NCBI GenBank assembly: GCA_017643495.1
Contig: JAEPNK010000002.1
Location: 1 to 64,000, forward strand
Source of the DNA: Rhizobiaceae bacterium
GTDB taxonomy: Bacteria; Pseudomonadota; Alphaproteobacteria; Rhizobiales; Rhizobiaceae
Direction of reading: 5' to 3'
DNA: 64,000 bases
Numbering within the stretch: position 1 is the first letter of the stretch; each line of letters opens with the position of its first letter. Made by a program: the position numbers and the translations under genes. Below the pieces are notes generated by a model. That model searched no databases and was not told the DNA's origin. It saw only the letters and a program-made list of their open reading frames with translations. Of this stretch, positions 1-64,000 are shown in pieces.

Positions 1-102
1 GAGCTGATCGTGCCAATCGCCATGGAAGAGCGCCTGCGCTTTGCTATCCGTGAAGGCGGACGTACCGTCGGAGCAGGTATCGTAGCTTCAATTATCGAGT
101 AA
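1..102 (+). CDS. tuf: Elongation factor Tu, C-terminal end (partial)
   Basis: The window opens inside a reading frame whose last 33 residues match the C-terminal beta-barrel of EF-Tu, ending [16 protein letters not shown]-Tu is the GTPase that carries aminoacyl-tRNA to the ribosome. Only domain III is visible, and the G domain lies upstream of the window. Alphaproteobacteria often carry two tuf genes, and the tRNA-Trp downstream suggests the tufB-type locus. A terminator follows directly, and a near-identical copy of this tail lies about 130 bases further on. Confidence 0.95.
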
Positions 103-108
103 TGTAGA

Positions 109-134
109 GTGGGGTCGGATGACGGCCCCGCTTT
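109..134 (+). terminator. Terminator-like hairpin after tuf
   Basis: The stem GTGGGGTC/GGCCCCGC has eight pairs (two of them G-T) around the loop GGATGAC and starts 6 bases after the tuf stop codon. It is followed by TTTC rather than a long T-run, so it is a GC-rich, short-tailed terminator. The same hairpin recurs at 240-265. Confidence 0.6.
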
Positions 135-171
135 CATGCCGTTGCCCTACGTCCGACGGCGGAAAATATAA

Positions 172-198
172 GCAAACACGCGCAAGCGCGTGCTTTGC
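172..198. repeat. Inverted repeat between the two tuf tails
   Basis: CACGCGC and GCGCGTG are perfect inverted arms separated by AA. They extend outward through GCAAA/TTTGC with one bulged C. The resulting stem of about 12 pairs sits exactly between the two copies of the tuf tail. It could be a REP-like element or a cruciform or recombination-prone site. I saw no second copy in this window. Confidence 0.55.
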
Positions 199-199
199 G

Positions 200-269
200 C
201 GGAGCAGGAATCGTAGCTTCAATTATCGAGTAATGTAGAGTGGGGCCGGATGACGGCCCCGCTTTCATG
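200..269 (+). repeat. Second copy of the tuf 3' end and terminator
   Basis: These 70 bases repeat 69-138 with two mismatches (T78 becomes A209 and T115 becomes C246). The copy holds the last codons of tuf (VASIIE and stop), the spacer and the terminator hairpin, but no tuf coding sequence upstream. It is therefore a remnant, not a gene. The second change turns a G-T pair of the hairpin into a G-C pair. Likely origin: recombination between two tuf loci. Confidence 0.85.
240..265 (+). terminator. Terminator-like hairpin in the duplicated tuf tail
   Basis: The stem GTGGGGCC/GGCCCCGC surrounds the loop GGATGAC and is followed by TTTC. It is the same element as at 109-134 with one more strong pair, so tuf transcription meets two tandem terminators. 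Confidence 0.55.
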
Positions 270-392
270 TTCTTGTCTGTCTGACAGGCAAACATGGTGG
301 TGAATTTTACAGGCGACCCGTGCGGTCACCTGTTTTGTTTCCTGCATCAGGTGCTAGACTGTGATCGTGAATTCCGGAACAGGAGCAGTCGG

Positions 393-743
393 ATGAAATT
401 GAACCACATGGCACTGACAGTTTCAGATCGTGCCAGGTCAGCAGGGTTCTATGGTACATGGTTCGGATTGACCAAAGCGGTGCATGAAGATGATCATCTG
501 TTAATCCTTTCCAACAGCAACGGGGACTATCTGGCGCTCAGCGAGGGCAAAGTGCCGCCGCATCCTCCGCGCACCACCCATTTCGGTTTTCAGGCAGATA
601 ACGTGGATGCGGTATATGAGATAAGAAAGAAGTTTGCTGATGCGGGTGTGGAAGAGGCGGAATGGCAGGAGCAGGGCACCATCCGGGTACAGGTTTTCGA
701 TCCGGACGGATATCGTGTCGATGTTTACGCCTTTGATTTTTGA
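393..743 (+). CDS. VOC/glyoxalase-superfamily protein, 116 aa
   Basis: The protein is one small vicinal-oxygen-chelate module. It starts KLNHMALTVSD, has a central GDYLALSEG strand and ends with FDPDGYRVDVYAF, the usual beta-alpha-beta-beta-beta pattern with metal-ligand His and Glu positions near the ends. VOC proteins include glyoxalases, ring-cleavage dioxygenases and antibiotic-binding proteins, and which of these this is cannot be told. An AGGAGC ribosome site 6 bases upstream supports the ATG at 393. A longer frame opening at 294 lacks family similarity before this Met. The next gene starts 10 bases after the stop. Confidence 0.8.
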   Translation: MKLNHMALTVSDRARSAGFYGTWFGLTKAVHEDDHLLILSNSNGDYLALSEGKVPPHPPRTTHFGFQADNVDAVYEIRKKFADAGVEEAEWQEQGTIRVQVFDPDGYRVDVYAFDF

Positions 744-753
744 GTAACCAGTC

Positions 754-1650
754 TTGCGCAGAATAGCCCTGATTTTCTGGAATGCGGTTATCCGCCTCGT
801 GTATGACGGCGGTCTTGCCAATGCAGGCAACGTTGCCCTTTCTCTGTTGCTCTCCCTGTTTCCGTTTATGTTGCTGATTGCCACCCTGGTGAACATCTGG
901 GGGGAGCCGGAACTTCTGGAAGAAATTCTTGCCCTTGTGTTTGATCACTGGCCTGCGGAAAGCGCGGCACCCATTGCCGAACAGATGAAAGTGGTGCTCG
1001 GGCAGGCCAGCGGAAGCCTGTTTTCATTCAGCACACTGATTGCGCTTGTGCTTGCTACCAATGGAGTGGAAAGCGCGCGCGACGGATTGAACCGTGCTTA
1101 CAAATTGGTTGAAAGCCGCATGTTCTTTCGCCGGCGTCTTCAGGGAACCTTGTTTGTTTTTGTTGGTGCAGTCGGATTGATCATGTCAGCTTTCCTGCTT
1201 GTCGGCACCCCGATCGTCTGGACGTTCCTGGTTGCAAGACTGGAGTTCCTGTCTCCCTTCAGTTTCACGGTTGCATTAATCCAGTACGGACTTGCAACCT
1301 CGATACTGGTGCTCGTTATTTACAGTTTTCACTATTTTTTGCCGGATGGAAGGCATCGCTTTGGAGACCTTGTCTGGGGAGTGATCATCACGATTGCAGG
1401 CATTTTCCTGGGTTCCGAGCTGTTCGCAATTTATCTTACCAGTTTTGCGAATTATACCGCGTTGTACGCAGGTATGGCCGGCATAATGATTGTGATTGCC
1501 TATCTTTACTATCTATCCGTTCTGATCCTGTTCGGTGCAGAATTCAACGCGGCCCTGATGGAAGATCGCGCCTTGCAGAAAGACCGTGCCGCCGTGAAGT
1601 CAAGACAGGAAACACCGGCTTCCGTTCATCCAGGTGAGAACCGGGATTGA
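754..1650 (+). CDS. YihY/BrkB-family inner-membrane protein
   Basis: This 298-residue protein has about six hydrophobic segments and the family's N-terminal signature around ALSLLLSLFPFMLLIATLV. Later segments include GTLFVFVGAVGLIMSAFLL and GMAGIMIVIAYLYYLSVLI, followed by the typical FGAEFNAAL near the C-terminus. The family was once mislabelled ribonuclease BN, and its molecular role is not settled. The start is a TTG, chosen because it is the first start codon in frame that keeps the conserved N-terminal region. No strong ribosome site is visible. It follows the VOC gene by 10 bases and is probably cotranscribed. Confidence 0.85.
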   Translation: MRRIALIFWNAVIRLVYDGGLANAGNVALSLLLSLFPFMLLIATLVNIWGEPELLEEILALVFDHWPAESAAPIAEQMKVVLGQASGSLFSFSTLIALVLATNGVESARDGLNRAYKLVESRMFFRRRLQGTLFVFVGAVGLIMSAFLLVGTPIVWTFLVARLEFLSPFSFTVALIQYGLATSILVLVIYSFHYFLPDGRHRFGDLVWGVIITIAGIFLGSELFAIYLTSFANYTALYAGMAGIMIVIAYLYYLSVLILFGAEFNAALMEDRALQKDRAAVKSRQETPASVHPGENRD

Positions 1651-1741
1651 GCAGACAATACTGTCCGGTAAGGCAATCGAGATTTCACTTGAAAAATCAT
1701 TGCAAGCCCCGTACTAAGACTTCACTTTGCGATCATCGCAT

Positions 1742-1817
1742 AGGGGTATAGCTCAGTTGGTAGAGCGACGGTCTCCAAAACCGTAGGTCGCGGGTTCAAA
1801 TCCTGCTGCCCCTGCCA
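1742..1817 (+). tRNA. trnW: tRNA-Trp (anticodon CCA)
   Basis: A complete 76-base cloverleaf. The acceptor stem is AGGGGTA/TGCCCCT, the D-arm contains GCTCAGTTGGTAGAGC, the anticodon loop is CTCCAAA with anticodon CCA, the T-arm carries GGTTCAAATCC, and CCA is encoded at the 3' end. tRNA-Trp downstream of tuf is a known alphaproteobacterial arrangement, usually followed by secE-nusG. Here an aldehyde dehydrogenase follows instead. Confidence 0.97.
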
Positions 1818-1957
1818 CCTTAACGTGGCCCTTTTCTTTCCTTGACATGACTTGTGCGCAGTTTCTCCCGGGCAGGACAGACTGTCAGTAATGCATCTTG
1901 CTTGCATTGGTGTAAGCTGGCCGAAACATCAATTGATGCGGTAGCGGAGGTGCCACG

Positions 1958-3388
1958 ATGACAATTCATCAAAACCTGATTGGCGGACAGTGGACGGGAA
2001 CGGAGACGCGTCCGGATATCAATCCGTCAAACACGAATGATGTGGTGGGTGAGTTCTCGTCCGCCACCCGTCAAGATGCGGAACAGGCAATCGCTGCAGC
2101 CAAGGCGGCCTTTCCCGCGTGGTCTCGCTCAGGCATCATGGAACGGCACACGCTTCTGCGCAAAACGGCTCAGGAAATTCGCGCACGCAGTGATGAAATC
2201 GGTTATTTGCTGTCCCGGGAAGAGGGGAAGACCCTTGCCGAAGGCGTCGGTGAAACATTGCGGGCGGCACAGATATTCGATTTCTTTGCTGGTGAAGCCC
2301 TGCGTCTGAACGGTGAAGCCGTACCTTCGGCGAGGCCGGGTATTGGCGTGGAGGTGACGCGTGAACCGGTAGGCGTGGTTGGCATCATAACGCCATGGAA
2401 CTTCCCCGTAGCCATTCCGGCATGGAAGATCGCGCCGGCCCTTTGTTACGGGAATACGGTTGTTTTCAAACCCGCTGAACTTGTTCCGGGCTGTGCCTGG
2501 ACCCTGGTTGATATCCTGCACAGGGCAGGCCTGCCCGAAGGCGTGCTCAATCTTGTTATGGGTGAGGGGGCTGTGGTCGGCCAAGCCATGGTGGACAGTC
2601 CCGACATTGATGCGATCACCTTTACAGGTTCGGTGGGTACCGGCAAGCGGATTGCCGCTGCCTGTGTTGAGCGCATGTGCAAGGTTCAACTCGAGATGGG
2701 TGGTAAGAACCCGCTGGTAATCCTGGATGATGCAAACCTCGATACTGCTGTCGATGTAGCCCTGAACGGTTCTTTTTTCTCTACCGGGCAGCGTTGTACG
2801 GCCTCATCACGCCTGATTGTGACAGAAGGCATCCACGACCGGTTCGTTACTGCTCTTACAGAAAGGTTGCGCAAGGTAATTGTCGACGATGCGCTGAAAC
2901 CGGATACCCAGATCGGACCGGTTGTTGACCAGAACCAGCTTGATCAGGATGTCGATTACATTTCCATCGGAAAAAACGAGGGTGCAAATCTGGCTTTTGG
3001 TGGTGACCTTCTCAATCGGTCGACACCGGGCTTTTATCTGCAACCGGCCCTCTTTACAGAATGCAGGAATGACATGAGAATATGTCAGGAGGAGATTTTT
3101 GGCCCGGTGGCTTCGGTTATCCGCGTTCGCGATGCCGACGAGGCATTGGCCATGGCAAACGACATTCCGTTTGGGCTGTCGGCTGGTGTATGTACCGAGA
3201 GCCTGAAAATGGCCACGCATTTCAAGCGTAACCTGGAAGCAGGAATGGTGATGGTGAACCTGCCAACCGCGGGTGTTGATTTTCACGTGCCGTTTGGTGG
3301 CAGAAAGGCTTCATCATACGGGCCACGCGAGCAAGGCAGTTATGCAAGTGAATTCTACACGACTGTAAAGACAGCTTACACTGTGTGA
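1958..3388 (+). CDS. NAD(P)-dependent aldehyde dehydrogenase, alpha-ketoglutarate-semialdehyde-dehydrogenase-like
   Basis: This full-length ALDH of 476 residues oxidises an aldehyde to the acid. Visible motifs are the TPWNFP cofactor region, the FTGSVGTG Rossmann turn, the general base E246 in LEMGGKN and the nucleophile C280 in GQRCTASS. The C-terminal stretch [15 protein letters not shown] resembles 2,5-dioxovalerate (alpha-ketoglutaric semialdehyde) dehydrogenases, which end sugar-acid, hydroxyproline and some aromatic pathways. The substrate is an inference. A GGAGG ribosome site precedes ATG. It stands at the head of the accessory block, 135 bases before the substrate-binding-protein gene, and may supply the last oxidation step of that pathway. 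Confidence 0.85.
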
Positions 3389-3522
3389 CAGAAAGTGTGT
3401 TGCCGCCAAATAATAAGACTAAGGGATATACCCGTTTGTATCTGTGCCTTAGCATCCACTTCATCGGCGAGACCCATAGGAGTTAGTCTGGCCGGCAAAA
3501 TTCAATGGGAGGAGAATGTCAT

Positions 3523-4770
3523 ATGAAAAAGCTTCTGATGACTACCGTTGCCGTTTCGGCAATGTTTTCGGCCAGCACTGCATGGGCCGACAACCATCCG
3601 CTAAAGGTTGGTTTCATGGCAACGCTGGAAGGGACTTACACCATTCTTGGTGAAGACGGTCAGCGTGGCTTCAAGCTTGCAATGAAAGAGCTTGAGAACA
3701 AGATGGGCGGTCGCGATGTTGAAGTGATCGTCGGTGCGACAGATGCCAGCCCTGAAAGCGCATTGCGCGCAGTCCGCAAACTGGTTGAACAGGACAAGGT
3801 TGATATCGTGATTGGCCCGTTGTCAGGTTCTGAAGGTATTGCTCTCAGGGATTACGCAAAAGAACACCCTGAAGTTACCATCATCAATGGTGTATCCGGT
3901 GCCCAGGAAACCACTTTTGTTGATCCTGCACCAAACTTTTTCCGTTTCAACACGGATGGTGCACAATGGGGCGTTGGCCTTGGCGAATATGTTTACAATG
4001 AAAAAGGCTGGAAAACCGTAGCTTCCGTGGCCGAGGATTATTCCTTTGCCTACACCAATTTCCTTGGGTTTGCTCATGGTTTCTGCAAGGCAGGCGGTAA
4101 AATTACCGAACGTCAATGGGTGCCACTGGGCAGCAAGGACTTTGCTTCGATCATTGCAAACCTGCCGGATGACGTGGACGCCATCTATGTCGGCCTTGGT
4201 GGCGGTGACGCTGTCAACTTCCTCAACCAGTACCAGCAGGCTGGTGGTGATGCGAGCCTGATTGGCGGTTCGATCATGGTTGACGGAACAGTGCTGTCTG
4301 CGAAAGGCAACGCGAAAAACGCTTTGATCGGCACACCTTCTTCAGGCCCACAGGCTGATACATGGGATGATCCGGACTGGCAGAAATATGTGAAAGCCTA
4401 TCAGGATGCGTTTGAACCGGACCAGCGTTTCCCAACACCGTCACTGCTTGCGACTGGCTATTACAACGCCACACATGCAGCAGCACAGTGCATGGACAAG
4501 GTGAATGGCGATCTTTCTGATGGCCAGAAGGCTTTCCGTGAGTGTCTGTCAACCATTGAACTCGATGCGCCGAATGGCACGATCGTACTCGATGACAACC
4601 GTCAGGCTATCGGTTCGAACTTCGTGATCGAAGTGGTCGAGCAGGATGACGGAACATTGGCTACCAAAATGGTTTCCAAGGTAGACAATGTGAACCAGAC
4701 ACTGGGGGAGGATGAAGCCGAGTTCCGCAAACTTGGACTTCCATCCCGCGACATTATCGAATGTGACTGA
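3523..4770 (+). CDS. Branched-chain-amino-acid-type ABC transporter substrate-binding protein (LivK-like)
   Basis: A 415-residue periplasmic binding protein. The signal peptide has a KK start, a hydrophobic core and a cleavage site after STAWA. It is followed by the family start KVGFMATLEGTYTILGEDGQ and a type-I periplasmic binding fold (ligand-binding receptor, Peripla_BP_6). Such proteins bind amino acids, amides, urea or aromatic acids, and the ligand here is unknown. The ATG at 3523 was preferred over an ATG 18 bases upstream because GGGAGGAGA lies at the right distance and the signal peptide then starts properly. The permeases and ATPases are encoded downstream, past the AraC gene. Confidence 0.9.
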   Translation: MKKLLMTTVAVSAMFSASTAWADNHPLKVGFMATLEGTYTILGEDGQRGFKLAMKELENKMGGRDVEVIVGATDASPESALRAVRKLVEQDKVDIVIGPLSGSEGIALRDYAKEHPEVTIINGVSGAQETTFVDPAPNFFRFNTDGAQWGVGLGEYVYNEKGWKTVASVAEDYSFAYTNFLGFAHGFCKAGGKITERQWVPLGSKDFASIIANLPDDVDAIYVGLGGGDAVNFLNQYQQAGGDASLIGGSIMVDGTVLSAKGNAKNALIGTPSSGPQADTWDDPDWQKYVKAYQDAFEPDQRFPTPSLLATGYYNATHAAAQCMDKVNGDLSDGQKAFRECLSTIELDAPNGTIVLDDNRQAIGSNFVIEVVEQDDGTLATKMVSKVDNVNQTLGEDEAEFRKLGLPSRDIIECD

Positions 4771-4780
4771 AAATAATGGC

Positions 4781-4808
4781 AAACCGGGTCGCATTGGCGA
4801 TCCGGTTT
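4781..4808. terminator. Strong hairpin after the binding-protein gene
   Basis: A 12-pair stem, AAACCGGGTCGC/GCGATCCGGTTT with one G-T pair and the loop ATTG, begins 10 bases after the stop codon. The 3' arm ends in TTT but no longer T-run follows. It may be a terminator or an mRNA 3'-end stabiliser that keeps binding-protein message more abundant than that of the transporter genes. Confidence 0.6.
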
Positions 4809-5006
4809 CCACCAGGGGTCCCAGGGTAGATAGATCATACAGATTCGATGCAGGCCAAGTTCCGGTACCATGACGGAACAGAGTTGCCGATCTTTCGGCA
4901 AGAGTCTGAATTCTCACTTTAATTTTGACAAATCGCCGCGGAATGTGCCAGCCTTCATCCAGCATGGAGAACGGTTTGGGAGGACCTTCATGCAACCGGA
5001 GGAAAA

Positions 5007-5837
5007 ATGAGCGCTTCATTTACTGTCTACAGGGGCAGGTTCGGCCGCGCCACCATAAGTCATTTGAGCAAACCGCTCTCGCCACACGCACACCGGGAAG
5101 GACATCTGGTCTTCAAGATTTCCGGTGCCGACGCAAAAATGAAAATTGAACAGGATCTGTTTGATATCAGTGAAGAACTCGCTGTCGCAATCAATCCGTG
5201 GAAGGTTCACCAGTTCTGGGCAGAACACAATTGGGCAGGCGGGGTCTATCTGGTTTTGTATATACAACCAGACTGGTTTCTCGAATTTGGCAAGGATACC
5301 CGCAAGGGGCTGAGTTTTGGCAGCGGAAACATCTATGTAACGGATGAGATGCGTTATCTCAGCAATCTTGTCATCGCCCATTTGTTGCGCGAGCAGCACA
5401 GCGATGCTTTCTCTGACTATCTCTACCAGCTTACGAAAGAATGTTACGATCAGTCATGGGAAGATAACGTTTGCGACATCCGGCATTCACAGGCCGGAAT
5501 ATCAATAACGGATTTTCGCATCCGGAACTCGATCCGCCTGATGCGTGACAACTTCGGGGAAGAGATTTTTCTGGATAACATTGCCAGGGATTCCGGTCTG
5601 TCCAGGCCCCATTTTTACAAGCTATTTCGGCAGAATGTCGGGCTTACGCCAAACATGTATCTCAACATGCTTCGCATGGAAAACGCCATTGATCTGCTGA
5701 CGACAACAACAGAATCGATAACCTCGATTGGTTTGGACATGGGGTTCTCTTCACAGGCGAGTTTCACACGGTTTTTCACCTCAAACGTGGGCATTGCCCC
5801 GACAGACTATCGCCGGGCAACCGTGGTTTGCGGGTAA
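5007..5837 (+). CDS. AraC-family transcriptional regulator
   Basis: This 276-residue protein has an N-terminal cupin-like sensor half (roughly residues 1-150, with the motif SPHAHREGHLVFKISG) and a C-terminal AraC DNA-binding domain of two helix-turn-helices (about 170-270). The latter is recognisable by LDNIARDSGLSRPHFYKLFR and SIGLDMGFSSQASFTRFF. CGGAGGAAAA lies just before ATG. It sits between the binding-protein gene and the 17-gene run, so it is the obvious candidate to sense the substrate and activate both. The inducer is unknown. Confidence 0.9.
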   Translation: MSASFTVYRGRFGRATISHLSKPLSPHAHREGHLVFKISGADAKMKIEQDLFDISEELAVAINPWKVHQFWAEHNWAGGVYLVLYIQPDWFLEFGKDTRKGLSFGSGNIYVTDEMRYLSNLVIAHLLREQHSDAFSDYLYQLTKECYDQSWEDNVCDIRHSQAGISITDFRIRNSIRLMRDNFGEEIFLDNIARDSGLSRPHFYKLFRQNVGLTPNMYLNMLRMENAIDLLTTTTESITSIGLDMGFSSQASFTRFFTSNVGIAPTDYRRATVVCG

Positions 5838-6025
5838 GCACATGATCTGTGGTCTTTTTTCCGGTGGAGGCCCGAAAAGAGAATACTCAAAGGTATGTGC
5901 TTTTGGAGCAGTGTTGAATAAGGTTTACTGCAGTCAATGGGGAGGAGACCCATTCTGACAGATTGAAGATAGTTCTTGCGACCGATGATCGTCGGTTGTC
6001 ACAACGTAACTGGCAGATGGTTTGA

Positions 6026-7072
6026 ATGTCGAAATTCTGGGAACGGCATCCGTTTTGGTCGTTGATCATCGTTCTGGTGATTGCCGTTTTCATTTGGGCA
6101 ATTTTTGCCCCTTGGCCCTCCGGCATAACCGACATGTTCGGACGCAAAAAGGTCTTTCTGAATGCGTTGTTCAGCGGTGTCACGCTTGGTGCGCTTTACT
6201 TTCTTGCTGCAAGCGGGTTCACACTTATTTTCGGTCTCATGCAGAATGTGAACCTCGCTCACGGTTCACTCTACCTGTTGGGTGGATATGTGGGGTACCA
6301 GATTTCCATTGCCACTGCTGATGCGAGCGGCAATGTTGTGAATTACACCTTTTGGTGGCTCCTTGCCTTCGTTGGAGCATTCTTGGCTTGCGCCATATTC
6401 GGCATGTTCCTCCAATACGCTGTGTTTCGGCGAATGGAAGGGGATGACCTGAAACAGACGCTTGTCACAATCGGGATTTCCATTGTCGCAGCAGACCTCA
6501 TGCTGTGGTACTGGGGTGGCGATTTCTACACGATAGCCACGCCGCAATGGCTCGCCGGTCCCACGCAATTGCCGCTTGCAACAGCAGTAAAGAGCAGCGG
6601 GGATGTTGTCTTCCTCAAATATCCCAGTGTTCGCCTTCTAATTCTGGTAGCAGCAATTGTTATCGGCGTACTCATGTGGCTGGCACTAAACCGTACACGA
6701 GTGGGCATGCTGGTTCGTGCAGGGGTTGATGATCGTGACATGCTCTCGGCCTCCGGTGTGCGTATCCAGCGGATTTTCATTCTGGTATTTGCCTTTGGGG
6801 CAGGTCTTGCAGGCATTGCCGGGGTAGTGGGGGGAACCTTCCAGTCTCTCGCGCCGGGCGAGGATACCAGCATCTTGCTCTCATCCCTGGTTGTGGTGAT
6901 CGTGGGGGGTATGGGCTCTATCCCGGGTGCTGCCCTGGGCGCATTGATTATCGGTCTCGCTGAGCAGTTCGGCTCGGTATATCTGCCAACTTATGCACCG
7001 GTTCTGACATTCGTCATCATGGCTGGTGTTCTGGCATTCCGCCCGCAGGGCCTCATTACGAGCGGGCGGTGA
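6026..7072 (+). CDS. Branched-chain-amino-acid-type ABC permease (LivH-like)
   Basis: A 348-residue membrane permease of the LivH family. Hydrophobic helices run from GVTLGALYFLAASGFTLIFG onward, and the signature MQNVNLAHGSLYLLGGYVGY is characteristic. The C-terminal part carries FGAGLAGIAGVVGG and VVVIVGGMGSIPGAALGALI. An extra N-terminal hydrophobic segment (WSLIIVLVIAVFIWAIF) lies before the core fold, which makes it longer than typical LivH of about 300 residues. It pairs with the next gene, with a 4-base stop/start overlap indicating translational coupling. It begins the long run of cotranscribed genes. Confidence 0.9.
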   Translation: MSKFWERHPFWSLIIVLVIAVFIWAIFAPWPSGITDMFGRKKVFLNALFSGVTLGALYFLAASGFTLIFGLMQNVNLAHGSLYLLGGYVGYQISIATADASGNVVNYTFWWLLAFVGAFLACAIFGMFLQYAVFRRMEGDDLKQTLVTIGISIVAADLMLWYWGGDFYTIATPQWLAGPTQLPLATAVKSSGDVVFLKYPSVRLLILVAAIVIGVLMWLALNRTRVGMLVRAGVDDRDMLSASGVRIQRIFILVFAFGAGLAGIAGVVGGTFQSLAPGEDTSILLSSLVVVIVGGMGSIPGAALGALIIGLAEQFGSVYLPTYAPVLTFVIMAGVLAFRPQGLITSGR

Positions 7073-8148
7073 CAATGGCAGTGGTGGATCACAAGACTTT
7101 CGATACAAACGATGCCGACAAGGAAGGTGTTTCCGAGCCATCTCGCACCGGCGTGTACTGGGCGGTCGGCTTGATATTGGTAATTCTGCCTGCCTTTACC
7201 GGTGAATTCATCCTGTCTGACATTGTCAGCAGGATTTTGGTGATGGGCATGATCGCGCTTTCACTGATGTTTCTGGCCGGCTATGGCGGCATGGTTAGTC
7301 TTGCGCAACTGACGATTGCCGGTGTCGCCGCGTACATGACCGCTGTATTCGGCACAAGTGCGATAACCGAAATTTCAATCGGCCTGACATGGTGGATTGC
7401 AGTCCCCATTGCAATCATCATCGCGATGATTTTCGGAACGATGGTAGGGGCGCTGTCGGTGCGTACCGAAGGCATCTATACCATCATGATCACGCTGGCC
7501 ATTTCGGCAGCATTCTTCTTTCTGGCAAACCAGAACTACGATATCTTCAACGGGTTTAGCGGTATCAATCAGGTGCTTCCGCCGGTTTTTGTGGGTGTGA
7601 ACTGGGGCAACACGATTCCGTTTTACTATCTCTGCCTGTTTCTTGCGGCAGTTTCCTATGCGCTTGTTCTTTACGTTTCGCGTTCACCGTTCGGTCTTGC
7701 CCTTCAGGGCATACGGGACAATCCGAGACGCATGGCAGCTCTCGGTTTCAACGTCACCGCTCACCGTATTGCTGCCTATACATTTGCCAGTCTTGTGGCA
7801 GGCGTCGGCGGAGTGCTGATGGTCTGGATGAATACGGCAATCTCTCCGGGCGCTGTAAGTATCGCCGTTGTAATTGATGTCTTGGTCATGGCGGTTGTCG
7901 GTGGTCTCGGCCATCCCGTAGGTGCATTTCTTGGTGCTGCTGTTTTCATCATACTGGAAACGTTTGCCCTGGATGTTCTGGAAACACTCGGTCTTCCCGG
8001 TGAACGTTTCCAGTTGCTGATCGGCATAGGGTTCCTCGTTATCATCTTCTGGTCGGATGACGGGCTGCTCGGCTTATGGCGGAAATGGCGGGAACGTTCT
8101 GCAAAGCGTGATCCGCTTCTTGGAGACTTGGAAGGGGACGGCAAATGA
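7069..8148 (+). CDS. Branched-chain-amino-acid-type ABC permease (LivM-like)
   Basis: The second permease of the importer, 359 residues, with 8-10 hydrophobic helices. LivM hallmarks are MIALSLMFLAGYGGMVSLAQ, VRTEGIYTIMITLAISAAFF and RSPFGLALQGIRDNPRRMAA, the last being the cytoplasmic coupling loop. The GTG at 7069 overlaps the LivH stop by 4 bases. An ATG at 7075 is an alternative that removes two residues. The last 4 bases overlap the LivG start. Confidence 0.92.
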   Translation: MTMAVVDHKTFDTNDADKEGVSEPSRTGVYWAVGLILVILPAFTGEFILSDIVSRILVMGMIALSLMFLAGYGGMVSLAQLTIAGVAAYMTAVFGTSAITEISIGLTWWIAVPIAIIIAMIFGTMVGALSVRTEGIYTIMITLAISAAFFFLANQNYDIFNGFSGINQVLPPVFVGVNWGNTIPFYYLCLFLAAVSYALVLYVSRSPFGLALQGIRDNPRRMAALGFNVTAHRIAAYTFASLVAGVGGVLMVWMNTAISPGAVSIAVVIDVLVMAVVGGLGHPVGAFLGAAVFIILETFALDVLETLGLPGERFQLLIGIGFLVIIFWSDDGLLGLWRKWRERSAKRDPLLGDLEGDGK

Positions 8149-8924
8149 CCGATATCGCTTCCAGGCTTTCCGGTGCAGGTACCAACGCCCTCGAATTGCG
8201 GGGCATGTCACGATACTTTGGCGCATTGGCTGCTCTCAGCGACATCACGCTGACGGTAAAACCCGGCGAACGCCGCGCCGTGCTTGGTTCCAATGGTGCG
8301 GGCAAGACGACATTGTTCAATTGCATTACGGGTGACTTTCTGCCGACAACCGGCAGTATTCGCCTTTTCGGTGAAGATGTTACCACTTTCCCGGCCCATG
8401 AACGAATTCGCCGCGGGTTGCGCAGGACCTACCAGATTTCTCTTCTGTTTGGCGGTCTGAGTGTTTTTGACAATATCTATCTTGCCTGTGCAGGCGTATC
8501 CCGCGGCCGTTTCTCCATGTTGCGTCCGCGAAAGAATGATGCGCTGGTTGCAGCAGCCGAAGACCTGATCGTAACGGTAAATCTGGCAGAGCACCGGGAA
8601 ACACTGGTCAATGTCCTTTCTTATGGTCAGCAGCGGCAACTGGAGATTGCACTTGCCCTTGCCGGAGCACCCCGTTTCATTCTTTTTGATGAACCTGCAG
8701 CAGGGCTGTCTCCCACGGAGCGCAGTGATCTCATTACCATTTTGACCAGTCTGCCGGAGCATATCGGATACATCATTATCGAGCATGACATGGATGTTGC
8801 CCTGCGTGTTTCCGAGTCTGTCACGATGATGCACAATGGCCGTATTTTCAAGGAAGGCCTGCCCCAGGAAATCGAAGAGGACCCCGAGGTTCAGGAGCTA
8901 TATCTTGGAGGTGGTCATGGTTGA
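8145..8924 (+). CDS. ABC transporter ATP-binding protein (LivG-like)
   Basis: A 259-residue ATPase of the LivG type. It has Walker A (GSNGAGKTTLFNCITG), the LivG-specific RTYQISLLFGGLSVFDN region, the variant signature LSYGQQRQLEIALALAG, Walker B (FILFDEPAAGLSP) and the H-loop (IIEHDMDVAL). LSYG replaces the canonical LSGG, as is common in LivG proteins. It energises import together with the LivF domain of the next protein. Start and stop both overlap neighbouring genes. Confidence 0.93.
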   Translation: MTDIASRLSGAGTNALELRGMSRYFGALAALSDITLTVKPGERRAVLGSNGAGKTTLFNCITGDFLPTTGSIRLFGEDVTTFPAHERIRRGLRRTYQISLLFGGLSVFDNIYLACAGVSRGRFSMLRPRKNDALVAAAEDLIVTVNLAEHRETLVNVLSYGQQRQLEIALALAGAPRFILFDEPAAGLSPTERSDLITILTSLPEHIGYIIIEHDMDVALRVSESVTMMHNGRIFKEGLPQEIEEDPEVQELYLGGGHG

Positions 8925-11115
8925 ACGTGCCAGAACCGGCCCTCCGATCCTCGATGTGCGAGGGTTGAATGTCTATTATGGTGCATCCCATGCTTTGCAG
9001 GGCGTGGACCTGACGCTGGGGTCAGGGGTCCTGTCGGTTGTCGGCAGGAACGGTATGGGCAAGACGACCCTGTGCAAGGCGATCATGGGCCTTGTTCCTG
9101 TTTCATCCGGTGCCATCCGCTTTGCCGGCCAGGATATTTCAAACATGGACCCTGCCTCGATTGCCCGGATGGGCATCGGGTATGTTCCCCAGGGTAGGCG
9201 CCTGTGGCGCTCGCTCACGGTTGATGAACATCTGCGCCTGATGGCGGGCAACAAGGGCGGTGCATGGTCACCCGAACGTATCTATTCCGTTTTCCCGCGG
9301 CTTGCCGAACGGCGTAACAATGGTGGCGGGCAGCTTTCCGGCGGTGAACAGCAGATGCTGGCAATCGGGCGTGCACTGCTTACCAATCCGAAGCTTCTGG
9401 TCATGGATGAGCCGACCGAAGGCCTCGCACCGGTGATTGTTTCCCAGGTTGAGGACATGCTGGTACGGCTGGGAGAAGAGGGTGATATCGATGTTCTGGT
9501 CATTGAGCAGAATATCGGTGTTGCAACTTCAGTTTCCGAGCAGGTCGCCATTATGGTGAACGGCCAGATCAACCGGGTAATCGATGCGGGGCAACTGGCC
9601 GGAGACAGGGATCTTCAGCAGCGTCTTCTGGGCGTTGGTCGACATTCCGAAGCTCCCGAAGAAGAGAGTTCAGAACCGGAAACAAGCCAGCCGTCACAAA
9701 AAGCTGCAGCCAAACCGGTTCGTATCTACCTTTCCAATCCAACCATTCCCAATCGCTGGTCCAGACCCGTTCCCGTCCGGGTCATTGAACAGAATGCACG
9801 TACCGTCTCGCCGATACCCGGTGTTTCCTCCAATGTTGCCAGCATGCAGGAATTCCGCCCGCTGACATCCGGGGGCGATTCTGTTGTTCTGGTGGCAGGA
9901 ACCCTTGATACCAAGGGTGAAGAATTGCGTTTCATGCGTGATATTATCCGCGGCTACAAACTGCCGGTTCGTTTGGTCGACCTCTCCACATCAGGAAAAC
10001 ATTCCGGTGCGGAAATTCCGGCTAGCCAGATAGCCGCTTTTCATCCACGTGGTGCAAGCGGGGTTTTCTCCGCTGACCGTGGGGCATCTGTGGCTGGCAT
10101 GACACTCGCATTCGAACGCTGGATGGCACAGCAATCCGGCATTGCAGGCATTATCGGGGCAGGCGGGTCAGGTGGCACGGCAATGCTGGCTCCCGCGATG
10201 CGAGCGCTCCCTGTGGGTGTGCCGAAAATGATCGTCTCAACGGTCGCATCGGGTGACGTGAGCGCTTATGTGGGGCCGTCTGACATTTCAATGATGTATT
10301 CGGTGGCTGACGTCCAGGGCCTCAACTCGATTACCAAACGGGTACTGGCAAACGGCGCCCATGCGATTGCCGGCATGGCAAGTGGTTACCGTGAAGCAGA
10401 ACGCTCACGCCATGATGGTGCCGATGAAAAACCTGTGGCCGGACTGACGATGTTTGGTGTCACAACTCCCTGTGTGCAGCAACTGGTTTCATTGCTGGAA
10501 GACAGTCATGAATGTCTCGTGTTTCATGCAACCGGTATAGGCGGCCAATCCATGGAGAAGCTCGTCGACAGCGGGATGATCCGGGCTGTTGTTGATATAA
10601 CGACAACCGAAATCTGCGACATGATCGTCGGCGGAATATTCAAGGCAACCGAGGACCGTTTCGGCGCGATCATTCGCAAACGCATTCCCTATATCGGTTC
10701 CTGCGGTGCATTGGACATGGTGAATTTCGCCGCGCCGGACACGGTCCCGGACAAGTTTTCCGACCGTCTTTTCTACCATCACAACCCGCAGATAACGCTG
10801 ATGCGCACGACGCCGGAAGAAAATGCGGAAATGGGGAGGTGGATTGGTAACCGGTTGAACCAGATGGAAGCACCGGTTCGCTTTTACCTGCCAGAAGGCG
10901 GTGTATCCATGCTCGACAAGCCGGGTGAGGCTTTCCACGATCCCAAGGCACTGAATGCCTTGTTCGATGCATTGGAAAAAACGGTCGTACAGACCACAAA
11001 CCGCCAATTGGTGCGGCTTCCATACAATATCAATGATCCGGAATTTGCCGAAGAGGTCGCAAAAACCTTTCGTCAGTTTCACGGTGGCGGACGCCAGAAA
11101 AAACAAAGGGCATGA
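8917..11115 (+). CDS. Fusion of LivF-like ABC ATPase with a Tm-1-like (UPF0261) domain
   Basis: One uninterrupted 732-residue frame with two unrelated domains. Residues 1-240 are a LivF ATPase: Walker A GRNGMGKTT at 43-51, signature LSGGEQQMLAIG, Walker B LLVMDEPTEG. Residues 245-320 form a Ser/Glu/Pro/Gln-rich linker. From about 321 (VVLVAGTLDTKGEEL) to the end it is a Tm-1-like ATP-binding domain of the UPF0261 family, with GAGGSGGTAMLAPAMRALP and the STVASGDVSAYVGPSDI stretch. The tomato Tm-1 homologue inhibits a viral replicase, and the bacterial role is not established. The ATG at 8917 overlaps livG by 8 bases and has GGAGGT upstream. A longer frame from 8836 would run back into livG. 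Confidence 0.9.
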   Translation: MVERARTGPPILDVRGLNVYYGASHALQGVDLTLGSGVLSVVGRNGMGKTTLCKAIMGLVPVSSGAIRFAGQDISNMDPASIARMGIGYVPQGRRLWRSLTVDEHLRLMAGNKGGAWSPERIYSVFPRLAERRNNGGGQLSGGEQQMLAIGRALLTNPKLLVMDEPTEGLAPVIVSQVEDMLVRLGEEGDIDVLVIEQNIGVATSVSEQVAIMVNGQINRVIDAGQLAGDRDLQQRLLGVGRHSEAPEEESSEPETSQPSQKAAAKPVRIYLSNPTIPNRWSRPVPVRVIEQNARTVSPIPGVSSNVASMQEFRPLTSGGDSVVLVAGTLDTKGEELRFMRDIIRGYKLPVRLVDLSTSGKHSGAEIPASQIAAFHPRGASGVFSADRGASVAGMTLAFERWMAQQSGIAGIIGAGGSGGTAMLAPAMRALPVGVPKMIVSTVASGDVSAYVGPSDISMMYSVADVQGLNSITKRVLANGAHAIAGMASGYREAERSRHDGADEKPVAGLTMFGVTTPCVQQLVSLLEDSHECLVFHATGIGGQSMEKLVDSGMIRAVVDITTTEICDMIVGGIFKATEDRFGAIIRKRIPYIGSCGALDMVNFAAPDTVPDKFSDRLFYHHNPQITLMRTTPEENAEMGRWIGNRLNQMEAPVRFYLPEGGVSMLDKPGEAFHDPKALNALFDALEKTVVQTTNRQLVRLPYNINDPEFAEEVAKTFRQFHGGGRQKKQRA

Positions 11116-11121
11116 TACGCG

Positions 11122-11952
11122 ATGGCATTTGAGCGAAAGCAGATTTTGGAAAAGTTCCAGGCAATGAAACAGGCCGGCGAGCCGATAATCGGTGGCGGTG
11201 CGGGAACCGGCCTTTCAGCCAAATGCGAAGAGGCAGGCGGGATTGACCTCATCGTGATTTACAATTCCGGCCGGTATCGCATGGCGGGCAGGGGCTCTCT
11301 TGCCGGTCTGATGCCCTATGGTGATGCCAACGGCGTCGTGATGGAGATGGCTGGCGAGGTATTGCCTGTCGTGAAGAACACGCCGGTCCTTGCCGGGGTA
11401 TGTGCATCTGATCCTTTCCGCCTCATGGACCGGTTTCTGGACCAGGTCAGGGAGGCAGGCTTTTCCGGAATCCAGAACTTTCCGACGGTCGGATTGATCG
11501 ATGGCAATTTCCGGGCCAACCTTGAAGAAACCGGTATGTCATACAGTCTTGAAGTGGACATGGTTGCAAAGGCCCATGACAAGGACATGCTGACAACGCC
11601 TTATGTTTTCAATGAGGATGATGCGGCTGCCATGGCCAAGGCCGGTGCAGACATCATCGTCTGTCATCTTGGATTGACCACGGGCGGTTCGATCGGCGCG
11701 GAGACAGGCGTGAAGCTTGAAGAGTGTCCGGCCCTTGTCCAGAGCTGGGCGGATGCTGCACTGAAAGTCAACAAGGATGCAATCATCCTGGTGCATGGCG
11801 GACCTGTGGCAATGCCCGAAGATGCGGAATTCATTCTCAAGAACACTGATAATTGCCACGGCTTTTATGGTGCCTCATCCATGGAGAGGTTGCCAACGGA
11901 AGTGGCGCTTACAGAACAAACGCGCAAATTTAAAAAGATTCAGGGTCATTAA
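11122..11952 (+). CDS. Phosphoenolpyruvate-hydrolase-like TIM-barrel protein
   Basis: The 276 residues match the PEP_hydrolase family (Pfam PF09370). Visible marks are [19 protein letters not shown] near the N-terminus, [20 protein letters not shown], the central [19 protein letters not shown] and a C-terminal [18 protein letters not shown]. The fold is a TIM barrel, and the catalytic activity has not been demonstrated for most members. It starts 6 bases after the Tm-1 fusion gene. Genes for UPF0261 and this family are commonly adjacent, so the two products probably act on the same metabolite. Confidence 0.85.
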
Positions 11953-12003
11953 CGAGATCATGGAAATGCGTAAACTGGCTGCAATACCTTTGGAGGAAAA
12001 TCG

Positions 12004-15000
12004 ATGACAGGAGAGCTCATCGGGCAATTGATACTCTGGCTGATACTGGCCGTAATTGTCATTGCCATCATTTATTGGGTCATGAACCGGCTTTACCGCA
12101 GGTCGACAAAGGAAATTGCCTTTGTACGAACCGGTTTTCTCGGAGAAAAAGTGGTGATTGATGGCGGCGCATTCGTGTGGCCGATCATCCATGACATCAC
12201 GCCGGTAAACATGAACGTCGTGCCACTGGAAGTGATCCGCAACAAGGAAGATGCGGTGATCACAAAAGACCGGATGCGCATTGATGTTGAATCAGAGTTT
12301 TATGTTCGCGTGAAGTCAAACCGGCCGGATGTGGCAATTGCAGCCTCGACACTGGGCCGGCGTACGCTCGAGCGGGAATATCTGCACTCTTTGCTCTCCA
12401 GCAAATTCGAATCTGCCCTGCGCGTCGTCGCAGCAGAGATGACCATGGCGGAACTGCATGAAAAACGCAGTGACTTTGTCAGCCGCGTGAAAGAGGTTGC
12501 GCAGGAAGATCTTGCACGCAACGGCCTTGAACTGGAAACGGTTGCGATCATGGATATTGACCAGACCGATCTGGAATATTTCAATCCTTCCAACCGGTTT
12601 GATGCTGAAGGTCTTACCACCCTTATCAAGGATATCGAGAGCCGCAGGAAACTGAGAAACGATATCGAACAGGATTCGATGATCCAGATCCGTGCGCGCA
12701 ATCTGGAAGCTGAAAAGCAGGCACTTGCCATTGAGCAGGAAAGCGAAGAAGCAAGGCTTGTCCAGGAGCGTGAGGTGGAATTCAAGCGGGCGCAACAACG
12801 CGCCGAACTGGCTCGTGAAAGAGCCGAGCGCGACACCGAAGCAGAACGTGCCCAGATTGTAGCCCGAGAAGAAATCGAACGAACCAAGATCACGAATGAC
12901 GAGGCTATTGCAAAGGCACGTATCGAGTCTGAACGGCAAATCCGGGAACAGGAAATAGCCAGAACCCAGACGATAGAATCCATCGAAATCAAATCGCGTG
13001 AGGAGATCGAGAAAGCCCGTCTTGAGCAGGAGCGTTCGGTTACTCAAGCCCGTATCAAGAACGAGCAGGAAACCCAGGCGCGCGAAATCGAAAGAAAACG
13101 TGCCCTCGAGCAAAAGGAAATTGCTGCGCGCGAAGAAACCGAGCAGCAGGAAATCGCAGCCCGCGAGACCACGGAAAAGGCACGGATCGAACAGGAACGT
13201 GCTGTCAATGAAAGCCGCATTGAGAACGAACGCCAGACACGTGAGCGTGAAATTGCTCGCCAACAGGCTGTCGAAGCTGCTGAAATTGCTTCTCGTGAGG
13301 CGACAGAAAAGCTGCGTATCGCTGAAAACCAGGGAATTTCTGCAGAACGGATTGCCAGCGACCGCAGTATTCGCGAGCTTGAAATCGAGCGTCAGAAAGC
13401 GCTTGAGGCTGCAGAGATTGCAGCATCGGAAGCCACGGAAGCTGCACGAATTGCCCGTGAGAAGAAAATTGCTGCAGAGCGTATCGCTTCTGAACAGGCA
13501 ACTCGCAAGCTTGAAATTTCCCGCAATGAAGCGCTGGAAACTGCGGAAATCTCGACACGGCAAACAGTTGAAGCTGCCAGGATTGATGTTGAGGCTAGGA
13601 TTGATCAGGAGCGCATTGCCAAACGTGAAGAAACAGTGCTTCGCGAAACCGAGTCCCAGCAGGCAACCGAGGCTGCCCGCATAGAGCAGCGGAAATATGT
13701 TGATGCTCAACGGATCGTTGCTGAAACAGAGATCCGTTCCCGCGAGATTGAACGCAATGAGTCCATAGAAGCGGCCGAAACCAATTCCCGGCGTTCGGTT
13801 GAACAGTTGCGTATCGAAAAGGAACTCGAAACATCCCGCGACCAGATTGCCCGTGACGAGGAAGTTCGCAGTCTTGAAATCGAACGCAACCGCACTCTAG
13901 ATCAGGCGCAGGTGAAGGCCGATGAATCTGTCGAAGCTGTTCGCATCGCGCAGAAAAAGGTTCTCGACGCGGAGCGGATCGCGGCTGAAAAGGAAACCCG
14001 TGCGAAGGAAATCGAGCGCAACGAGGCAATCCAGAAAACGGAAACCCAGTCTCGTCGTGTGGTCGAGCAACTTCAGATCGAGAAGGAACTTGAAACATCC
14101 CGTGAGAAGATCGGCAGGGATGAAGAGCTGCGCAACATGGAAATAGCACGCAACAAGGCGCTGGATGAGGCCCAGGTTGCAGCAGATGAGGCTGTTGAAG
14201 CAGCACGCATTTCTCAGAAACGTTCACTCGATGCAGAGCGAATTGCGGCTGAGCAGGAAACGCGTGCGAAGGAAATCGCCCGTGATGAGTCAGTCGAAAC
14301 GGCAGACATTACACGCCGCGAGAAGGTCGAACACAAGCGTATCTCGACCGAGCTCGAGCTTGAGAAAGGCAGGATTGCATCACAGCAGTCACGTGATCTG
14401 GTCAACATAGACCGTCAGAAAGCTGTCGAGGAAGCCGAAGAACAAAGGGTCATCGAACTGGCAGCGAAAAAGGCCGAGCGTGCATCCGCCGATGCCGAAC
14501 GCCAGTCTGCCGAAATCGAGGCCAAGACACGTATCGAGACATCGGATGTCAGTCGTGAACAGGCCCTTGATGCTGCCAGGCTGGAGCGCAAACGTGCTTA
14601 CGAGCAACTTGAAATTGCCAGGGTTCAGGCGCTTCGGGAAGCGGAAATTGCTTCACAGGAAGAGATTGAACGCTCCCGGATTGTTTCTGAACTTGGTCTG
14701 GATGAGGCCCGTATCAACCACGAAACAGAACGCAGGCGTCGTGAAGTGGCCCGCGAACAGGCAGTGGAAGAAGCCAAGATGGAAAAGGCTGTCGTCCTTT
14801 ACAAGAAATCACTTGAGGAATCGGCTGCCCGTGCTGCTGCAGACCTCGAGCGCGTGAAGGCAACCGAGGCTGAAGAAAAGGTCAAGACAACCCGCGAGAC
14901 AGAAGAGGCAAAACGCAAGAAAACCATTGATGTCCTGATGGCTGAAAAGCTTGCCGAAGAAGAGAAAATTGCTGCCGAGGCAGAGAAAATCAGGCGGGCC

Positions 15001-15519
15001 GTGGAAGCGGAAGCCCAACGTCTGCTGTACGAGGCAGAGAACACGCTCAGCGATGGTGCTCGCTTCGGCCTGTTCCGCCGCAAACTGCTCGAGCATGTCG
15101 AAGGCATTATCTCCGCGTCTGTCAAGCCAATGGAGAAAATCAGCGATATCCGCATCATGCAGCTTGACGGTTCCGGTGTGAATGTCAGCGGTGACGGCAA
15201 CTCTGGCTCCGGAGGCCGTGGTGGCGGCGGCGGTGGTGGTAGCCCGACCGATGAAGTGATCAATTCGGCACTTCGCTACCGTGTGCAGGCTCCCATGATT
15301 GACGAGCTTCTCTCCGATATCGGCATAGACGGCAGCAATATTGCCAAACAGGGCGGGCTGCTTCGCGAAGCGAGTGATCTCAATCGCATCATTTCGGAGA
15401 GTGAACGGCGCAACAAAAACCAGACAGACGGTAAACCGGAGGACGGTAAAAAGGGTGATGGAGACACATCCGGCGCCAAACCTTCCGGCAAGGACAAGCC
15501 CGGCAAGGGGGACAAGTAG
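12004..15519 (+). CDS. Giant flotillin/SPFH-domain protein with hendecad coiled coil
   Basis: The 1171-residue protein has four parts. One transmembrane helix lies at about residues 7-26 (LILWLILAVIVIAIIYWV). An SPFH/band-7 domain follows (about 30-200; TGFLGEKVVIDGGAFVWPII, VAQEDLARNGLELETVAIMD). An enormous Glu/Arg/Ala-rich coiled coil covers about 200-1030 and is built of 11- and 44-residue repeats. The tail has a flotillin-like end (FRRKLLEHVEGIISASVKP), a poly-Gly stretch and a Lys/Asp/Gly-rich terminus. Ordinary flotillins have 400-700 residues. Flotillins form oligomeric membrane scaffolds. It starts with GGAGG before ATG and sits within a catabolic operon, 2 bases before the SRPBCC gene. 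Confidence 0.9.
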   Translation: MTGELIGQLILWLILAVIVIAIIYWVMNRLYRRSTKEIAFVRTGFLGEKVVIDGGAFVWPIIHDITPVNMNVVPLEVIRNKEDAVITKDRMRIDVESEFYVRVKSNRPDVAIAASTLGRRTLEREYLHSLLSSKFESALRVVAAEMTMAELHEKRSDFVSRVKEVAQEDLARNGLELETVAIMDIDQTDLEYFNPSNRFDAEGLTTLIKDIESRRKLRNDIEQDSMIQIRARNLEAEKQALAIEQESEEARLVQEREVEFKRAQQRAELARERAERDTEAERAQIVAREEIERTKITNDEAIAKARIESERQIREQEIARTQTIESIEIKSREEIEKARLEQERSVTQARIKNEQETQAREIERKRALEQKEIAAREETEQQEIAARETTEKARIEQERAVNESRIENERQTREREIARQQAVEAAEIASREATEKLRIAENQGISAERIASDRSIRELEIERQKALEAAEIAASEATEAARIAREKKIAAERIASEQATRKLEISRNEALETAEISTRQTVEAARIDVEARIDQERIAKREETVLRETESQQATEAARIEQRKYVDAQRIVAETEIRSREIERNESIEAAETNSRRSVEQLRIEKELETSRDQIARDEEVRSLEIERNRTLDQAQVKADESVEAVRIAQKKVLDAERIAAEKETRAKEIERNEAIQKTETQSRRVVEQLQIEKELETSREKIGRDEELRNMEIARNKALDEAQVAADEAVEAARISQKRSLDAERIAAEQETRAKEIARDESVETADITRREKVEHKRISTELELEKGRIASQQSRDLVNIDRQKAVEEAEEQRVIELAAKKAERASADAERQSAEIEAKTRIETSDVSREQALDAARLERKRAYEQLEIARVQALREAEIASQEEIERSRIVSELGLDEARINHETERRRREVAREQAVEEAKMEKAVVLYKKSLEESAARAAADLERVKATEAEEKVKTTRETEEAKRKKTIDVLMAEKLAEEEKIAAEAEKIRRAVEAEAQRLLYEAENTLSDGARFGLFRRKLLEHVEGIISASVKPMEKISDIRIMQLDGSGVNVSGDGNSGSGGRGGGGGGGSPTDEVINSALRYRVQAPMIDELLSDIGIDGSNIAKQGGLLREASDLNRIISESERRNKNQTDGKPEDGKKGDGDTSGAKPSGKDKPGKGDK
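13744..14271 (+). repeat. Tandem 264-base duplication inside the flotillin coiled coil
   Basis: Residues 581-668 and 669-756 of the flotillin are two 88-residue copies, identical at about 64 of 88 positions by eye count. Each copy holds two 44-residue units beginning EIERN or EIARN, and each unit is four 11-residue (hendecad) turns. Less regular units of 44, 55 and 33 residues extend the pattern from about residue 317 to 800. The bases have drifted at synonymous sites, so the duplication is not recent. Confidence 0.85.
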
Positions 15520-15521
15520 TC

Positions 15522-15959
15522 ATGGCACGTGTCTATGTTTCCAGCGTAATAGGCGCACCTGTTGCAAAGGTCTGGGACCGGGTCAGGGATTTTAACGCCC
15601 TGCCTCGCTGGCACCCGCGCATTCAGGAAAGCAGGATCGAGGAGGGGGAACCCTCGGACAAGATTGGTTGTGTGCGAAATTTCACTGTCCAGAACGGCGA
15701 CCGCATACGGGAAAAACTGCTTGGCTTGTCCGACTATGACTATTTCTGCACTTACGCAATTCTGGAAAGCGGAATGCCCCTGACCGATTATGTGGCCACA
15801 TTGCGCCTGACACCGGTGACAGACGGGGACAGGACGTTTGTTGAATGGTCTGCGGATTTTGAGTGCGCCCCCGAAAATGAAAACGATCTTGTCGAAGGCA
15901 TTGGCAGCAATGTCTTTCAGGCCGGATTTGATGCCCTGAAACGGCATTTCAGCGGGTAG
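15522..15959 (+). CDS. SRPBCC-family protein (polyketide-cyclase/CoxG-like fold), copy 1
   Basis: This 145-residue START-like protein opens with VYVSSVIGAPVAKVWDRVRD and FNALPRWHP, the standard beginning of the Polyketide_cyc2/SRPBCC fold, which encloses a deep hydrophobic ligand pocket. It is paralogous to the next gene (shared SDKIGCVRNF/ADRIGCVRNF and PVTDGDR blocks). In CO dehydrogenase clusters the SRPBCC protein CoxG helps link the hydroxylase to the membrane. A comparable role here is inferred from position, directly before the hydroxylase genes and after the flotillin. The ATG follows the flotillin stop by 2 bases. Confidence 0.88.
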   Translation: MARVYVSSVIGAPVAKVWDRVRDFNALPRWHPRIQESRIEEGEPSDKIGCVRNFTVQNGDRIREKLLGLSDYDYFCTYAILESGMPLTDYVATLRLTPVTDGDRTFVEWSADFECAPENENDLVEGIGSNVFQAGFDALKRHFSG

Positions 15960-15963
15960 GGCA

Positions 15964-16404
15964 ATGGTGAAAGTCGTCAAGAGCACGATCATGAATACCA
16001 GCGTGGAAGAGCTCTGGGATGTAATCCGGGACTTCAATGGTCACGAAGAATGGCATCCGGTTGTCGCCACCAGTCATATCGAGCGCGGTAACACGGCTGA
16101 TCGCATCGGGTGCGTGAGGAACTTCAACCTGGAAGACGGCTCAAATCTCAGGGAACAATTGTTGACGCTTTCCGATATCGACATGGCCTACTCGTATTGC
16201 CTGCTTGAGACCCCTGTTCCGCTACTCAACTACGTGAGCCATGTCCGCGTACTGCCTGTCACTGATGGGGATCGGAGTTTCTGGCATTGGGAATGCCGGT
16301 TTGACACACCCGCAGGCAGGGAAAGCGAACTGGCAACGCTCGTCGGTGAGGGAATTTACGAAGCCGGGTTTGATGCAATCCGCAACCACATGAATCTGAA
16401 TTGA
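15964..16404 (+). CDS. SRPBCC-family protein, copy 2
   Basis: A 146-residue paralogue of the preceding protein. The same landmarks appear in the same order: the N-terminal strand MVKVVKSTIMN, SVEELWDVIRDFNGHEEWHP, DRIGCVRNFNLEDG, then VLPVTDGDRSFWHWECRF. It presumably binds a lipid-like, quinone-like or aromatic ligand in the helix-grip cavity. Two adjacent divergent copies suggest a heterodimer or two ligands. It starts 4 bases after copy 1 and 12 bases before the FAD subunit of the molybdenum hydroxylase. Confidence 0.88.
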   Translation: MVKVVKSTIMNTSVEELWDVIRDFNGHEEWHPVVATSHIERGNTADRIGCVRNFNLEDGSNLREQLLTLSDIDMAYSYCLLETPVPLLNYVSHVRVLPVTDGDRSFWHWECRFDTPAGRESELATLVGEGIYEAGFDAIRNHMNLN

Positions 16405-16416
16405 GGACTCCGGATA

Positions 16417-17226
16417 ATGGCAATTACCGTAGAAACACATGATCGGCTTGATGATGCTGCCCGGGCACTGGCATCAGACCAGAATGCACGTTTTCATGGC
16501 GGTGGTACGCTGGTCATGCGGACAGTCAATGAAGGCGATGAACCATTCAGCAAACTGGTGCTGACGCGAGATCCTGCCTATAGGGAAATACGCTCGAGTG
16601 GCGGTTCGGTTGTCTTGGGAGCGGGCGTTACGATGTCTGCAATTCTTGCAAACCGGGAACTCTCTTTCCTGCATCCTGTGGCCCGTTCGGTTGGCGGCCC
16701 GGCCATACGGTCAGCGGCAACGGTAGGTGGCAATCTTTTTGCTGAGGCGCCTTATGGTGATTTTACAACCGCCTTGCTTGCTCTTGGTGCATCGGTGGAA
16801 ATTGCCGGCTCCGGCGGGCAATCTTCAATCGATGACTGGCTACGCGATCGTGACCGGAACAGAAACCGGCTGGTCCGCGCAGTCAGCCTTGACCGGGTCA
16901 GTGATGACAGGTCATTCCGTTTTCGCAAGATAAGCAGGGTAAAGCCGAAGGGCGTTTCGATACTTTCAATCGCTGCTTATCTGCCGGGTTCCGGTAGCCG
17001 GATTACGGGTGCGCGAATTGCATTCGGCAACATGGCAGAGAAGCCTGTGCGCTCAAGCGGGGCCGAACGCGCACTGGATGGACAATCCATCAACGAACAA
17101 GTGGCAGAAGCCGCTGCCGCAGCGGCCCTGGATGGCTTGAACCCGGTTTCTGATGCAATTGCCAGTGAATGGTATCGGCGGGAGGTTGCCGGAGTTCACC
17201 TCAAGCGCCTGTTGATCGAAGGATAA
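16417..17226 (+). CDS. Molybdenum hydroxylase FAD-binding medium subunit (CoxM-like)
   Basis: This 269-residue protein of the xanthine-dehydrogenase family carries electrons from the iron-sulfur subunit to FAD. The FAD-binding signature SAATVGGNLFAEAPYGDF occurs at about 100-118, preceded by VLGAGVTMSAILANRELS. The C-terminal half has the CO_deh_flav_C pattern (FRKISRVKPKG, ARIAFGNMAEKPVR). The usual pyrophosphate-binding TGGGT near the N-terminus is here FHGGGTLVM. Gene order M-S-L matches CO dehydrogenase and other molybdenum hydroxylases. The start follows GAGGA by 10 bases. Confidence 0.92.
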   Translation: MAITVETHDRLDDAARALASDQNARFHGGGTLVMRTVNEGDEPFSKLVLTRDPAYREIRSSGGSVVLGAGVTMSAILANRELSFLHPVARSVGGPAIRSAATVGGNLFAEAPYGDFTTALLALGASVEIAGSGGQSSIDDWLRDRDRNRNRLVRAVSLDRVSDDRSFRFRKISRVKPKGVSILSIAAYLPGSGSRITGARIAFGNMAEKPVRSSGAERALDGQSINEQVAEAAAAAALDGLNPVSDAIASEWYRREVAGVHLKRLLIEG

Positions 17227-17236
17227 GGACAGACTG

Positions 17237-17725
17237 ATGACCAAGAAACCGGTTCAGTTTCAACTCAACGGAGACCAGAAGGCGACGTTTGTCGACGACG
17301 GACAAAACCTGCTGGATGTATTGCGACGCGGTGTTGGGGACCTTACGCCCAAATTTGGTTGTGCGCAGGGAACCTGTGGCACTTGCACTGTCCTTATCGA
17401 TGGCCAACCGCATATGTCCTGTTTGACACTTGCAGAAACCGTGGAGGGCAAGAGTGTCACAACAACTGCCGGCCTTGAAAATGGTGCTGAACTGCACCCG
17501 TTGCAAAAGGCATTCATGGAGCAGTTTGCTGCCCAATGCGGCTATTGCACTCCCGGTATGCTGATGGCGGCCAAGGCTTTGCTTGATACCAACCCAAACC
17601 CGACACGCGAGGAAGTGGTCGAGGCAATTTCCGGCAATATATGCCGGTGCACGGGTTACGAAGCAATCATCAATGCAATTCTCAGCGTCGCTGGCAACAG
17701 TCCCCAGCGCTATGGAGTGCGTTAA
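17237..17725 (+). CDS. Molybdenum hydroxylase [2Fe-2S] small subunit (CoxS-like)
   Basis: The 162-residue protein has both expected clusters. The plant-ferredoxin-type cluster uses C42, C47, C50 and C62. The second cluster, in the helical domain, uses C101, C104, C136 and C138 (CGYC and CRC). All eight ligands are present, so it should be functional in passing electrons from the molybdenum site to FAD. It ends immediately before the large-subunit ATG with no spacer, indicating coupled translation. Confidence 0.95.
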   Translation: MTKKPVQFQLNGDQKATFVDDGQNLLDVLRRGVGDLTPKFGCAQGTCGTCTVLIDGQPHMSCLTLAETVEGKSVTTTAGLENGAELHPLQKAFMEQFAAQCGYCTPGMLMAAKALLDTNPNPTREEVVEAISGNICRCTGYEAIINAILSVAGNSPQRYGVR

Positions 17726-19438
17726 ATGCCAGTAGAATTCCGCAAGGACATATTTTCCGAAGAACGTGATGACAATCTGAACGAGATTGGCCAACCCACG
17801 CAACGACAGGATGCGCTGGGACATGTCACCGGTCGCTCGCCGTATTATGATGACCATTTGTTCGACAACCTGCATCACATGCGATGCAAGCGCAGCCCGC
17901 ATCATCATGCGCGTATTCGCTCGATCGACATATCCGCTGCCGAGAGAATGCCGGGCGTGCGCAGGATCTTGCTTGGCAAGGATGTGCCAAACAACCTGAA
18001 CACATTGTTGAGCCTTCTGGATTTCGGGATAGATGACGAGCCTCTGATTGCCGACAAGAAAGTCAGTTATATTGGCGAACCTGTTGCAGCAGTAATCGCC
18101 GAAACCGATCGTCAGGCACGCGATGCCGTTGCAAAGATCAGGGTGGACTGGGAAGTTCTTCCGCATGTCCTTGATGTGGAAGAAGCCGTCAGGTCAGATG
18201 CGCCTACCGTAAACGATGTCTATCCGGACAATGTTTTCGTTTATCATGGTTCCTACGATCACCAGAAACTGCGTTATGGGGATGTGGATGCCGCATTTGC
18301 CCAGGCCGACCACGTGGTTGAAGGGCGATACCAGATGTCCCCCATCGAGCAGGCACCCACTGAAACCTGCGGTGCCATTGCTGCTCCCGAGACCAATGAC
18401 CGCTTTGTTTGTTACACTTCCACCCAGGCGTTGTTTTTCTCCCTCGGGACCGCTGCCAAGCTTCTGAATGTGCAATCCAACCGGTTGCATTTTATCGGTG
18501 GCACCGTTGGTGGCGGTTTCGGCGGAAAAGTCGACAGCCTGCATGAACCAATGGCTATTCTGGGCTGCATGGTAACCGGCAAACCTTGCAAGTTCATGTT
18601 TGACCGGGAAGAGGAGATGCAGGTTGGTGCCCCGCGCGGTGCCGAACGGTGGTACGTCAAGGACGGTGTCATGAATGACGGCCGCATCGTGGCTCGCAAG
18701 TTTACCGGTTACTTTGACAGCGGTGCCTATACGCGCCTTTCCAGTTACGCGATCATCAAGTGTGTAGGTCATTTGCCGGGTCCCTATACCATTCCCAATG
18801 TCTATGCTGATGTGTATTGCGTTTTCACCAACCGGACCCCGGCAACGGCGATGCGCGGATTTGGCATTACCGGCGTTGATTTCGCAATTGAGGCCCATAT
18901 GGACAAGGTTGCCGAAACCGTGGGCATTGATCCTGTTGAATTGCGCATCCTTAACGCCTACCGCGACGGAGACATGAAAGCGCACCGGCGGCTTGCCAAG
19001 AATACGGCCCTGATTGAATGTTGTCAGGTTGCAGCTGAAAAGTCGGGTTGGCGAATTTCCGATCAGGCAAGGCAGGCATCTTCCTTGCGTGACGGTGGCG
19101 GGGACCGGGCGCAATTGCCACCTCATACTGTCACCGACCAGAATGGCCGTGTGGAAGGTTTTGAAGGTACCGGTTATGCCGGTGGCAACAAGGGTGGCAT
19201 GCCGTCTCCCATGGAGCAATACCAGACCATTCCGGCCACGCCGGCTGCACAACCAGCCCCGCAACCTTCACAGACTGCGGCTCCCGCAAACCGGCCCGCA
19301 GCGCAGCCGTCCCAACCACCGGCATCGTCTGTTCCGCCGCCACCGCCTCCGGCAACATCACCAGATGCAGACCAGTTACGTGACAGGACCAGGCATTCCA
19401 GACGGTTCTCGTCAATTTCCGGCCTGAGACGAAGATAG
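17726..19438 (+). CDS. Molybdenum hydroxylase large subunit, N-terminal half (split CoxL/XdhB-like)
   Basis: This 570-residue protein holds the a/b hammerhead domain and the first molybdopterin-binding region. GGTVGGGFGGK lies at 258-268, where the Mo-ligand glutamine loop is expected. AMRGFG at 375-380 is the xanthine-dehydrogenase type of this loop, not the AYRCSFR loop of true form-I CO dehydrogenase. After about residue 490 the sequence leaves the family and becomes a Pro/Ala/Gln/Ser-rich tail with a PPPPPP run and a basic end. The other half of the subunit is in the next gene, in a different frame and with its own ribosome site. Substrate unknown, probably an N-heteroaromatic or aldehyde. 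Confidence 0.9.
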   Translation: MPVEFRKDIFSEERDDNLNEIGQPTQRQDALGHVTGRSPYYDDHLFDNLHHMRCKRSPHHHARIRSIDISAAERMPGVRRILLGKDVPNNLNTLLSLLDFGIDDEPLIADKKVSYIGEPVAAVIAETDRQARDAVAKIRVDWEVLPHVLDVEEAVRSDAPTVNDVYPDNVFVYHGSYDHQKLRYGDVDAAFAQADHVVEGRYQMSPIEQAPTETCGAIAAPETNDRFVCYTSTQALFFSLGTAAKLLNVQSNRLHFIGGTVGGGFGGKVDSLHEPMAILGCMVTGKPCKFMFDREEEMQVGAPRGAERWYVKDGVMNDGRIVARKFTGYFDSGAYTRLSSYAIIKCVGHLPGPYTIPNVYADVYCVFTNRTPATAMRGFGITGVDFAIEAHMDKVAETVGIDPVELRILNAYRDGDMKAHRRLAKNTALIECCQVAAEKSGWRISDQARQASSLRDGGGDRAQLPPHTVTDQNGRVEGFEGTGYAGGNKGGMPSPMEQYQTIPATPAAQPAPQPSQTAAPANRPAAQPSQPPASSVPPPPPPATSPDADQLRDRTRHSRRFSSISGLRRR

Positions 19439-19449
19439 GGAGAAGGATC

Positions 19450-20472
19450 ATGACACTGCACCGTGGCAAGGGATTTGCAGCAATCAATTATCCGATCGGT
19501 ATGAACCTTGGCGGCGACCCGTCACAAGCACTCGTCCATTCCAATCCTGACGGAAAGTTCATGGTTGCCCTTTCTTCCATTGATTTGGGGCAGGGCATGA
19601 AATCGGTAACCCGCCAGATAGCAGCAGAAACACTCGGCATCCCAGTGGGGGACGTTTATGTCGACACGGCTGACTCGGACACGGGACCGCATTGCATGGG
19701 CTCGTTTGCCTCCCGTGGTACACACAGGGTCGGGAATGCGGTCATTCAGGCAGCACTCGAGGCGCGTAGCGTCATGCTGGAAGCGGCTGCTGAAGAACTC
19801 GAAGTCAATGCAGCGGATCTGGAAACCGACGGGAAGGGCAATATCCACGTCAAGGGCGCGCCATCCCGCTCAATCACCACGGCTGAAGCGTGTGGAGCCG
19901 CACAGTTCAAACAGGGCAAGACAGTCTCGGGACGGGGAATTTTCCTCATTCCGATGTCAGATGTTGACCCGGATACAGGTGAAATGACCCCGGTATCGTG
20001 TTTTGCCCATGCCGCACTGGTGGTGGAAATCGAGGTGGATGACGAGACTGGTGAAATCGAGGTGCTGGAAATGAATTCAGCCTACGAAGTCGGTCGTGCG
20101 CTCAATCCCCGACTTGTGGAACAACAGCTTGTTGGCGGTGCCTGGATGGGAATGAGCCATGCGCTTTGGGAGACAACAGAGCCCAATTATCCTGATCGCA
20201 GTCATGGGCCGCGTGATTTCAACGAATATGTCATGCCTGGCCCCGGAGACATTTGTACCCACAATATAGCAGTTCTTGAACGCCCGGCCGAAGACGCACC
20301 CTATGGCGGCAAGGGGCCGGGGGAGATGTGTGCAAACCCTGTTCTGCCCGCAATGGCCAATGCTGTCTATAATGCGGTTGGCGTCCGGGTCGATGATTTG
20401 CCGATAACACCCGAAAAAGTCCTGCGTGGCATTCGCCAGAATGGCGGCGCAAGGCCTCAGGCCAGGAGATAG
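19450..20472 (+). CDS. Molybdenum hydroxylase large subunit, C-terminal half
   Basis: These 340 residues match the second molybdenum-binding domain. Landmarks are SSIDLGQGMKSVTRQIAAE, SDTGPHCMGSFASRGT (the family's D-x-x-P...G..GSR-type loop), EVLEMNSAYEVGRALNP and GGKGPGEMCANP with the catalytic glutamate at E292. It begins MTLHRGKGFAAINYPIG, the point where a one-chain large subunit would continue (GKGIA...). AGGGAGAAGG precedes ATG at good spacing. With the previous gene it should assemble one active large subunit from two chains. Confidence 0.9.
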   Translation: MTLHRGKGFAAINYPIGMNLGGDPSQALVHSNPDGKFMVALSSIDLGQGMKSVTRQIAAETLGIPVGDVYVDTADSDTGPHCMGSFASRGTHRVGNAVIQAALEARSVMLEAAAEELEVNAADLETDGKGNIHVKGAPSRSITTAEACGAAQFKQGKTVSGRGIFLIPMSDVDPDTGEMTPVSCFAHAALVVEIEVDDETGEIEVLEMNSAYEVGRALNPRLVEQQLVGGAWMGMSHALWETTEPNYPDRSHGPRDFNEYVMPGPGDICTHNIAVLERPAEDAPYGGKGPGEMCANPVLPAMANAVYNAVGVRVDDLPITPEKVLRGIRQNGGARPQARR

Positions 20473-20477
20473 GTCCG

Positions 20478-21359
20478 ATGCCGATCAACTCCACTATTGT
20501 TGGCATCGACAGCCCGGAGACGCTCGCAAGAGCGCTTGTCGATGCGCAATATCTGGCGGGGGATGATCTGTCGACATCGGCATACCTGGCGCTGGCGCTT
20601 GGCAAACCGCTGTTGTTGGAGGGCGCGCCCGGCGTTGGCAAGACCGAGGGGGCGAAAGCCATTGCCTCTGTTTTGGGCAGACAACTTGTACGATTGCAGT
20701 GCTTTGAGGGGATTGATTCCGCTTCTGCACTTTATGAGTGGAACTATCCGCGCCAGATGCTCGCTATCCGGGCAGCGGAAGACCGGTATGTGAACATCTA
20801 TTCCGATGATTTCCTGATTGCGAGACCCATGATGGACGCGCTCAAGAATCCCAGGGATACGGTGTTGCTCATTGACGAGGTCGACCGCTCGGATCACGAA
20901 TTCGAAGCCTTCCTGCTGGAGTTCCTTTCCGATTTTTCAATTTCAATTCCCGAGCGCGGTACGCTGCGGGCGGAATCCCGGCCGGTCGTGGTCCTGACTT
21001 CCAACCGGACACGGGAGCTTCACGAAGCCCTGCGACGTCGCTGCGTCTATAACTGGATTGATTATCCCGATCCCGTGCGGGAAGCCCAGATTGTCATGAT
21101 GCGCGCTAGCGCCGTAACACAGGAAACGGCCGCCAAGGTTGTGCGGGCGGTTGGTGCATTGCGTGCCGAACCGTTGGCAAAACCGCCCGGGGTTGCTGAG
21201 ACCGTTGAATGGGCGGAAGCGGCAACGGTTCTCAACCAGCAGGGCGCAGATTGGCCCCAGGCTTTCAAGCGTGCGATTGGTGTTGTCCTGAAAGACCAGG
21301 ATGATCTGGTTTTCATGGATGGCAGGATTGATGCAATGCTTGAGGAGGCAGCAGCATGA
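20478..21359 (+). CDS. MoxR/CoxD-type AAA+ ATPase
   Basis: A 293-residue AAA+ ATPase with Walker A GAPGVGKT at 49-56, Walker B LLIDEVDRSD and sensor VVLTSNRTRELHEALRRR. In CO dehydrogenase clusters CoxD acts with CoxE to mature the metal centre after cofactor insertion. This copy sits directly after the large-subunit genes and overlaps the CoxE gene by 4 bases, the same arrangement. Likely role: ATP-driven activation of the molybdenum hydroxylase. Confidence 0.9.
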   Translation: MPINSTIVGIDSPETLARALVDAQYLAGDDLSTSAYLALALGKPLLLEGAPGVGKTEGAKAIASVLGRQLVRLQCFEGIDSASALYEWNYPRQMLAIRAAEDRYVNIYSDDFLIARPMMDALKNPRDTVLLIDEVDRSDHEFEAFLLEFLSDFSISIPERGTLRAESRPVVVLTSNRTRELHEALRRRCVYNWIDYPDPVREAQIVMMRASAVTQETAAKVVRAVGALRAEPLAKPPGVAETVEWAEAATVLNQQGADWPQAFKRAIGVVLKDQDDLVFMDGRIDAMLEEAAA

Positions 21360-22492
21360 ATCCTGCAAGTTCCGGAAATACCGAACATGATCTTCCAAGG
21401 GCGGCATGGCCCTTTGTTGAATTTGCTTCGGTCCTGCGGGAAAACGGTTTTGCCGTGGCTCCGGAGCAGACCCGTTCTTTCATTGCATCTGTCGGATTGC
21501 TTGGACCACGCAGCATGCGGGACATTTACCGCTCGGCCCTGGCAAATTTTGCACCACCTCCCGAAAGGCGCGAGCAGTTTGATGCACTCTATCGCCTTGT
21601 GTTTCTCGGCCAATCCCTTGCTGAACGGGTAACCGACGATGAGGATGACGAGGTTCAGGCCTTTGATGAAAGGGATGGCGACAGTGAACCGCCGGAAGCA
21701 CAAGAGGAAAATGAATCCGGCGCGGAAGCAACCACTCTAGAAACGCTGGGTGTAAGGCAGTTCAACCGGCAGGATGACGATCTGGCCCTAACCAGGTTGC
21801 GCAGGCTGGCACCCCGCACTTTGCCGCAACGTGTTTCGAGGCGTCGCAAGTCTTCCCGCACCGGCGTTTACACGGACATGCGCAAGGTTTTGCGGGAGGC
21901 GGTAAAACGGGATGGGGAAGTGCTGACCTTGCCTTCACTGACCCGAAAGACCCGTCAGCGGCGCATTCTTTTGCTGGTCGACGTGTCAGGGTCGATGAAA
22001 GAACAGACGGAAAGCTGCTTGCGGTTTGCACACCAGTTGATGCGCAGTTCCGACCAGATGGAAGCATTCACGCTGGGAACACGGCTTACCCGTGTTACAA
22101 GGGCATTGCGCCAACGCCACCGTGAGCAGGCACTTTCATCTGTCGCAAACCTTGTTGCCGACTGGGACGGGGGTACGCGCCTGGGTGACGCACTTCAGTC
22201 ATTCCTCTCAGTGCCACGATTTGCCGGTTTTGTTCGCGGCTCCCTGGTGATTGTTCTGTCTGACGGTCTTGAGCGTGGAGATCCCGATGCAATCACCGAT
22301 GCAATGTTGAGAATTTCCCGGCTTGCATGGTCGGTTTTGTGGCTCTCGCCGCTTGTATCGGGGAAGGAAGAATTCCTGCCGCAAACCGAGGCTCTTCAGG
22401 CGATTGCGCCGTATGTCGACCGGTTTGGCAGTGGCCAGACAATTGCATCCCTGTGCGATGAAATCCTGAATTATTCCCGAAAGGCTGCCTAA
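21356..22492 (+). CDS. CoxE-like von Willebrand factor A-domain protein
   Basis: This 378-residue protein of the VWA_CoxE family contains a metal-ion-dependent adhesion site, D209-x-S211-x-S213 in LLLVDVSGSMKEQTES. The matching downstream residues are in FTLGTRLTRVTRAL and VIVLSDGLERGDP. An acidic stretch (DDEDDEVQAFDERDGDSEPP) lies before the domain. It partners the preceding MoxR ATPase. Start and stop overlap both neighbours (4 bases and 1 base). CoxF, the third partner in Oligotropha, is not seen nearby. Confidence 0.9.
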   Translation: MNPASSGNTEHDLPRAAWPFVEFASVLRENGFAVAPEQTRSFIASVGLLGPRSMRDIYRSALANFAPPPERREQFDALYRLVFLGQSLAERVTDDEDDEVQAFDERDGDSEPPEAQEENESGAEATTLETLGVRQFNRQDDDLALTRLRRLAPRTLPQRVSRRRKSSRTGVYTDMRKVLREAVKRDGEVLTLPSLTRKTRQRRILLLVDVSGSMKEQTESCLRFAHQLMRSSDQMEAFTLGTRLTRVTRALRQRHREQALSSVANLVADWDGGTRLGDALQSFLSVPRFAGFVRGSLVIVLSDGLERGDPDAITDAMLRISRLAWSVLWLSPLVSGKEEFLPQTEALQAIAPYVDRFGSGQTIASLCDEILNYSRKAA

Positions 22493-23373
22493 TGAACATT
22501 GTTGATGCCCATCATCACATATGGCGCCAGGCAGACCTGCCATGGCTTCAGGGACCGACCCAGCCACGTATTTTCGGGCGGTATGATCCAATCAAGCGTG
22601 ATTATCCGGTTACGGAATATCTGGAAGATATCGCTAGCTGCGGGATCGTGAAATCCGTGTATGTTCAGGTGAACTGGTCACCGGAACGCTATCTTGATGA
22701 AGCGCGATGGATTGAAGATGTGTCACGGGAAACTGGCTGGCCTCACGCGCAAGTTGGGTTCGCAGACCTGACGGTTGACGATGCCCGCCCTGCGCTGGAT
22801 GCACTTGCCGAATTTACAACAATGAGAGGTATACGCCAGCAATTGCACTGGCATGAAAACCCGCTCTATCGTTTCGCCAGTGGCCCGGATGTTGTGTGCG
22901 ACAAGAACTTGATCGCCAATGTTGCCAGACTTGCAGACTACGGGTGGAGTTTCGATCTGCAAGTATTTGACGACCAGATGGACGCGGCTGGCGAACTTGT
23001 CGATGCTTGTTCAAATGTTCCATTCATCCTGCAACACGCCGGGATGCTGGAAGACACATCTGATGAAGGCAGGGACAAATGGCTGGAAAGCCTGAAAAGA
23101 CTGGCTGGCAGGAAAAATGTTTTCTGCAAGCTTTCCGGTTTCGGGACCTTCATCCACCAGAACAGTGAAGCACATATCCAGTGGATGATTGATCAGTCAG
23201 TCTCCGTATTCGGTGCTGACCGGTGTTTGTTTGGTTCCAATTTTCCAATTGAGAAAATCTGGACATCCTATTCGGAGCTGATTGCAAGCTTTCTGCACGC
23301 AACGGCTGGCCTTGATGCCGCGGACAGACGGGCAATCTTTCACGACAATGCATGCCATATTTACAAAATTTGA
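22492..23373 (+). CDS. Amidohydrolase-2-family metal-dependent hydrolase (lactonase type)
   Basis: A 293-residue TIM-barrel hydrolase of the family that includes 2-pyrone-4,6-dicarboxylate lactonase and fuconolactonase. DAHHHIW at residues 5-11 supplies the first metal/substrate histidines, MRGIRQQLHW and LQHAGML lie in the middle, and GSNFPIEK near the end carries the usual late catalytic region (canonically G-S-D/N-x-P). It probably hydrolyses a lactone or cyclic amide formed after hydroxylation, but the substrate is unknown. ATG overlaps the CoxE stop by one base. Confidence 0.87.
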   Translation: MNIVDAHHHIWRQADLPWLQGPTQPRIFGRYDPIKRDYPVTEYLEDIASCGIVKSVYVQVNWSPERYLDEARWIEDVSRETGWPHAQVGFADLTVDDARPALDALAEFTTMRGIRQQLHWHENPLYRFASGPDVVCDKNLIANVARLADYGWSFDLQVFDDQMDAAGELVDACSNVPFILQHAGMLEDTSDEGRDKWLESLKRLAGRKNVFCKLSGFGTFIHQNSEAHIQWMIDQSVSVFGADRCLFGSNFPIEKIWTSYSELIASFLHATAGLDAADRRAIFHDNACHIYKI

Positions 23374-23403
23374 AAAATCTCAGGATTGAAGGAGGAATAA
23401 TCC

Positions 23404-24252
23404 ATGGCGCTCGAAATTCACTTGCTGGACTATGGTGACATCGAACTGGAATCAAGCTTTCTGGTTTTGGGACGCGAGTGCGGCCGCACAAGGAGGGTTC
23501 CGGTTTACGGTTTCCTGATTACGGGTGGTCAATATCCGGTGCTGGTTGATACAGGCTATCGTGACAATGCGATCATGGAGTCGCTTGGCATGCGGGGGCT
23601 GCAGTTCCACGAAAACATGATTGAAAATCAACTTGCCCGTTTCGACATGAAGCCGGGCGATATCCGCTACATTTGCCACACACACTGCCATATCGACCAT
23701 GCCGGCAAGGATGACCATTTTCCAATGACAACCACAGTGGTTCTTAACCGCAGGGAAATGGAACATTCCGTGTCAGGCCTGATGCATCCCCAATATCCAA
23801 AACCGGATGTGCAGCATCTTGTTGAGCGTCTTCACACGCCGGGCGCCTTGCGGCTTGAAGACACGGAACTTACCGGTGAAATCGAGCTAATTCCGGGCGT
23901 CACGCTTGATTGGGCAGGTGCCCATACAGAGGGCTCAATGAATGTGCATGTGGAAACTGCCGAGGGCAGGGCAACCGTGTGCGGCGATGTTATCTACGAC
24001 TTTAACGACCAGGTTGTGAACCCGCTCAACGAAATCCATGATCACGAGCCAAGGGTTACCGGCAATCATTCTGTTTCAAAGCGTGAAGAGAAAGCAGCCA
24101 TCAAGAAGCTTTTGAACACCTCGAAATTCCTGCTGCCCATCCATGACAAGCCTGCCAAGATTGAATCTGACCAGGTTGTTGGACGGTTGGACATGCAGGT
24201 GCCGGGGCCAATCACCCAGACATTGCCGAAGCGGGACTGGTTTCCGGTCTGA
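23404..24252 (+). CDS. Metallo-beta-lactamase-fold hydrolase, N-acyl-homoserine-lactonase-like
   Basis: The protein has 282 residues with the metal motif H94-x-H96-x-D98-H99 in CHTHCHIDHAGKDD, a further His in WAGAHTEGSMNVHV and Asp in CGDVIYDF. These are the dinuclear zinc ligands of AiiA-type lactonases. Given its operon, a role on a catabolic lactone is more likely than quorum quenching, but both remain possible. AGGAGGAATAATCC precedes ATG. It lies 30 bases after the amidohydrolase gene. Confidence 0.88.
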   Translation: MALEIHLLDYGDIELESSFLVLGRECGRTRRVPVYGFLITGGQYPVLVDTGYRDNAIMESLGMRGLQFHENMIENQLARFDMKPGDIRYICHTHCHIDHAGKDDHFPMTTTVVLNRREMEHSVSGLMHPQYPKPDVQHLVERLHTPGALRLEDTELTGEIELIPGVTLDWAGAHTEGSMNVHVETAEGRATVCGDVIYDFNDQVVNPLNEIHDHEPRVTGNHSVSKREEKAAIKKLLNTSKFLLPIHDKPAKIESDQVVGRLDMQVPGPITQTLPKRDWFPV

Positions 24253-24284
24253 GGCAGTTCAATAAAGGTTGAGGAGGAGATCAC

Positions 24285-25904
24285 ATGGCACATGAGGCTT
24301 TGGATCCGGCATTCCGGTCACTGATCGACGAGCATGCACCAGTCATGCAGACTGGCACCGGCTTTGAATTTACAGAAGGGCCTGTCTGGCACCCTGTTGA
24401 CCAGTACCTGTTGTTTTCAGACATGCCGGGCGATGTCCGGCGGCGCTGGGACAGGGCCGGTGTCCGTGAGGTCATGAACCCTTCCAACAAAGGGAACGGC
24501 CTGACATATGATGCTGATCTCAACCTGCTGGTTTGTGAGCATTCAACCTCGAGTGTGGCCCGGATCAGGCCGGACGGAACGCGCGAAGTGCTTGCATCCC
24601 ATTATGACGGACGCGAACTGAACAGCCCGAATGACATTGTCGTGGCGTCGAACGGTGATATCTACTTTACCGATCCGTGGTACGGCCGCATGGACGGATT
24701 CGGGGTTGAACGGCCAAGGCAGCTTGGCTGGCAAGGTGTATTTCGCATTCCGGCAGGGCGTCAGGGTTCGGATCCGGAACTGGTTGTGGACCGGTACCTG
24801 TTCAACATGCCGAACGGCCTTTGCTTCTCACCCGGTGAAAAACTGCTCTACATCAACGATACAGAGCAGGCAAACATTCGGGTGTTTGAAGTGCAGACTG
24901 ACGGCTCATTGTCCAACGGGCGTGTATTTGCTTCCGGTATCAAGGATACGCTGAAAGCCGGTGTCCCTGACGGCATGAAATGCGATTCGGAAGGAAATGT
25001 CTGGGTTACGGCTCCCGGCGGATTGTGGGTCTATGCGCCCGATGGCAAGTTGCTTGGTACCGTCAGCATCCCGGAAATGGCTGCCAACTTTCACTGGGGT
25101 GGTGAAGACTGGCGGACACTGTTCGTTTGTGCCTGCACTTCAGTGTACAGCGTCAAGACACTGGTTGGTCCGAATAATGAACCGTTCATGAGCAGTCGGG
25201 CCCGGCCTTCTGCATCTGCGAACAGCACTTCCGCAGCATCAGCAGGGCAGGAACAACAGGCAAGCAAATCTTCGGAAAATGCAATCATGACAGACGAGGG
25301 TTTCAGACTGGATCCGTCAAGATGCGCGCTGATAATTCAGGACATGCAAAATGACGTCATCATGGATGGTGGCGCATTTGCTGATTCCGGCTCTCCCGCG
25401 CACTGCCGGGAACAAAACGCCATACCAAATGCGGTACGTCTTGCAGAACACTGCCGTTCGCTTGGTATTCCGGTCATTCATGTCTGGTTTCAACGTTCTG
25501 CCTCGCTGAACGACATGACCATGAGTTGCCCGCTTTTTGAAGGCGTGGAGGAGAACAATGCGTTGATTGACGGGACCTGGGGCAGCGAGCCAGTTACCGG
25601 TCTGTCGGCAAAGCCCGGTGATCATATTGTGAAAAAGCAACGCATGAGTGCCTGGGAAGGAACCAATCTGGAAACCATCCTGAAAGCGGAACAACGCGAC
25701 ATCATCATTGAAAGTGGCGCCTGGACCAACATGTCGGTCGAACACACCGCAAGGACTGGTGCGGACAAGGGCTATATCATGGTGATTCCCGAGGATGCCT
25801 GTTCAACAATGAATGCCGAATGGCACAAGGTTTCCATTGAATATGCCATGCAGAACGTTGCTGTTGTTACCCGGACAGACGATGTAATCCGGGCTTTGGG
25901 CTAA
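24285..25904 (+). CDS. Fusion of SMP-30/gluconolactonase with an isochorismatase-like domain lacking the cysteine nucleophile
   Basis: A 539-residue, two-domain protein. Residues about 20-300 are an SMP-30/gluconolactonase beta-propeller: EGPVWHPVDQYLLFSDMPG, the metal-binding NSPNDIVVASNGDIYFTDP and PDGMKCDSEGNVWVTAPGG. Residues 303-335 are a Ser/Ala/Gln-rich linker. From about 343 it is an isochorismatase-like alpha/beta hydrolase with D353 (QDMQND) and K450/K451 (IVKKQRMSAWEG). The nucleophile position is Ser484 in TNMSVEHTAR instead of the usual cysteine. The domain may act by a different mechanism, as true isochorismatases do, or only bind ligand. It is the last gene of the run. GAGGAGG precedes ATG. 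Confidence 0.9.
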   Translation: MAHEALDPAFRSLIDEHAPVMQTGTGFEFTEGPVWHPVDQYLLFSDMPGDVRRRWDRAGVREVMNPSNKGNGLTYDADLNLLVCEHSTSSVARIRPDGTREVLASHYDGRELNSPNDIVVASNGDIYFTDPWYGRMDGFGVERPRQLGWQGVFRIPAGRQGSDPELVVDRYLFNMPNGLCFSPGEKLLYINDTEQANIRVFEVQTDGSLSNGRVFASGIKDTLKAGVPDGMKCDSEGNVWVTAPGGLWVYAPDGKLLGTVSIPEMAANFHWGGEDWRTLFVCACTSVYSVKTLVGPNNEPFMSSRARPSASANSTSAASAGQEQQASKSSENAIMTDEGFRLDPSRCALIIQDMQNDVIMDGGAFADSGSPAHCREQNAIPNAVRLAEHCRSLGIPVIHVWFQRSASLNDMTMSCPLFEGVEENNALIDGTWGSEPVTGLSAKPGDHIVKKQRMSAWEGTNLETILKAEQRDIIIESGAWTNMSVEHTARTGADKGYIMVIPEDACSTMNAEWHKVSIEYAMQNVAVVTRTDDVIRALG

Positions 25905-26125
25905 ACGTATGAGCATAAAATGTCTTTGTGCACGCCAACCAACATAATTTTAAGCTTTTGCGTTTATTTGGGTTGACCGCAAAGGCTTGTTCCGACTATG
26001 TAACCCAAACTTTCCGGGGCATGCCAGGGATTGCGAACACGCCAACTTCGGTTGACGGATACCAGTTGGACGAACAGTGTTTTGTCCGGTAATTCAGGTT
26101 CGCTAAATTTCATGCGTCCGTTTGG

Positions 26126-26201
26126 GAGCCGTTAGCTCAGTTGGTAGAGCAACTGACTTTTAATCAGTAGGTCCAGGGTTCGAATCCCTGACGGCTCACC
26201 A
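26126..26201 (+). tRNA. trnK: tRNA-Lys (anticodon TTT)
   Basis: A complete cloverleaf with acceptor stem GAGCCGT/ACGGCTC, D-arm GCTCAGTTGGTAGAGC, anticodon loop CTTTTAA with anticodon TTT, T-arm GGTTCGAATCC and encoded CCA. In the 220 bases upstream I see no gene, only a weak promoter-like pair (TTGACC at 25973, TATGTA at 25997). No integrase gene or repeat of the tRNA 3' end is visible, so there is no sign that it serves as an attachment site here. Confidence 0.97.
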
Positions 26202-26304
26202 TTTCTCGCTTCACTGATTTTTTCCGGCATTCTGATATGTTTCCAGATCAGGGAACGGTCATATTGTTTTTTCGCAGACAATTCAGGCTGTGATGTCTTG
26301 TCAC

Positions 26305-26332
26305 TTGCACTATCTGCTCGCCCTTTGATAAA
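26305..26332 (+). promoter_or_regulatory. Possible promoter of the BLUF gene
   Basis: TTGCAC (-35-like) and GATAAA (-10-like, within TTTGATAAAG) are 16 bases apart, about 95 bases before the BLUF start codon. This is pattern matching only. Alphaproteobacterial promoters are often degenerate. Confidence 0.3.
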
Positions 26333-26427
26333 GAGCCCCGGCTTTATGCGATTGTATCATGTCATTTTTTAATGCCGAACGAGGATCAGGCGTTATATTC
26401 AACGACATTTTTCAAGGGGTGATTTTT

Positions 26428-26754
26428 ATGTATCGATTGTTTTACGTCAGCACTGCCAATCCGGGCGTTACCAATGAAACGCTGGAACAGATCACTGAAA
26501 ACTCCAGAAAAAACAACATTGAAAAGAAGATATCCGGAGTGCTTGCATTTAACGGATTTAACTTCGCGCAGGTTCTTGAGGGAGAGGAAAAGGATGTTCT
26601 GGAACTCTATGAGACGATCCGTCAGGACGACCGTCATTCCGGTGTCATCCTGATCAGCCAGAAGCCGGTGGACAAGCGGGTATATGATTCATGGGGACTG
26701 GAGCGTTCCGATTCCTATGACTTTGATGAACTTGTAAAAACGATGGCGCTCTGA
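26428..26754 (+). CDS. Short BLUF blue-light photoreceptor
   Basis: The 108 residues are almost exactly one BLUF (FAD-binding blue-light sensing) domain. Y6, N30, Q48 and W89 have the same spacing as Tyr21, Asn45, Gln63 and Trp104 of AppA. The AppA Met106 position is Leu91 here. Other marks are SRKNNIEKKISGVLAF, FAQVLEGEE and IRQDDRHSGV. There is no output domain, so it should signal by binding a partner protein. ATG at 26428 gives the true domain start; an upstream in-frame ATG at 26359 would add 23 unrelated residues. An orphan ParA gene follows 114 bases later. Confidence 0.9.
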   Translation: MYRLFYVSTANPGVTNETLEQITENSRKNNIEKKISGVLAFNGFNFAQVLEGEEKDVLELYETIRQDDRHSGVILISQKPVDKRVYDSWGLERSDSYDFDELVKTMAL

Positions 26755-26868
26755 TCCAGCCTGCTTGATTGCCGAGCCGGGAAACGGGGAAGAATGAAGT
26801 GCTTTCCCGCATGGCCTTAACATTCTATCCTTTTTCGCAAAGCCAGTTGAAACTGGGCGATTCGGAAG

Positions 26869-27507
26869 ATGACGGGAAAAGTAATCACTGTAGCGCAGCA
26901 AAAAGGGGGAACAGGAAAGACCAGCCTGTCCGCCAATCTTGCAGTTTGCTTGAAAAACAAGGGCAAGCGCGTCGCAATACTCGACACCGATCCCCAGGGC
27001 AGCCTCGGTCACTGGTTCATGGCCCGGCGGGAGAGACTTGGTGAGGATGCAATTGATCTCGGGTTTAGAACCGCCAGTGCATGGGGTGCCCGCTACGAGG
27101 CAAATGCTCTCGCCAAGGAATACGATTTTGTGGTGATCGATACCCCGCCCAAGATGGGGATTGATGGCAAACCGGCAATAGAAACAGCCGATCTGGTTGT
27201 AATTCCCGTGACACCATCTCCCGTGGATATCTGGGCAACCACACCTACCATTGATATGGCAGTTTCAGAAAAGAAACCGGTATTGATGGTTTTGAACCGT
27301 GCATCCGAGCGCATGCGGATTACTGCTGAAACGCGGCAGGCACTGCAGGAAAGCGGTGGAACACTGGCAGAAACAGTACTTGGAAACCGCGTCTTGTATG
27401 CCGAAGTGATGCATGAAGGTTATGCCATTACGGAAAAAAGGCCATCCGGTCCCGGAGCAAGCGAGATGAAAAAACTTGCTGACGAAGTATCAAAAGCTGT
27501 CCGTTAG
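26869..27507 (+). CDS. ParA-family ATPase, orphan
   Basis: A 212-residue Walker-type ATPase with a deviant P-loop (AQQKGGTGKTSLSANLA), the switch I region DTDPQGSLGHW and the Walker B region DFVVIDTPPKMG. It resembles the short ParA proteins that position plasmids, chemoreceptors or carboxysomes, and no ParB-type gene is adjacent. The cargo is unknown. Start ATG at 26869 places the family start KVITVAQQKGG correctly. Confidence 0.88.
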   Translation: MTGKVITVAQQKGGTGKTSLSANLAVCLKNKGKRVAILDTDPQGSLGHWFMARRERLGEDAIDLGFRTASAWGARYEANALAKEYDFVVIDTPPKMGIDGKPAIETADLVVIPVTPSPVDIWATTPTIDMAVSEKKPVLMVLNRASERMRITAETRQALQESGGTLAETVLGNRVLYAEVMHEGYAITEKRPSGPGASEMKKLADEVSKAVR

Positions 27508-27594
27508 GGAGACGCACTGTCGCAACTGTGATTGTCGCGTGATTGTGATATGGGGTAGGGCACCAATACCGACCCAAGCTTGTGAACGCGGCAA

Positions 27595-28332
27595 ATGATC
27601 GACATTCCTGTATATTATGCCCTTCTGGCAGGTGCCATATCATTCCTGTCGCCCTGTGTCCTGCCATTGGTTCCCCCGTATCTTTGTTACATGGCGGGAG
27701 CCTCACTTTCGGAGATTTCCGGCAGTGACGTCCAGCCGGTGGATGCAGACCTGCGCCGGAAAGTCGTGGGCAGGGCCTTGCTGTTCGTGCTCGGATTTTC
27801 GGTTGTTTTCATATCCCTGGGAGCGTCAGCAACCTTTATCGGCCAGTTCCTCCTGAAATGGTCGAATGTGCTTTCCCAGATTGCAGGTGTGATCATTATC
27901 CTGATGGGATTGCATTTTCTCGGATTGTTTCGTTTTGCTTTGCTTCAGAGGGAAGCCCGTTTCCAGGCAGGTGGGGGCGGGGCCATGGGCACGTTTGTGA
28001 TGGGGCTTGCATTCGCATTTGGCTGGACACCGTGCATCGGGCCCATATTGGCGCCCATTCTCGGATTAGCCGGATCCCGGGAAACCATGGGCGAGGGGGC
28101 ATTCCTGCTCGGCGTGTATTCCGCCGGACTGGGAATTCCATTTGTACTCGCCGCGCTGTTTGTCGGGCCGTTCATGAACTTCCTTGAGCGGTTCAGAAAG
28201 CATCTTCACCGGGTTGAGCAAATAGCCGGCGTGCTGCTGGTCCTGACAGGAATCCTGTTTTTGACCGGCGGGATGCAGCGCTTCGCCTTCTGGTTGCTGG
28301 AAACCTTCCCGGTGCTTGGCACTATCGGCTGA
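27595..28332 (+). CDS. ccdA: Cytochrome c biogenesis/thiol-disulfide transporter CcdA
   Basis: A 245-residue membrane protein with about six helices. It carries both conserved cysteine segments of the CcdA/DsbD family: SFLSPCVLPLVPPYLCYMAG near the N-terminus and GWTPCIGPILAPILG in the middle. These cysteines pass reducing power across the inner membrane for cytochrome c maturation. The stop codon overlaps the convergent EamA gene by 11 bases. Confidence 0.93.
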   Translation: MIDIPVYYALLAGAISFLSPCVLPLVPPYLCYMAGASLSEISGSDVQPVDADLRRKVVGRALLFVLGFSVVFISLGASATFIGQFLLKWSNVLSQIAGVIIILMGLHFLGLFRFALLQREARFQAGGGGAMGTFVMGLAFAFGWTPCIGPILAPILGLAGSRETMGEGAFLLGVYSAGLGIPFVLAALFVGPFMNFLERFRKHLHRVEQIAGVLLVLTGILFLTGGMQRFAFWLLETFPVLGTIG

Positions 28333-29209
28333 GCTTTTTGCCGCGTAACAGTTTCAACGGTAGTGTTGCACACACGATCCCGCCCATGATCAGCAGGGTT
28401 CCGATCACATGGAAGTTCTCAAGCTGCTCTCCCAGAACAAGCCATGCAAAAAGCAAGCCCCAGGGCGGCAACAGATACATGAAAATTCCCGCAATTGATG
28501 CTCCAAGTATCTTGATCCCGTACTGAAAGGTGGAGAACGACAGAAGCGAGGAGAACACAACAATTCCGGCGATGAAAGTCCACTCATGACTGCTTGCAGG
28601 AAACTTGCCTGTTGTGATTATTTCATAAGCGGCAAACGGGGCCAGGATAACGGTTCCGCACAGGCTTACCAGTGCCAGCAACGGAACAGTATCAAGCGGC
28701 TCGAACGGCTTGGCCTTGAGAAAAACCGAATAGATGGCCCAGCTGATGGCTGCAGCTATGAAGATGAGGTCTCCATCGTTGAAGTCGAATGAGGCCAGGT
28801 TTTCTGCTTCTCCCCTGAACACAATTACAAAAACACCAGCCACGGCCAGACAAATACCCACGATTTCACGGCCTGATATGTGTCGCCCCCTCCATATGGC
28901 TTCAATCAGCATGATCAGGATTGGAGGCGTTGTATAGATCAGCGTTCCGTTGGTCGCGCTTGTGTAATGAAGCGCGAAATAAACCATGCCACCGCAAACC
29001 CAGAACGCGAGAAACCCCGAAGCAAACGAGAGACGTTTGTTGTTTTGAAAGACATCAAGCATTTTCTGCCAGTCATTTCGGCACAATGCCAACAATATCA
29101 GGGACGTAATTCCCCACCGCAAAAATGCCAGGGTGAAGGGCTCGACGGACAGGATCGCCCGGCCGAAAACAACATTGGTTGAGAAAAATGCAGGCGACAG
29201 AAACAACAT
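28322..29209 (-). CDS. EamA/DMT-family transporter
   Basis: The 295-residue protein has about ten hydrophobic helices and the two tandem EamA repeats of drug/metabolite exporters (first repeat ending ILIMLIEAIWRGRHISGREI, second ending LLFAWLVLGEQLENFHVIG). Helix 1 would begin immediately at the ATG (MLFLSPAFFSTNVVFGRAI). The frame stays open upstream for about 35 codons with plausible N-terminal residues but no ATG, GTG or TTG. An ATG in the next frame lies about 100 bases upstream. The true start may be a rare codon, or there may be an early frameshift. Substrate unknown. Confidence 0.85.
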   Translation of the reverse strand: MLFLSPAFFSTNVVFGRAILSVEPFTLAFLRWGITSLILLALCRNDWQKMLDVFQNNKRLSFASGFLAFWVCGGMVYFALHYTSATNGTLIYTTPPILIMLIEAIWRGRHISGREIVGICLAVAGVFVIVFRGEAENLASFDFNDGDLIFIAAAISWAIYSVFLKAKPFEPLDTVPLLALVSLCGTVILAPFAAYEIITTGKFPASSHEWTFIAGIVVFSSLLSFSTFQYGIKILGASIAGIFMYLLPPWGLLFAWLVLGEQLENFHVIGTLLIMGGIVCATLPLKLLRGKKLSR

Positions 29210-29366
29210 CGCGTAAGCGAGTAGTCGTGTTTTGGTGATATCCAGGAGAACGCTCCATTGGTTGGGCAGGTAGGGAATGGATAAGGAGAAAACCTGTTCA
29301 AGTCCATCTGTTTTGGTTATCTAGACCCAAAGCTTATCCAGTCGAATCGAAAGCCGGAGATATCAG

Positions 29367-30725
29367 ATGCCCTCTACCTGCCTCGCCCTCATTCTGGCAG
29401 CAGGCGAAGGAACGAGAATGCGTTCCAGCCTTCCGAAAGTGTTGCATCAGGTTGCCGGTATCTCGATGCTGCAACATGTCATGCGTGTTTCCCGCAAGGC
29501 CGGATGCGAAGCAATAGCCGTTGTTGCGGGAAATGGCAGCGAGCAGGTCTCCGAAACCGTTGCAAAGGAAGATGGAACCGCAGAGGTATTCCTTCAGACC
29601 GAACGTCTGGGCACTGCCCATGCAGTACTGGCTGCCCGAAAGGCGCTGGAAACAGGCAGTGATCATCTGCTGGTACTGTTTGGCGATACGCCTCTGCTTT
29701 CTCCTGCGACCCTGACGAGAATGCGTGAAAAACTTTCGGATGGGGCGGCAATTGTTGTTCTGGGCTTCCGGACGGAGACACCACACGGATATGGCCGGCT
29801 GGTTGAAGATGGCGGCAAACTCGTAGCCATTCGAGAGGAAGCCGATGCCAGTGAAGACGAAAAGGCCATCACATTCTGTAATGGCGGTATCATGGGGTTC
29901 AACGGTTCACACGCATTGGAGCTTCTTGATGCGATAGGCAATGACAACGCCAAGGGCGAGTTTTACCTGACTGATGCCGTGGAAATAGCCACTTCAAGAA
30001 ACCTGCCGGTAGTGGCCCTGGAAGCGGACGAACGAGAGGTGATCGGTGTGAACACCCGCCAAGGCCTCTCAGAAGTGGAAGCCCTGTGGCAGGACAAGGC
30101 GAGACTTGCAGCAATGGCGGGCGGCGTTTCAATGACAGCCCCCGATACGGTTTTTCTTCATGCGGATACACAGCTTGAACCCGATGTACTGGTTGAGCCC
30201 CATGTCGTCTTCGGCCCGGGTGTAAAGGTTCATACAGGTGCAACTATCCGGGCTTTTAGCCATCTGGAAGGCGCTGAAATAGGGTCCGGAGCCGTGATTG
30301 GTCCGTATGCAAGACTGCGGCCGGGAACCCGGATGGGTGCAAATACGAAGGTTGGCAATTTTGTCGAGATCAAGCAGGCAGTGATTGCTGACGGAGCAAA
30401 GGTCAATCATCTGAGCTATATAGGTGATGCAGAAGTGGGAAGAGCCGCCAATATCGGTGCCGGTACGATTACCTGCAATTATGACGGAATGAACAAGCAC
30501 CTGACCCGGATTGGAGAGAACGCCTTCATCGGTTCGAACAGTGCGCTGGTTGCTCCGGTTTCCATAGGTAATGGCGCCTATGTCGGTTCGGGAAGCGTCA
30601 TCACGATGGATGTCGAAGACAACGCGCTGGGGATTGCTCGTGGACGTCAGGTCAACAAGGCCGGGTTTGCCGAGATGATCAGGGCCAGAAATGCTGAAAT
30701 CAGGAAGGCTCGCAAGGATTCCTGA
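29367..30725 (+). CDS. glmU: Bifunctional N-acetylglucosamine-1-phosphate uridyltransferase / glucosamine-1-phosphate acetyltransferase
   Basis: A full-length GlmU of 452 residues. The N-terminal uridyltransferase has LILAAGEGTRMRSSLPKVLH, and the QTERLGTAHAVLAARKAL and FGDTPLLSP motifs follow. The C-terminal left-handed beta-helix has hexapeptide repeats (VGNFVEIKQAVI, NIGAGTITCNYDG) with the acetyltransferase site. It makes UDP-GlcNAc for peptidoglycan and LPS. glmS follows 153 bases downstream, so the two enzymes of the same pathway are paired. Confidence 0.97.
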   Translation: MPSTCLALILAAGEGTRMRSSLPKVLHQVAGISMLQHVMRVSRKAGCEAIAVVAGNGSEQVSETVAKEDGTAEVFLQTERLGTAHAVLAARKALETGSDHLLVLFGDTPLLSPATLTRMREKLSDGAAIVVLGFRTETPHGYGRLVEDGGKLVAIREEADASEDEKAITFCNGGIMGFNGSHALELLDAIGNDNAKGEFYLTDAVEIATSRNLPVVALEADEREVIGVNTRQGLSEVEALWQDKARLAAMAGGVSMTAPDTVFLHADTQLEPDVLVEPHVVFGPGVKVHTGATIRAFSHLEGAEIGSGAVIGPYARLRPGTRMGANTKVGNFVEIKQAVIADGAKVNHLSYIGDAEVGRAANIGAGTITCNYDGMNKHLTRIGENAFIGSNSALVAPVSIGNGAYVGSGSVITMDVEDNALGIARGRQVNKAGFAEMIRARNAEIRKARKDS

Positions 30726-30878
30726 CTGTCGCTTAAATGACAGTTTACCAATCATGCTGAAGCAATCGTAACCTTTCTGCGTCATTGTTTGCGAAATGAT
30801 TTGAAATCTTATTTGTTTTTGTGATGGACCGTTGTTCGGCTATGCCGTCTGTCGGGGACAAACAGGGGACTGAAATAC

Positions 30879-32705
30879 ATGTGCGGAATTGTTGGTATTG
30901 TCGGCAATGAGGCAGTTGCTCCATTGCTGGTTGATGCACTGAAGCGGCTGGAATATCGCGGCTATGACTCCGCAGGCGTTGCAACCATGGAAACGGCTGG
31001 TCTCGACAGGCGCCGCGCCAAGGGAAAGCTGAACAACCTTGCAGAATTGCTGGCAGCACAACCGCTGTCGGGAACCACAGGCATCGGTCACACCCGGTGG
31101 GCAACCCATGGTGTTCCCAATGAGATCAATGCCCACCCGCATTTTTCCGAGAAGGTTGCCCTGGTTCACAATGGCATAATTGAGAATTTTCGCGAGTTGC
31201 GCGATGAACTCGAAGCAGATGGTTATGTTTTCCTGTCGGAAACCGATACGGAAGTGGTTGCCCATCTCGTGGCACGAAACCTCAAAAACGGACATGATCC
31301 GCGTAAAGCCTCGTTCATGGCTTTCAAGCGTCTTGAAGGGGCCTTTGCCATTGCCCTGATGTTTGCTGATGATCCCGATCTTATCATTGGCGCACGAAAC
31401 GGTCCGCCACTCGCAATCGGTCATGGAGAGGATTCGATGTATATCGGATCGGATGCGATTGCACTGGCGCCGTTTACAAACAAGGTAACCTACCTTGAAG
31501 ATGGCGACTGGTGTGCTGTTACCCGTGACAAGCTGGAGATTTTCGACCTGGAAGGCAAACGCGTTGAACGCGTAATGCAGCTTTCAATCGGCTCCAGCCT
31601 CATGGTGGACAAGGGTAACCACCGCCATTTCATGCAGAAGGAAATCTATGAACAGCCAGAGGTAATGGCGCACACGCTTTCGCATTATCTCGACTTCGGC
31701 AAATGCGAAGTGCGCCTGCAAGAGGATTTGCCGTTCGACTTTGCCACTCTGGACAGAATTGCCATTTCTGCCTGTGGCACAGCATATCTTGCCGGATTGG
31801 TAGGCAAGTACTGGTTTGAACGGTATGCGCGCCTTCCGGTTGATATCGACATAGCATCCGAGTTCCGCTACCGCGAAATGCCGATGGCCAAGAATGGCCT
31901 CTCACTGTTCATTTCCCAGTCTGGCGAGACTGCCGATACACTGGCCTCCTTGCGCTATTGCAGGGAGCAGGGGCAGCATATCGGCGCCATCGTCAATGTT
32001 CAGGAATCTACCATTGCCCGTGAGGCTGACATTGTGTTTCCGACTTTGGCGGGCCCCGAAATCGGTGTGGCATCGACCAAGGCGTTTACCTGCCAGCTAT
32101 CCGCACTTGCTTCACTTGCCATCGCTGCAGGCAGGGCTCGTGGGACACTGGATGCAGAACAGGAAAAGAAACTGGTTCGTGACCTGACCGAGGTGTCACG
32201 ATACGTCAATCAGGCTTTGAAACTGGAAGCCAGCATTGAACAGATTGCCCGTGACCTGTCCAAGGTAAACCATGTGCTTTATCTGGGGCGCGACACCAGC
32301 TATCCGCTGGCGCTGGAAGGAGCGCTCAAGCTCAAGGAAATTTCCTATATTCATGCAGAAGGTTATGCGGCCGGTGAACTGAAACACGGGCCGATTGCGT
32401 TGATTGATGAGGAAATGCCAGTGGTTGTTATTGCACCGCATGACAGCATATTCGACAAGACCGTTTCCAACATGCAGGAAGTTGCGGCCAGAGGCGGAAA
32501 AATCATCCTGATTACCGACCAGCAAGGTGCGGAGGCTGCGTCGGTCAACACGCTGCACACACTCGTATTGCCCGATGTACCGGATATTCTTGCACCCATG
32601 ATCTATGCCTTGCCGGTGCAGCTTCTCGCTTATCACACGGCAGTGCTCATGGGGACTGATGTCGACCAGCCCCGGAATCTCGCCAAATCGGTCACAGTGG
32701 AATAA
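30879..32705 (+). CDS. glmS: Glutamine-fructose-6-phosphate aminotransferase (isomerizing)
   Basis: The 608-residue enzyme begins with the N-terminal nucleophile cysteine (MCGIVGIVGN). A class-II glutaminase domain (GIGHTRWATHG) follows, then two SIS sugar-isomerase domains (ISACGTAYLAGLVGKYW, SQSGETADTLASLRYC, ALEGALKLKEISYIHAEGY) and the C-terminal LAKSVTVE end. It makes glucosamine-6-phosphate, the first committed step of amino-sugar synthesis. No glmS ribozyme is recognisable upstream, as expected outside Firmicutes. A weak stem, ACTGTC/GACAGT (30725-30744), separates it from glmU. Confidence 0.97.
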   Translation: MCGIVGIVGNEAVAPLLVDALKRLEYRGYDSAGVATMETAGLDRRRAKGKLNNLAELLAAQPLSGTTGIGHTRWATHGVPNEINAHPHFSEKVALVHNGIIENFRELRDELEADGYVFLSETDTEVVAHLVARNLKNGHDPRKASFMAFKRLEGAFAIALMFADDPDLIIGARNGPPLAIGHGEDSMYIGSDAIALAPFTNKVTYLEDGDWCAVTRDKLEIFDLEGKRVERVMQLSIGSSLMVDKGNHRHFMQKEIYEQPEVMAHTLSHYLDFGKCEVRLQEDLPFDFATLDRIAISACGTAYLAGLVGKYWFERYARLPVDIDIASEFRYREMPMAKNGLSLFISQSGETADTLASLRYCREQGQHIGAIVNVQESTIAREADIVFPTLAGPEIGVASTKAFTCQLSALASLAIAAGRARGTLDAEQEKKLVRDLTEVSRYVNQALKLEASIEQIARDLSKVNHVLYLGRDTSYPLALEGALKLKEISYIHAEGYAAGELKHGPIALIDEEMPVVVIAPHDSIFDKTVSNMQEVAARGGKIILITDQQGAEAASVNTLHTLVLPDVPDILAPMIYALPVQLLAYHTAVLMGTDVDQPRNLAKSVTVE

Positions 32706-32782
32706 ATTTTCACTTCGGCTTTTTTCGTGCTTGATTTGATCGCCCTTACGGCTCATTTGTTTGAGGTAACAGGGAAGAGGTC

Positions 32783-33490
32783 ATGCTCGACAAAAAAAGT
32801 GAAACGAAATCCAGGTCTGGTGGTACCAGTGGTCTCACGCGTCTGAGAAACTATTTTCTGACCGGCTTTATCATCTGTGCGCCACTGGCGATCACGGCCT
32901 ATCTGGTGTGGACGTTCATCCAGTGGGTGGATTCGTGGGTCAAGCCATATGTTCCTGACGTGTACAATCCGGACAGCTACCTGCCGTTCAGCATTCCAGG
33001 TTCAGGTTTGCTGGTCGCATTCATTTTTATCACCCTGATCGGTTTCCTGACTGCCAACTTTATTGGTCGTACGGTGGTCGGTATGGGGGAAAACCTGCTG
33101 AACCGGATGCCCCTGGTTCGCAACATATATTCCGGTCTCAAGCAAATATTCCAGACAGTCTTTTCTGACCAGGAATCTTCTTTTGAAAAGGTCGGGCTTA
33201 TCGAATATCCGCGAAAAGACCTGTTTGCGATTGTTTTTGTAGCCACGCAGACACGCGGGGAAGTCAATCGCAGGCTTTTGGCGAGGGACAAGAAAACGGT
33301 GAGTGTATTTCTACCCACAACACCGAACCCGACATCCGGTTTTCTGCTGTTCGTTCCCGAAGATGACATTACATATCTCGACATGAGCGTGGAGGAAGGT
33401 GCAAAACTGGTGATCTCCGCCGGTCTGGTTGCCCCACTGGACAGGAAAGAAGCCGAGAAACTTGCCGCACAGCATGCAGAACAGGGATGA
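32783..33490 (+). CDS. DUF502-family membrane protein
   Basis: This 235-residue protein has two transmembrane helices near the N-terminus (YFLTGFIICAPLAITAYLVW and LLVAFIFITLIGFLTANFIG). The DUF502 core follows: RMPLVRNIYSGLKQIFQTVF, then VSVFLPTTPNPTSGFLLFVP. The function of the family is unknown. It ends 6 bases from the convergent recG stop. GGGAAGAGG lies before ATG. glmS-DUF502-recG adjacency is frequent in Hyphomicrobiales. Confidence 0.9.
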   Translation: MLDKKSETKSRSGGTSGLTRLRNYFLTGFIICAPLAITAYLVWTFIQWVDSWVKPYVPDVYNPDSYLPFSIPGSGLLVAFIFITLIGFLTANFIGRTVVGMGENLLNRMPLVRNIYSGLKQIFQTVFSDQESSFEKVGLIEYPRKDLFAIVFVATQTRGEVNRRLLARDKKTVSVFLPTTPNPTSGFLLFVPEDDITYLDMSVEEGAKLVISAGLVAPLDRKEAEKLAAQHAEQG

Positions 33491-33496
33491 AACTGT

Positions 33497-35605
33497 TTAT
33501 CCTGCCCGCAAGAGTTTGACGGCTTGATCCTGTCCGAACAGGTATAACAGGATACGAACAGCATTTCCCGTTTCGTCATCAAGCCCGGGATTGCGCTCGA
33601 GCATCAGTCGTGAACTGGCTCTGGCCATGTCCAGGATATCAGAATGGTGTTCCATCTGGGCAAGGTTGAAGCCGGGCATTCCTGACTGTCGGGTGCCGAG
33701 AATTTCTCCTTCGCCACGAAGCTTCAAGTCTTCTTCTGCAATCCGGAACCCGTCTTCTGTTTCACGCATGATTTTAAGCCGGGCTTCCGCATTTTCAGAC
33801 AGTGGGGTGTAATAGAGAAGCAGGCAATGGGACGCATCCGATCCACGTCCAACACGCCCCCGAAGCTGATGCAATTGCGCCAAACCGAAGCGTTCGGCAT
33901 GTTCTATGATCATGATGGTGGCATCGGGCACATCCACGCCAACCTCTATGACCGTGGTGGCAACCAGAATTCGGCTCCGCCCTTGCTTGAAGTCATCCAT
34001 GGCCTGCGTTTTCTGCTCTGCCGTCATGCGACCGTGTACCAATCCGACGACAGATCCAAACCGGGACTCAATATCCCTGAAACGGTCTTCGGCAGACATC
34101 GCCTTGATTTCTTCACTCTCTTCTACCAGCGGGCAGATCCAGTAAACCTTGCTACCGCTGTTCACAGCCGAGCGCACCCGTTCAAGCAACTGTTCAATGC
34201 GTTCGGAACTGATTGCATTTGTCTGGATTGGCTGGCGTCCCGGAGGTTTTTCATCAAGCTTTGAAACGTCCATGTCACCATAGGCAGTGAGAACCAGCGT
34301 CCGGGGAATGGGAGTGGCTGTCATGACGAGAATATCGGTTGCCATGCCCTTGTCGCCCAGCGTCAGCCTTTGATGGACGCCAAACCTGTGCTGTTCATCA
34401 ATAACGGCAAGTCCCAAGTCATGAAATCCGACACTGCCCTGGAACAGGGCATGCGTTCCCACAATCAGGTGAATGTCACCCACTTCGAGGCGTGCAAGGA
34501 TTTCCCTGCGTTCTGCGGTTTTGTTCTTTCCCGTAAGCAGCGCGACATTGATGCCGATCCTGCTGCACAGGGGTTCGATATTTGCAAAATGCTGCCTTGC
34601 CAGTATTTCCGTCGGCGCCATGAAAGCGGCCTGCGCACCTGTCTCGATTACATTCAGGCAGGAAAGCAGGGCCACAATGGTTTTGCCGGAACCGACATCA
34701 CCCTGAAGCAGGCGCAGCATGCGTTCCTGCTTTGCCAGGTCGTCATTGATCTCACCAAGAGACCGGATTTGGGCGTTGGTCAGCGAGTAGGGAAGGCGGT
34801 CGGTTGCTTCCCTTGCAAGCCTTCCGTTTGCCACTCGTGAAATGCCTTTTGATTTCCGCATGCGCATCCTGAGGAGTGCCAGCGCCATCTGGCCGGAAAG
34901 CAGTTCGTCATGGGCCAGTCTTCTTCTGGCAGGGCTGTCGGGACTGAGGTCACCATCTTCTTGTGGGCGGTGCACCTTACTGAGCGCCTCCCGAAAGCTT
35001 GGCCAGCCTTCCCTGCGTATCAGTTCGCGATCACCCCATTCCGGCAAATCGGGCAGGCAGGAAAGGGCAGTTCGGACGGATTTTGCCATCACCTTGCCCG
35101 ATACTCCGGCGGTTGTCGGGTAGACCGGTTCCAGAAGAGGTAGTTCGGCAAAATCCGCTTCACTGGCCATCAGGTCGGGATGAACCATGTTGAGTTTGCC
35201 GTTGAAGCGCTCCACACGCCCGCTTACATACCTGGTTTCCCCTTCAGGAAGTGACTTTGAAAGCCATTCCTGATGGCCACGGAAAAAGACCAGCGTCATT
35301 TCATCCGTGTCATCATGCACTTCCACACGATAAGGAACACGTTTGTTTCCCCTTGGTGGTGGTGAATGGCGGTCCACGACAATTTTGAAGGTTTGAACCT
35401 GGCCCTCAATTGCATTTGCAATGCCGGGCTGGTTTCTGCGATCAATGACTGTATGGGGCAAATGGAACAAAAGGTCTGCGATGCGGGCCGGTTCCGCATT
35501 TTCCGCTCCGTGGAAAAAGCGTGTCAGGTTACGGGTAAGTTTGGGACCGATTCCCTCAAGCTCGGATACCGGAACAAAAAGCGGATTGAGAATTTCCGGT
35601 CGCAT
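33497..35605 (-). CDS. recG: ATP-dependent DNA helicase RecG
   Basis: The 702-residue helicase remodels stalled forks and Holliday junctions. The N-terminal wedge domain (ELEGIGPKLTRNLTRFF), Walker A GDVGSGKTIVALL, the DEQH box (VIDEQHRFGVHQR) and helicase C-terminal motifs (VGRGSDASHCLL) are all present. The ATG at 35605 gives the standard length and has AGGAAA upstream. The frame stays open a further 40 codons upstream, but that extension is not family-like. It is divergent from sdhE. Confidence 0.96.
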   Translation of the reverse strand: MRPEILNPLFVPVSELEGIGPKLTRNLTRFFHGAENAEPARIADLLFHLPHTVIDRRNQPGIANAIEGQVQTFKIVVDRHSPPPRGNKRVPYRVEVHDDTDEMTLVFFRGHQEWLSKSLPEGETRYVSGRVERFNGKLNMVHPDLMASEADFAELPLLEPVYPTTAGVSGKVMAKSVRTALSCLPDLPEWGDRELIRREGWPSFREALSKVHRPQEDGDLSPDSPARRRLAHDELLSGQMALALLRMRMRKSKGISRVANGRLAREATDRLPYSLTNAQIRSLGEINDDLAKQERMLRLLQGDVGSGKTIVALLSCLNVIETGAQAAFMAPTEILARQHFANIEPLCSRIGINVALLTGKNKTAERREILARLEVGDIHLIVGTHALFQGSVGFHDLGLAVIDEQHRFGVHQRLTLGDKGMATDILVMTATPIPRTLVLTAYGDMDVSKLDEKPPGRQPIQTNAISSERIEQLLERVRSAVNSGSKVYWICPLVEESEEIKAMSAEDRFRDIESRFGSVVGLVHGRMTAEQKTQAMDDFKQGRSRILVATTVIEVGVDVPDATIMIIEHAERFGLAQLHQLRGRVGRGSDASHCLLLYYTPLSENAEARLKIMRETEDGFRIAEEDLKLRGEGEILGTRQSGMPGFNLAQMEHHSDILDMARASSRLMLERNPGLDDETGNAVRILLYLFGQDQAVKLLRAG

Positions 35606-35708
35606 GCTGAAGATTTTCCTGCGGCAGTAGGCATTGTCTGGCTGACAACCAGCCATACTCGCCCTATAACACGTCAGCAAATCTGACAAAATACACGCGG
35701 TAGTCTTG

Positions 35709-36005
35709 ATGGCCGACACGGACAATGATGAAACACGGGAAACCCGGATAAAGCGGTTGCGGTATCGCGCAAATCACCGCGGCATCAAGGAAATGGATAT
35801 TGTGATCGGAGGGTTCGCCAATGAGTGTCTTGATGATCTCAGCGACAGCCAGATAGATGCATTCGAAGCCCTGATGGCGGAGCATGACCGGGACCTGATT
35901 GTTTGGGTAACCGGAGAAGCTCCGTTTCCAATAGAAGAATTGAAGCCGATATTTGAAATGGTTTGCACGCATGCCAATCGTGCATTCGCAGAAAAGTTTT
36001 CCTGA
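35709..36005 (+). CDS. sdhE: Succinate dehydrogenase assembly factor 2 (SdhE, YgfY family)
   Basis: A 98-residue protein with the flavinylation motif RGIKEMD and the family pattern FANECLDDLSDSQIDAFEAL...DRDLIVWVTG. SdhE helps attach FAD covalently to succinate dehydrogenase. ATG at 35709 is preferred over the TTG directly before it. The mfd ATG follows the stop with no spacer, so the two are probably cotranscribed, and recG lies divergently upstream. Confidence 0.94.
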   Translation: MADTDNDETRETRIKRLRYRANHRGIKEMDIVIGGFANECLDDLSDSQIDAFEALMAEHDRDLIVWVTGEAPFPIEELKPIFEMVCTHANRAFAEKFS

Positions 36006-39000
36006 ATGCCACAGACTGACAGATTTTCAGACGCCTTTGAAACCGGCGCACCTGCCACCATTACCAACATCATGTCGGGTCAGCTTGGTCTGGTGCTCGC
36101 TGAACTTGCTGCAGCCAAAAATGTCGACAACAGGCTTGTTCACATATGTGCCAACCCCCAGGAACTGAATGCGCTTGAAGACAGCATGGGATATTTTGCG
36201 CCGTGGCTCGACATCATCGTGCTGCCGGCCTGGGATTGTTTGCCATATGACCGGGTTTCACCAAGCACTGCGGTTGTCGCAAATCGCGTTGAGGCACTTG
36301 GCCGGATTTCGTCAACGGAAAAAACCGGTCGCCCCACGCTCGTATTGACGACTGCAAATGCTGTCCTCCAGCGCTATGTCCCCCGGGAGAACCTTCTGGA
36401 TGGCCATATGGCCATGGCACCGGGAAACCGGATTGACATGGACACACTGGTGGCACGCCTTTCTGCGGAAGGGTTCGAGCGTGTTTCAACAGTCCGCGAG
36501 CGAGGGGAATTTGCGGTTCGGGGTGGCATCATGGATGTCTACGTTCCAGGCAATGACAACCCGGTACGCCTCGACTTTTTCGGTGATACGCTTGAATCCA
36601 TCCGTACGTTTGATCCTGCTGATCAACGAACCACGGGACAGCTGAAATCGTTTGCGCTGCAGCCAATGAGCGAAGTGAACCTGGATGACAGTGCGATAAA
36701 GCGCTTCAGGGCAAACTATCTCGCAACTTTTGGAGCAGCCAAGCGGGAGGATGCACTTTATCAGGCAATCAGTGACGGGCGGCGTTTTGCCGGAATGGAG
36801 CATTGGTTGCCCCTGTTCTACGACAAGCTTGATACTGTTTTTGATTATCTTGAGGGATGGCATTTCACCATGTCCCAGGATGTAACCGAAGCACTGAAAA
36901 GCCGGGTGGAACAGATTGAGGACCACTATGAAGCCCGTCGGCAGAACATGGAGAGCAGCATTGAGGGAAGTACGCCGTACAACCCCGTGCTCCCACAATC
37001 CGTTTCCCTGGACCTGGAGGAAATCACAAGCGAACTTTCCCGGACAGATTGTGTAACGCTGTCGCCATTCAATGCGCCGGAAACAGCAGAAACCAGAATA
37101 TTCGATGCACAGGGCAAAGCCGGACGCAATTTCGTGGTTGAGCGCACAAGTGGCCAGAATGTTTTTGAAGCGGTTGCAGCCCATATCCGGACCGAGTTGG
37201 ACAACGGGCGCAAAGTGTTGCTTGCAGCCTGGTCTGAAGGGTCCATGAGCAGGCTGGGGCAGGTGCTGGAAGAAAATGATGCTCCGTCCTTCACTCCTGT
37301 TGATACCTTCGAGGCATTTCGTACAGCCGATGCCAAACGACCGTCCATTTCTGTATTGCCGATTGAGCACGGGTTTGAGACGCCCAGTTTTGTTGTTCTG
37401 GCAGAACAGGACATTCTTGGCGACCGGCTGGTAAGGCGGGGCAGGAAGCGCCGTGACAAGGATTTCATCGCCGAAGCCTCCAGCCTTGCCGAAGGTGATG
37501 TTGTGGTCCACGTCGATCACGGAATAGGACGTTTCGCCGGATTGCAGACCATCGAGGCTGCGGGCGCACCCCATGATTGCCTCGAGTTGCGTTATGCCGG
37601 TGACGACAAGCTTTTTCTGCCGGTTGAGAATATCGAACTGCTTTCACGTTACGGCAGTTCGGATACCGAAGTTGTGCTCGACAAACTTGGCGGGGTTGCC
37701 TGGCAAGCCAGAAAGGCAAAGCTCAAGAAGCGCTTGCTGGAAATGGCGGACCAACTGATCCGCATCGCTGCCGAGCGTGCCATGAAGACAGCTGAACGAC
37801 TGGCTCCGCCCGACGGTGTTTATGACGAGTTTGCTGCGCGTTTTCCTTACGATGAAACGGAAGACCAGCTTCGTGCAATCGAATCTGTCATGGATGACCT
37901 TTCATCCGGACATCCCATGGACAGGCTTGTCTGCGGCGATGTCGGATTCGGCAAAACAGAAGTTGCACTAAGAGCGGCTTTTGTGGCTGCAATGGCAGGA
38001 AAGCAGGTTGCGGTTGTTGTGCCCACAACACTTCTGGCTAGGCAACATTTCAAGACATTTTCCGAACGCTTTCAGGGATTGCCCGTTAATGTGCGTCATG
38101 CATCCAGACTGGTGGGGGCAAAACAGCTGAATGAAACGAAACGGGGACTGGCAGACGGTACGGTTGATATCGTTATCGGAACCCACGCCTTGCTGGCGAG
38201 TTCTGTAAACTTCGACCGCCTCGGACTGCTGGTTATCGACGAAGAACAGCGTTTTGGCGTCAAGCACAAGGAAAGGCTCAAGGAATTCCGGTCTGATGTC
38301 CATGTGCTGACCCTTTCGGCAACACCGATTCCGCGAACCTTGCAATTGGCCCTGACCGGCATTCGAGAGCTTTCTCTCATCACAACTGCGCCGGTGGACC
38401 GCATGGCCGTGAGAACCTTTATCACACCCTTTGATCCGCTAACGGTTCGTGAAGCCTTGCTTCGTGAGCGCTATCGCGGCGGCCAAAGTTTCTATGTTTG
38501 CCCCCGTGTAAGTGATCTGGAAGAACGAAGGGCGTTTCTTGCCGAACATGTGCCCGAACTGAAGGTTGCCGTGGCCCACGGACAAATGCCGCCGGGAGAG
38601 CTGGATGACGTCATGAATGCCTTTTATGACGGCAGTTACGATGTTCTGCTTTCCACCACTATTGTCGAATCGGGATTGGATATTCCGACAGCAAACACGC
38701 TTATCGTGCATCGTGCAGACATGTTCGGTCTTGCACAATTGTATCAGCTTCGTGGCCGGGTAGGGCGTTCAAAAACCCGGGCCTATGCCATTTTCACCCT
38801 GCCGTTGAACCGGTTGATGACCAAGCCCGCCGAGCGGCGCCTGAAGGTTTTCCAGTCACTCGATTCTATCGGGGCAGGTTTCGAACTCGCCAGCCATGAT
38901 CTTGATATCCGCGGTTCGGGCAACCTTCTTGGCGAAGAGCAATCAGGCCAGATCCGTGAAGTGGGTTATGAACTTTATCAGCAAATGCTTGAGGAAGCCG

Positions 39001-39512
39001 TGGCTGAACTCAAGGGTGGCGATGAATATTCCGGTGACGGAAAATGGTCGCCGCAGATTTCGGTCGGCACCGCCGTTCTTATTCCTGAAACCTACGTGCC
39101 GGACCTGCAGCTACGTCTGGGCCTTTATCGAAGACTCTCTGATATTCGTGAGCCTGATGAAATTGATGCATTCGGTGCTGAAATGATTGACCGCTTCGGG
39201 GAGATGCCGACAGAAGTCGAGTACTTGCTCAAGATTGTTTATATCAAGGGCCTCTGCATGACAGCGAATGTTGAAAAGCTGGATGCAGGCCCGAAGGGAG
39301 CAGTGATCAACTTCCGGAACAATGATTTTCCTGCAGCAGATCTTCTGGTTTCATGGCTGGGTGAGCAAGGCAGTCTTGCCAAGATAAGATCGGATCATTC
39401 CGTGTTCCTGTCGAGAAACTGGGAAACACCCGAAAAGCGTCTGAAAGGTGCTGCGGTCATCATGTCCAAACTCGCAGGGTTTGTGAACGAGGCCGCGAAA
39501 CAGGCTGCGTAA
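36006..39512 (+). CDS. mfd: Transcription-repair coupling factor
   Basis: The full-length 1168-residue Mfd removes stalled RNA polymerase and recruits UvrA. It has an N-terminal UvrB-like region, an RNA-polymerase-interacting domain (GDVVVHVDHGIGRFAGLQTI), Walker A GDVGFGKTEVALRAAF, a DEEQ box (VIDEEQRFGVKHKERL), the SATPIPRTLQLALTGIRELS segment and a C-terminal TRCF domain. It starts directly after the sdhE stop. The end is convergent with the DsbA-like gene (10-base gap). Confidence 0.97.
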   Translation: MPQTDRFSDAFETGAPATITNIMSGQLGLVLAELAAAKNVDNRLVHICANPQELNALEDSMGYFAPWLDIIVLPAWDCLPYDRVSPSTAVVANRVEALGRISSTEKTGRPTLVLTTANAVLQRYVPRENLLDGHMAMAPGNRIDMDTLVARLSAEGFERVSTVRERGEFAVRGGIMDVYVPGNDNPVRLDFFGDTLESIRTFDPADQRTTGQLKSFALQPMSEVNLDDSAIKRFRANYLATFGAAKREDALYQAISDGRRFAGMEHWLPLFYDKLDTVFDYLEGWHFTMSQDVTEALKSRVEQIEDHYEARRQNMESSIEGSTPYNPVLPQSVSLDLEEITSELSRTDCVTLSPFNAPETAETRIFDAQGKAGRNFVVERTSGQNVFEAVAAHIRTELDNGRKVLLAAWSEGSMSRLGQVLEENDAPSFTPVDTFEAFRTADAKRPSISVLPIEHGFETPSFVVLAEQDILGDRLVRRGRKRRDKDFIAEASSLAEGDVVVHVDHGIGRFAGLQTIEAAGAPHDCLELRYAGDDKLFLPVENIELLSRYGSSDTEVVLDKLGGVAWQARKAKLKKRLLEMADQLIRIAAERAMKTAERLAPPDGVYDEFAARFPYDETEDQLRAIESVMDDLSSGHPMDRLVCGDVGFGKTEVALRAAFVAAMAGKQVAVVVPTTLLARQHFKTFSERFQGLPVNVRHASRLVGAKQLNETKRGLADGTVDIVIGTHALLASSVNFDRLGLLVIDEEQRFGVKHKERLKEFRSDVHVLTLSATPIPRTLQLALTGIRELSLITTAPVDRMAVRTFITPFDPLTVREALLRERYRGGQSFYVCPRVSDLEERRAFLAEHVPELKVAVAHGQMPPGELDDVMNAFYDGSYDVLLSTTIVESGLDIPTANTLIVHRADMFGLAQLYQLRGRVGRSKTRAYAIFTLPLNRLMTKPAERRLKVFQSLDSIGAGFELASHDLDIRGSGNLLGEEQSGQIREVGYELYQQMLEEAVAELKGGDEYSGDGKWSPQISVGTAVLIPETYVPDLQLRLGLYRRLSDIREPDEIDAFGAEMIDRFGEMPTEVEYLLKIVYIKGLCMTANVEKLDAGPKGAVINFRNNDFPAADLLVSWLGEQGSLAKIRSDHSVFLSRNWETPEKRLKGAAVIMSKLAGFVNEAAKQAA

Positions 39513-39522
39513 CCGGGAAAAG

Positions 39523-40188
39523 TCAGCCGTTTTTGTCTCGTTCAGCAATGGCATGGCGCATTGCTTGTACCAACTGGCCGGGCGGTTGAGCGCCCATCAC
39601 GGCAAATTTCTCGTCGACGATAAAACAGGGCACGCCCGTTATTCCCATTTCCTGTGCCCGGGAAATTTCGGCCCGGACCTTGTCCTTGTCTTCATCTCCT
39701 GTCAGCAGGCCTTCCACAATGGTGCCATCCATTCCCGCAAACTTGGCTGCTTCGACTAGGGTTTCATCAAGCCCGATATGCCCGCCCTCCAGAAAGAAAA
39801 TCTCGAACAGCCGTTCCACCAGCTTGTTCTGGACCTCGGCACTTTGGCCACCAGCCCAGAGGATGACACGGTGGGCATCAAGCGTATTGGGGGAGACTTT
39901 CATGTCGTCGAAATTGAAATCTATACCAAGTTGTTTCCCAGCCTCACGAATACGGTCGTAAACTTCTCTGGCACCGGCTTCGCCACCAAACTTGCGATTG
40001 AGATAGGTGGCACGGTCCAAACCTTCCTTGGGCAGGGTGGCATCAAGTTGGTAGGGGTGCCATTTCACTTCCACATCAAGATCACTGGCCTCAGAAATCG
40101 CTGCATCCAGATTGGTCTTGCCGATATAGCACCAGGGACACATGACATCGGAGATCACATCTATCCGGATTTTGTTTGCTTGGGACAT
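39523..40188 (-). CDS. DsbA-family oxidoreductase (FrnE-like)
   Basis: A 221-residue thioredoxin-fold protein with the redox motif C17-P-W-C20 (VISDVMCPWCYIG). The cis-Pro region TGVPCFIVDEKFAVMGAQPP is typical of FrnE/2-hydroxychromene-2-carboxylate-isomerase-like DsbA relatives. There is no signal peptide, so it is cytoplasmic. ATG at 40188 has GGGAG upstream; a longer in-frame start at 40242 is less likely. It is preceded on the same strand by the peptide-binding protein gene, 16 bases away. Confidence 0.88.
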   Translation of the reverse strand: MSQANKIRIDVISDVMCPWCYIGKTNLDAAISEASDLDVEVKWHPYQLDATLPKEGLDRATYLNRKFGGEAGAREVYDRIREAGKQLGIDFNFDDMKVSPNTLDAHRVILWAGGQSAEVQNKLVERLFEIFFLEGGHIGLDETLVEAAKFAGMDGTIVEGLLTGDEDKDKVRAEISRAQEMGITGVPCFIVDEKFAVMGAQPPGQLVQAMRHAIAERDKNG

Positions 40189-40204
40189 GATGTACTCCCG
40201 TTTG

Positions 40205-42049
40205 TCAGTTTGAGGTGGCCCTGTCATCCCACCAGGTTTCAAACTGGTAGCCGTAGAGCGATGTTTTCTCAGGGCGTTTTATATAATTGCGCCGTGCAAC
40301 CCATTGTTCGTCTGTATGGTATAGCGGAACAATGTAATGGCCGGACATCAAAACTCTGTCATATGCCCTGACAGCGGCAACAAATTCCTGTTTTTCCCGC
40401 GCTTGCAGCAGATTGTTTATCATTGCATCAATGGCCGGGTCGGCACTGCCCGCAAAATTGAAGGTGCCTTCAACATCCCGCGAACGGCTTCCCCACCTCC
40501 AAATCTGCTCTATGCCGGGTGACAGCGATGCTGAATAGGTTTTTATCACCATGTCATAGTCATATGACTGTGTACGTCGCTGGTATTGTGCAGAATCCAC
40601 TGTGCGTACACTGACCTGCATGCCAAGCTTTTCCAGGGTTCGCCGATAACTGATAGCAAGCTTTTCCTGCCCGGCATTCTGGGTCAGTATCTCGAATGAG
40701 AACGGGGTTCCGTCCGGCCCGTAAAGGGTGCTGCCATTGCGTTTGAAGCCCGCTTTAACCAGAATGCCGTACGCCTTGCGCATTACCTTCCGGTCACGGC
40801 CTGTTCCGTCACTTTCCTGTGGCTTGTAGGTGCCATTCAGGACTTCCGGGCTGACGGCATCGGGAAACGGTTTGAGATAGTCGAGTTCGATGTCTCCAAC
40901 GGGCCGTTGGTAGGCCGAGAGTTCAGAACCATGCCAGAAACTCGCAGTGCGCTGGTAGGCGCCATAATAAAGACTGCGGTTGATCCATTCGAAATCGAAC
41001 AACATTGCCAGTGCCTTGCGGACATTGCGGTCTTCAAACACCTTTCGCCGGGTGTTGAACACAAAGCCCTGCAAGGGGGCAGGGGTGCCTTCAAGCTTGA
41101 AGACATCCTTTACAACATCACCGGATTTCACAGCGGGAAAGTCGAAATCCCTCAGCCATGCAGAGGGGCTTCCTTCCGGATACACATCGATAATACCCTT
41201 CTTGAAAGCCTCGAACATGGTTGTGTCTGTTCGGAAATATTCAATTGTCACCTTGTCAAAATTTCCAAAGCCCTGTCGGGAAGGCAGGTCTTCGCCCCAA
41301 TAGTCCGGATTGCGGCGATAAGTGATGAATTTACCCGGCTCTATCTGGTCCATCACATAGGGACCACTGCCGATCATTGGCTGAAGCGTGGTCTGGTCAA
41401 AAGTTTCCACATTGGTGGCATGCTTTGGCAAGATCGGACTGACCGCAATGATCATGGGAAATTCCCGGTCAGCTTCATCGTTGAAGTTGAAACGTACCTT
41501 TCCCGGTCCCGTCTTGACGATACTGTCGATCTTCTTGCGATAGTTGCGATAGTTGGGTTTTCCCTTTTCACCCAGCAAGTCAAAGCTGAAGATAATGTCT
41601 TCTACCGTAACCGGGGTGCCGTCAGACCATTTTGCTTTTTCATTCAGGGTGAACTCGATCCATTTTCGGTCATCGGGCCATTCAACCTTTTCTGCCAGCA
41701 ATCCGTAGAGACTGAACGGCTCATCCCGGTTTCGAAAAAGAAGTGACTCGAATGTCAGCCTTCCGAATGTTGCATCCCAGCTGCCCCGCGCAGTTGTACG
41801 TATGCTCTTCACGATGAACGGATTGAGGGAATCATAGGTTCCACGAACACCATAGGTAATGCTGCCTCCCTTGCGTGCGTCCGGGTTGGCATAAGGAAAA
41901 TGTGTGTAGTCAGGCGGCAGCTCAGGCTCACCATGCATTGCGATACCATGTACAGGTTCTGCATTGGCCTCAGGCGCCAAAGGCAGGTGCAGAACAAGGA
42001 GCAAGGTCATGAGAGTGGCAGTAATATGCCGGAATATTCGAATCTTCAT
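40205..42049 (-). CDS. ABC transporter substrate-binding protein, family 5 (YejA-like)
   Basis: The 614-residue periplasmic peptide-binding protein has a signal peptide (TLMTLLLVLHLPLAPEANA). Its start HGIAMHGEPELPPDYTHFPY and KGGSITYGVRGTYDSLNPF match YejA rather than OppA. The family body (WIEFTLNEKAKWSDGTPVTV) follows. YejABEF imports oligopeptides and some peptide antibiotics. No permease or ATPase genes are adjacent, so here it is an orphan binding protein unless partners lie elsewhere. Confidence 0.9.
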   Translation of the reverse strand: MKIRIFRHITATLMTLLLVLHLPLAPEANAEPVHGIAMHGEPELPPDYTHFPYANPDARKGGSITYGVRGTYDSLNPFIVKSIRTTARGSWDATFGRLTFESLLFRNRDEPFSLYGLLAEKVEWPDDRKWIEFTLNEKAKWSDGTPVTVEDIIFSFDLLGEKGKPNYRNYRKKIDSIVKTGPGKVRFNFNDEADREFPMIIAVSPILPKHATNVETFDQTTLQPMIGSGPYVMDQIEPGKFITYRRNPDYWGEDLPSRQGFGNFDKVTIEYFRTDTTMFEAFKKGIIDVYPEGSPSAWLRDFDFPAVKSGDVVKDVFKLEGTPAPLQGFVFNTRRKVFEDRNVRKALAMLFDFEWINRSLYYGAYQRTASFWHGSELSAYQRPVGDIELDYLKPFPDAVSPEVLNGTYKPQESDGTGRDRKVMRKAYGILVKAGFKRNGSTLYGPDGTPFSFEILTQNAGQEKLAISYRRTLEKLGMQVSVRTVDSAQYQRRTQSYDYDMVIKTYSASLSPGIEQIWRWGSRSRDVEGTFNFAGSADPAIDAMINNLLQAREKQEFVAAVRAYDRVLMSGHYIVPLYHTDEQWVARRNYIKRPEKTSLYGYQFETWWDDRATSN

Positions 42050-42228
42050 GTTGTCAGATTAGCACGCATTAAGGGTTTTGCGGATTACGGGGTGGAAATT
42101 CCCTGTCATTCCGTATATTTCGATGTCTGAATTTGCGAGGTGACACGATAGCCTAAATTTCGGCTTATTCATGTTGTCGAAGACTTTTTGAAAATGGCTT
42201 GCCAGCGGATCAAACAAGGACCGTCCAT

Positions 42229-42843
42229 ATGCTTAAACACCGTTCCATCTATCTGTATTCGTCATTGGCGATTCTGACTGCCGGGTTTGCGCCTGCAATC
42301 TCTTCAGCACAGGAACTGAATTCACAGGGCTGGTTCAAGGCTTGCTCAGACCAGGGCAAAAGCAAGATATGCAATGTGCAATATCAGGCAGTCGCTTCAA
42401 CCGGACAGGTTGTAGCTTCCATCAACCTTGCAGAAATAACCGGTGAAGTTGAACGTCAGGTTTTCCAGGTAACGGTGCCGACAGACCGTCGCGTGCCTCC
42501 TGGCATTGAAATCACGATTGATGAAAAAACGCCGACCAAGATCCCTTATACCTTCTGTACTGGTGCGATCTGCGCGGCAGAAACCAAGCTTGATGCCAAG
42601 CTGGTCGCTGTCCTCAAGGGCGGTTCGAAAATGGAAATTGCATCCGTCAATTTCAGTGGGCAAAAAACTCCCATCTCTGTAACCCTTGAAGGTTTTCCGG
42701 AAGCCTATGACGGACCTCCGATAAAACAGGAAGAATTACGCGCTAAGCAGGAAGAATTGCAAAAACAGCTTTCTGACAAGGCCAAAACCCTTGCTGAAAA
42801 ACTTCAGGAAGCACAGGACAAGGCCAAGGAAAGCAGCAACTGA
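42229..42843 (+). CDS. Invasion-associated locus B (IalB) family protein, copy 1
   Basis: A 204-residue exported protein. The signal peptide ends near ISSAQE. The IalB core follows with WFKACSDQGKSKICNVQY, the KIPYTFCTGAICAAET cysteine cluster and FSGQKTPISVTLEGFPEAYDG. The C-terminus is a charged Gln/Lys/Glu helix. IalB proteins are common in Hyphomicrobiales, where Bartonella IalB is linked to host-cell entry; in free-living species the role is unknown. ATG at 42229 follows AAGGA at good spacing. A TTG 30 bases upstream is possible. It overlaps copy 2 by one base. Confidence 0.88.
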   Translation: MLKHRSIYLYSSLAILTAGFAPAISSAQELNSQGWFKACSDQGKSKICNVQYQAVASTGQVVASINLAEITGEVERQVFQVTVPTDRRVPPGIEITIDEKTPTKIPYTFCTGAICAAETKLDAKLVAVLKGGSKMEIASVNFSGQKTPISVTLEGFPEAYDGPPIKQEELRAKQEELQKQLSDKAKTLAEKLQEAQDKAKESSN

Positions 42844-43487
42844 TGGCTGCACAGTCCAAAAAATCGCGAAATAGCACGACCAGGGAAAACATGACCCGAT
42901 TTTCAAAATATACGACGCTTTTTGCACTCGCATGCACAGCAACCATGATCACATCCGTGCAGGCTTCTGCCCAGGCCAAGATCAATGCCCGTGCCAGTGG
43001 CTGGATCAAAACCTGTAATGAAGGCGCCGCCGGCGAGGTTTGCAATGTCCAGTATCAGGTCGTTTCAAACGATGGCCAGATCCTCACCGCTGTAAGCCTT
43101 GTTGAACTTTCAGGTGATGCAAAGCGGCGTATTTTCCGCATTGTTGTTCCTACCGGAAGGTCACTTCAACAGGGCGTGCAACTCCAGGTCGATGGCAAAC
43201 AGGCAACCGCGGTTCCTTACGCATTTTGCCGCCCGCGCATTTGTGCGGCTGAAGCAGCCTTGACCGATGATCTGGTGAAAATTTTCAAGGCAGGCGGTTC
43301 CCTGGAAATCACGTCGATAAATTTCCAGGGCCAGCCAAACCCGATTCCGGTAACCCTGAAAGGTTTCACGGCAGCGTATGACGGTCCGCCGACAGAGATT
43401 CCGAAAAACGATGCCCAGGAAAGCCAGGAAAAACTGAAAAAGCAGCTTGAAGAAAAGTTGAAATCAGGAGAGATCAAGGCTGATTGA
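42843..43487 (+). CDS. IalB family protein, copy 2
   Basis: The 214-residue paralogue of the preceding protein shows the same order of features: signal peptide ending SVQASAQA, WIKTCNEGAAGEVCNVQYQV, AVPYAFCRPRICAAEAAL, FQGQPNPIPVTLKGF and a Lys/Glu-rich C-terminal helix. The ATG at 42843 overlaps the upstream TGA. Met17 (42891) would give a more standard signal peptide and is a reasonable alternative. The pair is one transcription unit that ends at a hairpin inside the 3' end of convergent moeA. Confidence 0.88.
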   Translation: MAAQSKKSRNSTTRENMTRFSKYTTLFALACTATMITSVQASAQAKINARASGWIKTCNEGAAGEVCNVQYQVVSNDGQILTAVSLVELSGDAKRRIFRIVVPTGRSLQQGVQLQVDGKQATAVPYAFCRPRICAAEAALTDDLVKIFKAGGSLEITSINFQGQPNPIPVTLKGFTAAYDGPPTEIPKNDAQESQEKLKKQLEEKLKSGEIKAD

Positions 43488-43496
43488 GGAAACCGC

Positions 43497-44726
43497 TCAA
43501 TCCAGCATAATGATCTTGCAAGCCTCGCCCTTTGGTGAGGCTTTTGCGTTTGCGGGTCTGACAAGAAGGCATTGAGCCCTTACAAACGTGGCGAGCATGG
43601 AACTGTCCTGCTTGTCGAACGGTGTAACAATCCGGGTTCCGTCTTGATTTGTCTCAAGCGTGGCCCGCATGTACTCCATCCGCTCGTCATTTGGCCCGAG
43701 ATCGCGTCCCAGTATGGCCGAAACCGGATGTGCAGCATGGTCGGGAAATCCGGCCAGCCGGCGTATCAGGGGTTTGGCGAAGACATTGAATGCCACCAGC
43801 GAGGAAACGGGATTACCAGCGAGACCGACAAGAAAAACTGTTCTCCCGCTCATCTCACGGCGCGCGAACAGAAAAGGCTTGCCCGGCCTCATGGCAATTT
43901 TTGCAATTTCAAAGCGGAAGCCGAGCTGTTCAGCTACAGGTTTGACGAGATCATGATCGCCAACCGAAGCGCCACCTGTTGTCAGGATAATGTCGATATC
44001 GTCGCTGATGGCCTGTTCGAATGTGCTTGTTAGGGCTGCAACCTCATCAGCAACAATGCCAAGGTTTACCGCCTCGCCACCGCAATCGGTGACCATGGAG
44101 TGAATACCGAATGTATTCGATGCAATGATCTGTCCCGGTCCGGTTGCTTCACCGGGTTGCACCAGTTCATCACCGGTTGCAATAATCCCCACCCTTGGTC
44201 GTACATGGGTTTTGAGCGTTGCATGGTTCATGCTTGCCGCAAGTGCAATCCGGCTTGCCGTAAGCATGTCTCCCTGCTGCAAAAGGGTTTCCCCCTTGCC
44301 AAAATCCAGCCCCGCCTTGCGAATGAACTTGCCTGCGGGTGATGCTTCATGAATTTCCACATCGCCGTGACGGGCAGTGGTGTTTTCCTGAATGATAATG
44401 GTATCTGCATTTTCGGGGACAACGGCACCCGTAAAAACCCTGACGGTTTCTCCTGCTTGCAAGCTGCCCTCGAAAGGCATGCCTGCGCGAGATTCGCCAA
44501 TCGATTTCAGGATTGCGGGTGTAGACGATACATCACTTGCCCGGACGGCGTAGCCATCCATCGCAGAGGCATCAAAAGGAGGTTGGGTTCTCAAGGAAAC
44601 CAGGTCTTCGGCGAGTATGCGACCGGCAGCTTGCAGAAGCGGGGTTTCTTCGGTCACGCCGGGGCGGGCGTTCTCAAGAACAATGCCGAGTGCCTCATCG
44701 GCTGGAATGAGCCGGTCAATCGACAT
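43497..44726 (-). CDS. moeA: Molybdopterin molybdenumtransferase
   Basis: A 409-residue MoeA, which inserts molybdate into adenylylated molybdopterin. Visible motifs are PPFDASAMDGYAVRASD, GPGQIIASNTFGIHSM, the MPT-binding TTGGASVGDHDLV, MRPGKPFLFA and the GLAGNPVSSLVAF substrate loop. The start at 44726 lies 5 bases after the moaC stop and gives the normal N-terminus (SIDRLIPADEAL); the frame stays open into moaC but is not family-like there. It supplies the cofactor for molybdenum enzymes such as the hydroxylase at 16-20 kb. Confidence 0.95.
   Translation of the reverse strand: MSIDRLIPADEALGIVLENARPGVTEETPLLQAAGRILAEDLVSLRTQPPFDASAMDGYAVRASDVSSTPAILKSIGESRAGMPFEGSLQAGETVRVFTGAVVPENADTIIIQENTTARHGDVEIHEASPAGKFIRKAGLDFGKGETLLQQGDMLTASRIALAASMNHATLKTHVRPRVGIIATGDELVQPGEATGPGQIIASNTFGIHSMVTDCGGEAVNLGIVADEVAALTSTFEQAISDDIDIILTTGGASVGDHDLVKPVAEQLGFRFEIAKIAMRPGKPFLFARREMSGRTVFLVGLAGNPVSSLVAFNVFAKPLIRRLAGFPDHAAHPVSAILGRDLGPNDERMEYMRATLETNQDGTRIVTPFDKQDSSMLATFVRAQCLLVRPANAKASPKGEACKIIMLD
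43521..43545 (+). terminator. Terminator for the ialB pair, inside the moeA 3' end
   Basis: The stem AGCCTCGCC/GGTGAGGCT has nine pairs (one G-T), loop CTTT, and is followed by TTTT. It lies 34 bases after the ialB copy 2 stop, yet falls within the last codons of moeA on the other strand (KASPKGEACK). The element therefore serves both as antisense coding sequence and as a terminator. Confidence 0.7.
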
Positions 44727-44731
44727 TTCCT

Positions 44732-45214
44732 TCAAAGCGCCTCCCGCTTCCAGTGTCCGGATTTTCCGCCCTTCTTTTCGCTGAGCACGATTCCGGAAAT
44801 CTCCATTCCGCGGTCGGCAGCCTTGACCATGTCGTAAATCGTCAGGCATGCCACGGAACAGGCCGTCAATGCTTCCATTTCGACGCCGGTTTGTCCGGTT
44901 ACGCCCGCTGTTGCCTGCACCCTTATCCCCGGCAAGGTTTCATCCGGTTCAAGGCTGACAGTGACTTTCGAAAGGCCGATCGGATGGCATAGAGGAATCA
45001 GGTCCGATGTTTTCTTCGCTGCCATGATTCCGGCAATGCGCGCTGTACCCAGCACATCGCCTTTTTTGGCATTGCCTTCAAGGATGAGTTGCAAGGTCTC
45101 CGCCTGCATTTTTACAAAGCCAGTCGCACTTGCTTCCCGGCTGGTGCTGTCTTTTGCGCCCACATCCACCATATGGGCTTCGCCGGAACGGTTTATATGA
45201 GTGAGCTTTGCCAT
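44732..45214 (-). CDS. moaC: Cyclic pyranopterin monophosphate synthase
   Basis: The 160-residue MoaC converts the MoaA product to cyclic pyranopterin monophosphate, the first committed molybdopterin intermediate. The family motifs [41 protein letters not shown] and GGKSGHW are all present. It lies 2 bases after trpC and 5 bases before moeA in the trpD-trpC-moaC-moeA operon typical of the group. Confidence 0.96.
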
Positions 45215-45216
45215 GA

Positions 45217-46023
45217 TCAGACAGTTTCGGTTTTGGCTTCAAGCAAGTGTCGTGTGGCCGAGGCCACATCTTCCTGCCGCATCAGGCTTTCGCCTATCAG
45301 GAAACTGCGAATTCCGACACGCGAAAGCCGTTCCAGGTCGCCATGCACGAAAATCCCGCTTTCACCGACGAGCAAACGATCTTCCGGCACCAGTGGTGCG
45401 AGGCGTTCGCTTGTTGCGAGCGTGACTTCAAACGTTTTGAGGTTGCGGTTGTTTATGCCGATCATGGGTGAAGACAGTTTGAGTGCACGCTCAAGCTCGT
45501 CTTCGTCATGGACTTCAATCAACACGTCCATACCCAGTTCCAATGCCGTATCTTCCAGCGCTGTTGCTTCGTCATCATTGACGGATGCCATGATGATCAG
45601 AATGCAGTCGGCACCCCATGCCCGTGCTTCGTAGACCTGATAAGGCTCATAAAGGAAATCCTTGCGAAGGGCAGGCAGCGCCGATGCTTCTCTGGCAGCA
45701 GTCAGGAAGTCGGGGCTTCCTTGAAAACTCGGCCGGTCCGTCAGAACGGACAGGCAGGCCGCTCCGCCTTCCTCATATGCTTTTGCAAGCAGGGGCGGAT
45801 TGAAGTCCTCCCGTATCAGCCCCTTTGAAGGGCTGGCTTTCTTGATTTCTGCTATCAGGGCATGTTTTCCCCCGGCAATTTTCTCCTGAAGCGCATTCTT
45901 GAAACCGCGGGCAGGGGGAGTATCCGCGATCCGGGCTTTCAGTTCACTGGCAGGAATACTCGCCTTGGCTGCCAGAATTTCTTCCCGTTTGTAGAGTTCG
46001 ATTTTCTTCAGAATATCGGTCAT
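45217..46023 (-). CDS. trpC: Indole-3-glycerol-phosphate synthase
   Basis: A 268-residue TIM barrel catalysing ring closure in tryptophan synthesis. Key motifs are [18 protein letters not shown] with the catalytic lysine and Ser/Pro loop, [49 protein letters not shown] and [11 protein letters not shown]. Start and trpD stop overlap by 4 bases, and moaC follows 2 bases downstream. Confidence 0.97.
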
Positions 46024-47072
46024 TGAGCCTTGCCCTGATTTGAGACTCTGACGAGGTCGACAAGAGTATTCTTGGCTGCGCCGCTCTCGATGGACTGGTC
46101 TGCCATGTAGGCCCCTTCTTCCAGGTTTTCCGCCTTGCCAGCAACCACCAGCGAACAGGCGGCGTTCATGATCACCATGTCCCGGTATGCCGACGGTTCC
46201 CCATCCAGCACAGCGCGCAGAGCCGCAGCATTCACTTCGGCGTCGCCACCTGCAATGGCTGCAGAATCCCGTACCTGGAAGCCGAAATCTGCCGGGTTGA
46301 TTTCAAAAGTACTGACTTCACCATTTTCAAGTGCAGCAACCTGGGTGGTTCCGGTAATGGTGACTTCATCATATCCGTCTCCATAGACCACCCATACTTT
46401 CTCTGAACCGAGTTTTTGCAAGACCTTGGCTGCCGTGAGCACCCAGGTTGGAGAATAAACCCCGAGAAGCTGCCGTTTGACACTGGCCGGGTTGGTCATT
46501 GGTCCAAGCAGGTTGAAAATTGTCCGGGTCGCAAGTTCAATGCGTGCCGGAGCAACATGGCGCACAGCAGAATGATGAGCAGGGGCAAACATGAAACCAA
46601 TTCCGGCTTCATTGATGCAATCCGAAATTTGACCCGGTGACAGCTCGATATTGACCCCAAGCGCCATTAGCACATCCGACGCACCAGATTTGGAAGAAAG
46701 CGAACGGTTTCCATGCTTGGCAACCTTGACGCCAGAACCTGCCACAACCAGTGCCGTACAGGTGGAAATGTTGTAGGAACCCTTGGCATCGCCTCCTGTG
46801 CCGACAATGTCTATTGCATCAGCAGGAGCATCCACAGGCAGCATGTGTGTCCGCATTGCATCAACGGCACCGGCAAACTCGTCTTCTGTCTCTCCCCGGA
46901 CCCTCATCGCCATCAGTACGGCGCCGATTTGCGCCTCTGTGGCTTCACCTGACATGATGATGTCAAAAGCACTCTGCGTTTCTGACCGGCTCAGCGTCTT
47001 GCCGTCAGCCAGCATCGCGATGGTTTTTTTCAGGTCGTGCATGGAGTATTCGCGGTCGGTACTGCTGTTCAT
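46020..47072 (-). CDS. trpD: Anthranilate phosphoribosyltransferase
   Basis: The 350-residue enzyme transfers phosphoribose to anthranilate. The PRPP-binding motif [35 protein letters not shown] and the substrate loop [17 protein letters not shown] are complete. The ATG at 47072 shares one base with the stop of the upstream peptidylprolyl isomerase gene. Met11 in [11 protein letters not shown] is the start used by many homologues and is an alternative. Confidence 0.95.
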
Positions 47073-48988
47073 CAATACGTACCGCTGCCACGACCCAGGG
47101 TAAAGGCTTGTTCCATTGCCGTGCGATTGACGGAAACGCTTTCTCGCGACTGAAAGTCCTGCACAAGCTGGTTTAGAATGTCATTGGCTGCGAGGTTTTC
47201 AAACTGTTCCTCGACCGCTTCATCGACATTCTTCTCGTCCGGCTCACGCACTTCTGCAACCCGCAGGACAATGTGCTGGTTGTAGCTGGAGGGAACGACA
47301 TGAATGCTGCCCTGTTCGGCGGAAAAGCCTGTCTGTATTGCAGTTCTATCCAAGTCGTCCGGCTCATCGGAACGGGTCACTGGGTTACTTGTCTTGTGAC
47401 TGACATTTCTGCCAAGTGAATCCGCTTCAAGGGTGGCTTCAAGTACATCATTGAATGCCTCGCCATTCCGGATTTTCTCCGCCACGGTTTCAGCAATCTC
47501 GCCTACCAGTCTGCCCGTTTCCGCATTGGTCCAGGCAGCCTTGGCTTCGTCCTTGACCTCATCGAGTGTTTTCTCGCGTTCAGGGATGATTTCCGTAACA
47601 CCATACCAGACGTAGCCATTGTTGCCGACGGGGACCGCCTGGGTGTCATCACCCGGCTCGGACTTGAATATCTCCTGCACCAGTTCCTGCTTTGCAGGCA
47701 AATCCACGATCGAATTGCCGTCAAGATCCTGTCCCTGTGCGTCGATGCCTGGAAGTTTCCTGATCTCAAGGTCAAGTTTTTCCGCTGTTTCGGCAACCGG
47801 AGTGCCGGCGGCGCGTTCGTCCTCAATGGCGTCATAGAGTGTAAAAATTTCCTGACCGGCCTTCTCCAGTGCCAGTTCCTGCCGCAGTTTGTCTTTTATT
47901 TCGTCAAACGCCGTTGTCTGCGCTTCTTCAATCTCGGTGACACGCAGAATGACAGGCCCGAATACACCCTGGACAGGCTGGGTGGGCTTGTTGAGTTCAG
48001 CAGCAAATGCCGCATCGCGAACATCACCGGCAGGCAATTCTTCTGCACGGATCAGGCCAAGGTCCAGATCATCGACTTTCTTCCCGAGATCAATGACAAT
48101 CTCGTCGAATGCTTCGCCTTGCGACAAACGCTCGGTTACCTGATCAGCTTCTTCCTGATTGGCCAAGACAAGTTGTTCAACACGGCGACGCTCGGGAGAT
48201 TGCAGGGATGTTTTCCTGTTCTCATAAGCAGCCTGCAGTTCTTCATCCGTGATGTCTGCCGGTTTCGCGAGGTCTTTTGCCTGAAGGATCAGCAGGTCAA
48301 CCGCACGATATTCAGGTGCCCGGAAACGTGATTTGTTTTCCTCGTAATATGCCTTCACCTGTTCGTCGGTTGGCTCGGGTGTTGTCTCCAGTGCCTCGGG
48401 CCCGATAACCGCATAGTCGAACACGCGTTGTTCCTGATTGTAGGTCGCCAGTGCCTCAAGGAAAGTGTCGGAAATCTCGAAGGAAGCGGCTGTACCTTCC
48501 TGAATCTGGTTGCGCATTGCAATCTTGCGTCTGTTGGAAAGGAATTCCTGTTCACTTAGTCCGGTCTGGCGAAGGTATGCAGCAAAACTGTTTCCGGAAA
48601 ACTGGCCGGAAAGGTCCTGGAAAATGGGGTCTTTGGCAAGTTCGGCGGCAAGGTTCTTGTCCGAGAGCCCAAGGCCCATCTTGCGTGTGTTTTCATCCAG
48701 CACTGCGCCTGCAACCACCTGGGACAAAACCGTCTCCTGCAAGCCAAAGGCGTTTGCCTGCTCCCGGGTAAGGCGTTGTTGTACCTGCTGGGAAAGGTTG
48801 TTGAGCTGGTTTTCGTAGGCAATCCGGAAATCGAACGTGTCCACCGTGGTTTCGCCGACCCGCACCACAGTGTTCCCACCGCTCAAAATGCTGCCGGAGA
48901 CACCCCACAAGGCAAAGCTTGCAATCAGGAGGCCTATGAGAATTTTTGCTGTCAGGCCGCTGGCAAAGCCTCGTATTATCTCTAGCAT
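47072..48988 (-). CDS. Membrane-anchored peptidylprolyl isomerase/chaperone (PpiD/SurA-like)
   Basis: A 638-residue protein. An N-terminal signal-anchor helix ([20 protein letters not shown]) is followed by a SurA-N-type chaperone region (about 35-240) and a parvulin-like rotamase region around residues 250-370 ([39 protein letters not shown]). A long C-terminal periplasmic part follows. It probably folds exported proteins. Placement upstream of trpD is standard for Hyphomicrobiales. It is divergent from tpiA. Confidence 0.9.
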
Positions 48989-49015
48989 GAAGTATTCCGT
49001 AACATTTTGGTTTTC

Positions 49016-49042
49016 TTGCGATGGTTTGAGTATGCCTATATA
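49016..49042 (+). promoter_or_regulatory. Possible promoter of tpiA
   Basis: TTGCGA and TATATA are separated by 15 bases, about 115 bases before the tpiA start, in the divergent gap with the peptidylprolyl isomerase gene. The spacing is slightly short, and it is pattern evidence only. Confidence 0.3.
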
Positions 49043-49156
49043 CCGGTCGAAAATTCATACCTCAAGCGGAAGCCGACAGTTCATTTGCAGCAATTTCGCA
49101 TTGCCAACAATGAGTTTCCAATACTCCGCCTGTCACAAATTGATGAAGGATTGCAA

Positions 49157-49924
49157 ATGACACCGGATGTACGGCCACTGGTAGCGGGAAACTGGAAAAT
49201 GAACGGTCTCCAGACATCCCTGCAGGAGATTATCTCGATCAATACCGGTTTGAATGAGCAGGACATTGAAGGAATGGATGCTCTGTTGTGTGTGCCGGCA
49301 ACAATCCTCCAACTGTCAGCCCATCTCTGTGCCAGCGGAAAGCTGGATATTGGTGGGCAGGACTGCCATCAAAAAGCGAGTGGTGCGCATACCGGCGACC
49401 TTTCTGCGGAAATGCTGTCGGATGCAGGCGCCAGCCATGTCATCGTCGGGCATTCCGAACGCCGAACAGACCATGCGGAAACCAGTGAAATGGTGCGGGA
49501 GAAGGCGCAGGCCGGAAACCGGGCAGGGCTGGTCTCTATAGTCTGCATTGGTGAAACAGCCAGTGAACGCAAAGAGGACCGAACCCTTGACGTGCTTGGT
49601 GAACAGCTTTCCGGCTCCATGCCGGATGATTCCCGTGCTGATCGCATCATCGTTGCCTATGAACCGGTTTGGGCGATCGGTACGGGTCTTGTGCCGTCTC
49701 TGGATGATGTTGAAGAGGCCCATACATTCATTCGCGAAATGCTGAAAAAGAGTTTTGCAGAAGAAGGTGAACGGATTCGCATTCTTTATGGCGGTTCGGT
49801 CAAACCCGGAAATGCGGCAGAACTGATGGCAGTCAACAATGTTGACGGCGCGCTTGTTGGTGGTGCGAGTCTCAAGGCTGATGATTTTCTGGGAATCTGC
49901 GAGGTTTACCGGGAACTGATTTGA
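49157..49924 (+). CDS. tpiA: Triosephosphate isomerase
   Basis: The 255-residue glycolytic TIM barrel has the substrate lysine (AGNWKMNG), the catalytic histidine in VIVGHSERR, the catalytic glutamate loop YEPVWAIGTG and the phosphate-binding LYGGSVKPGNA. ATG at 49157 places the family N-terminus correctly. The frame extends 50 codons upstream without similarity. secG, pyrG, kdsA and eno follow on the same strand. Confidence 0.97.
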   Translation: MTPDVRPLVAGNWKMNGLQTSLQEIISINTGLNEQDIEGMDALLCVPATILQLSAHLCASGKLDIGGQDCHQKASGAHTGDLSAEMLSDAGASHVIVGHSERRTDHAETSEMVREKAQAGNRAGLVSIVCIGETASERKEDRTLDVLGEQLSGSMPDDSRADRIIVAYEPVWAIGTGLVPSLDDVEEAHTFIREMLKKSFAEEGERIRILYGGSVKPGNAAELMAVNNVDGALVGGASLKADDFLGICEVYRELI

Positions 49925-50051
49925 TTGTAATTCCCGCAAAAAGCACCATTTCTTGAGAAAATCCCGATAAAAACCGGTTTGCAGGTCTGTATCGAACGTG
50001 TAAAAGACCGGAAATTTCATGAAAGGCCTGACGGGCCAACAGGAAAACAAT

Positions 50052-50423
50052 ATGGAAACCGTAATCATCGTCATCCATCTCATGGTCGTTGTGGCCCTTG
50101 TTGTGGTTGTTCTCCTTCAACGTTCCGAAGGCGGAGCTCTGGGTATCGGCGGCGGTTCAGGTGGCGGGTTCATGTCGGCGCGTGGTGCAGCCAATGCCCT
50201 GACCAGGACCACAGCGGTGCTTGCTGCAGCATTCTTTGCAACCTCGATCACGCTTGGAATTTTGTCCGGTTATGACGGAGGTTCGAGCATTCTCGATGAA
50301 ATTCCGCTGCAACAAAACAATACACCTGGTGAAGGTGACGGAATTCTCGACCAGATTGGTGGACCCGTAGGCGGGGAAATCCCCGGCGAAGATACCAATG
50401 AAGAGGTTCCCACCGGTCAATAA
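50052..50423 (+). CDS. secG: Preprotein translocase subunit SecG
   Basis: A 123-residue protein with two transmembrane helices (VIIVIHLMVVVALVVVVLL and TAVLAAAFFATSITLGIL) and the SecG signature GGALGIGGGSGGGFMSARGAANALTR-type loop between them. An acidic Gly/Pro-rich tail follows, as in other alphaproteobacterial SecG. It is part of the SecYEG channel. The start at 50052 has AGGAAA upstream; an in-frame ATG 33 bases earlier is less likely. A strong terminator follows. Confidence 0.92.
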   Translation: METVIIVIHLMVVVALVVVVLLQRSEGGALGIGGGSGGGFMSARGAANALTRTTAVLAAAFFATSITLGILSGYDGGSSILDEIPLQQNNTPGEGDGILDQIGGPVGGEIPGEDTNEEVPTGQ

Positions 50424-50460
50424 CTCCCGTTTTGCTGGCCGGCAGGACAGAAAATTCAGA

Positions 50461-50489
50461 TGCCCCGGAAATTCCGGGGCACTTTTTTT
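50461..50489 (+). terminator. Rho-independent terminator after secG
   Basis: TGCCCCGG and CCGGGGCA form an eight-pair stem with loop AAATT, followed by C and a run of seven Ts. It lies 37 bases after the secG stop and separates tpiA-secG from pyrG. Confidence 0.92.
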
Positions 50490-50535
50490 GGGAAAATCAA
50501 ATTTTTTCGTATTCAACGCGAGCAGAAATGATTAG

Positions 50536-52191
<1,656 letters not shown>

Positions 52192-52296
52192 CAATCATGA
52201 TGCTACATGATTTCATGGGCATTGATTGACAGGTCCTTGGTCATGAAAGCATTCTTCTGACGGTTTCCGGCTACACCTCGAAAGGGCTCACCAATC

Positions 52297-53271
52297 ATGA
52301 AAACACTTCTTTATTCCAGAAACGGTCGTGCTGATGCGGTTCTGGAGTTTCGTGACAAGCCCAAGCCGGTGCCGCAAGACGGAGAAGTGCTCGTAAAGCT
52401 GGAGACTTCCGGTGTTAATCCGTCCGATGTCAAATCCAGGGCAGGGCGCCCGTTTGCATTTGATTTTGTGGTTCCCCATTCGGATGGTGCCGGTATCATT
52501 GAGGCAGTCGGACCGAATGTTGACGGTGCAAGGGTTGGTGAGAGGGTCTGGATCTGGAATGGGCAATGGCAACGTCAGTATGGAACGGCGGCTGAATTTA
52601 TCGCTGTTCCGTCAGCCCAGGCAGTTCATCTTGATGATGCGGTGGATTTTGAAACCGCTGCCTGTTTCGGCATTCCGGGGGTGACTGCCGCTCACGCGGT
52701 CAACCTGCTTGCAACGACAAAATGCGAACGGGTACTCGTCACCGGAGCCGCTTCATCGGTAGGTCACTATGTCGTGCAGATGGCTTCCATGGAAGGAAAG
52801 CAGGTAATCGGTACGGCATCGGAAGCCAAGGCTGATACGGTGCTGGAAGCCGGTGCAAGTTCAGTGATCGATTATCGCAAAGAGGATGTCGGTGAGAAAA
52901 TTCTTGAGCTGACTGACGGAGCGGGTGTGGATGCGGTCATTGACATGGATTTTTATTCAACATCGCGTCTGGTTTCTTCAAGTGGCTTGCGTTCTCACGG
53001 AACCATTATTTGTTACGGCTCAAACGACATGGGCGAGATTCCCGTAGCGTTTCGCGACCTCTTGTTCAAATCACTTACGCTGAAATTTTTCCTGGTATAC
53101 GAATTGCTGGAACATGAACGTTCTGCGGCCGTGGAAAGGCTTGGGGCTTTCATGCAGAGTGGCAAGGCCAAAACCCGTATCAGTCATGTTCTGCCATTTG
53201 AGGAAGCTGTAAAGGCGCACGAACTTGTTGAAAGCGGAAACGCGAATGGCAATGTTGTTTTGAAAGTCTGA
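52297..53271 (+). CDS. Zinc-binding-dehydrogenase-family (MDR) NADPH:quinone reductase-like protein
   Basis: A 324-residue medium-chain dehydrogenase/reductase with an N-terminal GroES-like fold (SGVNPSDVKSRAGRPF) and a Rossmann domain (VLVTGAASSVGHYVVQMAS). No structural zinc cysteine cluster is seen, which fits the quinone oxidoreductase/zeta-crystallin group. It probably reduces a quinone or enone with NADPH. It lies between pyrG and a VOC gene and is not part of the usual conserved order, so it may be a local insertion. Confidence 0.88.
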   Translation: MKTLLYSRNGRADAVLEFRDKPKPVPQDGEVLVKLETSGVNPSDVKSRAGRPFAFDFVVPHSDGAGIIEAVGPNVDGARVGERVWIWNGQWQRQYGTAAEFIAVPSAQAVHLDDAVDFETAACFGIPGVTAAHAVNLLATTKCERVLVTGAASSVGHYVVQMASMEGKQVIGTASEAKADTVLEAGASSVIDYRKEDVGEKILELTDGAGVDAVIDMDFYSTSRLVSSSGLRSHGTIICYGSNDMGEIPVAFRDLLFKSLTLKFFLVYELLEHERSAAVERLGAFMQSGKAKTRISHVLPFEEAVKAHELVESGNANGNVVLKV

Positions 53272-53320
53272 ACATGCTTTTTGACATCTTGTCCAACATT
53301 TACCGATAGGTTGAAAACCC

Positions 53321-54181
53321 GTGACCAAGCAAACCCCGCGCCATCTGGACCATGTTGTTCTTCCTGTCCCCGATCTGGAGATCGCGCGGGCGAGGTATTC
53401 AGCACTGGGTTTTACTGTCGCCCCTGATGCCCGGCACAAGTTCGGCACGGAAAATGCATGCATTTTCTTTGAAAACGGTACGTTTATCGAGCCGCTTGCA
53501 ATCGGCCAGCGGGAAACGGTTGAAGCAGCGATCAAGAAGCGCAACCAGTTTCTTCGCCGGGATGCTGCCTTTCGTTTCAGAAACGGGGAAGACGGCTTTA
53601 CCATGATTGTCTTCGGGGAGCCGGACCCGAAAAAATCTCGCAAGGCGCTTCAAAAAGCCGGCTATGAAACAGGAAAACTGGTCACGGTGCGAAGACCGGA
53701 CGTCAAGGTCAGGATCGCGCTTGCCATTGATGAACGTTCAGCCGACTTCACGATGTTTCACTGCGAACGGCCCGACGGACCGCCTGCATTTCCCGCTGAA
53801 TTCAACGCCCACGAAAATGGCGCAACAGGCATTTCAGCCGTTTATGTGCATGAACATTTGCCCGAGGACTTCCAGTATTATTTCCAGACGGTGACCGGAC
53901 AACGGGAAGTGCGCTCCCATTCCTTTGGCATGGAAATGAAACTGCCTAACGCGTCGCTCAAGATACTCAACACGCAGGGCGCGCGAACATATCTCGGCAC
54001 GGAAAATGTTTCCACCAGCCGTGGTTTGAGGGCGATAGGCTTTGATATCCAGGTGAAATCCGTCGCCGACACCCAAAAACTGCTGGAAACGAACGGTGTA
54101 TCACTGCGCCATATCGGTAACAGCATTCTTGTCGATCCTGCCACGGGGCAGGGGGCTATCATCAGATTTACCGAGAAATGA
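53321..54181 (+). CDS. VOC-superfamily protein (glyoxalase-like), 286 aa
   Basis: A two-module vicinal-oxygen-chelate protein. The first module starts HLDHVVLPVPDLEIARARYS and has FGTENACIFFENGTFIEPLA; the second lies around GISAVYVHEHLPEDFQYYFQ. It resembles the Glyoxalase_5 (PF13468) group, whose function is poorly known. The GTG start at 53321 is the first start codon giving a complete first module. The kdsA ATG follows the stop by 3 bases, so it is likely cotranscribed with kdsA. Confidence 0.85.
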   Translation: MTKQTPRHLDHVVLPVPDLEIARARYSALGFTVAPDARHKFGTENACIFFENGTFIEPLAIGQRETVEAAIKKRNQFLRRDAAFRFRNGEDGFTMIVFGEPDPKKSRKALQKAGYETGKLVTVRRPDVKVRIALAIDERSADFTMFHCERPDGPPAFPAEFNAHENGATGISAVYVHEHLPEDFQYYFQTVTGQREVRSHSFGMEMKLPNASLKILNTQGARTYLGTENVSTSRGLRAIGFDIQVKSVADTQKLLETNGVSLRHIGNSILVDPATGQGAIIRFTEK

Positions 54182-55030
<849 letters not shown>

Positions 55031-55086
55031 ACCGTTCCTGATACACCTTCAGGACTGCGCTTTGGAAATTGCCTGCAATGCATTGA

Positions 55087-56421
<1,335 letters not shown>

Positions 56422-56471
56422 GGAAAAGACCCGCTTTTCAATCTCTTGTTAAGCCTGTTGGGATAGCTTCG

Positions 56472-56496
56472 GGTAAGTTGAGTTCTTACCGGTAAG
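56472..56496. promoter_or_regulatory. Triple half-site/palindrome upstream of the ftsB-like gene
   Basis: GGTAAG (56472-56477), CTTACC (56485-56490) and GGTAAG (56491-56496) alternate. The last two form a perfect 12-base palindrome ending 5 bases before the GTG start codon. It could be an operator, or the first two could form an RNA hairpin near the ribosome site. Confidence 0.4.
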
Positions 56497-56501
56497 TATC
56501 T

Positions 56502-56819
56502 GTGTCCACCCGTCAACGACGCAACTCGCGATTATACAGGTTTCTGTTTCCTGCTTTTTGCACACTCCTGTCATTTTATTTCCTGCATCATGCCAATGCA
56601 GGGCGATATGGCTTGGAGTCGCAGCAGCAGATGGTCAAGAAATCAGCCCAGCTCGAAAAGCGTCTGGCTACGTTGAAGCTCAAGCGTGAAGAGCTGGCTT
56701 CCCGTGTTCGTCTTCTGCAGGATGGAAATATTGAACGGGACATGCTTGACGAGCAGGTTCGTTATCAACTCAATTTGCTGCACAAGGATGAGATAGTTTT
56801 GATGCGTCAATCAGGCTGA
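56502..56819 (+). CDS. Septum formation initiator (FtsB/DivIC family)
   Basis: A 105-residue bitopic membrane protein. A short basic N-terminus precedes one transmembrane helix (FLFPAFCTLLSFYFLHHA). A coiled coil follows (QMVKKSAQLEKRLATLKLKR), then the conserved region ending DMLDEQVRYQLNLLHKDEIV. FtsB proteins join FtsL and FtsQ at the division site. The GTG at 56502 is the start that leaves a normal N-terminus. It lies between eno and pdhA as in other Hyphomicrobiales. Confidence 0.9.
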   Translation: MSTRQRRNSRLYRFLFPAFCTLLSFYFLHHANAGRYGLESQQQMVKKSAQLEKRLATLKLKREELASRVRLLQDGNIERDMLDEQVRYQLNLLHKDEIVLMRQSG

Positions 56820-56947
56820 CTCGCGTTCTTGGTTTTCCTGCAGAACTGAAACATCTGCCATAGCACTATTGCTATAAATCAAGTTAATTCATGATAAATT
56901 CATTTATATCAATGACTTGAATGGTGAAAAATACGCAAAATTAGCGA

Positions 56948-56975
56948 TTGAACTTTCCGTCTGATTATACATTAT
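56948..56975 (+). promoter_or_regulatory. Possible pdhA promoter in an AT-rich leader
   Basis: TTGAAC and CATTAT are 16 bases apart, 26 bases before the pdhA ATG. The upstream 100 bases are strikingly AT-rich for this genome and hold two AATTCAT repeats (about 56886 and 56897) and TCAA-TGAC-TTGA at 56909-56920. These may be regulator sites for the pdh operon. Confidence 0.35.
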
Positions 56976-57000
56976 AGGGGGATCAAACGGAGCGCATTAT

Positions 57001-58080
57001 ATGGCAGCAAAACCCAAGAAAACCTCCTCTGCGGGTGGCAATTCCCGTACGGGTGGTCGATCCACTGTGCAAAAGGCACCGGCACCGGCCGAATTTTCCA
57101 AGGAACAGGAACTGCAAGCATACGAAGATATGCTTCTGATCCGCCGGTTTGAGGAAAAGGCCGGTCAGCTTTACGGAATGGGTCATATTGGTGGGTTCTG
57201 TCACCTGTATATCGGCCAGGAAGCCGTTGTTACCGGCATGCAAATGGCAATCACCGAGGACGACCAGGTCATCACAGGCTATCGGGATCATGGGCACATG
57301 CTCGCCTGTGGTATGAACCCGGATGGTGTCATGGCTGAATTGACCGGGCGTCAAAGCGGGTACTCGGCCGGCAAGGGCGGTTCCATGCACATGTTCTCGA
57401 AAGAGAAAAACTTTTATGGCGGGCACGGCATTGTTGGTGGTCAGGTTTCACTTGGAACCGGCCTGGCTTTTGCCAACAAATATCGTGACAACGGTGCCGT
57501 TACGCTGACATATTTTGGTGACGGGGCTTCAAACCAGGGGCAGGTCTATGAAAGCTTCAACATGGCTTCATTGTGGGATCTGCCGGTTATCTACATCATT
57601 GAAAACAACCGTTATGCAATGGGAACTTCCGTTGAGCGCTCGTCTGCTTTGACAGCTTTTTCCCAGCGTGGTGCATCCTTCGATATTCCTGGCATGCATG
57701 TTGATGGCATGGATGTGCGCGCGGTCAAGGCCGCAGGCGATCATGCCGTTAAATGGGTGCGGTCGGGCAAGGGGCCTTTCATACTTGAAATGGAGACTTA
57801 CCGGTATCGGGGCCACTCCATGTCTGATCCGGCCAAATATCGCAGCAAGGATGAAGTCCAGAAAATGCGTGCCGAGCAGGATCCGATCGAGCAGGTCAAG
57901 AAGCGCCTGATTGAAAAGGAATTCTCCACAGAAGAAGACCTCAAGGCCGTGGACAAGAAAATCCGCGAGGTCGTCGGCAAAGCGGCGGAATTCGCCCAGG
58001 CTGATCCGCTGCCCGATCCTTCTGAACTTTATACAGACATACTTCTTGACCCGAGTGAGGAAGCGCCAAATGCCAACTGA
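57001..58080 (+). CDS. pdhA: Pyruvate dehydrogenase E1 component, alpha subunit
   Basis: The 359-residue thiamine-diphosphate-dependent subunit. Motifs: [44 protein letters not shown], the TPP-binding [17 protein letters not shown]...ENN and the phosphorylation-loop-like [16 protein letters not shown]. With pdhB it decarboxylates pyruvate. An Ala/Gly/Ser-rich N-terminal extension is usual here. The stop overlaps the pdhB start by 11 bases. Confidence 0.97.
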
Positions 58081-59476
58081 TATTTTGATGCCGGCCCTCT
58101 CGCCCACAATGGAAGAGGGAAACCTCGCCAAATGGATGGTCAAGAAGGGCGACACGGTCGAGCCGGGCGATGTGATCGCCGAGATTGAGACCGACAAGGC
58201 AACCATGGAAGTGGAAGCTGTCGACGAAGGGACGATTGGTGAAATTCTTGTTCAGGAAGGAACGGAAGGTGTAAAGGTCAACACGCCGATTGCCGTTCTG
58301 CTTGGCGAGGATGAAGACGAGTCTGATATCGCAGAGAAAAGTTCTGGTGAGACCGATGCAGGACCATCAGATGATGAACAAGACGATTCGGCTGACTCCG
58401 GAAATGACGACGGTGAATCCGGAAAAGCGGACAGCGTCGACAAACCTCGTTTGGAAGTCGCTGATGATCCTGAGGTGCCGGAGGGCACCGAGATGGTGAA
58501 AATGACCGTCCGTGAGGCGCTCAATTTGGCCATGGCAGAAGAAATGCGCCGTGATGAAGACGTGTTCGTCATGGGTGAGGAAGTTGCCGAATATCAGGGG
58601 GCCTACAAGATCACCCAAAACCTCCTTGAGGAGTTCGGTGCCAGAAGGGTTGTTGATACCCCGATTACGGAACACGGTTTTGCTGGCATTGGCGTAGGTG
58701 CGGCAATGGCCGGCCTGAAACCGGTTGTCGAGTTCATGACCTTCAACTTTGCGATGCAGGCAATTGACCACATCGTCAACTCGGCTGCCAAAACACTTTA
58801 CATGTCTGGCGGGCAAATGGGCGCCCCCATGGTGTTCAGGGGGCCGAATGGCGCTGCTGCACGCGTTGGTGCCCAGCACTCACAATGTTACGCTGCATGG
58901 TACGGACACATACCCGGCCTCAAGGTGGTTGCCCCTTATACCGCATCTGATGCAAAGGGCCTGCTCAAGGCGGCGATCCGGGATCCCAATCCGGTTGTCT
59001 TCCTGGAAAATGAAATCCTTTACGGTCACAGCTTTGAAGTTCCGGACGTTGAAGATCACGTGCTACCGATCGGCAAGGCTCGCGTCTACAAGGAAGGCAA
59101 GGATGCAACAATTGTGTCTTTCAGCATTGGCATGACCTATGCCGTGAAAGCGGCAGAACAACTTGCCGAAGAAGGAATTGATGCAGAAATCATTGACTTG
59201 CGCACCATCAGGCCGCTGGACATGGAAACCATCATCAAGTCGGTCAAAAAGACAAACCGGCTAGTCACTGTCGAAGAAGGGTTTCCGCAATCCTCAATAG
59301 GCGACCATGTCGCAAGCCAGATCATGCAGCAGGCCTTTGATCATCTTGATGCCCCGGTTGTGACGATCTGCGGCAAGGATGTTCCCATGCCTTATGCGGA
59401 GAACCTGGAAAAGCTGGCGTTGCCAAGCGTCGAGGAAGTCGTCGATGCGGTAAAGCGCGTTTGCTACAAGGATTGA
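58070..59476 (+). CDS. pdhB: Pyruvate dehydrogenase E1 component, beta subunit, with N-terminal lipoyl domain
   Basis: The 468-residue protein has a lipoyl domain at residues 1-80 (lipoyl lysine in [12 protein letters not shown]), then an acidic Ser/Asp/Glu linker (about 85-135). The transketolase-like E1-beta body follows from [20 protein letters not shown], with [17 protein letters not shown] and [19 protein letters not shown] lipoyl domain on E1-beta is a hallmark of alphaproteobacterial PDH. The ATG at 58070 lies inside the end of pdhA; the frame is open further upstream but without similarity. Confidence 0.97.
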
Positions 59477-59480
59477 TGAT

Positions 59481-59765
59481 TTGCAACGCCTTGATCTCAA
59501 AACCTTGCGTTATGACAGTTTGGGGAGATCAGTATTGATAGACGGGCGTGCCGTGACGGTTGAAATCAGCCATGAGGCACTTGAGACCCTGGCCAACCGG
59601 CCATTGTCTCGCGACGAGGCCATGTTCAAGGTTGCCGAAGAACGCCTCAGGCTCACACGACTGGCCCAGTGGATACCGGCCGATGATGGCAAGATACACA
59701 TTACGACAAACATGCTGATGAACAACGGCCTGTTTGCCAGCGGAGAAGCAGAAAATGCCGATTGA
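59481..59765 (+). CDS. Small DUF1488-like protein within the pdh operon
   Basis: A 94-residue protein between pdhB and pdhC. It starts at a TTG 4 bases after the pdhB stop and overlaps the pdhC start by 11 bases. The pattern [20 protein letters not shown], an ALETL helix, a middle helix with [12 protein letters not shown] and an end KIHITTNML loosely matches DUF1488, a small family with no known role. No strong ribosome site is visible, so translation would be coupled. It is plausible but the assignment is by eye. Confidence 0.6.
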
Positions 59766-61119
59766 AATTACCATGCCCGCTCTTTCTCCAACGATGGAAG
59801 AAGGAAACCTTGCAAAATGGCACGTCAAGGAAGGGGACAGTGTTGAAGCCGGTGACGTCATTGCCGAGATTGAAACCGACAAGGCAACCATGGAGGTTGA
59901 AGCGGTTGACGAAGGAACCATTGCCCGAATTGTTGTCAGTGAAGGCACCGAAGCGGTAAAGGTAAATGCCGTGATTGCAATCCTGGCCGAAGAGGGAGAG
60001 GACGTATCGGATGCTGCCGGGCAATCTGCAGGCAAAGATGCTGCCGATAATGACACAGCAGATGACAGCCAGGACAACAAAGCGGAAAAAGCCTCAAACA
60101 AACCTGCTGCAGACAGCGCTTCCGCCAAAAAGGAGGTACCGGCCAAGGATCAATTGGCCGACACCCCGAAAGCGGGTCCTGCACCCAAAAAGGACGGTGA
60201 ACGCATCTTTGCCTCACCGCTCGCCCGTCGAATTGCCAAACAAAACGGCGTCGATCTGACATCGGTGTCGGGTAGCGGCCCGCATGGCAGGATCGTAAAG
60301 GCTGATGTTGAAGGCCAGTCAGGTGCGCCGAAAACCGCAGCAAAGCAGGATGGCGCATCGCCCATGCCTACGCCGGGCATGTCTGACGACAAGGTCCTGG
60401 CCTTCTTTGAAGAAGATCGTTACGAGCTCAAGCCGCACAACAACATGCGCCGTACCATCGCAAGCCGACTGACGGAATCCTCGCAAAGCATTCCGGCATA
60501 CTATCTTTCGATGGATTGCGAGCTGGACGTGCTTCTGAGATTGCGGGCAGATATCAATGATGCTGCTCCGCTTGGTGAAGACGAAAAGTCTGCCTACAAG
60601 GTTTCGGTCAATGATTTCATCATCAAGGCGATGGCAATGGCCTTGCGCGATGTTCCGATGGCCAATGCTTCCTGGACTTCGGAAGCCCGCATTCTCCACA
60701 AGCACAGTGATGTGGGTGTCGCCGTGGCCATTGAAGATGGCCTGATCACCCCGATCATACGTGAAGCCGAAGGCAAGACCCTTTCTGCAATTTCACTGGA
60801 AATGAAGGACTTGGCTGCTCGTGCGCGCGAAATGAAACTGAAACCTCACGAGTACCAGGGTGGTTCAACTGCGGTTTCAAATCTGGGAATGTTCGGTGTG
60901 TCGAACTTTACCTCGATCATCAACCCACCGCAGGCATCCATTGTTTCGATTGGTGCTGGCGAGAAGAAGCCGGTGGTACGTGACGGCGAACTGGTCGCCG
61001 CGACTGTAATGACTGCAACCTTTGCCTTCGACCATCGCGTTATTGATGGCGCCGTTGGTGCTGAACTGGCAGGTGCATTCAAGAACTATATCCAGAAGCC
61101 GATGGGGATGCTGGTTTGA
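59755..61119 (+). CDS. pdhC: Pyruvate dehydrogenase E2, dihydrolipoamide acetyltransferase
   Basis: The 454-residue E2 core has one lipoyl domain (1-80, [14 protein letters not shown] and lipoyl lysine in ETDKATME), an Ala/Asp/Lys linker, a peripheral subunit-binding domain around [17 protein letters not shown] and [14 protein letters not shown], and the catalytic acetyltransferase domain with [22 protein letters not shown] at 59755 has GGAGAAG upstream. Only one lipoyl domain is present, the second one being on PdhB. Confidence 0.97.
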
Positions 61120-61124
61120 TGGGT

Positions 61125-61403
61125 TCAGGAAGGGCGGTTTTCCTCTGTCCCGGGCTGTGATTTTTCATCAAGCAGGTATTCAGCAATCCTGTCGCCATAT
61201 CTGGCAAGAAGAAGCAGAACAATCAGAATATAGACCAGATTGGTGACAGTCCGGATCCATCGCAGTGACAGAAAAAAGCCGAATGCGCGAAACGCAAGAA
61301 TGGCACAAATCACTAACCCCGTACCCGAGACTGCAAGCGGTAGGGCGGAAATGGAGTTGATAAGATAGTCGATGATCGTCACGATATCCTGCCTTTTGGC
61401 CAT
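61125..61403 (-). CDS. Small hypothetical membrane protein
   Basis: A 92-residue frame convergent with pdhC, with two predicted helices (SGTGLVICAILAFRAFGFFL and TVTNLVYILIVLLLLARY) and a polar C-terminus. I do not recognise a family. ATG at 61403 is chosen as the first Met before the hydrophobic part. No clear ribosome site is visible. The divergent GNAT gene starts about 40 bases away. It is unlikely to be a shadow, since no gene overlaps it on the other strand. Confidence 0.5.
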   Translation of the reverse strand: MAKRQDIVTIIDYLINSISALPLAVSGTGLVICAILAFRAFGFFLSLRWIRTVTNLVYILIVLLLLARYGDRIAEYLLDEKSQPGTEENRPS

Positions 61404-61443
61404 GCTTATATAATGAAGCTGGCACGAAGCAAGGGAAATGGGC

Positions 61444-62037
61444 ATGGCTGAACCCGTGATCCGCGATGCAAGGCGTTGTGATGCTGCCGACCTTGCCATT
61501 CTGGACAATCTGGCCGGTCACGGCATCTCCATGTGGTTCTGGCAGCGAGAGACGCCATCAGGCCTTGTTGAGGATGCCATGGCCTTTGGCAGGTCACGCT
61601 TTTCCAATCCTGATGCCGTGTTTGGCTATGCAAATTCACTTGTTGCGGAGCAGGACAGCATGATTGTCGGCTCTGTATGCTGCTATGTCATGCCGCAACC
61701 TGATGATGAAGCCGACTACATCAAGAGGGAAGCGCCTGCCTTTCGGCCCCTTTTCGAACTGTTTGAAAAGGCGCAGGGCCACTGGTTCGTCGACAGTCTG
61801 GCTGTGTACCCGGAAGCAAGGGGTACAGGTGTCGGCAAACGGCTTTTGTCCAGATGTCTTGAACTTGGAGAAGCGTCTGGTGCTGATACGACCACACTGA
61901 TTGTGGAAGACGGCAACAAGCCTGCATGTGAATTGTACAGGAAACAGGGGTTTCAGGTTCGGGAATCAAAACCCTATATTGAGTTTCGCGGAAAATCGGC
62001 GTCCCGGAACTGGTTAATGCTTTCACGGCCCCTTTGA
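61444..62037 (+). CDS. GNAT-family N-acetyltransferase
   Basis: A 197-residue acetyltransferase with the acetyl-CoA motif A LAVYPEARGTGVGKRLLSRC (R/Q-x-x-G-x-G in ARGTGVG) and the motif B region ACELYRKQGFQV. The substrate is unknown. AAGGGA lies 8 bases before the ATG at 61444 but only 2 bases before the ATG at 61438, so the former is favoured. It lies between pdhC and lpd, an uncommon but seen position. Confidence 0.85.
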   Translation: MAEPVIRDARRCDAADLAILDNLAGHGISMWFWQRETPSGLVEDAMAFGRSRFSNPDAVFGYANSLVAEQDSMIVGSVCCYVMPQPDDEADYIKREAPAFRPLFELFEKAQGHWFVDSLAVYPEARGTGVGKRLLSRCLELGEASGADTTTLIVEDGNKPACELYRKQGFQVRESKPYIEFRGKSASRNWLMLSRPL

Positions 62038-62073
62038 GGCTCATGAAGACAAACGCACGACAGGAGAAGAAAC

Positions 62074-63513
62074 GTGGCGAATTCATATGATGTATTGATC
62101 ATTGGCTCCGGCCCTGGAGGCTATGTAACCGCCATTCGCTCCGCTCAATTGGGCCTGAAAACGGCTATAGTCGAACGGGAACACCTGGGCGGGATTTGTC
62201 TCAACTGGGGTTGTATTCCGACCAAGGCACTTCTGCGCAGTGCAGAAATCTATCACTACATGGAAAATGCAAAGGATTACGGCCTCGTGGCGGAGAAGGT
62301 CGGTTTCGATGCTGCTGCTGTCGTTAAACGTTCCCGCGGCGTGTCAGGACAACTGAACGGCGGGGTGGGGCATCTGCTCAAGAAAAACAAGGTGGATGTT
62401 ATCTGGGGTGAAGCGAAAATTACCAAGCCCGGCGAAGTCAAGGTATCCAAAAGCTCGAAAAAACCGATGGAACCACAGCATCCAAATCCCAAAAACACAC
62501 TGGGAGAGGGCACTTACAAGGCAAAACATGTGATTGTTGCAACCGGTGCAAGGCCCCGTGTCATTCCGGGAATTGAACCTGACGGCAAGAACATCTGGAC
62601 CTATTTCGAGGCCATGGTGCCTGATGAAATGCCGAAATCACTGGTTGTCATGGGCTCCGGCGCAATTGGTATCGAGTTTGCATCTTTTTATCACACCATG
62701 GGCGTCGATGTGACAGTTATAGAACTGATGGACCGCATTGTGCCTGTCGAAGATGAAGAGATATCCAAACTGGCCCGGAAGCGCTTTGAGAAGGCAGGTA
62801 TCAAAATCCTGACAGGTGCCAAAGTCAGCAAGGTCGAGAACGGGGCCAAGGGGATTACTGCCCATGTCAAAGACAAGGATGGCAAAACGCAGAAAATTTC
62901 AGCCGACAAACTGATTTCCGCTGTGGGTGTGCAGGGCAATATCGAGAACCTGGGCCTGGAAGAACTTGGTGTGAAAACCGACCGGGGATGTATTGTTGCT
63001 GACGGTTATGGTGTGACAAACATCAAGGGAATTTATGCGATTGGTGATGTGGCAGGTCCACCCATGCTTGCGCACAAGGCAGAGCATGAAGGGGTAATCT
63101 GTGTAGAAAAGATTGCCGGTCAGTCCCCGCATGTGATGGACAAGGCGCTGATCCCAGGCTGCACATATTGCAACCCGCAAATTGCCTCCGTCGGAATGAC
63201 GGAAGCACAAGCCAAGGAGGCAGGCCACAAGATCAAGGTTGGCCGTTTTCAGTTCATCGGTAACGGCAAGGCAATTGCCCTGGGCGAACCGGATGGCCTT
63301 GTCAAAACGGTCTTCGACGAAAAGACAGGACAATTGCTTGGTGCCCACATGATAGGAGCCGAAGTTACCGAGCTTATTCAGGGCTATGTCGTGGCCATGA
63401 ATCTTGAAACGACAGAGGAAGAATTGATCAATGCGGTTTTCCCGCATCCAACCCTGTCAGAGATGATGCACGAGAGTGTACTCGACGCTTATGGCCGTGT
63501 TATTCATATGTGA
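62074..63513 (+). CDS. lpd: Dihydrolipoamide dehydrogenase (PDH E3)
   Basis: A 479-residue flavoprotein that reoxidises the lipoyl groups of PDH. It has the FAD-binding GSGPGGYVTAIRSAQLGLK, the redox disulfide in GGICLNWGCIPTKALLRS, the NAD site VVMGSGAIGIEFASFY and the C-terminal catalytic HPTLSEMMHESV. The 20-residue Lys/Pro/Asn-rich insert near residue 130 is common in alphaproteobacterial PDH-type E3. GTG start with AGGAGAAG upstream. There is no N-terminal lipoyl domain. Confidence 0.97.
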   Translation: MANSYDVLIIGSGPGGYVTAIRSAQLGLKTAIVEREHLGGICLNWGCIPTKALLRSAEIYHYMENAKDYGLVAEKVGFDAAAVVKRSRGVSGQLNGGVGHLLKKNKVDVIWGEAKITKPGEVKVSKSSKKPMEPQHPNPKNTLGEGTYKAKHVIVATGARPRVIPGIEPDGKNIWTYFEAMVPDEMPKSLVVMGSGAIGIEFASFYHTMGVDVTVIELMDRIVPVEDEEISKLARKRFEKAGIKILTGAKVSKVENGAKGITAHVKDKDGKTQKISADKLISAVGVQGNIENLGLEELGVKTDRGCIVADGYGVTNIKGIYAIGDVAGPPMLAHKAEHEGVICVEKIAGQSPHVMDKALIPGCTYCNPQIASVGMTEAQAKEAGHKIKVGRFQFIGNGKAIALGEPDGLVKTVFDEKTGQLLGAHMIGAEVTELIQGYVVAMNLETTEEELINAVFPHPTLSEMMHESVLDAYGRVIHM

Positions 63514-63568
63514 CCATCGTTCTGCATGTGCAGGGCAATCAAATCAGGGGCGCAAAAAGGAGAATGGC

Positions 63569-64000
63569 ATGAAAGGTGGGGTAACAAGGCTTGTAGCAAT
63601 GATGATGCTTGCCGCCTCTGCAGCGGTTTCCGGCAACCTGGTTTCTTCAGGCGTGGCACGTGCGGATTCCTGCTGGAATCACAATGGATCACTGATGCGC
63701 CTAAAGGCTTCCGGCAACCAGCGCTGGCTGTATTATGAAAACCCGCGGCAGGCATTGCGCAATTCCGGGGTCAGGCGCGGTACACTTCTGTTCAATGGTC
63801 GCAAGAACGGAAACTGGTATTCAGGCACAGCCAGACGCTTTTCGCGGTTTTGTCCCGGCAATCCGCTGGAATATTACGTTGAAGGTCCCGTTCGCGGTGA
63901 CCAATTACAAGTTGTGGTACGTGGCACGCGCGAAGTTCACAAACGCTGCCAACCAACAGGCCAGATGGCAACGGATGAACTGGTCTTCACCTATGTCCGA
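63569..64000 (+). CDS. Secreted protein of unknown function (partial at the window end)
   Basis: The frame runs 144 codons to the end of the window without a stop. A signal peptide (MMMLAASAAVSGNLVSSGVARA) is followed by SCWNHNGSLMRLKASGNQRW and LYYENPRQALRNSGVRRGTL, Trp/Cys-rich, with cysteines that may form disulfides. I do not recognise a family. AAAGGAGAATGGC precedes the ATG. An ATG 5 bases upstream meets a stop after two codons. Where lipA is usually expected after lpd, this gene intervenes. Confidence 0.75.
   Translation, partial: MKGGVTRLVAMMMLAASAAVSGNLVSSGVARADSCWNHNGSLMRLKASGNQRWLYYENPRQALRNSGVRRGTLLFNGRKNGNWYSGTARRFSRFCPGNPLEYYVEGPVRGDQLQVVVRGTREVHKRCQPTGQMATDELVFTYVR

Follow-up and report, generated by a model that had tools for sequence, protein, structure and literature searches.

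A conserved alphaproteobacterial locus for an importer, a giant flotillin and a split molybdenum hydroxylase: a candidate import-and-oxidation system

The locus described here lies in a window of 64,000 nt (the whole stretch of DNA that was analysed) of a Rhizobiaceae bacterium, and shares single features with several known systems. The cargo of encapsulins and microcompartments is loaded by terminal peptides, and blcABC (attKLM) is the gamma-butyrolactone operon of Agrobacterium, whose route runs through a lactonase and iron alcohol and aldehyde dehydrogenases. In the nicotinate dehydrogenase of Eubacterium barkeri (PDB code 3hrd), the molybdenum subunit is divided between the same two domains as in the locus. 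The human Flotillin 1/2 cage shares the SPFH and flotillin domains and a long charged, non-heptad, wall-forming helix. The cox operon of aerobic CO dehydrogenase (coxMSLDEFG) shares the M-S-L-D-E gene order and the CoxD/CoxE maturation genes, according to the accessible part of PMC4240915. In a plant Tm-1-like protein the UPF0261 and TIM-barrel domains, which the locus also encodes side by side, are predicted to interact; the accessible part of that source (PMC5028733) gives no bacterial function for the Tm-1/UPF0261 family. A literature search found no description of the combination of operon genes.

Gene content of the locus

The interval 6026–25904 contained 17 open reading frames, all on the + strand, separated by gaps of −4, −4, −8, 6, 51, 2, 4, 12, 10, 0, 11, 5, −4, −1, 30, and 32 bases, where the gap of −8 presumes a LivF start at 8917 and the mechanical ORF start is 8836. 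These genes and the range of the gaps, as well as the binding protein and AraC regulator directly upstream, had been given in a preliminary description, and its domain assignments of the importer, PEP-hydrolase-like protein, flotillin, SRPBCC pair, Cox proteins, and hydrolases agreed with the domain searches. It had overlooked the CoxL1 tail and the 11-residue flotillin repeat. The 17 genes are presumably co-transcribed; promoter-like and terminator-like sites were no commoner than in shuffled sequence in one scan, other promoter types lying outside its range. The features were as follows.

1958–3388, +: aldehyde dehydrogenase, accessory, 476 aa, outside the 6026–25904 interval (NCBIfam)
3505–4770, +: periplasmic binding protein (Peripla_BP_6), 421 aa
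5007–5837, +: AraC-family regulator, 276 aa
6026–7072, +: LivH/UrtB-like permease (domain searches)
7069–8148, +: LivM-like permease (domain search)
8145–8924, +: LivG-like ATPase (domain searches)
8917–11115, +: LivF-like ATPase with a fused UPF0261 part (Tm-1 N-domain) (domain searches)
11122–11952, +: PEP-hydrolase-like TIM barrel (PF09370), from the family that partners UPF0261 (domain search; accessible part of PMC5028733)
12004–15519, +: giant flotillin of 1171 aa, its wall helix periodic at 11 and 44 residues (domain search, repeat analysis)
15522–15959, +: SRPBCC protein 1, 145 aa (domain and structure-relative searches)
15964–16404, +: SRPBCC protein 2, 146 aa, type B counterpart fused to a quinone-reductase-like domain
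16417–17226, +: CoxM-type FAD subunit (domain searches)
17237–17725, +: CoxS-type 2x[2Fe-2S] subunit (domain searches, motifs)
17726–19438, +: CoxL1, the molybdenum subunit's N-terminal half and a disordered-looking tail (domain search, motifs)
19406–19435 (approximate), +: conserved C-terminal peptide of CoxL1, RFSSISGLRRR, with pre-stop residues (motif comparison)
19450–20472, +: CoxL2, the molybdenum subunit's C-terminal half, catalytic-Glu motif KG.GE (domain search, motifs)
20478–21359, +: CoxD-type AAA+ ATPase (domain searches, motifs)
21356–22492, +: CoxE-type VWA protein (VWA_CoxE) (domain search, motifs)
22492–23373, +: Amidohydro_2 protein, distantly L-fuconolactonase-like (domain and model searches)
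23404–24252, +: metallo-beta-lactamase-fold hydrolase, lactonase-type, HxHxDH intact (domain and model searches, motif)
24285–25904, +: SMP-30/gluconolactonase-like propeller fused to an isochorismatase-like domain, Ser at the Cys position (searches, alignment)

Conservation and modularity of the gene set

The preliminary description had proposed one system, which scattering of the genes in relatives would contradict. The order from LivH to the hydrolases was kept in 14 of 20 fetched relatives, one of the 14 without the PEP-hydrolase-like gene (PEPh), and the same module was present in 65 of the 80 named alphaproteobacterial loci yielded by one lactonase search. Scattering was observed in one genome (G100), where about 170 kb separated the importer half from that with the hydroxylase. 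Since the order persisted in relatives in which the least conserved proteins share 40–50% identity, the arrangement was not due to chance, and these comparisons support the view that the 17 genes behave as one conserved system. A close flotillin (at least 64% identity) and a close CoxL2 (at least 78% identity) were each found in 30 of 199 genomes, with 29 common to both. The genome with flotillin only by that count (G078) turned out to have the complete set, on a contig that is broken, and the one with CoxL2 only (G114) was 71% complete. Insertions were found in the locus of G064 and G159, the Amidohydro_2 gene was missing from L120, L125, L126, and L127, and in L090 the part formed by CoxD and what lies upstream was absent within 3 kb of CoxE. 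Like the scattering in G100, these exceptions weigh against the import-and-oxidation system proposed below.

By comparison of the loci, the set is modular and its halves are separable. The half with importer, Tm-1, flotillin, and SRPBCC genes occurred without the hydroxylase in 15 type B and three type C loci. In type B, this half, including the SRPBCC pair, was kept and the hydroxylase was exchanged for an SRPBCC–quinone-reductase-like fusion (15/15 loci). Type C, which was reduced to a lactonase and an aldehyde dehydrogenase, had a long flotillin, yet no close molybdenum hydroxylase anywhere in the genome, which also weighs against the proposed system. Conversely, the hydroxylase core was present without an adjoining flotillin in eight loci.

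Importer, flotillin and hydroxylase

The binding protein, two BPD_transp_2 permeases, and two ATPases with Walker A motifs composed a Liv/Urt-type ABC importer. Walker A was present in 15/15 LivG and 15/15 LivF, and the LSGGE signature in 15/15 LivF. The preliminary description had listed a Tm-1/PEP-hydrolase-like pair; both families were present, but the fusion of the Tm-1 part to LivF had been missed. The N- and C-terminal domains of UPF0261/Tm-1 matched with 197 and 301 bits (cut-offs 27), and model NF002673 with 598 bits (cut-off 520). UPF0261 was fused to an importer ATPase, whereas in the plant protein it is fused to the TIM barrel. The fusion was present in all testable loci with flotillin (20/20 type A and 14/14 type B; 34/34) and in neither of two flotillin-less loci (L199 and L201). 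When Tm-1 frames were sorted into long (fusion-size) or short and near (flotillin within 5 kb) or not near, 34 were long and near, five long and not near, two short and near, and 44 short and not near (Fisher p ~5e-16, which is optimistic because the genomes are related).

The giant flotillin matched the Flot domain with 114 bits (cut-off 27) and Band_7 with 24.2 bits (cut-off 23.6). Its wall helix showed an 11-residue repeat, and the helix length differed among homologues in steps of 11. In 24 type A flotillins the lengths were quantised by 11 (R 0.716), whereas all other periods from 5 to 30 gave 0.369 or less, and none of 100,000 random sets reached the observed value. The lengths of type B flotillins showed no quantisation by 11, which counts against a scaffold. 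When compared with the human cage, whose wall helix has 186 aa, the wall helix of about 750 aa was longer and kept a strict 11-residue register, and this flotillin comes from bacteria, where its gene is linked to a catabolic operon. It possibly forms a closed, membrane-attached cage, a candidate structure of which the sequence repeat was the part tested.

The FAD, 2x[2Fe-2S], and MoCo domains with the catalytic Glu placed the hydroxylase in the xanthine dehydrogenase family, and the GG.FGGK, KG.GE, and Fe-S cysteine patterns were intact in 21/21. The molybdenum subunit was split between its two MoCo domains, a feature of nicotinate dehydrogenase, and the top solved match of both CoxL halves was the equally split but distant 3hrd (198 and 157 bits). 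The locus differed from that enzyme in the terminal tail on CoxL1 and in the added CoxD/CoxE, SRPBCC pair, importer, and flotillin. The order coxM-S-L-D-E would also suit an aerobic CO dehydrogenase, or some other gas oxidase for energy scavenging, a reading that is extremely improbable: AY.CSF(R), which we take to be the active-site loop of CO dehydrogenase in CoxL, occurred in 0/21, the xanthine/aldehyde-type RGFG loop was present in CoxL1 in 21/21, and no CO dehydrogenase model scored above its cut-off. The locus further departed from the cox operon in the split L, the added lactonase-type hydrolases, and the lack of a Pfam CoxG protein.

The tail of CoxL1 was rich in proline and alanine and ended in RFSS..G.RRR. 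This motif matched 82 of 14,299 ORFs, all 82 being CoxL1, and was missing from 8/8 flotillin-less relatives. Because the eight flotillin-less CoxL2 formed one clade (support 0.992), the tail and the linkage to flotillin may represent a single evolutionary event. As in encapsulin and microcompartment cargo, one enzyme only carried a low-complexity linker that leads to a conserved peptide at the terminus, and this tail may act as a docking signal; the proposed partner differs, being a putative flotillin assembly, and domain searches recognised no encapsulin or microcompartment shell genes among the operon genes.

Both SRPBCC proteins matched Polyketide_cyc2 only, or together with Polyketide_cyc at E 0.001 (Pfam), and were rejected as CoxG family members, which makes it less likely that they are CoxG and leaves a CoxG-like function unaffected. 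Their nearest solved proteins were uncharacterised ones, followed by plant abscisic-acid receptors. The type B fusion provides an indirect basis for possible quinone binding or membrane recruitment by the pair. In the accessible part of PMC11962113, a CoxG-like protein of Sulfolobus anchors a dehydrogenase at the membrane, which favours the proposed system; it is concluded to be an anchor dispensable for electron transfer, which speaks against that system.

It is rather unlikely that the locus is an ordinary catabolic operon for one compound, in which the flotillin would be a stress protein or organise the membrane in a general way and the tail would stabilise the split subunit or bind lipid. 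All enzyme families are known, and the tail arose at a single lineage split. A subunit-holding role of the tail is possible since in other enzymes, whose subunit is fused, the chain runs on from the position at which CoxL1 ends; in the flotillin-less relatives the subunit is likewise split but has no tail, and is conserved all the same. However, the nearly one-to-one co-inheritance with flotillin, the appearance of the LivF–Tm-1 fusion along with it, the retention of flotillin in types B and C despite different catalytic genes, and the register constraint on the wall-helix lengths argue against such an operon.

Candidate substrates and proposed system

The metallo-beta-lactamase-fold hydrolase resembled AHL lactonases and kept HxHxDH in 15/15, but its identification as AttM/BlcC was rejected (NCBIfam AttM, 43.5 against 390 bits), which sets it apart from the blcABC lactonase of the same fold, and it fell below the cut-offs for 4-pyridoxolactonase (70.6 against 325 bits) and AiiA (67.1 against 375 bits). 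The SMP-30–isochorismatase fusion was present in 73/73. Assignment as an isochorismatase-like cysteine hydrolase (amidase) was rejected, with the catalytic Cys of Asp-Lys-Cys replaced by Ser in 15/15 of one set and 72/73 of another (62 by pattern and 10 of 11 printed rows by eye, L139 having no visible site); the aligned site is Cys in 3kl2 and Gly in YecD.

An N-heteroaromatic pathway, in which a nicotinate- or pyridine-like acid would be delivered by the binding protein, hydroxylated beside the ring nitrogen, and opened as a lactam, is unlikely. It accords with 3hrd as the top solved relative and with the 3-hydroxypyridine dehydrogenase HpdA of Ensifer, which reportedly has an SRPBCC protein as a separate subunit. 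The distance of 3hrd, the isochorismatase-like domain without the amidase cysteine, and the operon, in which domain searches recognised no ring-reducing or oxygenase gene, weigh against it.

Possible, though still doubtful, is a gamma-lactone or furan route modelled on blcABC, from a furan, lactol, or hydroxyaldehyde to a lactone, a 4-hydroxyacid, and succinate or 2-oxoglutarate. Three lactonase-type families were present, and type C was pared to the lactonase and aldehyde dehydrogenase. The latter gene adjoined the locus in 2/20 relatives (G037 and G040) and in a Yoonia plasmid locus, and an iron alcohol dehydrogenase gene in 7/20; either this 4-hydroxybutyrate-dehydrogenase-like enzyme or an aldehyde dehydrogenase joined the module in some relatives. 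The best model of the aldehyde dehydrogenase was alpha-ketoglutaric semialdehyde dehydrogenase (551 bits, cut-off 770) and that of the iron alcohol dehydrogenase was 4-hydroxybutyrate dehydrogenase (447 bits, cut-off 500), but all matches lay below curated cut-offs, and the iron alcohol dehydrogenase was not in the window; its best homologues in the genome lay on a different contig and shared about 40% identity.

The locus somewhat more probably than otherwise encodes a modular system for import and oxidation that is attached to the membrane and organised by a flotillin scaffold. We infer its physical assembly, electron route, substrate, and reaction order, and the assignments of import, hydroxylation, ring or lactone opening, and aldehyde oxidation are made at the family level. 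The Liv-type importer would bring in a small organic compound, on which the Tm-1 domain of LivF and its TIM-barrel partner would act at entry. The flotillin would assemble at the inner membrane face and gather importer and enzymes, and the hydroxylase, matured by CoxD/CoxE, would be held there by the CoxL1 tail. It would oxidise the compound, or a derived aldehyde or heterocycle, with oxygen from water, and the electrons would pass towards the quinone pool with the SRPBCC pair assisting. The resulting ring, probably a lactone or lactam, would be opened by the Amidohydro_2, lactonase-type, and SMP-30-like hydrolases, and the aldehyde dehydrogenase, with the iron alcohol dehydrogenase in some relatives, would yield a dicarboxylic acid.

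A more tentative extension, itself rather improbable, is that a flotillin cage, with a height several times that of its human counterpart, encloses importer and catabolic enzymes, with the CoxL1 tail as cargo-loading peptide. In such a bacterial metabolic compartment the SPFH protein would form the wall and the cell membrane would close it; the LivF–Tm-1, SRPBCC–quinone-reductase, and SMP-30–isochorismatase fusions would be other routes for loading enzymes, and the substrate would pass through the importer straight into the chamber.

To our knowledge, the direct clients of bacterial flotillins are poorly known, and the flotillin-scaffolded system, if true, would offer a concrete, genetically testable set of partners. 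Bacteria would then use flotillin as more than a loose raft marker: it would serve import-coupled catabolism as a dedicated scaffold, and perhaps as a cage, on which catalytic modules could be exchanged. Tm-1/UPF0261, known mainly through a plant antiviral gene, would be placed next to an importer and in fusion with it, and Hyphomicrobiales and Rhodobacterales would possess a widespread, uncharacterised oxidative pathway.

Gene content and conservation of the operon

The seventeen consecutive forward-strand genes of the preliminary description were present, with intergenic gaps ranging from −8 (an overlap) to 51 bases. The binding protein and the AraC regulator were located upstream as described, together with an aldehyde dehydrogenase gene.

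Operon genes assigned by domain searches (window 6026..25904, + strand)
+ strand: LivH, LivM, LivG, then LivF (importer genes)
+ strand: C-terminal half of LivF, UPF0261 (Tm-1)
+ strand: PEP-hydrolase-like protein, PF09370 (PEPh), after LivF–Tm-1
+ strand: flotillin, 1171 residues
+ strand: two SRPBCC proteins, after the flotillin
+ strand: CoxM, then CoxS
+ strand: CoxL1 (MoCoBD_1) and CoxL2 (MoCoBD_2), the N- and C-terminal halves of the Mo subunit, as two separate genes
+ strand: CoxD-type AAA, then CoxE-type VWA protein
+ strand: Amidohydro_2, then metallo-beta-lactamase-fold hydrolase
+ strand: SMP-30-like propeller fused to an isochorismatase-like domain, last operon gene

These searches confirmed the giant flotillin, the SRPBCC pair, the split Mo hydroxylase with CoxD/CoxE, and the hydrolases. 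Both domains of the proposed Tm-1/PEP-hydrolase-like pair were found, but Tm-1 was part of the LivF reading frame and not a separate gene. Promoter and terminator scans gave no signal above chance level. A tRNA-Lys gene (26126–26201) lay immediately downstream of the operon, and a BLUF blue-light sensor gene (26359–26754) was also located just past its end.

CoxL2 was searched at an E threshold of 1e-60 in 199 genomes of one order, presumably Hyphomicrobiales, and was found in 35, with identities of at least 78% in 30 and 61–67% in five. Close flotillin and close CoxL2 homologues each occurred in 30 of the same 199 genomes, 29 of which were shared. In a phylum-wide sample, CoxL2 was found in 16 of 398 genomes. 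The whole order from LivH to the isochorismatase gene was kept on a single strand in 14 of 20 fetched relatives (G098, G037, G157, G113, G181, G035, G040, G013, G036, G070, G021, G019, G064, and G159), which upheld the gene set as first observed. Among these genomes, G157 lacked PEPh, and G064 and G159 contained insertions and a binding protein gene moved downstream. Scattering in relatives had been named as evidence against a single system; the order stayed together in these 14, but in G100 the locus held the block from flotillin to Amidohydro_2, with the importer half ~170 kb away. The hydroxylase core stood alone in five of the 20 (G105, G015, G120, G172, and G087).

The lactonase-type protein (23404–24252) was the best-conserved enzyme apart from CoxL2 and CoxS, with 70–89% identity in the fetched relatives, and was covered by no curated lactonase model. 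As a query against 84,980 species genomes, it identified 381 encoding stretches. The best 80 of the 381, a sample skewed towards type A (importer, flotillin, hydroxylase, and hydrolases as in the window) by the choice of query, comprised 65 type A loci, 3 reduced loci without hydroxylase (type C), and 12 with too few genes to class. In this sample, Amidohydro_2 was missing from four loci (L120, L125, L126, and L127). In locus L090, CoxD and the preceding genes were absent from the 3 kb of sequence covered. Homologues of the lactonase-type protein were also observed on Klebsiella pneumoniae plasmids (~48% identity) and in Burkholderia records (~62%), the latter with iron alcohol dehydrogenase, aldehyde dehydrogenase, and alpha-hydroxy acid oxidase.

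Flotillin repeat and LivF–Tm-1 fusion

Residues 231–960 of the window flotillin resembled themselves when shifted by multiples of 11 (11, 22, 33, 44, and further), most strongly at 44 and 88. The same repeat was present in 24 of 24 fully read type A flotillins (865–1171 residues) and in three of three from type C. The wall-helix lengths of these 24 type A proteins, to which the statistics were confined (a 40-locus set with extrapolated starts was left out), ranged from 451 to 760 residues in steps of 11. The concentration R for this step was 0.716, compared with at most 0.369 for any other period between 5 and 30, and none of 100,000 random sets was as high. Type B loci contain the importer half with a SRPBCC–quinone-reductase-like fusion and no hydroxylase. 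Their flotillins (558–857 residues) carried the repeat in 14 of 15 cases, the remaining one being too short for scoring, and a test of their lengths found no 11-residue quantisation. At the nucleotide level, the flotillin gene contained no tandem repeat except one with a unit of 15 bases, located in the part encoding the Gly-rich tail; the 11-residue repeat was detectable at the protein level only.

Since an 11-residue register is compatible with a right-handed barrel, the flotillin of the window may form a wall approximately four times longer than that of the human cage. The solved human structure is a right-handed barrel of 44 helices (186 residues, height 22 nm), with no heptads and a wall without holes (PMC11260169). 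A true flotillin cage compartment is the bold reading of the locus and appears rather unlikely.

The LivF–Tm-1 fusion was followed independently with the Tm-1 domain alone as query, which gave 85 matches in the same 199 genomes. With fusion called from an open frame of at least 600 residues and flotillin proximity set at 5 kb, 34 frames were long with flotillin, 5 long without, 2 short with, and 44 short without. Three of the five long frames without flotillin lay at or by contig ends, one was the truly separate G100 frame, and one (G150) was a distant homologue without LivF. Both short frames near flotillin were at contig ends. Among loci testable by frame, LivF–Tm-1 was a single reading frame in all 20 type A and all 14 type B loci, and in neither of the two flotillin-less loci.

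Hydroxylase, accessory proteins, and CoxL1 tail

The complete Mo site motifs belonged to the xanthine/aldehyde rather than the CO type; CO dehydrogenase was ruled out by the active-site loop. The top solved match of both CoxL halves was the split nicotinate dehydrogenase 3hrd. Sulfuration and maturation roles for CO dehydrogenase are proposed for CoxD and CoxE (PMC4240915), and the operon proteins fit these roles.

The SRPBCC proteins were not assigned as CoxG, a family not matched in Pfam. The SRPBCC structure model was confident (mean pLDDT 94.3); its nearest folds among the matches listed were the functionally unrelated XoxI, YPO0625, and plant abscisic-acid receptors, and CoxG was absent from the 50 fold matches listed. 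The SRPBCC proteins may anchor the hydroxylase or carry quinone, because a dehydrogenase of Sulfolobus is held at the membrane by a CoxG-like protein (PMC11962113), CoxG is cited as quinone-binding (PMC13240472), and type B contains the SRPBCC–quinone-reductase-like fusion.

Type A CoxL1 extended beyond the MoCo domain in a low-complexity Pro/Ala-rich stretch ending in RFSS..G.RRR or a close variant. Among 14,299 reading frames (at least 60 residues) of the loci available at that point, the end pattern gave 82 matches, all CoxL1 or fragments (16 from the window and fetched relatives, 62 from named or plasmid-borne loci, and four others). It was absent from eight of eight CoxL1 proteins of flotillin-less loci. 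In a tree of 31 CoxL2 sequences, the eight flotillin-less ones formed one clade (0.992), so the tail was gained or lost once, as far as seen; the argument for the peptide is therefore its invariance and not its correlation with flotillin. The peptide resembles a docking or cargo signal; alternatively, its basic end may bind the membrane.

Insertions of ~1 kb between CoxL1 and CoxL2 were observed in L100-type genomes such as G100, G064, and G159; the inserted reading frame matched EamA transporters in G100 and had no Pfam match in G064. The split core also occurred in the halophilic archaeon Salinigranum, Sinorhizobium, and Nonomuraea (L162, L163, and L164), with a cyclase-family gene and a SRPBCC gene downstream in the archaeon. 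In G105 (L065:5517-7637, +), a Liv-type permease domain was fused to an SMP-30/strictosidine-synthase-like domain, near a flotillin-less hydroxylase core in opposite orientation. The flanks of the flotillin-less cox loci gave no common substrate clue.

The isochorismatase-like domain had Ser at the position of the cysteine-hydrolase Cys, and an amidase role was ruled out by this missing catalytic residue. The solved chains nearest to the binding protein were generic receptors and gave no substrate clue. The loci of 7 of 20 relatives were adjoined by an iron alcohol dehydrogenase (>38% identity to the G157 protein) that was closest to 4-hydroxybutyrate dehydrogenase; none was found in the window, and elsewhere in its genome only ~40% identical homologues were found.

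Modular arrangements and proposed function

The next-nearest flotillins (56–58%) led to a type B locus in seven of seven inspected cases; six further flotillins (49–56%, L182–L187) had no type B context.

Gene order of type B loci
First: alpha/beta hydrolase, Amidohydro_1, LivH, LivM, binding protein, LivG
Next: LivF–Tm-1, PEPh (missing in L175), flotillin, SRPBCC
Last: second SRPBCC fused to an ADH-type domain

Including a class-wide search, this last fusion was present in 15 of 15 type B loci. The top NCBIfam model of its ADH-type domain was NADPH:quinone reductase, at 247–284 bits, below the cut-off of 348. The three type C loci (two Nioella and L099) contained AraC, importer, flotillin, SRPBCC pair, lactonase, and aldehyde dehydrogenase genes. 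A UPF0261-like remnant was carried by LivF in L099 only (26.8 bits, cut-off 27), and the genomes of type C loci contained no close CoxL2 (top match 33% identity). In L199 and L201, which lack flotillin, LivF and Tm-1 were separate genes next to PEPh and one SRPBCC gene, and in L204 the LivF–Tm-1 fusion occurred with a short flotillin of 528 residues.

Two importer/SRPBCC arrangements stood in tandem in L196 (G686:C21:36987-56986), with LivF–Tm-1 downstream of the hydrolases and a separate SRPBCC pair in the first part. In several loci lacking a giant flotillin (L204, L208, L210, and others), a second PEP-hydrolase-like gene (~30% identical) was located upstream of LivH.

From the arrangements of type B, type C, L199/L201, and L204, we infer that a base of importer, Tm-1, PEPh, and SRPBCC was extended with flotillin and varied redox modules. 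No published account of this gene combination was found in the open-licence PubMed Central literature, and the locus was assigned to no known pathway. The system is conserved more strongly, and is stranger, than the preliminary description could tell. Flotillin-organised, import-coupled oxidation is its best reading, and one that we hold to be slightly favoured.
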